Below are positions 1 to 38,405 of a stretch of DNA of 38,405 nt, one piece after another. Location: positions 1 through 38,405 of the IMG/VR virus record IMGVR_UViG_3300046028_004103. One strand, given 5' to 3'. The position numbers were made by a program, and so were the translations under genes. This DNA is from a virus. The notes below the pieces were generated by a model that was not told the DNA's origin, did not search any database, and was given only the letters and a program-made list of their open reading frames with translations. Every line of letters starts with the position of its first letter. Position 1 is the first letter of the stretch.

Positions 1-126
1 CTTCAATGATTAGTACATCTGGACAAAAGCTGTCAAAGTAACCTACCATCTTTATTCCTTTATACTCTGCTTCTACACCATACTCCATCACTGACTGACG
101 TGGTACTGTTGGTAGGAATGTTGGAT
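1..126. repeat. Terminal overlap, copy 1 (identical to 38278-38403)
   Basis: The first 126 bases are repeated exactly at the end of the window. A nuclease gene is read continuously across the join in the same frame. This indicates a circular assembly with an end overlap rather than a biological terminal repeat. Confidence 0.9.
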
Positions 127-337
127 CAGTCTCTAGCTTCTTACCTATCATAGATCCGAATATCATATACTTATTTGTCGGTGTTTCTCCTTCTTCAATA
201 TACTTTTTATACCATCCCTCTTTACCATATTGAGTAAAGGAACAATGCTGACTCCAGCTATATGGTCTACTTAACCATTTCTTAATTGCTTTCTCTTTGT
301 CTATTGGTTCTTTATATACCTCATATACTAGTGCCAT
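1..337 (-). CDS. Cas4/RecB-like PD-(D/E)XK nuclease, N-terminal part (gene continues at 38277-37982)
   Basis: This is the first 112 codons of a 210-residue protein; the rest lies at the other end of the window because the genome is circular. The start is ATG at 337-335. The N-terminal half has a helical region with the segment WLSRPYSWSQ. The first catalytic motif, GYFDSF, places D102, and the E-Y-K motif (about residues 113-115) spans the join. This D...ExK arrangement is typical of the Cas4/RecB-like nuclease family used by phages for DNA end processing and recombination. It sits in an early, minus-strand run with replication genes. Family assignment is from motifs only; the exact substrate is unknown. 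Confidence 0.75.
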   Translation of the reverse strand, partial: MALVYEVYKEPIDKEKAIKKWLSRPYSWSQHCSFTQYGKEGWYKKYIEEGETPTNKYMIFGSMIGKKLETDPTFLPTVPRQSVMEYGVEAEYKGIKMVGYFDSFCPDVLIIE

Positions 338-341
338 AATG

Positions 342-563
342 TTAGTCTTTTAAATTCCATTTAGTCTTCTTAGTTAATTTTTCTAGTAGTGGAGGAGCTT
401 CACCATCTAGCATTTCCATACACTTTAAGCAGGTGTCTGTTTGTCCTTGTCTAGTTACTAGGAACCTCTTCATACAATATTTACCCTGTTCTACACATTC
501 GATCATAGGCTTTGTTCTTATATATTTTATTTCTTGATAATCTCCATCCCATGAGTACATCAT
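342..563 (-). CDS. Small hypothetical protein with cysteine pairs (73 aa)
   Basis: I do not recognise this protein. It has several cysteines, including C-L-K-C near the middle and C-V-E-Q-G-K-Y-C earlier, so a small metal-binding fold is possible. The start is ATG-ATG at 563/560, preceded by a run of TATATA and no Shine-Dalgarno sequence. It is followed after a 4-base gap by the nuclease gene that begins at 337, so the two are probably co-transcribed in the early arm. Confidence 0.6.
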   Translation of the reverse strand: MMYSWDGDYQEIKYIRTKPMIECVEQGKYCMKRFLVTRQGQTDTCLKCMEMLDGEAPPLLEKLTKKTKWNLKD

Positions 564-613
564 ATATATTCAGTGTATAGTAAATACACAACATATCAAT
601 GTACTTGTCCACA

Positions 614-703
614 TTATATCTTTTTCACCTTTCCAAATACTTTATAATAGTTCTTACACATATCGCACTTACAGAATTGTATAGGTGACAGTATTTCTTT
701 CAT
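614..703 (-). CDS. Very small protein with CxCxxC motif (29 aa)
   Basis: A 29-codon reading frame fills the gap between its neighbours on the same strand. It starts with ATG at 703 and ends with TAA at 616-614. The product is lysine-rich with the core CKCDMCKNYY, which could bind a metal. The tight packing (15 bases after the gene ending at 719) supports it being real, but such a short frame remains uncertain. Confidence 0.4.
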   Translation of the reverse strand: MKEILSPIQFCKCDMCKNYYKVFGKVKKI

Positions 704-718
704 GTTAGCAATTAGTTG

Positions 719-901
719 TTAAAATACTTCTAATACTGCTTTTCTAATCTTTTGGAATTGCTCATCAGTAATCTCTACATTAAGAACTTCATACTTTGAG
801 TGTTCAGGTACATCATACGGTTGATTAAGTATGTCATAACTACTCTTTGGTTTCTTATATTTAGGATTAATTTCTACTCTTGTTATATTTAGTATTATCA
901 T
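719..901 (-). CDS. Small hypothetical protein (60 aa)
   Basis: I do not recognise this protein. It is soluble and charged, with proline in the first half and a C-terminal segment (EITDEQFQKIRKAV) that should form a helix. It lies in the series of short early genes. No Shine-Dalgarno sequence precedes the ATG. Confidence 0.55.
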   Translation of the reverse strand: MIILNITRVEINPKYKKPKSSYDILNQPYDVPEHSKYEVLNVEITDEQFQKIRKAVLEVF

Positions 902-948
902 TTCTTTATTAGTTTGTTTTCATCTTTTCTTCAATGTATTCTAAGTCG

Positions 949-1248
949 TTAGTTTGTATCTATTAACTTGTACATATTTTGTAATAAGTCTACGTCAAGA
1001 TACGTATGGCTGTCTTTATATTCTGCAATAATCTTTTTAATCTCTTCCTGATAGTGTTTGTGTACTTTATCCTCCGTCTTCTTTCTCTCTTGTTTTACTC
1101 TATATGTATGACCATCTTTGTAGCTAGAATCTAAAAGTAATTGAATAAAGTCTTTTATATCATTTCCACTGCAATCTGGTTCATGCCAGTTATCACCATT
1201 ACCGTCTATTCCCCACATCTTATCAAATTCTTCTTGCCATGTTTTCAT
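949..1248 (-). CDS. Hypothetical protein, acidic N-terminus and basic helix (99 aa)
   Basis: I do not recognise this protein. Its first third is rich in W, D and G (MWGIDGNGDNWHEPDCSG), and the remainder is strongly helical and lysine/glutamate-rich. It follows the 57-aa gene after 5 bases, so it is part of the same early operon. The opposite-strand frame at 1141-1521 is a shadow and was not called. Confidence 0.55.
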   Translation of the reverse strand: MKTWQEEFDKMWGIDGNGDNWHEPDCSGNDIKDFIQLLLDSSYKDGHTYRVKQERKKTEDKVHKHYQEEIKKIIAEYKDSHTYLDVDLLQNMYKLIDTN

Positions 1249-1253
1249 ATAGT

Positions 1254-1427
1254 TTATGGTAAAAATCCTTTAATAAAAGCATGTAAGCTTGCACCCCTTA
1301 ATCCTGATGTTGGATACTTCATATCCTTTGGTATTACTACTGTCTCACTTGAAGCCCACTGGATACGATCTTCTAGATCTACAACTGACTTGATGTACCC
1401 TGGTATATTTACTGCTATTTTTTTCAT
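1254..1427 (-). CDS. Small hypothetical protein (57 aa)
   Basis: The frame starts with ATG at 1427 and stops with TAA at 1256-1254. It begins MKKIAVNIPGYIKSVVDLED and has no recognisable domain. It overlaps no other minus-strand gene and has one base to its upstream neighbour and five to its downstream neighbour. That is the tight packing of this early cluster and supports a real gene. Confidence 0.5.
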   Translation of the reverse strand: MKKIAVNIPGYIKSVVDLEDRIQWASSETVVIPKDMKYPTSGLRGASLHAFIKGFLP

Positions 1428-1428
1428 A

Positions 1429-1581
1429 TTACCATCGTATCTGTGTTGTCTTAGTTCCGTAAATTCCAGTGACCTCTCCTATCTCAATAGTTCCTCCTCC
1501 TATGAAATTTATTATTGTTAGTAATAAAATCATTACTAATGCCCACTTAATAAACTGACCTACGATTATTATATATTCCAT
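1429..1581 (-). CDS. Small single-pass membrane protein (50 aa)
   Basis: Residues about 4-27 form one hydrophobic segment (IIIVGQFIKWALVMILLLTI), followed by a short polar tail with GGG. The start is ATG at 1581 and the stop is TAA at 1431-1429. It lies just downstream of a membrane-anchored lytic transglycosylase and next to another small hydrophobic protein. It may therefore belong to an envelope-related group; no function is known. Confidence 0.45.
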   Translation of the reverse strand: MEYIIIVGQFIKWALVMILLLTIINFIGGGTIEIGEVTGIYGTKTTQIRW

Positions 1582-1582
1582 G

Positions 1583-1669
1583 TTATTTAAGTATTGATGT
1601 TAATAATTTCTCTGTAGCTAGAGCCAAGATACATGCTACATATACTTCAAACTGAGTTATATTTTTCAT
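1583..1669 (-). CDS. Very small hydrophobic protein (28 aa)
   Basis: The frame starts with ATG at 1669 and ends with TAA at 1585-1583. It has a moderately hydrophobic centre (VYVACILALATEKLL). It fits exactly between the transglycosylase gene and the 50-aa membrane protein with one-base gaps, which is the reason for calling it. Function is unknown. Confidence 0.4.
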   Translation of the reverse strand: MKNITQFEVYVACILALATEKLLTSILK

Positions 1670-1670
1670 A

Positions 1671-2255
1671 TTATTTTCGTCTACATTCTTGTTCCCACTT
1701 TGGATAAGCAAACCAGGCGCATTTTCCCTGGACCTTTGATAGTGCTGCCATTTCTTTTAAATGATCATCAACTGATACTACTGGACATGTACGGATACCA
1801 ATATGATTTTTCATTAAAACTCCACAGTCTATTGACCAACTATACTTTCTGTGTTCTTTCTTGCATGAAGTAGAGTGTGATCCTTTTACTTTTGTAGAGT
1901 ACACAATAGTCTTATCATGGTTATACCAGCAGTTCCATCCTTGAGCGTCGTGGTTCATTCCACTCTCTGCGTATGCTGTAGGGATCATGTCTCTCCAACT
2001 ACGAGGAAAGTAAAATTTTATTTTATCTTCAATAACTTTCTTTGAAGGCTTATTGAACTTTGTCTCAGGTACTCTAGCATTAACTACTACAGCAACTTTT
2101 TCTTCTTCACGTATGTATGTCTCTTTACCTTCTGATACTGAAGCTATGTACACTACCATAAAAGATATAAGTAATCCGATGAGCATTCCTATTTCTTTGT
2201 TGTATGTACGCTTGTACTGATTGACACCTTTGCCAAGTCTAAATGATTTTTTCAT
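1671..2255 (-). CDS. Membrane-anchored lytic transglycosylase-like protein (194 aa)
   Basis: The N-terminus is basic, followed by a membrane segment at about residues 23-40 (GMLIGLLISFMVVYIASV), so the protein is a signal-anchored envelope protein. The C-terminal domain has an SLT-type lysozyme-fold signature: A-E-S-G-M-N-H-D-A near residue 97, where the Glu is the expected catalytic acid, then SWSIDCGVLMKN in the place of the usual S-x-G-L-M-Q-I-N. Several cysteines suggest disulphides. It would cut peptidoglycan glycan strands. Its place in the early, replication-side arm rather than next to the amidase endolysin is unusual and could mean a role other than lysis. Confidence 0.7.
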   Translation of the reverse strand: MKKSFRLGKGVNQYKRTYNKEIGMLIGLLISFMVVYIASVSEGKETYIREEEKVAVVVNARVPETKFNKPSKKVIEDKIKFYFPRSWRDMIPTAYAESGMNHDAQGWNCWYNHDKTIVYSTKVKGSHSTSCKKEHRKYSWSIDCGVLMKNHIGIRTCPVVSVDDHLKEMAALSKVQGKCAWFAYPKWEQECRRK

Positions 2256-2257
2256 AA

Positions 2258-2425
2258 TTAATTTGTTCCATTAAGTTCGTTAATAAGATCTATCAATTCT
2301 TTTGACTTCTCTATAATATCACCTGCTATGTCTGCTTGTTCTTCTGCATATCCTCCTTCATTACCGTCCCAGTTACCTTGTATAACCTTCATCTCTTCTA
2401 TTGTTTCTAGTAGATATTTTTTCAT
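2258..2425 (-). CDS. Small acidic helical protein (55 aa)
   Basis: The frame starts with ATG at 2425 and ends with TAA at 2260-2258. The product is acidic and mostly helical (YLLETIEEMKVIQ and KSKELIDLINELN), with a loop containing WDGNEGGYAEEQA. It lies two bases before the transglycosylase start and one base after the 63-aa gene, in the same operon. Function is unknown. Confidence 0.45.
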   Translation of the reverse strand: MKKYLLETIEEMKVIQGNWDGNEGGYAEEQADIAGDIIEKSKELIDLINELNGTN

Positions 2426-2426
2426 A

Positions 2427-2618
2427 TTATTCGTATGATGGTTCGATTATCTTGTAATATGTATCTGAATGCTCTAAACACTTAGGACATCTTTTTGATA
2501 TTGGCATAACTTTTACATTATGACAGTCTGATAATTCTACTCGCTCGCACTGATCAATAAAGTGTAATCCTACGTCTTCGTAATCGTGATAACCTGCACC
2601 GTTGATTGTTGTTTGCAT
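2427..2618 (-). CDS. Small zinc-ribbon-like protein (63 aa)
   Basis: Four cysteines are visible, including the knuckle C-P-K-C (about residues 44-47), with C and H upstream, so a small zinc-binding fold is likely. This is the first gene after the promoter at 2667-2695, so it heads the operon that runs through coordinate 1. The ATG is preceded by AATTAT and no Shine-Dalgarno sequence. Confidence 0.55.
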   Translation of the reverse strand: MQTTINGAGYHDYEDVGLHFIDQCERVELSDCHNVKVMPISKRCPKCLEHSDTYYKIIEPSYE

Positions 2619-2666
2619 ATAATTTATTTATTACTGCTTATGTTGTTAATATTTACCTACTCTTAT

Positions 2667-2695
2667 ATTCTATCGTGCTTACAAATATAATGCAA
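2667..2695 (-). promoter_or_regulatory. Early promoter with TGTAAGCACGA element in the spacer
   Basis: On the minus strand, TTGCAT (2695-2690) and TAGAAT (2672-2667) are 17 bases apart. The spacer ends with the element TGTAAGCACGA (2683-2673), which abuts the -10 box. The same element is in the promoters at 5862-5891 and 37703-37730, and beside the primase operon. Transcription would start near 2660 and read the 63-aa gene and those downstream. Confidence 0.7.
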
Positions 2696-2726
2696 GTGAT
2701 TTATAGGTATAGGGTGTGTATAACTT

Positions 2727-2990
2727 TTAAGCCTTATAAATAGGTGTATTTCTGACTGTTTTTTCAGAAATAGCTATGTAAATGTTGTCATGAATCTCTT
2801 TACTTTTAATACCTAGTATTCTAACTGCTTCTTTAAAAGAATCGTTACTAATATAGTCTCCATACCATTTCTCAACAATATGTTTGTAACCATATGATGA
2901 ATGGTTAGTATTAATTGTTTTTCTTTCTTTTTGTAAACGTAACCATTCTATACAAGCTTTTACTTCGTTATCTCTTATATTGTTTATCAT
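2727..2990 (-). CDS. Hypothetical protein following PrimPol (87 aa)
   Basis: I do not recognise this protein. It is a soluble, basic helical protein (ACIEWLRLQKERK near the N-terminus). It begins four bases after the PrimPol-helicase stop, so it is co-transcribed with it and may be a replication accessory factor; that is inference from position only. A promoter for the next genes lies just downstream. Confidence 0.5.
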   Translation of the reverse strand: MINNIRDNEVKACIEWLRLQKERKTINTNHSSYGYKHIVEKWYGDYISNDSFKEAVRILGIKSKEIHDNIYIAISEKTVRNTPIYKA

Positions 2991-2994
2991 ATAT

Positions 2995-5232
2995 TTAGAA
3001 TATTTCTGGTGGATTAAAATTAATGTCTACCTCTGCTAATGGAAACTTTTTATATGTCGCTGGTGTTGGTACATATAATGCTTTCTTTTTACCGTCTTTT
3101 GTTTTTCTTACTCTTTCTAATTTAAGAACATGTGTAAGAATCGGTGGAATAATATTATTGTGTAATTGATTGAACTTATCTCCTTCACCTGCTACAGCTT
3201 TCACAAATATTTCTTCTAGAGTAAAACCTTCTTCTCTTTCTTCTTTTGTTCTATCCTCATACCAGTCTATAATTCTTGTCTCTTCAAATCTTTCTTGTCT
3301 TCTCATCTCTTGCATTTCTTTTATTTCTTCTGTGTTAAGTCCATCGTATATATTTTCTCCCAAAGTTATTGCATAATAATACGCTTCAGCAAATAACTGT
3401 TCTCTGTTTTCAACTATCCAGTCAATGTTAATTGATGTTCCACATTTTACCGGTAAGTATCTTCTATTACCTGACTCATCACGTAGATATTTTAGATCAT
3501 TAACAGACATTGCAAACACACATCTTCTATAGTTGTCATTTGTAAAATAACCATAAGGATTTCTGTATGTATCAATAGATCGTGTAATAACTGACTTCAT
3601 CAACTTACTTGATGCTCGATCGTGTGTTTCACCTTCTGAAAACTCTACAATCATTTTACCTTTCATCATCATAAAGAAGTCTTTATCAGTAGGGCTTGAT
3701 GTTATTTCATTATGCCACTCCGGAGCCGTAAGCTTATAAAATGACATAGACTTTCTTAACCCTTGTGGTCCTTCAAGGATCAGCACATAATCAAATTTAC
3801 AACCTGGCTCCATAACTCTTTTTACTAATCCTTTTAACCATTGTCTTCCAAAAGCTTTGTATGACTCTTCAAATCCTTCAGTGTTATACGCTTTTTGAAT
3901 CCAAGTATCTAATCTTGGTACACCGTCCCATTTTAATGACTTAAAAAAATCTACTGCTGGATCTACTGCATTTTCATAAGCATATTGAATTAATGCTGAC
4001 TTAACATGATTTTCTTGTGCTGCAATAAAAGCTAAGTCATTGTAGCTATTTGCTAGTACTGATCTAACGATATTAAAATCATTATCAACCGCATTTCTCC
4101 ATTTGCCTTCTTCTAGTATCTCCATTCTGTCAGTCCATAGATTATGCCTAACTTTACCAGCAATAGAATGTGTTACACGTAAAGCAATAAGCACATTCTC
4201 TTTACAGGGGATTATAACTTCCACATATTTACCTTCCTGCTTAACAGTCTTAACAAGAAATTCAGTATTTTTTTTTCTAGGTGTGTATGTTTTTGTACAC
4301 AAATCTATTGCATTAGTTATTGACCTTAATCTGTAGTCTGCTCTTTCTCTTGTTTTCTTTCTATCTCCTAATGGTGAAGATCTCCATATCATCTCCATTT
4401 GTTGAGCATTTTTGCCAGTGTAAAATGCTAGTGTTGATAGGAGTGCCATATCAGCCCTTGACTCATCGTCCTCATACATGCTAGTGTCACCTTCATAGAG
4501 CTTTTTTACGGAATCACCATTCTTAGCTCGAAACATGATTTCAAGTATTTCTTCATTCGTTAGACTTGATGTTGGAACAACTACCTGTACGTTAGTACTG
4601 GTAGTTTTTTCTTCTTTACCCCACGGATAACCAATTACCTCAAGAATTTTTATTAATTCTTCTTCTGTTTTTATAAGTCTTACACTTTTAGGAACTTTAT
4701 CGTACGAATTACCTGTAGTGCATATATATCTTCCATTTGTATAAACTTCATATGGCTCAACAATTCTATTTGCTATAGGTCTAAATTCAAAATCTAGAGC
4801 AAGAAATATATGTAACCCTGTCTCTGACTGAGAGTATTCAGTAAAAGAATTTGAGGCTTTAAGTAATTTTAATATTTCTTCTGATTTTTCTCCAACAACT
4901 TTACCACCAACTACGACATGATCTATATCAATACATAACAACTTTTTGTCTAATACTATTGCTAATCCAGCAAAATTATTTGAACCATTATCAAGTCTTT
5001 CTGATGTTGTTTCAAAATTGCTCCATGTTTTTGGATCAGTAGATGACGCAAATTCCCTTTTTCCATCTTCTGTTATGTAGAAAGGTTTTTTCTCATCTCT
5101 TAAACCTTTCTTTGTCATTGTTTTTGAAAGTCTCCAGTTTATCCATCGACTTTCATTTCCATATTTTATTGCTAAAGGATTATTATATAACATACTCATA
5201 AGCTGTTCTATATTTAAGACCTTCATAAACAA
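2995..5232 (-). CDS. Primase-polymerase/helicase, NrS-1 PrimPol type with VapE-like ATPase (745 aa)
   Basis: The N-terminal domain has the PrimPol catalytic signature: LLCIDIDH (D102, D104), SETGLH ending at H141, and YTNGRYICTTG near 164-174. Residues about 255-312 match the helix-bundle segment that follows the polymerase domain in NrS-1-like proteins (DESRADMALLSTLAFYTG). The C-terminal half is a VapE-type helicase, with GPQGLRKS (488-495, Walker A) and MIVEFSEGE (527-535, Walker B). It should prime and unwind phage DNA at the fork. The reading frame overlaps the 3' end of the upstream gene by 50 bases, so the true start could be one of the later ATGs at residues 3, 12 or 14. It lies beside the candidate origin. 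Confidence 0.88.
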   Translation of the reverse strand: MFMKVLNIEQLMSMLYNNPLAIKYGNESRWINWRLSKTMTKKGLRDEKKPFYITEDGKREFASSTDPKTWSNFETTSERLDNGSNNFAGLAIVLDKKLLCIDIDHVVVGGKVVGEKSEEILKLLKASNSFTEYSQSETGLHIFLALDFEFRPIANRIVEPYEVYTNGRYICTTGNSYDKVPKSVRLIKTEEELIKILEVIGYPWGKEEKTTSTNVQVVVPTSSLTNEEILEIMFRAKNGDSVKKLYEGDTSMYEDDESRADMALLSTLAFYTGKNAQQMEMIWRSSPLGDRKKTRERADYRLRSITNAIDLCTKTYTPRKKNTEFLVKTVKQEGKYVEVIIPCKENVLIALRVTHSIAGKVRHNLWTDRMEILEEGKWRNAVDNDFNIVRSVLANSYNDLAFIAAQENHVKSALIQYAYENAVDPAVDFFKSLKWDGVPRLDTWIQKAYNTEGFEESYKAFGRQWLKGLVKRVMEPGCKFDYVLILEGPQGLRKSMSFYKLTAPEWHNEITSSPTDKDFFMMMKGKMIVEFSEGETHDRASSKLMKSVITRSIDTYRNPYGYFTNDNYRRCVFAMSVNDLKYLRDESGNRRYLPVKCGTSINIDWIVENREQLFAEAYYYAITLGENIYDGLNTEEIKEMQEMRRQERFEETRIIDWYEDRTKEEREEGFTLEEIFVKAVAGEGDKFNQLHNNIIPPILTHVLKLERVRKTKDGKKKALYVPTPATYKKFPLAEVDINFNPPEIF

Positions 5233-5419
5233 AACCTAAACATTCATCAAAAACAACATGCACATAGTTTTCTCCAACAAAAATTTCTCTAACAGTTATC
5301 TGTTTTCTAAAGTTACTCTTATTAAATATGTGATCATGCTTAACCACTTGACCTACAACAAAATCTTCATATCCACTGCCAGTATAGACTCTGACTTCTA
5401 AAACATTTTTTCTTTCCAT
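5183..5419 (-). CDS. Small hypothetical protein leading the replication operon (78 aa)
   Basis: I do not recognise this protein. I chose the ATG at 5419 over the TTG at 5461 because the longer form would cover an inverted repeat in the leader, and ATG starts are the rule here. The product is rich in beta-prone residues and aromatics (VLEVRVYTGSGYEDFVVGQVV). Its 3' end overlaps the PrimPol gene by about 50 bases, so translation of the two is probably coupled. Confidence 0.5.
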   Translation of the reverse strand: MERKNVLEVRVYTGSGYEDFVVGQVVKHDHIFNKSNFRKQITVREIFVGENYVHVVFDECLGFVYEGLKYRTAYEYVI

Positions 5420-5434
5420 AATATATCTTTGGAA

Positions 5435-5494
5435 CTCTGTATACGGGCTACCTATTACCAATCGGTTTAGGTAAAAGATAACCTGTATACAGAG
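5435..5494. repeat. Inverted repeat CTCTGTATAC / GTATACAGAG upstream of the primase operon
   Basis: CTCTGTATAC at 5435-5444 is matched by its complement GTATACAGAG at 5485-5494. The match extends inward with one mismatch, and the two copies are 40 bases apart. The second copy is itself a palindrome (CTGTATACAG). It lies just before the first gene of the leftward arm and resembles a paired operator. Confidence 0.5.
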
Positions 5495-5575
5495 ACCGAT
5501 TTAAACTAACAATCTAAGATGCTGTTAGTCTTATCTAGGTATATCATGGTACTTTTATACTGTAAAGTGGATAAG

Positions 5576-5586
5576 TCGTGCTTACA
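5576..5586 (-). promoter_or_regulatory. TGTAAGCACGA element upstream of the primase operon
   Basis: The minus strand reads TGTAAGCACGA here, oriented toward the primase operon. Unlike the other copies, no good -35 box is visible next to it. A TACAGT/TATAAA stretch follows at about 5555-5562 on the minus strand. It overlaps a DnaA-box-like sequence. Confidence 0.5.
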
Positions 5587-5620
5587 AAACGGACAGGGGG
5601 GGTGTCCAAACGGACAGGGG

Positions 5621-5820
5621 GGGGGTGTCCGCTTAAAACCCTTACAGGCTAACGTATAATCACTAAACGGACACCCCTACACCCCTTTTTAACTATTAAA
5701 GTTTATGTAGTATAATTATCTGTGACTGAATATAGTCGGTGCACCCCCCCTGAGGGGGTGTCAGGGTGTCCACTTTGTGTTTTTAACCTTATTACATAAA
5801 GGTTTTAAGCGGACACCCCC
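5621..5820. repeat. Perfect 20-bp inverted repeat, arms 160 bp apart
   Basis: The arm at 5621-5640 (G5, then TGTCCGCTTAAAACC) is the exact reverse complement of the arm at 5801-5820. The arms enclose the central part of the divergent region, including two TATAAT boxes and a C/G hairpin. A perfect 20-bp match over this distance in non-coding DNA is unlikely by chance and fits a replication or regulatory site. Confidence 0.7.
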
Positions 5821-5861
5821 TAGAGGTAAACTTGACACGAAATGGTATAATATTAAAAAAT

Positions 5862-5901
5862 TTGCTCTGTAAGCACGATAAATGCTACAATGTAAGCACG
5901 A
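5862..5901 (+). promoter_or_regulatory. Rightward promoter with two TGTAAGCACGA elements
   Basis: TTGCTC (5862-5867) and TACAAT (5886-5891) are separated by 18 bases. The spacer begins with TGTAAGCACGA (5868-5878), and a second copy (5891-5901) runs from the end of the -10 box to the A of the ATG at 5901. Transcription would begin at or very near the start codon. A protein bound to both copies would cover the promoter and the start codon. It drives the packaging and structural arm. An extended -10 (TGGTATAAT, 5843-5851) just upstream may be a second promoter. Confidence 0.7.
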
Positions 5902-6083
5902 TGAAAAGTAAATCAGAGGTAAAAAAGGAATACTGGGCATCGAGGTCACAAGAGGAGAGGACAAGCCACGCTAAGATGATGGCAACAGTGAGACATGATA
6001 CAATGAGTGGAGTGGAAAAAGCTAAACTAATTTTACAACTACAACATGGCAAAAGAAGAAAAGTATCACAAGAAGGAGACTAA
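5901..6083 (+). CDS. Small basic protein, first gene of the rightward arm (60 aa)
   Basis: I do not recognise this protein. The start at 5901 is chosen because the longer frame from 5832 would run through the promoter. It is rich in K, R, S and M, begins MKSKSEVKKEYWASRSQEER, and should be largely helical. As the first product from the operator-bearing promoter, next to the small terminase, it could be a DNA-binding regulator or packaging accessory; this is inference from position and charge only. Confidence 0.5.
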   Translation: MKSKSEVKKEYWASRSQEERTSHAKMMATVRHDTMSGVEKAKLILQLQHGKRRKVSQEGD

Positions 6084-6114
6084 AAAACCAAAAAAGAATG
6101 GAGGAAAATGTTAA
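6046..6114 (+). CDS. Possible 22-aa lysine-rich peptide
   Basis: An ATG frame of 22 codons overlaps the 3' end of the gene before it and the 5' end of the small terminase. Nearly half its residues are lysine (MAKEEKYHKKETKKPKK). Overlap on both sides and the small size make this only a possibility. Confidence 0.2.
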   Translation: MAKEEKYHKKETKKPKKNGGKC

Positions 6115-6550
6115 AAAAACAAATCCAAATGGAGCTAATCAGTATGTGATGGATCCTAGACAAGATCTATTCCTTTCATATTACCTTGATCCTAAGAGTG
6201 AAACATTTAGTAATGCATATCAGTCTGGACTTAAAGCTGGGTACTCAGATGAATACTCACAAAACATTACTCGCAACACAACTTCCTGGTTCACGGAATC
6301 TGTCAGCGATGCTCTTTTGATAGCAAAAGCTACTAAAAACCTTGATATTGCACTCGATGGTGGCTTAGATGATCCTGAGAAGGGAGGTAAACCATTACAG
6401 ATGAGAGCTACTGAGTTCTCATTAAAAGGACTACAAAAACAAAAGTGGTCTGAACGCGCAGAAGTAACAGGAAAAGATGGCAAGGATCTCATACCTGAGA
6501 CGATAACTGAGGAGGAACGATTACAAATTAAACAACTATTGGGGAAATGA
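6098..6550 (+). CDS. terS: Terminase small subunit (150 aa)
   Basis: The protein recognises phage DNA for packaging and regulates the large subunit. The N-terminal half has the helix-turn-helix-like pattern seen in many small terminases (ETFSNAYQSGLKAGYSDEYS, residues about 35-54). The C-terminal part is charged (TGKDGKDLIPETITEEERLQ), as expected for the segment that contacts the large subunit. Its stop overlaps the start of the large terminase gene by four bases, giving translational coupling. The overall match is by pattern and position. Confidence 0.8.
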   Translation: MEENVKKTNPNGANQYVMDPRQDLFLSYYLDPKSETFSNAYQSGLKAGYSDEYSQNITRNTTSWFTESVSDALLIAKATKNLDIALDGGLDDPEKGGKPLQMRATEFSLKGLQKQKWSERAEVTGKDGKDLIPETITEEERLQIKQLLGK

Positions 6551-8034
6551 TACGAGAAGAAGCTATTGATGCAATGCTAACCGGACCAGATAGACAACGT
6601 AAGCTATTAGCTGAGGAGTCTTTTGGCTTGTTCGCTGTGTATTACTTCAAAGATTACTTCAAGTATTCATTAGCACCGTATCACTTTGAGATGATTGACT
6701 CGCTTGAGAAGCTCCAGGAAGGTAAGGAGATCAGAGAGCTTGCTTTTATTATGTTCCGTGAGTCAGCAAAGACTACTCTGGCTAAGTTATACGTGATATG
6801 GTTGATCACTTTCAAAAAGAAACTATATATCAACGTGGACAGTGCAGATAAGGAAAACTCAGAACGTATCTTATTCGATGTGGCTTATGAGTTAAGTAAC
6901 AACAAGAGACTTATAAAGGACTATGGTCTTCTATTCTCACGTAAGAAGTCACAGGATGACATTAAACAGACTAAGATCAGTAACTTCATGACTGAGAATG
7001 GTATTCGTGTTGAAGCTCATAGTACACAAGAATCAATGCGTGGACGTATACATCTTAATCAACGTCCTGATTTTCTACTACTTGATGACTTTGAGACTAA
7101 CAAGACAAAGGATAGTGCAGCATATACTAAGCAGATCAGAGAGCATATATCAGAAGCACTCGCTGGTATGAGTCCGGAAGCGTCTATCTTATATCTTGGT
7201 AACTATATATCTGAATATGGTAACGTGCAATTCTTAATTGATAGAGCAAAGAGTGATCATAAGATCAAAGTTCTTAACGTACCAGTGATGGTCAATGGAA
7301 CACCCTCTTGGGAGTCAAAATATGCCCTTACAGACGTAGAAGCAGAACAAACAGGTAAAGTATCACTCGAAGATAAACAAAGGCAGCTTGGGCCATATGT
7401 GTTCTCATATGAAATGATGAATCAGCCAGTCGATGAAGCACAAGCTGAGTTCAAGAAAGAGTGGATGCAGAAAGCAGATATTAATGTAATTGAGCATATG
7501 CAGTACAATACTTTCATAACCATAGATCCAGCAGCAAGCAAGAAGGATCAGGCGGACTTCACTGGTATCTCGATAATTAGAGTCACAAAAGATAACAAGT
7601 GGTATGTATCAACGCAGCAGCTTAAGAAGAATAGTGCTGAGCTTATTGATCATATGTTCTACTTAGTTAAGACATACAAGCCTGAGTTGATAGGTATAGA
7701 AGAGACAACATTTACTTTAGCAGTACAACCTTTCCTCGAAGAAGAGATGGCAAAGCGTGGAGAGTGGTTCGTAGTGACTCCACTCAAACATAATGGCAAT
7801 AATAAGGAGCAACGCATCAGAGGATTGATACCTCGAATGGCTAACAAGGGTATTTTCTTCGTAGGAGACAATGATGCACTGTTCAATGAGATGCGAGTGT
7901 TTCCTCGTGGCATGAATGATGATGTTCTAGACTCTCTTGCATATGCTGAACAGGTGGCGTACAAGCCTTACGATGACAGAATGTTAGACTTGATAGACGA
8001 TACAGAGCCACTTTATAGCTCTATTGGGTTGTGA
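6547..8034 (+). CDS. terL: Terminase large subunit (495 aa)
   Basis: This is the ATP-driven packaging motor and headful/cos nuclease. The Walker-A-like motif is FRESAKTTLAK (70-80), and Walker B is LLLDDFE (177-183). The RNase-H-like nuclease domain shows ITIDPAASKKDQADFTG (D327), LIGIEE (E385/E386) and GMNDDVLDSLAYA (D458/D459, D462). Length and domain order are normal for the family. An HNH gene is inserted immediately downstream, before the portal, a common place for homing endonucleases in phage packaging modules. Confidence 0.93.
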   Translation: MIREEAIDAMLTGPDRQRKLLAEESFGLFAVYYFKDYFKYSLAPYHFEMIDSLEKLQEGKEIRELAFIMFRESAKTTLAKLYVIWLITFKKKLYINVDSADKENSERILFDVAYELSNNKRLIKDYGLLFSRKKSQDDIKQTKISNFMTENGIRVEAHSTQESMRGRIHLNQRPDFLLLDDFETNKTKDSAAYTKQIREHISEALAGMSPEASILYLGNYISEYGNVQFLIDRAKSDHKIKVLNVPVMVNGTPSWESKYALTDVEAEQTGKVSLEDKQRQLGPYVFSYEMMNQPVDEAQAEFKKEWMQKADINVIEHMQYNTFITIDPAASKKDQADFTGISIIRVTKDNKWYVSTQQLKKNSAELIDHMFYLVKTYKPELIGIEETTFTLAVQPFLEEEMAKRGEWFVVTPLKHNGNNKEQRIRGLIPRMANKGIFFVGDNDALFNEMRVFPRGMNDDVLDSLAYAEQVAYKPYDDRMLDLIDDTEPLYSSIGL

Positions 8035-8060
8035 TGCTATGTTTTATATAATAAATTGTA

Positions 8061-8066
8061 TATAAT
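8061..8066 (+). promoter_or_regulatory. -10 box of a leaderless promoter for the HNH gene at 8073
   Basis: TATAAT ends six bases before the ATG, so the transcript should begin on or next to the start codon. The -35 region (about TATGTT at 8038-8043) is poor. The same TATAAT-N6-ATG layout occurs at three other genes here. Confidence 0.55.
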
Positions 8067-8072
8067 GTAGGT

Positions 8073-8633
8073 ATGGATACGAAAAACTGTATCAAGTGTA
8101 ATAAAATTTTTAGTAGGAATAAGAAATACTCTATTTCTCAGTGGAATACAGCATCTTTTTGTAGCAGAAGTTGCTCAGCAATAACTTGTTTGACTGGTAG
8201 GAAACTATCAGAAGAACATAAGACTAGAGTTAGTTTAGCTAATAAAGGTAAAAGAAATACTTTTACTAAAGAGCATATTGAAAATATAAAAAAAGGTGTC
8301 ACTCAAGCTATTAGAGTAAATGCTAAAATTAGAATGACTGGTAGCAGTAATCCTAATTGGAAGAATGGAGCAACAAGTGAAGCTAGAAGAATCAGGTCAA
8401 CATCTGAATACAGAGAATGGAGGAATAAAGTATTCTCTAGAGATAACTATATGTGCATTCATTGTGGATTAAAATTTATTAAAGGTGTAACAGGTACTAT
8501 TAAGTTTAATGCAGATCATATAAAACCATTTGCAACTTATAAAGAATTAAGATTTGATATAAATAATGGTAGAACATTATGTCATCCATGTCATACTAAG
8601 ACAGAGACATATGGTAGACCTAAAAAACAATAA
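8073..8633 (+). CDS. HNH homing endonuclease with NUMOD3 motif (186 aa)
   Basis: The N-terminus has a small zinc-finger-like segment (CIKCNKIF...FCSRSC), followed by a NUMOD3-type DNA-binding helix pattern (TGRKLSEEHKTRVSLANKGK, about 46-65). The C-terminal nuclease has C-I-H-C, then FNADHIKPF and NNGRTLCHPCHTK, which are the HNH histidines and zinc cysteines. It is a free-standing homing endonuclease between terL and the portal gene and is more AT-rich than both. It has its own promoter and ends one base before the portal ATG. Confidence 0.88.
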   Translation: MDTKNCIKCNKIFSRNKKYSISQWNTASFCSRSCSAITCLTGRKLSEEHKTRVSLANKGKRNTFTKEHIENIKKGVTQAIRVNAKIRMTGSSNPNWKNGATSEARRIRSTSEYREWRNKVFSRDNYMCIHCGLKFIKGVTGTIKFNADHIKPFATYKELRFDINNGRTLCHPCHTKTETYGRPKKQ

Positions 8634-8634
8634 T

Positions 8635-10551
8635 ATGGCAACAATACCATTTGAAACACGTGCAAAGATAATATCTCAAGCTCTCACCGAAATAGAGTTT
8701 AGTCGCAACTATAAACAGTCAAAGACCTCAAACTGGAAGATCAATGAAGATCTATATTATGGTCGTAAGGTTAAGTCAGTTGAATCAAGAGCTAACGTAG
8801 ACTTAGGTCAGATGGCTTCTTTTGTGCATACAATTCTATCAAAGGTAGACAATCCTTTGGTATTCAAGTTTACAAAGCGTAAAGAATCACAAGTGGATAG
8901 AGTAAAGAAGCTAAATGCACTCAGAACATCAGACGCTGATCGTGATAACTGGGACATTAAAGACATCGCTGGGAAGAAACAAGGCGTGATTTATGGTAGA
9001 GCAATATACTCATACTATGCAGAGTCAGAGAATGGGTACACTCCTCACTTAGATAACGTTGATGTATATGACTTCCTAATTGACCCATCAGCAGGTGGTA
9101 TTGATATGGAAAGAGCTAGATACATGGGTGACTATGGTGTTGTACTCTCAAGAGACGATATTAAAGCAGGTGTTAAAGAAGGAACATACCTAAAGACAGA
9201 GTCATCAAGATTGCTTGATGGGTCAGGAAACAACACAGAGTCATCACAGGAAAAGACTAATAAGCAGAACAGAATAGCAGCTACAGGTATAGCAAGTACA
9301 GAGAAAGAGCTACAAGACGTAGATAAGTTTAAGTTTTGGAGATGGGGAACAACATACGGTGGAAAGAGATACTTCTTATTACTTTGTGAAGACGGGTCTA
9401 CAGCAATCGAAGTTACAGAGCTTAAGGATAAATTTGCATCAGATCTATGGTGGTATTGGTCATGGGCATCATTTATCGATCTAACAGAGTTCTGGACACC
9501 ATCATACTGTGACTATGTAAGAGAGATATACATGGCTCAAGCTGTATCAATCAACCAGATGCTTGATAATGGTGAACAGATTACAAAGCCACAGACAGTT
9601 GTTAATGTTACAGCCATAGAAAACCTTGCAGAACTTAAATACAGACGTGATGGAATCATTAAGGTTAAGGGAGCATTTGATATTACAAAAGCATTCCAGA
9701 GAGTACAAGTACCAGCAATTAATACACCTATTGAAGTGTTCCAGACACTTGAAGGTATCCAGGAAAAAGCATCAGGAGTTACAGCAGCAGCACAAGGTGT
9801 AGCAGAGAATAATTCATCATCAAAGGTATCTATCTATAAAGGTAACGAAGCAGCAGTTGCAGACCGTTTCGGACTTCTTAACAAGTCATACTCATTCGGC
9901 TACAAGAGATTTGCGTTGCTCTATCTTAATGGAGTAGATGAACACCTATTAAAGAAGACAGCTATTGATATCCTAGGACCAGATGGGGTTAGTACAACAA
10001 TGGTGTCACGCAGAGATATATTCAGAAAGGATGACAAGTTCGGAATTATGGTTGAAGCTTCTAATGCAGAGCTAGCACTATCAGCAGAAGAGAAGGCTGC
10101 TAAGGTTATGTTCTTGAAAGAACAAGCTATGGCACAACCTCCAGTGCAGAATGCTAATAAAGCATACGAGATCGGTGCGTCTATCGTAGGATTTGACGAT
10201 GAGACTATCAGACAGCTCCAGGATAAGACAGACTACGGAACAGAATCACTCATGTCTAAGGCTGAGAGAGACATTGAAAGAATACTTGATGGTGAAGATA
10301 TTGCTCCGAATCCAGCAGCTACTACAGCATATATGCAGAGAATTGTGGACTACATGACAAACAATCAAGAATCACTTGATATAGAAGACTATAGAAGACT
10401 AGCTGTATATGCAGACTCCCTAAAGGAAGTTATCTCAAGAAACATGATAAGACAAGCTAATGACATATTATTTAAACAACAGATTGAGCAAGCTTCACAA
10501 CCACTTCCACCAATGGAACAAGCACCAGTAAGCCCGATGGGGGCTGTATAG
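8635..10551 (+). CDS. Portal protein (638 aa)
   Basis: The start is MATIPFETRAK at 8635; the longer frame from 8566 would overlap the HNH gene. Position after terL, length and the alpha/beta content with segments such as YGRAIYSYY and VDVYDFLIDPSAGGID match podovirus/P22-like portal proteins, which form the dodecameric gate at one capsid vertex. The C-terminal tail is rich in Q and P (QPLPPMEQAPVSPMGAV). Assigned from context and general character; no single diagnostic motif is visible. Confidence 0.82.
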   Translation: MATIPFETRAKIISQALTEIEFSRNYKQSKTSNWKINEDLYYGRKVKSVESRANVDLGQMASFVHTILSKVDNPLVFKFTKRKESQVDRVKKLNALRTSDADRDNWDIKDIAGKKQGVIYGRAIYSYYAESENGYTPHLDNVDVYDFLIDPSAGGIDMERARYMGDYGVVLSRDDIKAGVKEGTYLKTESSRLLDGSGNNTESSQEKTNKQNRIAATGIASTEKELQDVDKFKFWRWGTTYGGKRYFLLLCEDGSTAIEVTELKDKFASDLWWYWSWASFIDLTEFWTPSYCDYVREIYMAQAVSINQMLDNGEQITKPQTVVNVTAIENLAELKYRRDGIIKVKGAFDITKAFQRVQVPAINTPIEVFQTLEGIQEKASGVTAAAQGVAENNSSSKVSIYKGNEAAVADRFGLLNKSYSFGYKRFALLYLNGVDEHLLKKTAIDILGPDGVSTTMVSRRDIFRKDDKFGIMVEASNAELALSAEEKAAKVMFLKEQAMAQPPVQNANKAYEIGASIVGFDDETIRQLQDKTDYGTESLMSKAERDIERILDGEDIAPNPAATTAYMQRIVDYMTNNQESLDIEDYRRLAVYADSLKEVISRNMIRQANDILFKQQIEQASQPLPPMEQAPVSPMGAV

Positions 10552-10573
10552 AGCTAATTCTATACATACATAT

Positions 10574-10930
10574 ATGGAATATAAATACAATAAAAAGAAG
10601 GGGGTTATTGAGAAGTACGGCTTCGTTCCAACATTTACACTTGAAGAAGTTAAGGAAAACATTGAGTCACATAAGAAGACGCTTCGTGAGCTATTAGCTA
10701 ACGCTGCGTATCATGAGGCAAAGATGAAGAATGTGGAAGAACATCACAGTAAAGCGCTTGCTAAGCTAACAGATGAGCAACAGTTCGCTGTTCATATGTA
10801 TATGGAAGCTAAGATAAAGCTTGGCGAGTACTACCATACAGTAAAAGCATTCAAGAAGCAGATCAAGGAAGATGAGGCAGAGGTGAAAGAAATTCTTAAG
10901 CAGATACCAGAATTAGATGTCAAACTTTAA
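10574..10930 (+). CDS. Coiled-coil hypothetical protein (118 aa)
   Basis: From about residue 20 the protein is a continuous charged helix pattern (ENIESHKKTLRELLANAAYH...KQIKEDEAEVKEILKQI), so a long coiled coil is likely. It lies between portal and scaffold, and overlaps the next gene by 14 bases. It may assist head assembly, but I do not recognise the family. The ATG follows TATACATACATAT with no Shine-Dalgarno sequence. Confidence 0.6.
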   Translation: MEYKYNKKKGVIEKYGFVPTFTLEEVKENIESHKKTLRELLANAAYHEAKMKNVEEHHSKALAKLTDEQQFAVHMYMEAKIKLGEYYHTVKAFKKQIKEDEAEVKEILKQIPELDVKL

Positions 10931-11204
10931 AAAAGAAGATATTATTGAAGACCTTAATAAAGTTAAGGACTTAGTGATACTCGCTGATACAGAAGGGGGA
11001 AAGGTGTTAATAAAAACATTAACTGATGACATTATTTCTGATATAGATAGGTTCGTTAATTATAGATCAGCTCTATCACAATTTGAGTTCAATTCTCTTG
11101 CTTGTGATATTAAAGCTAAGCTAGATGTTGTTAGAGTTCTTAAAAGAGCTCAAAATAATGAGAAGTTCCTTAAGGAGTTATTAGAAGATACGCTTACAGC
11201 CTAG
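10917..11204 (+). CDS. Small helical protein (95 aa)
   Basis: I do not recognise this protein. It is acidic and helical throughout (DLNKVKDLVILADTEGGKVL, and a C-terminal NEKFLKELLEDTL). The 14-base overlap with the gene before it suggests translational coupling. It probably acts in head assembly given its place before the scaffold, but this is inference. Confidence 0.6.
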   Translation: MSNFKKEDIIEDLNKVKDLVILADTEGGKVLIKTLTDDIISDIDRFVNYRSALSQFEFNSLACDIKAKLDVVRVLKRAQNNEKFLKELLEDTLTA

Positions 11205-11256
11205 TGCTGTGCGTACAGCATAATGATTGACGAATCCCCCACTCGCTGATCTTATG

Positions 11257-11285
11257 TTGTACATACATCATTATATTTGTATAAT
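11257..11285 (+). promoter_or_regulatory. Promoter for scaffold and capsid genes
   Basis: TTGTAC (11257-11262) and TATAAT (11280-11285) are exactly 17 bases apart. This lies in the 170-base gap before the scaffold gene, and the transcript would have a leader of about 80 bases. A TGCTGT/ACAGCA hairpin just upstream (about 11207-11222) lacks a T run. This would raise expression of the capsid genes above that of the genes upstream. Confidence 0.65.
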
Positions 11286-11374
11286 AAATGTATAGACGGA
11301 GGTCTCTAAACTTTTTAACAGGTGAGCGCTGGTAATAATGCTCCGATGTGCATCATCGTAAAAATGTTATTTCA

Positions 11375-12082
11375 ATGCCTGAACAAGACATAAACACTCC
11401 AGTTGCGGAGGCGCTTGCAACACCTGAGCCAACAGTTCAAACAATTAGTGATGTCCTAGAAGCTCCAGTTGAAAAACAACCAAATCATGTTCCAGAGAGT
11501 GCTTTCCTAAAAGAAAAGATGGCTCGTAAGGATGCAGAGAAGAGGATAAAAGAGCTTGAAGCTAAGATCCAATCAAATGATGCTCCCCGTAGTGAAGTGT
11601 CAGAGGATATAGCTTCGATTGCTAAGGAGTTCGATATTGACCCAACCTTTCTAGATAAGCTTGAGAAGTCGATTCGCTCTAAAACAGAAAGAGAGGTGGA
11701 GGACAAAATCTCTTCAAAGTTTAAGCCTATGGAGGAAAAAGAGAGACAAGCAGCTATTGATAAAGCTTTTGATACTCATTATAACGCAGCGATTGCATCA
11801 ATGCCGGAGTTCTCATCAGTTGTAAACCCTGCTGTAATAAAGTCACTATCTCTTCTACCTCAGAATGGTAACAAGACGTTTGCTCAGCTTATTGAGGAAA
11901 CCTATGGTAATGCTATCACTGGAAAGCGTACCATCGTATCAACAACACCAGGAGGAGGGAAGGATCCTCAGCCATTAGACTACTCTCGTGCTCAAAGGGA
12001 TAAAGCGTATTTCAATGAAATTATGCAAGACCCAAAGAGAAAAGCAGAATACAACGATATTATGCTACGAAGTGGGTTCTAA
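11375..12082 (+). CDS. Probable capsid scaffolding protein (235 aa)
   Basis: The ATG at 11375 (MPEQDINTPVAEAL) is preferred to the GTG at 11348. The protein has a disordered, P/E-rich N-terminus, a coiled-coil centre (KMARKDAEKRIKELEAKI and KSIRSKTEREVEDKI) and a basic C-terminus (MQDPKRKAEYNDIM). This composition and the position directly before the major capsid gene are typical of scaffolds that guide procapsid assembly and then leave. No protease motif is visible. Confidence 0.75.
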   Translation: MPEQDINTPVAEALATPEPTVQTISDVLEAPVEKQPNHVPESAFLKEKMARKDAEKRIKELEAKIQSNDAPRSEVSEDIASIAKEFDIDPTFLDKLEKSIRSKTEREVEDKISSKFKPMEEKERQAAIDKAFDTHYNAAIASMPEFSSVVNPAVIKSLSLLPQNGNKTFAQLIEETYGNAITGKRTIVSTTPGGGKDPQPLDYSRAQRDKAYFNEIMQDPKRKAEYNDIMLRSGF

Positions 12083-12126
12083 TAGTAAAATCTAAGTGGG
12101 GGTTACTAAACTAACCTAACAAAATT

Positions 12127-12165
12127 ATGGCATTAACAGATTTTCGTCCTGAGTTCGATAACGCT
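12127..12165 (+). CDS. Major capsid protein, exon 1 (13 codons)
   Basis: This exon encodes MALTDFRPEFDNA, a start common among P22-like capsid proteins. The exon ends AACGCT at 12160-12165. This pairs with AGGCGTT at about 12179-12185 inside the intron and leaves the U-G wobble pair that marks a group I 5' splice site. Joining to 12904 keeps the reading frame (phase 0). Confidence 0.78.
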
Positions 12166-12326
12166 TGACTTAACCGATAGGCGTTGTAAAACGGGTTTAA
12201 TTCGGTGGAACCCCAGAACGGGCAATACCGAGCTAGCAGGAGAGATAGCGTAAGGCTCTCCGGGCATGTGTGACGGTCAGAGGTGAATAAATATAATCCT
12301 CATCAATAACCCGGTAAGATAGCTCT

Positions 12327-12354
12327 TTGATAACACATCATACTATGGTATAAT
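12327..12354 (+). promoter_or_regulatory. Leaderless promoter for the intron-encoded HNH gene
   Basis: TTGATA (12327-12332) and TATAAT (12349-12354) are 16 bases apart, and TG two bases before TATAAT makes an extended -10. The ATG follows after six bases. This would let the endonuclease be made independently of the capsid transcript. Confidence 0.65.
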
Positions 12355-12360
12355 CAAAGT

Positions 12361-12810
12361 ATGAAAGATAAACAAAAACAAGCAGAATACAATAAAATGT
12401 ATAGGCTTAAGAATAAAGATAAACTTGATGCTTACTACAAAGAAAAAAGTAAAGATAGAGTTGCTTCTGCATTAAAGTGGCAAAAAGAAAATAAAGAAAA
12501 ACATCTTGCTACTCGTAGAATTTATCAAAAAACTCCAAAAGGTAGATTGAACTCAACAAAATCTAGTGCTAGAACTAGAAAAATTGAGTATCATCTAACA
12601 GATGAAGAAGCACTAAGTATCCTTAATGAAAGATGTTACTATTGTAATAGTTCCAACGTTGTTGGAATAGATAGAATGGATAGCTCAAAAGGATATACAT
12701 TAGATAATTCTGTTGCTTGTTGTTCAATGTGTAATTACATGAAAAATGTATACACAAAGGAAATGTTTATCAACCAATGTATAGTGATTGCAAAAAATCA
12801 TAATTGGTAG
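12361..12810 (+). CDS. Intron-encoded HNH endonuclease (149 aa)
   Basis: The N-terminal two thirds is a basic repeat region with recurring Y-x-K-x-N-K-x-K units. The C-terminal domain has CYYC, then VGIDRMDSSKGYTLDN, then CCSMCNYMK, which is the GIDR-type HNH zinc fold. It probably cuts the intronless capsid gene and so spreads the intron. It resembles the free-standing protein at 14107-14586. Its promoter is inside the intron. Confidence 0.85.
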   Translation: MKDKQKQAEYNKMYRLKNKDKLDAYYKEKSKDRVASALKWQKENKEKHLATRRIYQKTPKGRLNSTKSSARTRKIEYHLTDEEALSILNERCYYCNSSNVVGIDRMDSSKGYTLDNSVACCSMCNYMKNVYTKEMFINQCIVIAKNHNW

Positions 12811-12903
12811 TGTTATTAAATCTATTTTGCATGATATGACCTGAACAGTATAGGAATATACTGAAGTGAGAAATAGAAGACTCACGATAACAACCTGTAT
12901 CAG

Positions 12904-14055
12904 GAAGTGTTTCAGAAGACATTAGTAGCAAAGGATATCATGAATACTCGTTTCGAGAGTACACTCCGTTTTGGAGAGTCAGTAGAGCGTGTAGCATTTG
13001 ATATGAGTGGTGTACAAGTTCGTACAGTTACTCGTGGTTCAGCTTCAACAATCGATACTATCACTGATAGTTCAGAGCTTCTCACAATCAACCTTGAGAA
13101 GGAAGCAGCTTTCCACATTTCAGATGGTGAAGCTAAGCAGGCTGGTCCACTTAACCCTGGACAAGTTATTGGTAAGCAAGTTGGTCGTAAGATCGCTCTT
13201 GACCTTGATGGTCGTTGTTTCGCAGAAGTTCGTAATGCTGCTTACGCATTCGACAATGGTGACCTTACAACAGGAACATCATCAGGTACAGCTATTACTC
13301 TTTCAAGTACAACTGTTCCACAAATGGTTTCTCGTATGGGTGCTAAACTTAAGAACAAGAACAATCAGGAAGTTACAACTAACCTCGTTCTCGTTGTTGA
13401 CAGTTATGCTGCATCAGATGTTACACAGTACCTCCTTGGTAAGAACATCGATCTAGCTGGTAACGTATTCAAGAATGGTTACACAGGTGAAGTAAACAAT
13501 GCACAGCTTTACGTTTCAGAAAACCTTTCAGGTGAGGCAACTCTCCTTTCAGCAGGTACTTTCTCAGATGCTGATACTGTGACAATCAACGGTGTTGTAT
13601 TCACAATGAAGACAACTCTTGGTTCTACAGCTGGTAACGTTCTTATTGGTGCTAACGCTGCTGCTTCTATTACTAACCTTACAGCGCTTATCAACGCTCC
13701 TACAGTTACAACTGCACAGGGTGTTGCTTTGACAAACGCTGCTGACCTTGAGACTATCGGTAAAATTACAGCTACAGCTACATCAGCAACTGTAATGACA
13801 ATCGTTGGAACAGGAACAGGAAGACTTACTCTTTCTGAGTCAGCTGCAAACTGGTCATGGGCTACTAACTTCCTACACTGCTACTATGGCAAGAAGGGAG
13901 CTATTGATCTCGTTGTTCAGGATATGAAGGAAGTAGAAATGCGTCCTACAGCAGATCGTCGTGGTACTAACGTGTTTGCTTCATACCTAGCAGGTATCAA
14001 AACGTTCGCTGATGGCGCAAAAAAATTCCTAGACGTAAAAGTTCTAGTTGCGTAA
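12904..14055 (+). CDS. Major capsid protein, exon 2 (spliced protein about 396 aa)
   Basis: Exon 2 begins with GAA at 12904, so the spliced junction reads FDNA-EVFQKTLVAKD. The protein has the alternating beta/alpha character of HK97-fold, P22-like coats, with a long stretch around GPLNPGQVIGKQVGRKIALD and a C-terminal DVKVLVA strand. Residues about 226-338 of the spliced protein look like an extra beta-rich domain (DADTVTINGVVFTMK... TGRLTLSESAANWSW). This is inserted before the C-terminal capsid core and is probably displayed on the shell. Without splicing the exon has only a poor GTG start, so the intron controls capsid production. Confidence 0.85.
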   Translation, partial: EVFQKTLVAKDIMNTRFESTLRFGESVERVAFDMSGVQVRTVTRGSASTIDTITDSSELLTINLEKEAAFHISDGEAKQAGPLNPGQVIGKQVGRKIALDLDGRCFAEVRNAAYAFDNGDLTTGTSSGTAITLSSTTVPQMVSRMGAKLKNKNNQEVTTNLVLVVDSYAASDVTQYLLGKNIDLAGNVFKNGYTGEVNNAQLYVSENLSGEATLLSAGTFSDADTVTINGVVFTMKTTLGSTAGNVLIGANAAASITNLTALINAPTVTTAQGVALTNAADLETIGKITATATSATVMTIVGTGTGRLTLSESAANWSWATNFLHCYYGKKGAIDLVVQDMKEVEMRPTADRRGTNVFASYLAGIKTFADGAKKFLDVKVLVA

Positions 14056-14069
14056 CATCTTTATTTCAC

Positions 14070-14098
14070 TTGTAAAAAGTTCTTACATACTATATAAT
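14070..14098 (+). promoter_or_regulatory. Promoter for the HNH gene at 14107
   Basis: TTGTAA (14070-14075) and TATAAT (14093-14098) are exactly 17 bases apart. The ATG is eight bases downstream, so the leader is absent or 1-2 bases long. Confidence 0.65.
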
Positions 14099-14106
14099 GT
14101 ACTCAT

Positions 14107-14586
14107 ATGAGTACTAAATATTACATAGAAAATAAAGAACGATTATTAGAAGAAGCTCGTTTAAGATATATTAAAAATAAAGAAAAAATTAATAATCAAA
14201 AACGGTTAAAACTATCTAATGAGACTCAAGAAGAAAGAGAAAAAAGGCTAGATTTTCACAAGAGATACAACATAGACTATAAACAAAAAAATAGAGAATT
14301 AAGCCAAACAGATCAATATAAATACAAGCAGTATAAATTTGCTGCAAAAAGACGTAATCTTATATTTGATTTATCGGAAGAAATATTTATTGAGTTGTTT
14401 CATTCTAGTTGTACATACTGTGGAGCAAAAGATTGTAGAGGTATAGATAGAATTGATAATTTGATAGGGTATATAAAAGAAAACTCAACTCCATGTTGCG
14501 ACATGTGTAACAAAATGAAGTGGAAATTTTCTCAAAATAACTTTATAAAACAAATTACTTATATTTATAAAAATCTACAAGCTTAG
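14107..14586 (+). CDS. Free-standing HNH endonuclease, paralogue of the intron-encoded enzyme (159 aa)
   Basis: It has the same architecture as the intron protein: a basic N-terminus with YYIENKERLLEE and YIKNKEKINN units, then CTYC, CRGIDRIDNLIGYIKENS and CCDMCNKMKW. The gene directly follows the capsid gene and is AT-rich compared with it. It is likely a homing endonuclease that targets the capsid region, and may once have been or may become an intron rider. A small CCTCC/GGAGG hairpin lies just downstream (about 14598-14612). Confidence 0.82.
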   Translation: MSTKYYIENKERLLEEARLRYIKNKEKINNQKRLKLSNETQEEREKRLDFHKRYNIDYKQKNRELSQTDQYKYKQYKFAAKRRNLIFDLSEEIFIELFHSSCTYCGAKDCRGIDRIDNLIGYIKENSTPCCDMCNKMKWKFSQNNFIKQITYIYKNLQA

Positions 14587-14650
14587 TCTACTACTCAGTC
14601 CTCCTATATGGAGGCTTGGGATAGCAAACTAATAATGCTAAAATATAACT

Positions 14651-15292
14651 ATGGCACGTACAGATGAAATAATCACAAATTTTGAGTTACAAGTATCAGA
14701 TGTTACTGAGTTATCAACGTCTGAAGAGTACAGGGTTCTGAATCGTGTGTATAATAAGATCTGCAATTTTAGACCTTGGGAGTTTTTAAAGAAAAGTGTA
14801 TCAGGAACAATGTCTTCTGATAGTGAAGGTTACTATATAACAGTGCCAACAGATTTTGCATACTTTACTGAGAACAATCAGTACACAACTAACGCTATAT
14901 CACCACAGAATAACGCATCACCTAAAGTTATCTTTATCGGAACAAACTATACACCATACCAGATAGTTAATTGGTCTGATCGTAGACAATATAGGAATCA
15001 TACTGGAGTAGCTTATCTTGATATTGCAAATGGTAAAATTAGATTTACTAATACACCAGAGGCTTTTACATATGAATTTGACTACATAATGGTAGCTCCA
15101 GCACTTGTAGCAGGTGCAGCACCATTAACACCAGAAAGATTTGATGATATTTACCATTTTGGTATGGCTGTAGAGGACTCTATAATCCAATTATCACCAA
15201 AAGCTACATCATATGCACAAGAAAACCAAGCAAAGTATCAATCTATGCTTGATGATCTTAGTTACTGGAACAGTAATCTTATAATGAACTAA
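14651..15292 (+). CDS. Probable head-tail connector/adaptor protein (213 aa)
   Basis: The N-terminal half is helical with a run resembling podovirus adaptors (EYRVLNRVYNKICNFRPWEFL). A beta-rich middle has tyrosines and VPTDFAYF, and the C-terminus is helical (YAQENQAKYQSMLDDLSYW). Position between capsid and the tail nozzle candidate, and size near 200 residues, fit the gp4/gp11-like adaptor ring that joins portal and tail. No diagnostic motif allows a firmer call. Confidence 0.65.
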   Translation: MARTDEIITNFELQVSDVTELSTSEEYRVLNRVYNKICNFRPWEFLKKSVSGTMSSDSEGYYITVPTDFAYFTENNQYTTNAISPQNNASPKVIFIGTNYTPYQIVNWSDRRQYRNHTGVAYLDIANGKIRFTNTPEAFTYEFDYIMVAPALVAGAAPLTPERFDDIYHFGMAVEDSIIQLSPKATSYAQENQAKYQSMLDDLSYWNSNLIMN

Positions 15293-15294
15293 AT

Positions 15295-17160
15295 ATGGCT
15301 GAAAAAGCACTACAATCATTTACAAAAGGCACTCATAATATTGTTGATGATGAAATAATCCCTGACGATGCTGCTAGTTCTTCATATAACTGGTACACAA
15401 GAGATGGTAGATTGAAATTAATCAATGGGAAAATATTAGAAGGTGCTCAAGGTGCTGCTGGTAAGATTACTGGTGAGATTTTTGGCTACAAAACAGATGG
15501 AACAAAGGTACACTGGAGAAAAAGAGGTACCGTAATTGAATATTATAATGGTTCGTCTTGGGTAACTACAGTAACAGGTCTAACATCAAATGCAGACTAT
15601 TCTTTCTCTAACTATTCATCACTAGCAGGTACATTTACATTTGCAACAGGTATAGATGGTATTTTTAAGATGAATAATGCTAATCCTGGAAGCTATAACA
15701 ATATGACAGCAAGTACTAAAGGACTGTCACTTATAGACAAAGGAAGAATGTTATTGTGGAATAACGCAAATAATAAGACTAACTTGTATGGGTCAAGACA
15801 AGATAGGCAGAACACTCTAGTGGGTTACTACACAACAGTCACAGGAGAGGCTACAACATCATTAACTGGTACATTGGCATTTAAAGCAGGGTCTGCATTA
15901 AGAAATTGCTTTGGTGTTGTTATTACTTTATCAGGAACAGGAGAAGTGTATAGTGATGGTGGTCTTGGTATTATGACAGGTTCACTTGGTGGCACTGGAA
16001 CAATCAACTACATGACAGGAGCGTACACACTATCAAACGCTGGTGTAGGCACAGCTTCATACCAATGGGAGAACAGTAATAGTAATGGACTTACTGATTT
16101 TACATACTCAGCTACTCGTTTAGCAGGAGAAGGGTTTTATCTACCACAAGATGTTGGAGGTGATGCAATTCTTAACGTAGTAATAGGACAAGACGGTAAT
16201 TACTACTCTATTAAGAATGAATCAATCTACCAGCTATCAATAGACAGTGGTGATCTTATATTTAGTAATCAAGTATATAGAAGAGAACTTGGAGTACCTT
16301 GCTATAGAGCTTCAACATCAATGCAGTATGGTATTGTGTTTATGAATACAGCTAACTATGAGCGTCCAGAGATGACACTCCTCGAGAAAAACCCTATCGG
16401 TGGACAAGTAACACCTAGAGTGTTATTTACTCATTTTAAGTTTTCTAATTATGACTATTCTGATTGTACGATTGATACTTATGATAAGTATGTTTTGGTT
16501 GCTTGTCGAACACTTGGATCATTAACTAATAATGTTATCCTTATTTGTGATGTAGAGAATAAGACAGTAGATGTAACAGGATATGCTGGAAGAACATTTG
16601 CTAAAGATGAAGGTGATCTATTTATGGGGTCTTCTATAACAGAGAGTGTATACAAACTATTTGATGGATATGATGATGATGGAGCAGCTATTGGTAACTA
16701 CTGGACCGGTAAAGGTGAAACATGGAGTAGTGAAAACTTGAAAAAATACAGGAAAATCCGTTTAATGGGACAGATCAGTGCAGATCAGTCATTTGGAGTA
16801 TATCTAAACTATGATGGAGCAGGCGAACAGTTGGTGGGGACTGTTTTAGGTTCTGGTTCGTATGTGGACTATAGTAGCCCTCAGTCTATTGGTTCTAACA
16901 TGATCGGAGATGCACAAATAGGTGGTGATGATGTGTCTACTGTTTATAATTATTTTGTGGAGATACGACTAAAGAAAGTACCTAAGTTTAGAAAAAGACA
17001 AGTTACTTTCAGGGCGCTTGGTATAGGATATGTCGATATAAACAGTCAGTTAGATTTAGACATAGATACATATGAAGGAAAGATACCTTCACGTTTCAGA
17101 CAGAAGCAGAATGTGTCATTAAGTGGTGATCAAACAAATTTGGATAATCCAATTTACTAG
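15295..17160 (+). CDS. Probable tail nozzle/DNA-stabilisation protein (621 aa)
   Basis: A beta-rich protein with many short YxxG/FxTG repeats, for example TEGSWV-like strands around SSWVTTVTGLTSNADYSFSN and GIDGIFKMNN, suggesting a beta-propeller. This is the architecture of P22 gp10-type tail nozzles and T7 gp12-type tubular proteins, which plug the tail tube. It starts two bases after the adaptor. The family call is by architecture and order; confidence is moderate. Confidence 0.62.
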   Translation: MAEKALQSFTKGTHNIVDDEIIPDDAASSSYNWYTRDGRLKLINGKILEGAQGAAGKITGEIFGYKTDGTKVHWRKRGTVIEYYNGSSWVTTVTGLTSNADYSFSNYSSLAGTFTFATGIDGIFKMNNANPGSYNNMTASTKGLSLIDKGRMLLWNNANNKTNLYGSRQDRQNTLVGYYTTVTGEATTSLTGTLAFKAGSALRNCFGVVITLSGTGEVYSDGGLGIMTGSLGGTGTINYMTGAYTLSNAGVGTASYQWENSNSNGLTDFTYSATRLAGEGFYLPQDVGGDAILNVVIGQDGNYYSIKNESIYQLSIDSGDLIFSNQVYRRELGVPCYRASTSMQYGIVFMNTANYERPEMTLLEKNPIGGQVTPRVLFTHFKFSNYDYSDCTIDTYDKYVLVACRTLGSLTNNVILICDVENKTVDVTGYAGRTFAKDEGDLFMGSSITESVYKLFDGYDDDGAAIGNYWTGKGETWSSENLKKYRKIRLMGQISADQSFGVYLNYDGAGEQLVGTVLGSGSYVDYSSPQSIGSNMIGDAQIGGDDVSTVYNYFVEIRLKKVPKFRKRQVTFRALGIGYVDINSQLDLDIDTYEGKIPSRFRQKQNVSLSGDQTNLDNPIY

Positions 17161-17177
17161 TTTATAATTAATAATAT

Positions 17178-17726
17178 ATGGCAACATTAACTGCGGTACA
17201 ATCAAAACAAAAGCATAAATATGATTCATGCTCTTGCGGTGGAGTAAAAGCAAAAAATGCTTCTACTTGTAGTAAGTGTTATCACTTATCTCGTTTCAAA
17301 AATCCTATTTCAAGTAATGGTAAGTATTCTCATAAAAAAGGCAGCTGTATAGATTGTGGGGCAGTTATTAGTGATGTTTATAGGGTATATTGTGGGTCTT
17401 GTTCTCACTTAGGAGAAAGAAGTCATAATTGGAAAGGAGGGGTAACTTCAGAAAATAGATTAGCAAGAGGCATAAAAGAATATAGACTGTGGGTTAATAC
17501 AGTCTTTATAAGAGATAACTTTACATGTCAAAAATATAATATAAGAGGAGGGGATTTAGTAGCTCACCATATTATAAACTTTTCATCTTCACCAGAACTA
17601 CGTTATGAGACTTCAAATGGTATTACATTATCAAAAAAAGCTCACAATGAGTTCCATAAAATATATGGTAGAAATAATAATACAATAGAACAGTTATCAG
17701 AATTTTTAATAAATAAAACAATATGA
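17178..17726 (+). CDS. HNH homing endonuclease with zinc ribbons (182 aa)
   Basis: Two N-terminal cysteine clusters are seen (CSCGG...CSKC and CIDCGAVI...CGSC), then SHNWKGG, EYRLWVNTVFIRDNFTC and VAHHIINF, followed by SNGITLSKKAHNEFHK. The HH and the N...H...H residues of the HNH motif are kept. The usual zinc cysteines of the nuclease are replaced (CQKY, LSKKAH), so the structural zinc there is probably lost. Its stop overlaps the next gene as ATGA. Its first residues (MATLTAV) resemble those of the downstream structural gene (MSTLTGV). It follows TATAAT-N9-ATG. Confidence 0.82.
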   Translation: MATLTAVQSKQKHKYDSCSCGGVKAKNASTCSKCYHLSRFKNPISSNGKYSHKKGSCIDCGAVISDVYRVYCGSCSHLGERSHNWKGGVTSENRLARGIKEYRLWVNTVFIRDNFTCQKYNIRGGDLVAHHIINFSSSPELRYETSNGITLSKKAHNEFHKIYGRNNNTIEQLSEFLINKTI

Positions 17727-19414
17727 GTACACTTACAGGGGTCATAATTGCCGACTTCACAACAACATTAGCAACAGCTATTAGTATAGGGGGTACTACA
17801 GCAACTTTATCAACAGCAACAGATGACGATGGTGTAGCATTACCTACTGGAAGGTATTTCTTCACTATAGATGGTTCAAACTCAAGTAAGGAACATATAT
17901 CTTGTACACTTACTGGAACATCATTAACAAACATCAAAACAGTATCAAGACAAGGTGTAGAGACAGCAGGAACTTCAAGAGTGCATAGAATCGGAGCGTC
18001 TGTATCAATCACAGATTTTGCTCATATACTACAGGTAAACAATCTTGTTAATGGTACAACTAATCTTAATGCTGCAGAGCCACTAGAATATGACGGTACA
18101 GCAACAATTAATTCCAACAATCAATTAGCCACTAAAGCGTATGTAGATGGTGTGGCTATTTCAGGTGCAGCAGATTCGAGTACATCTGTGAAAGGTATAG
18201 GTAGAGTATCAGTAGCCCCAGTATCAGCAGGTACACCAATATTTGTAGGTGATAACGATGGACGTGTACCTACACAAGCAGAAAATGATGCTCTTGTTGG
18301 TACTTCTGGGACACCTTCTACAAGTAATAAGTATGTTACTAATGATGATACAACAGCAACACCGACAGCAAATAAAGTTGTTAGATATAATTCATCTGGT
18401 GAGGTTCCTCCTGTATATAGATTAAAAACTACAGCAATATGTGCTGAAACTCTAGCAGTAGGTGATCCAGTAGCTTCTTATTTTTATCAGGCTGATGGTG
18501 GTGTTACTTTTGACGCAAAAGCAACTAATTATTCTGATGTTGGCGTAATAACTTTAGGCACATCTTTAACAGTAGCAAACCAAACAAACAGAACAGCTAT
18601 AGTAATTGTTTATTATTCTACTGGTTCAGGATATACGTGTAGCGGAGTAACTTTTGATAGTGTTGCGATGACTGCTGTTATTAATAATGTAAGTATTGGT
18701 TCTAGTAGATATTTTTCAGTTTATAGACTAGTAAGCCCAAATGTTGGTGCTTCAAGAACAGTTACAGCAACATTTACTGGCTCTGTTACCACTCCAGTTA
18801 TAGCAGCTTATAATTATTACAACACAGATATAACTACACCAGGAACATCATACGCAGCTCAGGGCGGTGCAACGAATACAATTACACCTGCAGTTAATGG
18901 GTCTTTAGCATTAAGTGCTTTTGCAGCTTCAAGTACCATACCGTCATTAAATAGTAATGACTTATCTAATACATCTAGTATTAGTTCTAGTGGTACAGAT
19001 ATCGTTGTTATAGGAGATAGTGGAATTGCACCAAATACTGTATCGTTTACGTCTACTGCTACTGCTGCTGGAGGCATTATTGGAAGTTGTTATGTTGTTG
19101 TTAGACCAGTAACAGCACCAACTTTTGGATATGCTAAAAAGACATCAGCCTCATCTACAACAAATGCGATACAAGCTAATCTATATTCAGGTTTTCTTGG
19201 TTTTGTTACAGAGGTTACAGGTGGGGGTGTCTTAGGTCAAGTTGCTACAATTCAGACTGATGGTGTAGTTACCGGACTTTCAGGTTTACAGCCTCTTTCA
19301 ACACAGTATCTAGCGAATACAGCAGGTACTCTATCTGATACAGCTGGGACAAATAGTAAGAAAGTGGGGTTTGCTTTAACAGCAACAACATTACTTGTTA
19401 AACAAGATAATTAA
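17723..19414 (+). CDS. Tail/virion structural protein with Ig-like middle domain (563 aa)
   Basis: The N-terminus (DFTTTLATAISIGGTTATLS) resembles baseplate/tail-fibre base proteins that include a 'TGRYFFTIDG' strand. A segment with KAYVDGVAISGAAD is common in fibre proteins. The middle (about 265-460) is threonine/serine-rich and beta-stranded, like an Ig-type domain, and the C-terminus (YLANTAGTLSDTAGTNSKKV) recurs in many phage fibres. It probably forms part of the host-contact structure. Its exact place in the virion is not known. Confidence 0.62.
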   Translation: MSTLTGVIIADFTTTLATAISIGGTTATLSTATDDDGVALPTGRYFFTIDGSNSSKEHISCTLTGTSLTNIKTVSRQGVETAGTSRVHRIGASVSITDFAHILQVNNLVNGTTNLNAAEPLEYDGTATINSNNQLATKAYVDGVAISGAADSSTSVKGIGRVSVAPVSAGTPIFVGDNDGRVPTQAENDALVGTSGTPSTSNKYVTNDDTTATPTANKVVRYNSSGEVPPVYRLKTTAICAETLAVGDPVASYFYQADGGVTFDAKATNYSDVGVITLGTSLTVANQTNRTAIVIVYYSTGSGYTCSGVTFDSVAMTAVINNVSIGSSRYFSVYRLVSPNVGASRTVTATFTGSVTTPVIAAYNYYNTDITTPGTSYAAQGGATNTITPAVNGSLALSAFAASSTIPSLNSNDLSNTSSISSSGTDIVVIGDSGIAPNTVSFTSTATAAGGIIGSCYVVVRPVTAPTFGYAKKTSASSTTNAIQANLYSGFLGFVTEVTGGGVLGQVATIQTDGVVTGLSGLQPLSTQYLANTAGTLSDTAGTNSKKVGFALTATTLLVKQDN

Positions 19415-19417
19415 TAT

Positions 19418-21037
19418 ATGAACCCAATAACAACACAAGGAACAATAACACCAGAAGGAGTAGTAAACTTTGACCCAAACACAGGTAAAAGACTTGCTAC
19501 AGGTCAATCAGTGCAAGTTGCTGCAGGTGGTAATACATATGGATCTACAGTAGCACCAACACCACAAGTTACAGCTTCTACACCACAAATATCGATACTA
19601 GATGCTTATAAAATGCCACAAGATGAGTACGGGGCATATTCTGCTGATCCTCTTGCCTATGAAAAGAGTAAAGGACTATCGGTTGATGCTGAAAAAGCTA
19701 GTCTAGCAACAGAGTTACAGCAGCAAATTGATGCTAGTAATGCACTTTACGCTAATAAATTAAGAGAGGCTAAGATAATAGGTGAAGCAAGACTTGGAGC
19801 TACACGATCAGGTGAGCTTAGTCGTGGAACAGTAGGAGGTAACGTAGCTACAGCACAGGTAGACCAGCAGACAAATGTAAACCAAGCTGAATATAATGAT
19901 ATAGAACAACAAAGAATGATGGCTGCTAATAATCTAAGAATAGCAGTAGATAAGATTGCACAAGATAGATACGATAAGAAGAGTCTAGCTATGTCAGGTA
20001 ATGTTAAAGATAGAGTTGCGTACCTTAAGGGTCTGAAAGACGAAGCAAGAACAAATTCAGAAGCTATCGCTGATCAGCTTATATCTATGGGTGTTGATCC
20101 TACAACGCTTGATAAAGGTCAACTGAAGGATGCTGGACTAACATTAGCTGACGTACAGAATGCCTTTGCTGTTAAGCAATACGCTGCTAAGAAAGCAAAA
20201 GAAGAAGCAGATAAGAAGATATCAGATGCAAGTCTAGTAAGAGCAGAAGATCAAGCAAACAGAATAGCTCTTGAAAAAGAAAAAGCAGCTATTGAAGCAG
20301 GTAAGCCATTTAATCTACCAGAAGGTCAGAAGATGTTTAGAATTAATCCTAAAACAGGACAATATGAAATAATTGCAACTAATCCTAAGGCTTCTACTTC
20401 AGGAACTACAGGAACAGGGACAACAGGAACTTTTGATATAAAAACACTAAGCCCGCAAGCTCAGTCGTACATCAATGCAATCCAAAGAGGTGACTACGGA
20501 AGTCTAGAGGAAGCTCTAAAAGGTATAGGAACAACAAAAGCAGCATTAAACCTAAAGAATGAAATTATTGTTGGGTATAACGCTCTTGCGGGTGGTAAAG
20601 AAGGAACAAAACTAATAACACAACCAGAAGCAGCAAACTTTGAAAGAATGTTGTCTAATATAAAAAATGTGGATGTTACAGCATACGGAGGAATTGATAC
20701 TCCAGGTGGGTTACTTTCTGGGATAGCTAATCCAACAACATCAGCATATATAGATAATATTCTTGGAAACTTAACTCTTGATAAGAGACAGCTTCTTAAA
20801 GGATCAGGAGCAATTTCAGATAAGGAAAATGCTATGCTAGCAGATTCTGTGTCTATTCTAAGTAGAAAAAACATATCAGAAGTAGCAGCTAAGCAAGCTC
20901 TAAAAGATATTGAAGATATTTTGAACACAAAAATTAATAACTACTACTCACAAACATCACAAAGTAGACCAGGAGGGGAGACACAAACACCAGTAAACCC
21001 ACAAGCTGAATCATTACGAACTAAATATAACTACTAA
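19418..21037 (+). CDS. Probable internal virion/ejection protein 1 (539 aa)
   Basis: The protein has a low-complexity, proline/threonine-rich N-terminus, then long alanine/lysine/glutamate helices (about 80-310), with KKAKEEADKKISDASLVRAE a clear coiled coil. A GT-rich linker (STSGTTGTGTTGT) leads to a globular helical C-terminus. Position between tail and fibre genes and the alpha-helical character suit ejection proteins of podoviruses, which leave the virion with the DNA. I cannot assign a family. Confidence 0.5.
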   Translation: MNPITTQGTITPEGVVNFDPNTGKRLATGQSVQVAAGGNTYGSTVAPTPQVTASTPQISILDAYKMPQDEYGAYSADPLAYEKSKGLSVDAEKASLATELQQQIDASNALYANKLREAKIIGEARLGATRSGELSRGTVGGNVATAQVDQQTNVNQAEYNDIEQQRMMAANNLRIAVDKIAQDRYDKKSLAMSGNVKDRVAYLKGLKDEARTNSEAIADQLISMGVDPTTLDKGQLKDAGLTLADVQNAFAVKQYAAKKAKEEADKKISDASLVRAEDQANRIALEKEKAAIEAGKPFNLPEGQKMFRINPKTGQYEIIATNPKASTSGTTGTGTTGTFDIKTLSPQAQSYINAIQRGDYGSLEEALKGIGTTKAALNLKNEIIVGYNALAGGKEGTKLITQPEAANFERMLSNIKNVDVTAYGGIDTPGGLLSGIANPTTSAYIDNILGNLTLDKRQLLKGSGAISDKENAMLADSVSILSRKNISEVAAKQALKDIEDILNTKINNYYSQTSQSRPGGETQTPVNPQAESLRTKYNY

Positions 21038-21041
21038 AACT

Positions 21042-23048
21042 ATGTTAAACGAACAAGACAGAGCAAAGCTAGATGGGATTGTTCAGCAAATGACTGTAAA
21101 TAAGGAGTCAGATGAGAACATACAATTTGTAGTAAATGACTTTAAGCAGAAATATTCTAAAAAAGAACAGCCAGCTACTCAAGAACCAGGACTAACACAA
21201 TCAATAGTACAAGGTATTGCTAAACCTTTTCTTGGTGTGGTATCTCAAACAAGAGATATAGCTAGAGGTGTAGAAGATCTAGTAGGAGGTGTAAAAAATG
21301 CTGCACAAGGTAAACCGGTAAACATTCCACAAAGACCTACTGGACCAACAAACTATGACTATGGTTATTTTGGTAATGTTCCTTCATTTGGACAGGCTAC
21401 ATTTGATAAAGAAGGGGCTAAAGCAATGTTAGCTGGAGCAGGAGCAGGAGCAGGAATAGCTTCGAACATTGTTGCAGGGGGACCAGTAAAAAGTGTTGCT
21501 GGGTCAATTGTTGCTAGAAATCTACCAAAAATAGCAAGTCTTGCTAAACAAGGTGCTGTGTCTGGTGCTATGTATGGAGGAGGAACAGCGTTACAAGACA
21601 AGAAACCACTAGAAGAAGTTGCTATGGATACAGGAGTAGGAGCATTAGGTGGAGCAGTTGGAGCGTCTGTCTTAGGTACAGCTATACCAGCAGCAACAAT
21701 GCCAGTAGTAAGTACTGTCGCAAAGCTAACAAAACCACTACAGACACACATGTCAGATGTTGGACAAAATATCAACAGAGCTTTGTCAACACAAGGTAAA
21801 AAGAGTATTGGTGTATATTTAAAGAATCCAGAGAAGCAATATAAGGCTTTTGATATTATGCACGAAATGGCTCCAAACCTTACAATAACAGATGAGGCTG
21901 GAGATATTGTTCCGTGGAACCCAAGAGAAACAAACTTTAATCAATTTGCACAGGCTTTCAAAGACGCCAAAGATAAGACTTGGGAAGGTATTAGTGGAGC
22001 AATCAAGGAAGCTACCGGTCAAGACCTACAAGTAGATGCTGGACCTATTCTTGATGAACTTAATAAAGTTGCAGGTAATAAGTTTACAACAACAGAAGTA
22101 AGAAATGCTGCTGCTAAAATGTCAGATGAGATAGCTAACATGACAACACCAGGAACAAGCAATATTCCAATTGAAGGTCTAACGCAGTACAATAAGGTGC
22201 TTAATACAAAAATTGGAGGTGTACTTATGGGGACAACTGATAATGCTGTAAGAGATATGGAAGCAGGTCTTGCAAAACAGTTGTCAGAAGCAGCAGATAA
22301 AGCCGTGGAGTCTATCTCTGACGGAAGATTTGCTACACTTAAAGATAACTATGGAGCATTAAAGACTATAGAAAGAGATCTTGTAAGACGAGCTCAACAA
22401 GAAAGTAGAATGCTAGATAATAGTCTTGGAGACTTTATGAGTAGATACGGAACCATAGAAATAGCAAATGGTATTTTCCAAGCAGCAACAGGTAACGTAG
22501 GACCACTAGCTAAAGGTATAGGAGCTAAAGCATTAGGAGCTTACTCAAAGAACCTGCGAACACCATCTACATACTTACAGAAGGCATTTAAAGAGATTGA
22601 TAGATATAAAAGTGGAGAAGGTATTCAGAACGCCGCAGTAAGAGCTGTTGGAACCATGAAAAAAAGTCCACGAGGAATGATAAACTATGATGCACCTATT
22701 TTACCGACACGAGATACTGTAGGAAAGTTTGCTAATAAGTTTATGCTCAATAGTCCTGTTCCGGAAAAAGCACAAAAGTCACTAAATAATTTGAACAAAG
22801 ACATTAAAAATGGAACAAAACAGTTGAATGATATCTGGGAAGAAAACAAACCAGCGTTTGATTTTTTACAGAAAGTAAAAGCATTTTCTACAGAAGGAGG
22901 ACTAAAAAGCAGTGACTTAAAGAAGGTAAGTAAAGCTCTAGAGGACATATCGGTAGCTCACAAAAAAGCTAGTGAAAAACAAACACTGATAAATAATGAT
23001 AGTGCTGCTGCAGATATAATAAATAGGTTACCGAGAAATAATAAATAA
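21042..23048 (+). CDS. Probable internal virion/ejection protein 2 with Gly/Ala membrane segments (668 aa)
   Basis: After an acidic N-terminus, residues about 125-235 hold glycine/alanine-rich hydrophobic helices (AMLAGAGAGAGIASNIVAGG and VGALGGAVGASVLGTAIPAA). These are the type found in phage proteins that insert into the host membrane during DNA ejection. The rest is amphipathic helix, including TTEVRNAAAKMSDEIANM. It is adjacent to another probable ejection protein and both lack fibre motifs. Function is inferred from this pattern. Confidence 0.55.
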   Translation: MLNEQDRAKLDGIVQQMTVNKESDENIQFVVNDFKQKYSKKEQPATQEPGLTQSIVQGIAKPFLGVVSQTRDIARGVEDLVGGVKNAAQGKPVNIPQRPTGPTNYDYGYFGNVPSFGQATFDKEGAKAMLAGAGAGAGIASNIVAGGPVKSVAGSIVARNLPKIASLAKQGAVSGAMYGGGTALQDKKPLEEVAMDTGVGALGGAVGASVLGTAIPAATMPVVSTVAKLTKPLQTHMSDVGQNINRALSTQGKKSIGVYLKNPEKQYKAFDIMHEMAPNLTITDEAGDIVPWNPRETNFNQFAQAFKDAKDKTWEGISGAIKEATGQDLQVDAGPILDELNKVAGNKFTTTEVRNAAAKMSDEIANMTTPGTSNIPIEGLTQYNKVLNTKIGGVLMGTTDNAVRDMEAGLAKQLSEAADKAVESISDGRFATLKDNYGALKTIERDLVRRAQQESRMLDNSLGDFMSRYGTIEIANGIFQAATGNVGPLAKGIGAKALGAYSKNLRTPSTYLQKAFKEIDRYKSGEGIQNAAVRAVGTMKKSPRGMINYDAPILPTRDTVGKFANKFMLNSPVPEKAQKSLNNLNKDIKNGTKQLNDIWEENKPAFDFLQKVKAFSTEGGLKSSDLKKVSKALEDISVAHKKASEKQTLINNDSAAADIINRLPRNNK

Positions 23049-23064
23049 GTTATACTATACATAT

Positions 23065-25137
23065 ATGCAACCAGACAACTTGGATCCTATAATAATGCAG
23101 AATGATGAGCGTCATGAAACTCTTAGAAATGTGGAGAGTCTTAATGAGGCACAACTAGTGAAGCAAGATGAAATATCAGAAGGTATACAAGAGACTAACA
23201 AAAATCTTGAACATCTACTCTTACAAGGTGATGAACAAAAGAATCAGTCATTTGAAATAGAAGCTAATGATCAGAACTCGCTAGCTCTCTGGAATTTACT
23301 ACGTGGTCCTAAAGGAAATAAAGGCGATAAGGGAGACAAAGGTGAAACAGGAGAGAATGCTATACATCAACCAGAGATGGTGGTTGAAAAACTCAAGAAT
23401 GATGAGGCTTTTCAATCTGCTATAAAAGGAGAGAAGGGTGATAAAGGCGACACAGGTAAGAACGGACGTGATGGTTTAAATGGAATGAATGGAAGTGATG
23501 GAGCTCCTGGTATTCAAGGTCCACAAGGAGAGCAAGGCATGCGAGGAGAAAGAGGTCTTAAAGGACCAAAAGGTGACAAAGGGAACGATGGTAAAGATGT
23601 TGACGAAAAAACAGTAAAAGAAATAATGGATAAGGCGGATTTTGCTGTTAATAGAGCGTCAAAGACAGTGTCACTTGTAGAACTTGATGATGTTGATCTA
23701 TCAGGCGTAACACAAACAAATGGCAAGTATGTACTAGGTGGTGGAGGAGGCGGCTCAGGTGATGTAGTAGGTCCTGCCTCAGCAACAGCTAATGGTGTGG
23801 CTTTATTTGACACAACTACAGGTAAACTAATAAAGAACTCTACTAACTTTGTACAGACAGCTACAGGTGTAGGTATCGGAACAGTAACCCCTACAACATC
23901 ACTTGATGTTAGAAATACAACCACTTCTGGTACTATCCTTGGGTGGAACACAAGAACTACAGGCACAAACTATGGTGTTGACGGAGAAGCAACAGGATCT
24001 GATGCAACATTAAATATTGGAGGATACTTTATCGCTACAGGAGCAACAACAAACTACGCTTTAAACATAGGTAGTTCTCCAGCAGCAGGTGCAAATAACT
24101 ACGCTCTTTATTCTGCCTCAGCAGCTCAGAGTTACTTCGCAGGAAACATAGGAATCGGAACTACCGCTCCAGCAACTGCTTTAGAAATAGGCACAACTTC
24201 TTCTATTAATAACTACGTTAAGGTAGTAGGAAGTAATACTGATAATACATACTTAGTATTCTCTGGACAGAGGAAATACCCAAAATTTGAATTGGTTGAT
24301 ACTTATACAGGAGGTTCTACATTTAATATGTGGAATCTTGGTAACACAATGAGATTTGGTACTGATACTGGTTCATCAGGTACGGCAGCATGGTATACAA
24401 AAGCAGGAATAGCAGCAGATGTAATCTTTAATGGAAACTTGGGTATCGGAACAGCATCACCTACATCACCATTACATGTCGCAGGAACAACAAATGATGG
24501 TAGTTCATTGTCACAGTTAGCACAAAGTGGAACAGGACGTGCTTTGTACATTACAAGAAACGTATCAGCAGCAACACGCTCACTTGCTAATATTGTACAA
24601 CTAAGTGCTACAGGTGGTGCTGAAGCCGCACTAGACATTCAGCAAGCTACTACCGCTTCACCTGCTATTAAAGTTACTTCTGATGGCTCTAATACTGTCT
24701 TTGCAGTTACTGGTGCTGGTGGTTTAGAACTTGGACACGCAACAGATACAACACTTACAAGAGTGTCAGCAGGTGTAGTAGCAGTAGAAGGTGTTAGAGT
24801 TAAGACAACTACACCACTTGTAGTTTCCGCAGCTTCATATACAACAAGTACAGGGACTTCTCTTAACATGGATAACCTTGACCAGTTTATTATTACAGCT
24901 CAAGCTGGTGCTTTACTATTTAATGCACCAGGTGGAACTTTGGTACAAGGACGCTCACTTGTTATTCGCATTAAAGATAATGGTACAGCAAGAGCTTTAA
25001 CATGGAACGCAGTGTTCAGAGCTATGGGTACAGCATTACCAACTACAACAGTTGTTTCAAAAACTCTTTACCTAGGATTCTTTTATAATTCAACTGACAC
25101 AAAGTGGGACTTAGTCGCATCGGCACAAGAAGCATAA
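23065..25137 (+). CDS. Collagen-like tail fibre protein (690 aa)
   Basis: The N-terminus is a coiled coil (LNEAQLVKQDEISEGIQETN). Two collagen-like Gly-X-Y blocks follow (GPKGNKGDKGDKGETG, about 81-96, and a longer block about 119-175). Then comes a conserved module SLVELDDVDLSGV, also present in the second fibre. Three VGIGT-type units (GVGIGTVTPTTSLDV, NIGIGTTAP, NLGIGTASP) follow, and the C-terminal domain ends in a widespread phage fold (RIKDNGTARALTWN). It is probably a trimeric host-binding fibre. Confidence 0.8.
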   Translation: MQPDNLDPIIMQNDERHETLRNVESLNEAQLVKQDEISEGIQETNKNLEHLLLQGDEQKNQSFEIEANDQNSLALWNLLRGPKGNKGDKGDKGETGENAIHQPEMVVEKLKNDEAFQSAIKGEKGDKGDTGKNGRDGLNGMNGSDGAPGIQGPQGEQGMRGERGLKGPKGDKGNDGKDVDEKTVKEIMDKADFAVNRASKTVSLVELDDVDLSGVTQTNGKYVLGGGGGGSGDVVGPASATANGVALFDTTTGKLIKNSTNFVQTATGVGIGTVTPTTSLDVRNTTTSGTILGWNTRTTGTNYGVDGEATGSDATLNIGGYFIATGATTNYALNIGSSPAAGANNYALYSASAAQSYFAGNIGIGTTAPATALEIGTTSSINNYVKVVGSNTDNTYLVFSGQRKYPKFELVDTYTGGSTFNMWNLGNTMRFGTDTGSSGTAAWYTKAGIAADVIFNGNLGIGTASPTSPLHVAGTTNDGSSLSQLAQSGTGRALYITRNVSAATRSLANIVQLSATGGAEAALDIQQATTASPAIKVTSDGSNTVFAVTGAGGLELGHATDTTLTRVSAGVVAVEGVRVKTTTPLVVSAASYTTSTGTSLNMDNLDQFIITAQAGALLFNAPGGTLVQGRSLVIRIKDNGTARALTWNAVFRAMGTALPTTTVVSKTLYLGFFYNSTDTKWDLVASAQEA

Positions 25138-25140
25138 TAT

Positions 25141-25194
25141 ATGGCAGCATACTTCGCAGAATTACAAAACAATTGGGATTTAATTACAATATAA
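25141..25194 (+). CDS. Very short ORF or gene remnant (17 aa)
   Basis: The frame MAAYFAELQNNWDLITI starts three bases after the fibre stop and ends one base before the next gene. The AATATATG start context is intact. Its sequence looks like the first strand of a larger tail protein, so it may be the stump of a truncated gene rather than a functional peptide. Confidence 0.3.
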   Translation: MAAYFAELQNNWDLITI

Positions 25195-25195
25195 A

Positions 25196-25426
25196 ATGAA
25201 ATACTTTCAACAAATAGAAAATGAAAGAATGGTACAAATAGTAGCAGCAGATAGTGTTGATACTTGTATTTCGTATGATAGTGGGTACTGGTATCAAATA
25301 CTTTCTAGCCCTTTTGTGGGATATATTGAAAATGACATTTATAAAGTAAAAGATATAGTAGATTCACCAGAATGTGTACTTAGTAGATATGACACTCTAT
25401 TAGATAGTTGGGTAATAATAAAATAA
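25196..25426 (+). CDS. Small hypothetical protein (76 aa)
   Basis: I do not recognise this protein. It is acidic and aromatic (SGYWYQILSSPFVGYIENDI), likely a small beta domain. It lies between two fibre-type genes with one- to two-base gaps, so it may be a fibre accessory or chaperone; this is position only. Confidence 0.5.
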   Translation: MKYFQQIENERMVQIVAADSVDTCISYDSGYWYQILSSPFVGYIENDIYKVKDIVDSPECVLSRYDTLLDSWVIIK

Positions 25427-25427
25427 A

Positions 25428-26909
25428 ATGGCTTTAACTGATAATTTAATTTCTTATTATAAACTAGATGAAAGTTCAGGAAATGCCTTAGACTCCACTA
25501 GTAAAGGTTTTACACTAACTAATACAAACTCTGTTGCGTACGCAACTGGTAAAATTAATAATGGAGCAGACTTTGGTTCAACTAACACAAATAAGACATT
25601 AATCTACACAGGTGATATTGGTCTTACACAAAATAGTGATTGGACAGTATCTTATTGGGCTAAGAACTCTGGTACTGATACTACTGGTAGTTTCCAATTT
25701 CAAATGACATGGAATGCAAACAGGTACATGTACATCTTTAGAGATGGAGCTAATAATAGATGGACAATGGATAACGGTGGAGGATTCTTTACTCAAACTG
25801 TACAGTCAATAAGTAATTCTACTTGGTATCACGTAGTAGTTCAGCGTTCTGGTAGTACTGTATATGTTCGTATAAATGATTCTGCTCTAGCATCTACGAC
25901 AGCTTATACTGGTACAAGTGGTGCTATAACTAATGCTGTTAAGATAGGTTATTCTGAATTTACAGGAAGTTATAACAAAGGAATGACAGACGAAGTGGGT
26001 ATCTGGTCAAGGGCTTTATCTGCCGCAGAAATAACTTCATTATACAATGCTGGCGCGGCTTCTTCCTATCCATTTGGTGGTAATGTTGTAAATACTCTTG
26101 TTGTTGGTGGTGGAGGTGGTGGTGGTGCAGGTAATGGAGGTTATGGAGGAGGAGGAGGTGCAGGTGGTTATGTAGCAAATAGTACTTTTTCTGTAACACC
26201 TCAAGCATATACTATTACAGTCGGAACAGGTGCTACAGCTGTATCTTGGGGTAGTGAAGTTGGTAACAGCGGTGGTACGTCTACTTTTAGTACATTAAGT
26301 GCTACCGGAGGTGGAGGTGGGGCAGGAGGGAATGGGTCAGTTGCTCCAGCTAGTGGTGGTTCAGGTGGTGGGGGAAGAAGTTTTACATCTCCTGGTAATG
26401 GAAGTGGTGCTGGAACTGCAGGACAAGGTAATAACGGTGGAACAGCGGCAAACTCAGCGGGTGGTGGTGGAGGAGGTGCTTCATCTGTTGGAGCTGCTGG
26501 GGTTACTGTTACTGGTGGTAATGGTGGTAGTGGTACAGCTAATAGTATTAGTGGTTCTTCTGTTACTTATGCTGGTGGTGGTGGTGCTTCAGGTTCAACC
26601 ACAAATGGTACTGGTGGGTCAGGAGGAGGTGGAACAGGTGCTAATGGAGGTGCTGCAAATAATGGTACAAATGGCTTAGGAGGTGGAGGAGGTGGAAATA
26701 TAAATACTACCGCTGGTGCAGGTGGGTCTGGTGTAGTTATCATCGCATATAAAACTGACGGTTCAGATGGTGTATCTACTGCTTCAACAGGAGGTACAAT
26801 AACAACAAGCGGTGCTAATACCATTCACACATTCACTACATCAGGTACTTGGACTATGGTAGCAGCAGGGGGAGCTGCGTCTAATAGTAAATTTTTAATG
26901 TTCATGTAG
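25428..26909 (+). CDS. LamG-like and glycine-rich tail protein (493 aa)
   Basis: Residues about 5-210 are a concanavalin/LamG-type domain: NLISYYKLDESSGNALDSTS near the start, SNSTWYHVVVQRSG in the middle, and DEVGIWSRALSAAEITSLYN at its end, typical of LamG domains that bind sugars. The second half (about 222-440) is a long glycine-rich stretch (GGGGGGAGNGGYGGGGGAGG), ending in an FTTSGTWTMV strand. This pairing occurs in phage adhesins. It may recognise a surface glycan of the host. Confidence 0.72.
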   Translation: MALTDNLISYYKLDESSGNALDSTSKGFTLTNTNSVAYATGKINNGADFGSTNTNKTLIYTGDIGLTQNSDWTVSYWAKNSGTDTTGSFQFQMTWNANRYMYIFRDGANNRWTMDNGGGFFTQTVQSISNSTWYHVVVQRSGSTVYVRINDSALASTTAYTGTSGAITNAVKIGYSEFTGSYNKGMTDEVGIWSRALSAAEITSLYNAGAASSYPFGGNVVNTLVVGGGGGGGAGNGGYGGGGGAGGYVANSTFSVTPQAYTITVGTGATAVSWGSEVGNSGGTSTFSTLSATGGGGGAGGNGSVAPASGGSGGGGRSFTSPGNGSGAGTAGQGNNGGTAANSAGGGGGGASSVGAAGVTVTGGNGGSGTANSISGSSVTYAGGGGASGSTTNGTGGSGGGGTGANGGAANNGTNGLGGGGGGNINTTAGAGGSGVVIIAYKTDGSDGVSTASTGGTITTSGANTIHTFTTSGTWTMVAAGGAASNSKFLMFM

Positions 26910-26928
26910 TTGTTATACTAAATAATAT

Positions 26929-27030
26929 ATGTCATTTCACACATTTCGTAGCAAAGACCAACAATTTAAAATAAGTTCAACAGCACCAGTAGTACCAAAG
27001 ACATACTCTTTTGGGTATATTTTGGAATAA
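26929..27030 (+). CDS. Small protein (33 aa)
   Basis: The frame MSFHTFRSKDQQFKISSTAP... runs to TAA at 27028-27030. It follows an extended -10-like TGTTATACT nine bases before the ATG, similar to other genes here. It is basic at the N-terminus and aromatic at the C-terminus. Function is unknown; the promoter-like start context is the main support. Confidence 0.35.
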   Translation: MSFHTFRSKDQQFKISSTAPVVPKTYSFGYILE

Positions 27031-27032
27031 TC

Positions 27033-27041
27033 TGTTATAAT
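27033..27041 (+). promoter_or_regulatory. Extended -10 of a leaderless promoter for the gene at 27048
   Basis: TGTTATAAT (27033-27041) lies six bases before the ATG. TTGGGT 19 bases upstream of TATAAT is a weak -35. This promoter would allow separate expression of the small membrane protein and the second fibre. Confidence 0.55.
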
Positions 27042-27047
27042 TTATAT

Positions 27048-27383
27048 ATGCAAGAGCCAACTCTCTCAGAACTGCATAGGAATTTATCAGATCATATTAA
27101 GTATGAGAGCGAATATCAACACCGTTTTGAAGAGAAATTGGATCAGATACTACTACAAACAACAAAGACTAATGGAAGAGTAACAGGATTAGAAGAATGG
27201 AGAGATAAGCAAGTTCACCCAATAATCGAAGACTATAAAGACAACAGATCACAAGCGAAAGGAGCTATAAAACTGTGGACAGTGATATGGATAAGCATAG
27301 CATCGCTTATAGGGGTAACATCAACTTTATATGTTAAAACACTAAAAGCAGACATTCTTAAAGAAGTAAGAGAGATACAATGA
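27048..27383 (+). CDS. Coiled-coil membrane protein, XhlA/holin-like (111 aa)
   Basis: The N-terminal 75 residues are helical and charged (YESEYQHRFEEKLDQIL), followed by one hydrophobic segment at about 78-97 (WTVIWISIASLIGVTSTLYV) and a short basic tail. This layout is like XhlA-type lysis accessory proteins. It has its own promoter and its stop overlaps the fibre start (ATGA). A role as a membrane anchor for the fibre module is an alternative. Confidence 0.5.
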   Translation: MQEPTLSELHRNLSDHIKYESEYQHRFEEKLDQILLQTTKTNGRVTGLEEWRDKQVHPIIEDYKDNRSQAKGAIKLWTVIWISIASLIGVTSTLYVKTLKADILKEVREIQ

Positions 27384-30300
27384 CAAAACTACAACTAAAA
27401 GTAACATCACGAAAGAAGCAAGATGAGCAACTAAAAGATGTTGCTGCATTGGCTGTACAGTTTATTAAGGGTGATAAAGGAGAGAAAGGTGACACCGGAG
27501 AAAAGGGGAAAGATGGAGAGAGTGGTAAGGATGGTCTTCAAGGAAAACAAGGGGACACTGGTAAACAAGGTGAACGTGGAGAAAAAGGGGATAAAGGTGA
27601 TCGTGGTGATAATGGAAAAGATGGAGAGAAGGGTGAACGTGGAGAACAAGGACCGGCTGGAAAGGACGGAGTATCACCAGAGATAGGAGAGATAAAGATT
27701 GACTATAAACAAGTTGTTAATGCCCCTCAAGTTGAGGAGATAGTTAAATATGTTAGACAGTCATCTAAAACAACATCACTATCTGAACTTGATGATGTTG
27801 ATCTTTCAGCTATCACTAAAGTAAATGGTAAGTATCCACTTGGTGGCACAAATTATGTTCCCTACACAGGTGCTACTAGTAACGTAGACCTAAACACTAA
27901 GACACTATCTGTTAATACAATAACACCTACAACAAGTCTATCTGTTGGAACTACAGCTGCAGGTAAGAATTTAGTCGTAGAAGGTACAGTTGGAGCTAAC
28001 ATGCTTCCTGCACTTGAAGCTGCTAATTGGAACGCTGCTACAGGATGGGCTGCTGGTGGTGGTGTAATTACAAAAACAGCAGGTATTGCTAACGGTATAT
28101 CTCCAACTCCAGCACTTACAATCGTAGCTGGTAGAACATACAAGATTACTATAGTCGTTACAGCAGCTACTGGTTATTACATGTTTGCATATATTGGTGG
28201 TGTTCTTATAGATAGAATTGCAGCAGTAGGCACATACACTAAGTACATCACAGCAGTTAATACAAGTAACTTTAACATTACTTGTGGTTCTACAAGTGAA
28301 TCTATTACTATCCCTACTCTTACTGTAGAGAATATACTATCTGGTACTGGTGACTTAGAAACAAAAGGTAACTTAATCGTAAGAGGAACAGCAGCGTATC
28401 AAAACCCTGTTATCTTTAACGGTTCAAGACTAGCTAACGCACCTATAGAAGTACTAGACAATGGAACAGACGGAATCAGAGTAACTAGATTTGATAACGC
28501 ATCACAGTACATCAGAATCGCACAAGGTGGAGGAGCAGCACACATCATTCAAGCTGTAGGAGGTAAGCCATTTATAATTCAAAATGATGCAACTACTTTT
28601 GGTATAAACTTTAACGTAAGTGCTGGTGCAGCAGGTATGTATCTACTACAAAGTGGTAATCTTGGTATCGGCACAACATCACCAGCATATAGACTTGATG
28701 TTCGTAACGCTGCATTAGGTGGATTCTTTGTAAGTCCAGATGCTAACCCTATGTTTGGAATAGGAAGTGGAACAGACCCAGCTTCTTACTTAACAATACA
28801 GGCTATATTAGGAGTGAATAGGATTGATACAAAAGCTAGAAATCTACAGTTCATGTCTACTTCAGCAGCTAATATCATGACACTGGCTACTAATGGTTAC
28901 ATTGGTATAGGAGGTGCTCCAACTACAGGAAGTATTCTTGATATAAAGGCAGGAGGAGCATCTGTGTCTATTACAAATCAAAATAACACTCAATATAATT
29001 TTGGGCAGTATGCTGTGGCAGATGTGTTCTCAATAGGTAACGCTGCTACAGGCTTTTTGAACATAAAAACTACTGGTGACGTAGGTGTAGGAACAGTTGC
29101 CCCTAACTATAGGTTACAAGTTGAATCATCAGGACAGTATCAAGCTTACTTTAGGCACACAACTAATCTTACTGGACTTTTGATAGGAGGTAGTGCAACT
29201 GGTGCTGTACTATCTTCTACAAACATAGGTCACATGATGTCTTTCCAGTTAGGAGGAACTGAGTTTATGCGAATAGCAGCAACCACTGGTAACGTAGGAA
29301 TAGGCACACTAAGTCCTGTTGCTAACTTATCTGTAAAAACAACAGGCTCTCTTGCTGCTGTATTTGGTAAAGTTGGTGGTTCTCCTTATATCGCTGTTGG
29401 TGATACAGATAGTGATGTTTACAGAATGAGAATTGGATATGAGGCTGGTAATGAGTATGGATTCTTGCAAGCTTATGGACTTAATACTACTACTTATCGT
29501 CCTATTGTGCTTAACTTAAGTGGTGGTAATGTGGGCATTGGTATTAATGCTCCAACATCTTTACTTCACATAAAAAGTGCAGCATCTGCGTACTCAGCAA
29601 TTCTCCTAGATACAACTGATACAGCAGGAGCAACAGCATCAGCAGCTATTAGATTTGCAAAAGGTGGAGTTAATCAACTTGGTCTACTAGAAGACTTAGG
29701 AGGAAACCTATTTGATTTTTATGATTACGTAGCAGGAGCTTCAAGAATAACAATAGCAAGAACTACAGGTAATGTTGGTATCGGTACTACAAACCCTACA
29801 TCTAATCTTATGGTGTCAGGTTCTACAGGACTTACAGTTGAACATGCAGGAGGTGTGCCAGTTGTACAGCTTTATGGTAACGCAGCATCAGCAGAAGATA
29901 TTAACTTCGGTGTATCTGGTGGTCTAGCTAATCTAGGTAAGATACGATACAACAACGTAACAAATGCTATGTCGTTCTACACTTCACAGAACACTAGAAT
30001 GACACTAACATCAACAGGAGACTTAGGAATTGGTACAGCTTCACCAACAGCTAAGTTAGACGTTGTAGGTAATCTATATGTAACTGGTGGTGGTGACATG
30101 TACGCAACTGGTGGAAACATACAAGTAGCTGGTGGTTACTCTTTTAGAAATCTAAGTGATGACTTAAGACTCACAACTCAGGCAGCAAAGGATATTATCT
30201 TCTCCACAGCTGCATCATCAGAGAAGATGAGAATTAAAAACAGTGGAGATGTAGGAATTGGCACAGCTACACCTTCCGCAAAACTAGATGTTAATGGTAT

Positions 30301-30469
30301 AATCAAGACAGCAGGATACACAGTAGCAACTTTACCAGCTGCTGGTACTGTGGGGAGAATGACATACGTTACAGATGGTTTAGCTCCAACATATTTAGCC
30401 ACTATTGTTGGAGGGGGAGCAGTAGTAACACCAGTATTTGATAACGGTGTTGCGTGGGTGGCACATTAA
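27380..30469 (+). CDS. Large collagen-like tail fibre with VGIGT repeats (1029 aa)
   Basis: A long Gly-X-Y collagen-like block is at about 31-99 (GDKGEKGDTGEKGKDGESGK and onward). Then comes the module SLSELDDVDLSAI, shared with the first fibre. About eight VGIGT-type repeats follow (for example NLGIGTTSP, DVGVGTVAP, NVGIGTLSP, NVGIGTTNP, DLGIGTASP, DVGIGTATP), spaced along the protein. Such repeats form a long beta-rich fibre, and the collagen block trimerises it. It is the longest gene and probably a receptor-binding fibre. Confidence 0.82.
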   Translation: MTKLQLKVTSRKKQDEQLKDVAALAVQFIKGDKGEKGDTGEKGKDGESGKDGLQGKQGDTGKQGERGEKGDKGDRGDNGKDGEKGERGEQGPAGKDGVSPEIGEIKIDYKQVVNAPQVEEIVKYVRQSSKTTSLSELDDVDLSAITKVNGKYPLGGTNYVPYTGATSNVDLNTKTLSVNTITPTTSLSVGTTAAGKNLVVEGTVGANMLPALEAANWNAATGWAAGGGVITKTAGIANGISPTPALTIVAGRTYKITIVVTAATGYYMFAYIGGVLIDRIAAVGTYTKYITAVNTSNFNITCGSTSESITIPTLTVENILSGTGDLETKGNLIVRGTAAYQNPVIFNGSRLANAPIEVLDNGTDGIRVTRFDNASQYIRIAQGGGAAHIIQAVGGKPFIIQNDATTFGINFNVSAGAAGMYLLQSGNLGIGTTSPAYRLDVRNAALGGFFVSPDANPMFGIGSGTDPASYLTIQAILGVNRIDTKARNLQFMSTSAANIMTLATNGYIGIGGAPTTGSILDIKAGGASVSITNQNNTQYNFGQYAVADVFSIGNAATGFLNIKTTGDVGVGTVAPNYRLQVESSGQYQAYFRHTTNLTGLLIGGSATGAVLSSTNIGHMMSFQLGGTEFMRIAATTGNVGIGTLSPVANLSVKTTGSLAAVFGKVGGSPYIAVGDTDSDVYRMRIGYEAGNEYGFLQAYGLNTTTYRPIVLNLSGGNVGIGINAPTSLLHIKSAASAYSAILLDTTDTAGATASAAIRFAKGGVNQLGLLEDLGGNLFDFYDYVAGASRITIARTTGNVGIGTTNPTSNLMVSGSTGLTVEHAGGVPVVQLYGNAASAEDINFGVSGGLANLGKIRYNNVTNAMSFYTSQNTRMTLTSTGDLGIGTASPTAKLDVVGNLYVTGGGDMYATGGNIQVAGGYSFRNLSDDLRLTTQAAKDIIFSTAASSEKMRIKNSGDVGIGTATPSAKLDVNGIIKTAGYTVATLPAAGTVGRMTYVTDGLAPTYLATIVGGGAVVTPVFDNGVAWVAH

Positions 30470-30479
30470 TTATATAACT

Positions 30480-30749
30480 ATGAAAATAACAAGATTTGAA
30501 CAAAACGGTGAGCAATTATTTATCTGTATTAACTCAGAGACTAAGCCTGTGTACCTCGAGCATTTTTTTACAGAAGAGGAGAAACTAGACCAAGCAGCTA
30601 CTATTGAAAGACTTATGGCTGAACTTTCTATCAAGGAAGATACATACGTAGCACCAGAGCCAGTAGTATCATTAATGGATACAGTTGCAAACATCGTTGT
30701 AGATGAACAAAACATCACAGCTATTAAAAGTGAAATTTTAACTAACTAA
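30480..30749 (+). CDS. Small hypothetical protein after fibre (89 aa)
   Basis: I do not recognise this protein. The ATG at 30480 is chosen over the longer frame from 30438, which would overlap the fibre. It has a short beta start (MKITRFEQNGEQLFICINS) and an acidic helix. Its position right after the fibre suggests a fibre assembly chaperone; this is inference. Confidence 0.5.
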   Translation: MKITRFEQNGEQLFICINSETKPVYLEHFFTEEEKLDQAATIERLMAELSIKEDTYVAPEPVVSLMDTVANIVVDEQNITAIKSEILTN

Positions 30750-30750
30750 T

Positions 30751-30951
30751 ATGCAAGACACTAAATTTAATTACTCTCTAAGTCCAGCGATTGTAAATTA
30801 CATTTTATCAGCTCTCGACAGAACACAAATCGCAGGTGTACAGTCAGCTAAAGATTTACTAGCAGTTGTTGAACTACTACAAAATCCTACTAATTCAGAA
30901 GACATTGAAAAGGAACAATTTGAGTCTTTAAAGGCTAAATTTGACAAGTAA
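30751..30951 (+). CDS. Small helical protein (66 aa)
   Basis: I do not recognise this protein. It is mostly helical (AIVNYILSALDRTQ and SEDIEKEQFESLKAKFDK). Its stop shares one base with the start of the amidase gene, and it follows the 89-aa gene by one base. The tight packing marks a fibre-to-lysis operon. Confidence 0.5.
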   Translation: MQDTKFNYSLSPAIVNYILSALDRTQIAGVQSAKDLLAVVELLQNPTNSEDIEKEQFESLKAKFDK

Positions 30952-31508
30952 TGTTAAAACTAACAACAAACTTCGCAAAAGGGACAACCCCTAAAATTGG
31001 ATTTGTTATACATGGAACTTTAGGAAATTATGACGGTGCTGTTGATTGGTTATATCAACCTTGTGCTAAACGTAATCCGGTTACATATTCATCAGCTCAC
31101 TATGTGATTGCAAAGGACGGTAGAATGACACAGTTGGTCAAAAATGAGGACGTAGCGTGGCATGCAGGCACTGTTAGCAATCCAACACCAGAAGCAATAA
31201 AAGTCCTCCCTAAAACGATTCTAGGGACATATAAGAACCCTAACGAGTCATTTATTGGCATAGAGCTTGAGTGGTTTACTGGTGACGCTATTACAGAGGC
31301 ACAATATCGTGAAGTGTGTAATATTATTAATGCTTCTGGAATAACAGATCCTGTACTTCTCTGTCATACACATATAACAGACTTTAAAGCAGACTTTGGT
31401 AATAAGAGTAATGATATTATACTTAATATAAAGAGCAGACTTTCACCTAAACAAGCAAGTAGGGAAGAAGTAAAGGCTCAGATTATTAATCTCATAAATA
31501 GTTTATAA
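30951..31508 (+). CDS. N-acetylmuramoyl-L-alanine amidase endolysin (185 aa)
   Basis: The protein is an Amidase_2-type endolysin that cuts the amide bond between muramic acid and the peptide stem. Visible motifs are FVIHGT (H21), SSAHYVI (H50), WHAGT (H71), FIGIELE (E105) and LLCHTHITDFKADFG (H139/H141 and D148). These supply the zinc ligands and the substrate site. It has no signal peptide, so it needs the holin encoded immediately downstream. The length is normal for the catalytic domain, with a short C-terminal helix. Confidence 0.9.
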   Translation: MLKLTTNFAKGTTPKIGFVIHGTLGNYDGAVDWLYQPCAKRNPVTYSSAHYVIAKDGRMTQLVKNEDVAWHAGTVSNPTPEAIKVLPKTILGTYKNPNESFIGIELEWFTGDAITEAQYREVCNIINASGITDPVLLCHTHITDFKADFGNKSNDIILNIKSRLSPKQASREEVKAQIINLINSL

Positions 31509-31711
31509 TGAAACATTTCTCACTAAGTAAATTAAACTGGGTAGGATTCTTAACAGCTTCTATTGGTATATTAGGTTTAGCTAATCAGCTAGACTTATCC
31601 CCAGAGGCGATGAAGGTCATCATGGCTCTTACTGGTATACTTACCATAATCCTTAGAACATTTTTCTCAGGAACACAATTAACAATTAAAAAGCCGGAAG
31701 GCGATATCTAG
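31508..31711 (+). CDS. Putative holin, two membrane segments (67 aa)
   Basis: Two hydrophobic segments are seen, at about 12-28 (VGFLTASIGILGLANQL) and 37-53 (VIMALTGILTIILRTFF), with a short polar end. It shares one base with the amidase gene. This is the usual size and topology of a small phage holin that opens the inner membrane for the amidase. Confidence 0.72.
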   Translation: MKHFSLSKLNWVGFLTASIGILGLANQLDLSPEAMKVIMALTGILTIILRTFFSGTQLTIKKPEGDI

Positions 31712-31715
31712 TTTT

Positions 31716-31955
31716 ATGCAAACTAAATACGAAATAATGAATAAAGTAACTGGAGAGACAATTCCAGTAGTAGGAATGATGTTTGGTGAGGCAGAAGTTA
31801 CTGTTAGCACAGAAAGTACAACAGACGTAGTGTTCTCAAATATCGGACAGGTAGGTGATCTACAAAACGATGTGTACGCTATCCGTGAAGTTGGTACTCA
31901 TCTTGAGGCTGACGGACAGGGTGTTGTAGAAGACGTTGTCGCTCCTACTGAATAA
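31716..31955 (+). CDS. Small acidic protein, last gene of the rightward arm (79 aa)
   Basis: I do not recognise this protein. It is acidic and rich in V, G and T (TVSTESTTDVVFSNIGQVGD), likely a small beta protein without a membrane segment. A strong terminator follows. Confidence 0.5.
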   Translation: MQTKYEIMNKVTGETIPVVGMMFGEAEVTVSTESTTDVVFSNIGQVGDLQNDVYAIREVGTHLEADGQGVVEDVVAPTE

Positions 31956-31965
31956 ATTGACTTAT

Positions 31966-32000
31966 AAAAAAACTATCCACATGTGTTGGATAGTTTTTTT
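31966..32000. terminator. Strong intrinsic terminator ending the structural arm
   Basis: A 13-bp stem (A7-CTATCC with GGATAG-T7) has a nine-base loop and T tracts on both strands, so it can act in either direction. It ends the plus-strand arm and marks the left edge of the foreign-looking island. Confidence 0.85.
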
Positions 32001-32034
32001 GTTATACTTAAGATAGTAAGTTCATTCTAAAATC

Positions 32035-32055
32035 AATTGTCAACTAATTGTCAAC
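32035..32055. repeat. Tandem repeat AATTGTCAAC x2
   Basis: Two copies of AATTGTCAAC with an 11-base period lie between the terminator and the first island gene. The spacing of about one helical turn suggests an operator at the start of the island. Confidence 0.45.
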
Positions 32056-32067
32056 AAAGGAGAAATT

Positions 32068-32187
32068 ATGTACTGCGTTTTTTGTGGAAAGAAGATTGAC
32101 GAAAGTCGTGGTTACTTCACAATGTTTCTGCGTGGTGTGCGTTACAACTACCACATGGAACACAGACCGACACACATACCTAACTAG
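32068..32187 (+). CDS. Zinc-ribbon small protein, island gene 1 (39 aa)
   Basis: The protein starts MYCVFCGKKIDESRGYF with a C-x-x-C-G knuckle and a YHMEH region. It is the first of several similar proteins here. AAAGGAGA lies at the right distance before the ATG, unlike the SD-less genes of the rest of the genome. Function is unknown; a single zinc-binding knuckle is likely. Confidence 0.55.
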   Translation: MYCVFCGKKIDESRGYFTMFLRGVRYNYHMEHRPTHIPN

Positions 32188-32195
32188 GAGACATT

Positions 32196-32378
32196 ATGAC
32201 CCAAAGACACACGTGCATCTGTTGCGGGGGAATGCTAAAGCAAGGGATGCACATTAAACATACCAAGGAAGGTAATTACCATACTTGGTGTTGGTGGAAA
32301 AAACAGGAGAATAAAGATGTCAAAGCCGTTCAACCCAGTCATCCCAAACTATACACCGAGAAACAAACAAAAGGCTGA
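32196..32378 (+). CDS. Zinc-ribbon small protein, island gene 2 (60 aa)
   Basis: The N-terminus TCICCGGMLKQGMHI, with EGNYHTWCWW downstream, has the C-x-x-C-G...H-x-x-C pattern shared with the neighbouring small proteins. TAGGAGA precedes the ATG. Its 3' end overlaps the start of the next gene by about 60 bases in another frame. Confidence 0.55.
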   Translation: MTQRHTCICCGGMLKQGMHIKHTKEGNYHTWCWWKKQENKDVKAVQPSHPKLYTEKQTKG

Positions 32379-32565
32379 AGAGCCTACTGTGGACTTAAAT
32401 CCATGCTGTGTCTGTGAAAAGACAATTACTACAGGGTACTATGGTCATCATGCAAATGGTGGAACATGCTGTAAGAAATGTGAAGACAATTTTGTTCAAG
32501 GAGAACATCATGAAGCTGCTACTCGCGTTTTTGCTTTCAATGGTGCTATCTACCGCCCAAGCTGA
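32317..32565 (+). CDS. Zinc-ribbon small protein, island gene 3 (82 aa)
   Basis: A disordered basic N-terminus leads to CCVCEKTITTGYYGHHANGG followed by CCKKCEDNF. This is a two-knuckle zinc fold with two C-x-x-C pairs. AGGAGA precedes the ATG. It overlaps the gene before it and the signal-peptide gene after it in different frames. Confidence 0.55.
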   Translation: MSKPFNPVIPNYTPRNKQKAEEPTVDLNPCCVCEKTITTGYYGHHANGGTCCKKCEDNFVQGEHHEAATRVFAFNGAIYRPS

Positions 32566-32758
32566 AAAGCCTGAGCTGGAAGGTGGTGATGTTGTTCGTC
32601 AGGCACTCTGCACTCATGGCAAGCAGAAAGTGCTTTGTGTTGCGGTGAAGAAAGATGACAAGCTTTACGTAGTTGTCATTGACGAGAAAGGTGAACTTTC
32701 CATAACATGGATTGCACCTAAAGGAAATGTGATGGTCTGGTCGCGAGACTCAATCTAG
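32510..32758 (+). CDS. Small secreted/periplasmic protein with signal peptide (82 aa)
   Basis: The start at 32510 gives MKLLLAFLLSMVLSTAQA, a classical signal peptide with an A-Q-A cleavage site, then a short mature chain with one internal disulphide possibility (ALCTHGKQKVLC). It has AAGGAGA before the ATG. The longer frame from 32408 is ruled out because it lacks this signal and ribosome site. Its role is unknown. Export of a small protein by a phage is unusual and could affect the host surface. Confidence 0.6.
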   Translation: MKLLLAFLLSMVLSTAQAEKPELEGGDVVRQALCTHGKQKVLCVAVKKDDKLYVVVIDEKGELSITWIAPKGNVMVWSRDSI

Positions 32759-32768
32759 GAGAAACAAC

Positions 32769-32960
32769 ATGTACTGCCCTCGCTGTGGAGGGATAATCTC
32801 AGAGAAGCAAACGAAAGTTCTTCACGGAGATGTCCCCTATCACTTCTATTGTAGTTTCAAGATATTTGAAGAACAGAAGGAAGCTAGACTTAAGGAGCTG
32901 GAAAATGCAGCTAAAGTTCGACAAGACAAGTGGACTCCTAATCTACTTCGCCCCAAATGA
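32769..32960 (+). CDS. Zinc-ribbon small protein, island gene 5 (63 aa)
   Basis: The sequence MYCPRCGGIISEKQTKVLHG with PYHFYC gives C-x-x-C-G...H-x-x-C. It matches the island genes at 32068 and 32196 in pattern, so they are probably paralogues. A basic helix follows. TAGGAGA precedes the ATG. Confidence 0.55.
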   Translation: MYCPRCGGIISEKQTKVLHGDVPYHFYCSFKIFEEQKEARLKELENAAKVRQDKWTPNLLRPK

Positions 32961-33219
32961 GCTTAAGTTTGCAGTCGCAATGCTCAAAGGTATCAACCAA
33001 GTTGTCAAGATGTCTTTCATACAGGAATGTATTGATGACATTGAGATACACTTACAGCCTAAAAAACAGCTGCCATTCATCAATTACTTTCATCTTTGTA
33101 GATCTTGTTTTAGAACCATTGATGAGAGAGATGAAAACACTATGTGTCTTACCAAAGATGGTGACACTAAATGGAAATGTCGTGTGTGTAAACCACTTAA
33201 CCCGCACAGACCACGATAA
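32905..33219 (+). CDS. Hypothetical protein with C-terminal zinc finger (104 aa)
   Basis: The start ATG at 32905 follows AAGGAG at a good distance and lies inside the 3' end of the gene before it. The middle is a mixed helical domain (FAVAMLKGINQVVKMSFIQE). The C-terminal part has CRSC and CRVC pairs, a zinc-finger layout. It is the last plus-strand gene of the island and ends at a bidirectional terminator. Confidence 0.5.
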   Translation: MQLKFDKTSGLLIYFAPNELKFAVAMLKGINQVVKMSFIQECIDDIEIHLQPKKQLPFINYFHLCRSCFRTIDERDENTMCLTKDGDTKWKCRVCKPLNPHRPR

Positions 33220-33244
33220 AAGACCACTCATAACGAGTGGTCTT
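33220..33244. terminator. Bidirectional intrinsic terminator between convergent genes
   Basis: A perfect 10-bp stem (AAGACCACTC with GAGTGGTCTT) and a five-base loop have T-rich flanks on both strands. It separates the plus-strand island genes from the phosphoesterase gene that ends at 33250 on the other strand. Confidence 0.88.
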
Positions 33245-33249
33245 AATTT

Positions 33250-34293
33250 TTAACCTTCACAGAATAAAGGTCTTTGCCCTACTACACCATACTTGGAATG
33301 AACCAAGAAATAGGCTTGGCATGGTGGCTCTGCACCGAATGAAAGACTGTAGGCGCTAGGTCCGACAGTGCTACCATTAACGATGTATGAACGCCCAATC
33401 GCAGCTGGGGTGTATGTATGGTAATGTCCGCAACATGTAAGATCAGCTTTGATTTGCTTATCCCAACGTTGTGACACAACTTTCCACAAAGGCCCGTGAA
33501 CACCGCCCATACCATCTTGATACCTCCACCCTTGATGCCCATGATTAAACCGTATGGTCTTGTCATAACACTTTAGGTAACTGTGGTAGGAGTTGTCGAG
33601 TTGGAATGTTATACGCTTCTCATGGGCAAAAATAGCCCTTACAGCGTGATACATCATCCACTCCAGAGAATGCTCCTGTTCGCTTGACACATTCACTGGC
33701 TTTGAACTACCACTAAGCCTACTGTGGTTCCCAACTGAGGTTACAACATGTATCTTGAGCTTTGGTTCATTTTGTAAAAGGAACGTCAGACCAGACACAA
33801 TTATATCCTGAGCAAACATACAGGCAGTAATCGGAGGAAACGCAACCGAGGCATCGTGCATGGTAGAGGAAGTGAAGAAATCACCGCCTAACCATACAAC
33901 TAAGTCATCTACATTTGTCTCATGTCTATCAACACGAATAAAACGTAAACAGCGATCAAAGATTGTTGCAACACGTCTTCTAGATATTTCAGGAGTGTGT
34001 TCATTTAATCCATTGACCTTATGCTTTGGTATCAATTCATCGCAATGTATATCAGACAGAAGTAGAAATGCTGTTGCATTACCACTTTTTCCTACTATTT
34101 TATGCTTTATTTCATAAATAGTAGGCGTGTAAGACATGACTTGAAGTGCTTGAGACAGTGCAGTTTGAGACTTTTCAAGCTCATCCTGTATTGCTTTATA
34201 CTTCTTATCAGTGTTTTTAAGCTCATTTGCTTTTGCACGAAGCTGGCTCTCAAGCCTAGCTTCAACTTTCACTTTGCTTGGCTTAGTTGCCAT
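33250..34293 (-). CDS. Calcineurin-like metallophosphoesterase (347 aa)
   Basis: After an N-terminal coiled coil (residues about 10-52), the catalytic domain carries the metal ligands in order: DIHCDE (D81, H83), GGDFF (D138), GNH (N189, H190), HGH (251-253) and GHYH (289-292). This is the calcineurin-like two-metal phosphoesterase fold, related to Mre11/SbcD and phage DNA-processing phosphatases. AAGGAG precedes the ATG, and GC content is about 50% in the lines I counted. The substrate is not known; the coiled coil suggests it forms a complex. Confidence 0.83.
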   Translation of the reverse strand: MATKPSKVKVEARLESQLRAKANELKNTDKKYKAIQDELEKSQTALSQALQVMSYTPTIYEIKHKIVGKSGNATAFLLLSDIHCDELIPKHKVNGLNEHTPEISRRRVATIFDRCLRFIRVDRHETNVDDLVVWLGGDFFTSSTMHDASVAFPPITACMFAQDIIVSGLTFLLQNEPKLKIHVVTSVGNHSRLSGSSKPVNVSSEQEHSLEWMMYHAVRAIFAHEKRITFQLDNSYHSYLKCYDKTIRFNHGHQGWRYQDGMGGVHGPLWKVVSQRWDKQIKADLTCCGHYHTYTPAAIGRSYIVNGSTVGPSAYSLSFGAEPPCQAYFLVHSKYGVVGQRPLFCEG

Positions 34294-34330
34294 TTCATAC
34301 TCCTTAAAAGTTAATGTACTGCCACTTTTA

Positions 34331-34364
34331 ATAGTATACTATATGTAGTATCAAGCAAGATACT
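34331..34364. promoter_or_regulatory. Palindromes upstream of the phosphoesterase gene
   Basis: A perfect 12-bp palindrome ATAGTATACTAT (34331-34342) and a hairpin AGTATC-N6-GATACT (34347-34364) lie 40-70 bases upstream of the ATG. The minus strand also has TTGATA and TATACT-like boxes here, but with poor spacing. They could be an operator over a promoter. No gene is called between 34294 and 34497. Confidence 0.4.
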
Positions 34365-34452
34365 TATACACATATGACTATAAAACACAGAATATTCCTG
34401 ATATATAGGGACATAAAGAAATGGCTTGTCAAGATACAAAAAGAGGATGAAA

Positions 34453-34536
34453 TGGTATAATGGTATGGCAGTAGCAGGATACCTTGCTACTTGCATCTCA
34501 TACCAGAGAGGCATCAAGCGCAATTTGCGCTTTTTG
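34453..34536 (+). ncRNA. Candidate small RNA with extended -10 promoter and intrinsic terminator
   Basis: An extended -10 box TGGTATAAT (34453-34461) is followed at the expected start by a hairpin (about 34468-34494). The hairpin pairs GCAGTAGCAGG with CCTTGCTACTTGC and has two bulges. The RNA would end at a 7-bp GCGC stem (34516-34532) with five Ts. It would be about 70 nt and antisense to the 3' end of the 58-aa gene. No good -35 is visible. The lower part of the terminator is also coding on the minus strand, so this call is tentative. Confidence 0.4.
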
Positions 34537-34674
34537 TTTTGCCCATTTTTTAGTACGAATATCAGGACGCTTTGCCAATGGTAAAAAAGTGCAATCTTTA
34601 CACTGTACTCTTCCTCTGTTATGTAAACTCTTTGTGTCTTTTTTACACCAATAGCATTTACGAAGCCAGGTCAT
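34498..34674 (-). CDS. Zinc-ribbon basic protein, last gene of the leftward arm (58 aa)
   Basis: The ATG at 34674 overlaps the stop of the resolvase-like gene (ATGA), so translation is coupled. The product has two C-x-x-C pairs (CYWC, CKDC) and a basic tail (KRPDIRTKKWAKQKAQ), consistent with a small zinc-ribbon that binds nucleic acid. The 3' end overlaps the candidate RNA on the other strand. Confidence 0.6.
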   Translation of the reverse strand: MTWLRKCYWCKKDTKSLHNRGRVQCKDCTFLPLAKRPDIRTKKWAKQKAQIALDASLV

Positions 34675-35036
34675 AGTTGTATTACTTCTATAGCTATCTC
34701 TTCTGCTCTATCACTTGTTATTCCTTTTGTCTCATGTAAGAAATCATCAATATCTATAATAGCCATGATCTTTGGATAACGGATCACAATGTACGCATAT
34801 GCATTTCTCATAAAGATATAGTCTGCTATACCGGTAGTACCTACAGTACGCATCAGGTTACCTTTGTCTCCCTTACAAGCAAGAGCATGGTTACGCTGTT
34901 CCTCTTTTAACTCACGAAGGGAGAAAGTGTTAGAACCTCTGGTGTCTTTCATCTCAAACGTGCAACTATCAAACTTCTTGTAGTTAGCTTTTAACCAGTG
35001 GCGAAATATAAGTGATGAATTAGCTTCTTGTTTCAT
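34671..35036 (-). CDS. RecU-like Holliday-junction resolvase/PD-(D/E)XK nuclease (121 aa)
   Basis: The core FDSCTFEMKDTRGSNTFSLR contains an E-x-K pair in the position of the RecU-type catalytic motif. It is followed by LKEEQRNHALAC, the conserved Q-containing helix, and beta strands AYIVIRYPK. It would resolve branched DNA before packaging. It overlaps the helicase gene by four bases and is coupled to the 58-aa gene. Family identity is from motif order only. Confidence 0.62.
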   Translation of the reverse strand: MKQEANSSLIFRHWLKANYKKFDSCTFEMKDTRGSNTFSLRELKEEQRNHALACKGDKGNLMRTVGTTGIADYIFMRNAYAYIVIRYPKIMAIIDIDDFLHETKGITSDRAEEIAIEVIQL

Positions 35037-36271
35037 ATTACTTTAGTATACGTTGCTAGTTGAAAGTCATTCTTTGACTCTAGTGCTTTATAAACAGCTT
35101 TGTCTATCTCACCGGAGAGTAAATATACATACAAATTTTTCTGTAGGTTATTAATTCTTAGGGTTCTTCCTTGTGACTGATTCAAGTCCACATAGGAATA
35201 GCTCTGTGAGGCGTAAATTGTGCATCTGAACGACGGTAACTCGTATCCTGCACTAATTGTACTTTGGATTATTACAACGCAGTCTGATAGGCTTTCTGCA
35301 AGGATCATAGCTTCTCCACGGTCCTTTGTAGCTCCGGTAATAGTGATAACAGGACAAATGGAAGTAAAGTGCTTCTCTATCTGCTCAATCTGCTCTGTAT
35401 ACTTTGCGAATACTAACACCTTACCGAACTCTTCACGTAGGTTTTCTATTACTTCTAGCTTACCTGTAGCAAAGACTTCTGACTTTGAGTATTCATCACC
35501 CTTAAGCACTCCTTGCTCTATCTGGTGCTTCTTACCTGTAGCAACAAGTGGATCTGGATATTCAAATGGTATCTCTCGTAGTCTGTCTATCTGCTGCTCA
35601 GTAAGTGGTACATTAACTATCTTATGTGTCTGATCTGGTACATCTACCCAGTCATCGAGTTTTCCGGTAACTCCGAGTGACTGTACAACTTTTCCTAGTC
35701 TTTCTTGTGTCGCTGTGTCTTTCTTAGGCATCCAGATCTCTCTATGATTCATATTCACAGGTGTATAGTAAATAGACCTGAATTGATAATAGTCCCAGTC
35801 CTTACCTAGTAGTAGCCCTGTAGCATATACAGCAAGAGGATTCTTTACCGGTGTTGCTGTTAGTAGGTAAAGTCTATCAGGGTTAGTCTGACGTATGAAG
35901 TTGATACAAGCATCAAAGATCTGCGAGGTCTTTGGCTTCGGTTGCTTGTTCTTGTATACCAGTGACGGTTGTATACCTGTAAGATTATGTATTTCTTCAA
36001 GAATAACAGTATCGTATCTACAATATTTATCCCAGTCTCTTCTAAAATCTTCTTTAGATACAACTGTTAGATCTAAATTTATATTAAGTTTTTCTAGATT
36101 CTTTTCCCATACTTTATCATCACGAACAATCTTAGGTACTACTACTAAAGTTTTTCCTCTTGATAACATTAACGTAGTGGCAGTTTTTCCGGATCCGGTA
36201 GACCAAAAAATACCAGTTTTTTTAGGATCTAAATTTATTATATCCTGTTGATGTTTATATAGTTGTAGCAT
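35033..36271 (-). CDS. Superfamily 2 DNA helicase (412 aa)
   Basis: It carries the SF2 motifs: GSGKT (Walker A, 26-30), LEEIH (DEAH-like Walker B with Glu in the first position, 91-95), TATP (motif III, 138-141) and a C-terminal QSQGRTLRI (motif VI). Its length is typical of phage replication/recombination helicases. The start at 36271 lies inside the end of the upstream endonuclease gene. It works with the PrimPol, ssDNA-binding and resolvase proteins of the same arm. Confidence 0.87.
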   Translation of the reverse strand: MLQLYKHQQDIINLDPKKTGIFWSTGSGKTATTLMLSRGKTLVVVPKIVRDDKVWEKNLEKLNINLDLTVVSKEDFRRDWDKYCRYDTVILEEIHNLTGIQPSLVYKNKQPKPKTSQIFDACINFIRQTNPDRLYLLTATPVKNPLAVYATGLLLGKDWDYYQFRSIYYTPVNMNHREIWMPKKDTATQERLGKVVQSLGVTGKLDDWVDVPDQTHKIVNVPLTEQQIDRLREIPFEYPDPLVATGKKHQIEQGVLKGDEYSKSEVFATGKLEVIENLREEFGKVLVFAKYTEQIEQIEKHFTSICPVITITGATKDRGEAMILAESLSDCVVIIQSTISAGYELPSFRCTIYASQSYSYVDLNQSQGRTLRINNLQKNLYVYLLSGEIDKAVYKALESKNDFQLATYTKVI

Positions 36272-36875
36272 ATATTTGTTTTAAAACATTTTCTAAGTTA
36301 GACATCACTTCTTTATTTTTAAATCTAATAATTGTCCATCCTAAAGTATTTAAAAAATCTGTTTTCTTTTTATCTTGTTCTTTTCTAATAAATAAATTAT
36401 GACTTTCTCCATCCACTTCTATACCAAGCATCATTTTAGGATTAGCTATATCTATTTTATAACAAGTTGGATATTTTTTATTTACCTTTGGTTCTTTAGT
36501 TGGAACTACGTGTTCTGCATACCATCCTTCTCCTAATGCTGTTAGTAAAACTCTTTGTGGTATTGGCATTTCCTCTCCATTTCCACCTCTTACTCTTGGT
36601 TTTGTGCCTAATGCTTTATTTGTTGCTATAGCTTTTTCTTTTACTCCTTCCATCCACATTGGATTATTAACTTTCATTCTCTCAGAAGAAGCTTTAGATA
36701 TTTTTTCTATATTATCTTTTACTACTTTTTTAAATATATTACTTTTATGTTTTTTATGACATTCATCTGAACAAGTTTTCTTATAATCTCCAAATAATCC
36801 ACCATGATGCCAGTATCTTTGTGTTGGTTTACTACATATTAAACATAATAATGGTAATTTTTTACTTATCTTCAT
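36255..36875 (-). CDS. Vsr/DUF559-type homing endonuclease (206 aa)
   Basis: The N-terminus has zinc-finger cysteines (CLIC and CSDEC). The middle resembles NUMOD-like DNA-binding segments (SSERMKVNNPMWMEGVKEKA). The C-terminal nuclease has IDIANPKMMLGIEVDGESHN and DFLNTLGWTIIRFKNKEV, a Vsr/DUF559-like PD-(D/E)XK fold. It sits between the ssDNA-binding gene and the helicase gene and overlaps the helicase start by 17 bases. It is AT-rich and has its own leaderless promoter, as expected of a mobile homing gene. Confidence 0.8.
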   Translation of the reverse strand: MKISKKLPLLCLICSKPTQRYWHHGGLFGDYKKTCSDECHKKHKSNIFKKVVKDNIEKISKASSERMKVNNPMWMEGVKEKAIATNKALGTKPRVRGGNGEEMPIPQRVLLTALGEGWYAEHVVPTKEPKVNKKYPTCYKIDIANPKMMLGIEVDGESHNLFIRKEQDKKKTDFLNTLGWTIIRFKNKEVMSNLENVLKQIYATTI

Positions 36876-36881
36876 ACTCCT

Positions 36882-36910
36882 ATTATATAATGTTTATGTG
36901 CATAATGCAA
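36882..36910 (-). promoter_or_regulatory. Leaderless promoter of the Vsr-type endonuclease gene
   Basis: On the minus strand, TTGCAT (36910-36905) and TATAAT (36887-36882) are exactly 17 bases apart, and the ATG at 36875 follows after six bases. AGGAGT lies between them but would be too close and not transcribed as a leader. Confidence 0.7.
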
Positions 36911-36930
36911 CTGGTATTATAATCTTATTC

Positions 36931-36949
36931 CTATCCCCATAAGGGATAG
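36931..36949. terminator. Stem-loop after the ssDNA-binding gene
   Basis: CTATCCC and GGGATAG form a 7-bp stem with a five-base loop, just after the stop of the upstream gene. There is no T tract on the minus strand, so it may pause or protect RNA rather than terminate. Confidence 0.4.
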
Positions 36950-36956
36950 AGTAAAA

Positions 36957-37643
36957 CTAGAAATCTCCTTTCTTAGCTGCACCTGTAACTGGATCGTAAC
37001 TAGCATCTTGTGACCAATCAGTATCTTCAAGCTTAAGTGTTTCAGTAATCTTCTCAATCATGAATAGTCTTGCTTGCATGAAGTACATCTTCCACTCATC
37101 CGTACTGATAGTCTTACCAGCCTTAGCCTTTGGAGCATCAGGATAACCATTGATATTCTTAGTCTCCTTACCTTCCCCCTCTTGGAAGTATGACTTTAGT
37201 TTATCACCTTGTGGCTTACCATCTTCACCAATAAAGAAGTTCTGATAGACTGACATACCTTTGCGAGTCTTACCTTTATCATCAATAAAAGAATACGGTA
37301 CTAACTTTACAGGTAGATCCATATTCACAGCGAGTAACTTCTTCATCATGTCTTCTCCGAATGGTTGCGCTGTTGCTAGTGAAATAATAAGTGGCTCATC
37401 TTCACCATCAGTGATCGTGATATTGAGATTCTTACCGTAGTCACCTTCGTGGAACTCTACTTTTGAAATGAGTCCTGATACTTCAGTGATTACTTTCTCC
37501 CACTTGAAACCTTCCTCACCGGTAGATGTCTTGTACACTCTTTTACGAGCACCTTCTGTACCTTCATCTACTGTCATGTGGAACTTACCGTCTGCGAGAA
37601 CTGATAAAAATGTACCCTGATCCACTGCTTCTTTATATGCCAT
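36957..37643 (-). CDS. Probable single-stranded DNA-binding protein (228 aa)
   Basis: The N-terminal 130 residues have an OB-fold-like series of beta strands (KFHMTVDEGTEGARKRVYK, KNLNITITDGEDEPLIISLA). The C-terminus has an acidic tail that could bind partners, as in phage SSBs. It lies downstream of the TGTAAGCACGA promoter and starts the group with helicase and resolvase genes. The role is inferred from fold and neighbours; I see no signature that would exclude other OB-fold functions. Confidence 0.55.
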   Translation of the reverse strand: MAYKEAVDQGTFLSVLADGKFHMTVDEGTEGARKRVYKTSTGEEGFKWEKVITEVSGLISKVEFHEGDYGKNLNITITDGEDEPLIISLATAQPFGEDMMKKLLAVNMDLPVKLVPYSFIDDKGKTRKGMSVYQNFFIGEDGKPQGDKLKSYFQEGEGKETKNINGYPDAPKAKAGKTISTDEWKMYFMQARLFMIEKITETLKLEDTDWSQDASYDPVTGAAKKGDF

Positions 37644-37702
37644 ATATTTATTTTGAGTAGTCCATTGGACAACTGATTATTTGTTTAATTACCCACTTCT
37701 TT

Positions 37703-37730
37703 AGTATATCTTATCGTGCTTACAAGTCAA
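37703..37730 (-). promoter_or_regulatory. Promoter with TGTAAGCACGA element, for the ssDNA-binding gene
   Basis: On the minus strand, TTGACT (37730-37725) abuts TGTAAGCACGA (37724-37714), and TATACT (37708-37703) completes a 16-base spacer. Transcription would start near 37696, giving a leader of about 50 bases. This copy has the best -35 and -10 boxes of the four sites. Confidence 0.75.
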
Positions 37731-37739
37731 TGTGTATAA

Positions 37740-37985
37740 CTATATTTTTGATTCACAAAAATCTCTAAATCTACATAGTTCATCTATAAAATGATAAAAA
37801 TCTTTTTTAGACATTTCAATATTTATCTGTCTGTTACTTATATCGTTATCTTCGTGAGATACTAGTGTAAAATAACCATCTTTCATATTATCATTAGTTT
37901 CTAAAGTAAAACCTTCGTCTCCTATATATAGATTATTTTTCAAACTAATACCTAAATCAACACTATTTTCTAAAATTGTTTTCAT
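37740..37985 (-). CDS. Hypothetical protein overlapping the nuclease gene (81 aa)
   Basis: I do not recognise this protein. It is acidic and beta-rich in the first half (NLYIGDEGFTLETND) with a C-terminal helix (KKDFYHFIDELCRFRDFCES). Its start overlaps the stop of the nuclease gene by four bases, so the two are coupled. The next promoter begins just downstream. Confidence 0.55.
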   Translation of the reverse strand: MKTILENSVDLGISLKNNLYIGDEGFTLETNDNMKDGYFTLVSHEDNDISNRQINIEMSKKDFYHFIDELCRFRDFCESKI

Positions 37986-38405
37986 ATATGTTTTTGTGCG
38001 TACTCTAGCATTTCAGATCTTATTTGTAAGATCTCCTTCTTTAAGTTGTTAATATCTTTCACTGTTCTCTTTGTCGAGTAACTCTTAAGCGTAAACGGAT
38101 CTACTAGCTGTACATCATCATTCTCATCAGTCTCTGTCTCAAGGTGATGGAGGTTGCACGTTACATCCTTCGGCTTTATCTTATGCGCTAAGTTTAAGAG
38201 CATGTAATAAAATGTAAGCTGTCCATGCTTGTCTACCTTACCTTGTGACCATCCATACTTCCTACTTGTCTTGTACTCTTCAATGATTAGTACATCTGGA
38301 CAAAAGCTGTCAAAGTAACCTACCATCTTTATTCCTTTATACTCTGCTTCTACACCATACTCCATCACTGACTGACGTGGTACTGTTGGTAGGAATGTTG
38401 GATTC
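37982..38405 (-). CDS. Cas4/RecB-like nuclease, C-terminal part (gene begins at 337)
   Basis: This is the second part of the gene that starts at 337. It includes the E-Y-K catalytic motif (IIEEYKTS), followed by HGQLTFYYML, where Q and Y lie in the position of the Q-x-x-x-Y motif of Cas4/RecB nucleases. The C-terminus is a charged helix (VKDINNLKKEILQIRSEM). Bases beyond 38277 repeat the start of the window, so this portion overlaps the first feature. The final two bases (38404-38405) do not match the first copy. Confidence 0.75.
   Translation of the reverse strand, partial: NPTFLPTVPRQSVMEYGVEAEYKGIKMVGYFDSFCPDVLIIEEYKTSRKYGWSQGKVDKHGQLTFYYMLLNLAHKIKPKDVTCNLHHLETETDENDDVQLVDPFTLKSYSTKRTVKDINNLKKEILQIRSEMLEYAQKHI
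38278..38403. repeat. Terminal overlap, copy 2 (identical to 1-126)
   Basis: These 126 bases duplicate the window start. They differ only after this point, where the window ends with TC instead of CA. This is an assembly overlap of a circular genome. Confidence 0.9.

Follow-up and report, generated by a model that had tools for sequence, protein, structure and literature searches.

Copies of an 11-base element at the main transcription units

The virus record examined here, 38,405 bp analysed over its whole length and referred to as the window, contains five copies of one 11-base element, TGTAAGCACGA, and raises the question of whether a single regulator acts through this element on all of the main promoters of the phage and, if so, which protein this regulator might be. 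The window is the whole virus record and carries a 126-bp direct terminal repeat (1-126 and 38278-38403), which makes a complete circularised genome probable, with a leftward arm that passes through the ends. Four main transcription units are present: a leftward small-gene unit, a primase-helicase unit, a terminase/structural unit and an SSB-like/helicase/exonuclease unit. The first of these runs through the record ends into a gene (37982-38368) that continues across them and has a PD-(D/E)XK nuclease match below threshold. The structural arm contains HNH or endonuclease VII-like genes at 8073-8633 and 12361-12810 (clear matches) and at 17178-17726 (a weak match).

All five copies are exact (11/11), with the coordinates and strands claimed in the original prediction. 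Copy 1 (2673-2683, minus strand) lies in a promoter spacer and abuts the −10 box of the leftward small-gene unit; copy 2 (5576-5586, minus strand) is upstream of the primase-helicase unit; copy 3 (5868-5878, plus strand) is in the promoter spacer of the rightward terminase/structural unit; copy 4 (5891-5901, plus strand) spans the presumed start of transcription as well as the start codon (ATG) of the first gene of that unit; and copy 5 (37714-37724, minus strand) is within the promoter of the unit containing the SSB-like, helicase (35033-36271) and exonuclease (33250-34293) genes. Copies 3 and 4 form a pair with a spacing of 23 bp. All four main units are headed by element copies, and none of the five copies lies within a recognised gene, copy 4 ending at the A of the ATG (5901). 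The earlier claims that one copy adjoins the primase operon, that another overlaps the start of the rightward arm and that the copies point in the direction of transcription (5/5) were all confirmed.

An order-3 Markov model predicted ∼0.016 copies of TGTAAGCACGA versus the five observed, and an equal frequency among 11-mers was reached only by a CACCACCACCA word. When intergenic 10-mers were ranked blindly by recurrence, the element came first, at a level reached in 0 of 100 simulations. There were no one-mismatch copies of TGTAAGCACGA in the record, and the seven two-mismatch matches were at chance level (12 matches in total versus 10 expected). As read from the sequence, TTGTAAGCACGA is not palindromic, with pairing at only three of six positions. 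No second viral contig with two copies of TGTAAGCACGA 5 to 30 bp apart was found, and 35 IMG/VR matches to an extended element, with one copy each, were taken as chance.

Three copies had been placed within −35/−10 spacers of 16 to 18 bases, and this was literally right. The predicted promoters are TTGCAT-17-TAGAAT around copy 1 (2667-2695, minus strand; 8/12 consensus positions), TTGCTC-18-TACAAT around copy 3 (5862-5891, plus strand; 8/12) and TTGACT-16-TATACT around copy 5 (37703-37730, minus strand; 10/12), only the last of which reached the 9/12 limit of the consensus promoter scan; as a class, promoter-like matches were not above chance at the element sites. The predicted promoters look sigma-70-like; beyond these three, the promoter boxes are unclear. 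As the TACAAT box ends 9 nt ahead of the ATG of the first rightward gene, the transcript of this gene is probably leaderless or nearly so. Gene starts in this phage mostly have an AT-rich stretch upstream and no clear Shine-Dalgarno sequence, a possible clue to the host group.

The distance from the element to the predicted −10 box was 0 nt for copy 1, 16 nt for copy 2, 7 nt for copy 3 and 5 nt for copy 5, with copy 4 located downstream of the box. Element copies were, therefore, not at a fixed distance from the −10 box or transcription start, which speaks against both a core promoter element and a position-dependent activator. Variable spacing of this type fits blocking of initiation by a protein bound at these putative sites.

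A concertedly changed element in the nearest relative

There were zero nucleotide matches to this phage in INPHARED, terminase identities were at most 27% among the matches listed and a search of annotated phages with the product of the first rightward gene gave no usable match; by these comparisons, no annotated phage is near this one. Terminase family matches were found in three genome bins, labelled Gracilibacteria (61%), Termititenax (49%) and Bacteroidetes (47%), and any host assignment from these bins is a guess.

The collections searched contained one close relative, L041/G001, whose terminase and capsid are 92% identical to those of the window phage; several of the other genomes compared are fragments. 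Absence of the element from the promoters of close relatives had been named as a refutation of the original prediction, and, taken literally, the exact 11-mer does fail in this way. Exact TGTAAGCACGA was absent from L041/G001, but a version shifted by one base, TRTATGCACRA, was present four times, within the regions covered, at places homologous to the promoters of the window phage. The copies at 3265-3275 and 5271-5281 of L041 correspond to copy 1 (2673) and copy 2 (5576), respectively, and a pair at 6058/6081 is 23 bp apart, as are copies 3 and 4. Relative to those copies, the L041 pair is flipped in orientation and displaced upstream with respect to the −10 box. Three of the four copies in this relative are oriented with transcription, while the fourth points away from the terminase unit. 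Two directly abut good −10 boxes, such boxes, including that of copy 1, being TAGAAT, TATACT and TATAAT, and the relative has a promoter, TTGCGT-16-TATACT, of the same form as the copy-1 promoter.

Every copy in L041/G001 exhibits the same A to T change relative to TGTAAGCACGA. Such a concerted change needs a common cause, for example a regulator with changed specificity. Given a copy number far above chance, placement only at promoters and a concerted change at homologous promoters of a 92%-related phage in which the 23-bp pair has been kept though flipped and moved, TGTAAGCACGA is very probably an operator.

More distant genomes contain unrelated repeated words of their own, namely, TTATCCACACCT in G003/G004, TTATTGCTTGTG in G005 and CTTGTATAAG in G014. 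The top word of a blind search was significant in five of six genomes bearing a homolog of the first rightward gene versus 2 of 13 genomes without one; the search was unsuccessful in G014. The word found in G002 was AGCTACTTTA, and that of G009, TATGGCAAAA, was set aside as probable start-codon context.

Two further differences in this region were observed. The primase-helicase of the window phage is a single 745-residue protein (2995-5232), and in G001 a 438-residue helicase part comes first and a 172-residue zinc-finger primase-like protein stands separately behind it (L041 3324-5155). Between the primase side and the first rightward gene, there is a phage-specific family of inverted repeats, perhaps a replication origin: GGGGGTGTCCG at 5590-5830 of the window, GGGTGGTACA at L041 5300-5560 (G001) and GGTAGGCAAGC at L162 4488-4730 (G003).

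p61, a candidate regulator

The rightward unit begins with an unannotated gene (5901-6083, plus strand) for a basic protein of 60 residues, termed p61, whose ATG is overlapped by copy 4. Homologs of p61 were detected in G001, G003, G004, G005 and G014, with the homology in G005 being weak (E about 4e-4). No other protein family of the window was found in all five of these genomes, each of which has its own element directly upstream of the p61 gene. This makes p61 a candidate for the protein binding the element; the link was noticed after the elements had been found, and the hypothesis was formed with data already seen. The p61 gene opens the terminase-side unit in the window, G001, G014 and, it appears, G003/G004, and its linkage to the operators may, therefore, be incidental. 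In G005, the sole genome with p61 elsewhere, the gene is kilobases away from the terminase genes.

The predicted structure of p61 consists of three helices (pLDDT 87), and helices were confidently predicted for two diverged members of this basic family. Searches of Pfam, PHROG, NCBIfam and PDB gave no convincing match to p61, and a PDB fold search was empty, such that no DNA-binding fold was recognised. A p61 profile had one weak match in Patescibacteria genomes, inside a 363-amino-acid frame; the profile was too diverged for a scan of the collections, and scans with single p61 proteins returned no contigs beyond those already known. On the comparative evidence, p61 is the best candidate for the regulator, and whether this putative binder fills the role is an evenly balanced judgment.

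Host DnaA boxes at the same promoters

Exact DnaA boxes (TTATACACA) are present at two of the four main promoters. One box (2715-2723, minus strand) is 19 nt upstream of the copy-1 −35 element, a gap that is also 19 nt at the counterpart of copy 1 in G001, and the other (37731-37739, minus strand) is directly upstream (0 nt) of the −35 element of the copy-5 promoter. A near match, TTATCCACT (5566-5574), lies beside copy 2, and a further exact box is located at 36897-36905; the late promoter has no DnaA box. In all five genomes tested, DnaA boxes were found within 70 nt of elements (9 versus about 0.3 expected). The box overlaps the element in G003/G004, and the two signals are, therefore, not independent in these genomes.

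Across the terminase-related group, 30 of 40 TTATCCACA boxes were intergenic versus 9.0 expected, and 14 of the 40 led into a sigma-70-like promoter versus 14 of 405 permuted boxes. None of 13 boxes in two control phage sets was intergenic. Gaps between the box and the −35 element gathered near 0 to 3, 8 to 9 and 17 to 19 nt, which looks like helical phasing, though few boxes are involved and these groups were recognised only afterwards. A strict pattern of DnaA box plus promoter occurred five times in 287 Patescibacteria genomes and not at all in a reversed control, and at least one of these five cases precedes, by our reading, a phage-like gene; hence, chromosomal promoters of this form are not common in Patescibacteria. 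Judging by these boxes, host DnaA is, on balance, a likely second input at these promoters and would act as an activator.

Alternative explanations for the element

Another phage regulator, instead of p61, could bind the element as its operator, with p61 doing something else. This is a rather doubtful explanation, for which one option is a 63-residue protein (2427-2618) encoded by the first gene, directly behind copy 1. That protein is kept in G001 (62%), and p61 itself lacks a recognised DNA-binding fold. However, the 63-residue protein is absent from G003, G004, G005 and G014, all of which have repeated elements, and its best Pfam match, weak and below the cut-off, is to an anti-sigma protein; another option, an 87-residue protein (2727-2990), was not found in G001.

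Binding by a host transcription factor, with the phage borrowing host regulation, is improbable. A family search of the scanned proteins recognised no repressor, in agreement with the original prediction, and the host DnaA sites that mark these promoters make host control plausible in principle. The DnaA box is constant, though, while every copy of the element is changed between two close phages and the elements of other phages are unrelated, so a different host regulator would be needed for each phage. Of the two sources of the regulator originally envisaged, a small phage protein fits the comparative evidence and a host factor explains the element poorly.

Similarly improbable is a role in the core promoter or in activation, for instance as an extended −10 element read by a sigma factor or polymerase of the phage, or as a site for a positive factor at a fixed place. 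Copy 1 and two G001 copies do abut good −10 boxes and every window copy is aligned with transcription, but distances to the −10 box ranged from 0 to 16 nt with one copy downstream, the paired copies at the G001 terminase promoter have the opposite orientation and the scanned proteins yielded no recognisable sigma factor or RNA polymerase. A role as replication iterons or recombination sites is highly improbable, as two copies are kilobases off at other unit heads and the repeat-rich, origin-like stretch (5590-5830) flanked by the other three has separate, different repeats.

Proposed mechanism and comparison with known systems

From the set of elements, their promoter-wide placement, the co-diverged version, the p61 linkage and the DnaA boxes, we infer protein binding, repression and roles for p61 and DnaA. 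There is a strong likelihood that the regulator acting on the putative operator is phage encoded, and it is probably mainly a repressor. Taken as a whole, the reading that we favor, by a modest degree of belief, is that a phage-encoded global repressor, most likely p61, uses TGTAAGCACGA as its operator, with DnaA input. The regulator would bind single or paired asymmetric sites overlapping the −35 region, spacer, −10 box or start and would thereby block initiation at the four main promoters. As the first gene behind the paired operators, p61 would repress its own promoter as well as the replication, recombination and structural units, and operator and p61 would diverge together between phages. 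Host DnaA at the upstream boxes of two of the four promoters would probably aid activation. For the originally predicted single phage-wide regulator, the presence of the element at all main units and its co-divergence at homologous places in a relative stand in favor, and the switching and its direction remain putative.

A more specific and tentative possibility is a two-input arrangement at the main promoters of a group of uncultured phages, in which host DnaA acts upstream of the −35 element and the phage-specific operator is bound by p61 as a tiny three-helix protein of an undescribed DNA-binding family, whose specificity evolves with the operators; DnaA would then tie phage transcription to the host replication initiator. 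If true, these proposals would provide a regulator and operators for phages without cultured hosts, a case of operator-regulator co-evolution testable with ready pairs from several phages and evidence that a whole phage group recruits the host replication initiator to its promoters. Repeats in front of small unannotated proteins at operon heads could also flag regulators.

The operators and stoperators of Cluster A mycobacteriophages (L5, Bxb1 and TipsytheTRex) are 13-bp asymmetric sites dispersed through the genome and oriented with transcription; there are >20 such sites, some in promoters and most away from them, bound by a two-domain helix-turn-helix (HTH) Rep repressor of ∼180 residues, and the motif and repressor specificity diverge jointly among related phages (PMC9283540, PMC6550527). 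The element described here resembles these sites in being short and asymmetric, with five identical 11-bp copies, and in its orientation with transcription (5/5). It differs in having only five sites, all at promoters or unit heads, in having zero one-mismatch sites and in the flipped orientation at one G001 promoter. No Rep-type N-terminal HTH repressor was matched among the scanned proteins, which included some but not every small ORF. This element was not assigned to the Cluster A systems: the sites are too few, all those found are at promoters and an HTH repressor was not detected.

Phage P1 uses a single repressor, C1 (∼280 residues), at 17-bp asymmetric operators located at many separate promoters. 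The proposed use of one repressor with asymmetric operators at many promoters is similar, whereas no repressor of ∼280 residues was found in this phage. In lambda, the CI and Cro operators are palindromes confined to a single control region. Repeated sites overlapping the −35 and −10 elements at a spacing of about two helical turns are common to lambda and the present phage, but the sites here are asymmetric and occur at all four unit heads. The DnaA boxes also have a counterpart in lambda, in which DnaA stimulates transcription at pR and the origin via RNA polymerase, according to works cited in PMC3985674. In lambda host DnaA acts at a phage promoter, as it probably does here; the lambda effect, as cited in that source, is at replication-origin promoters, whereas the exact boxes described here lie upstream of several separate promoters throughout a phage group.
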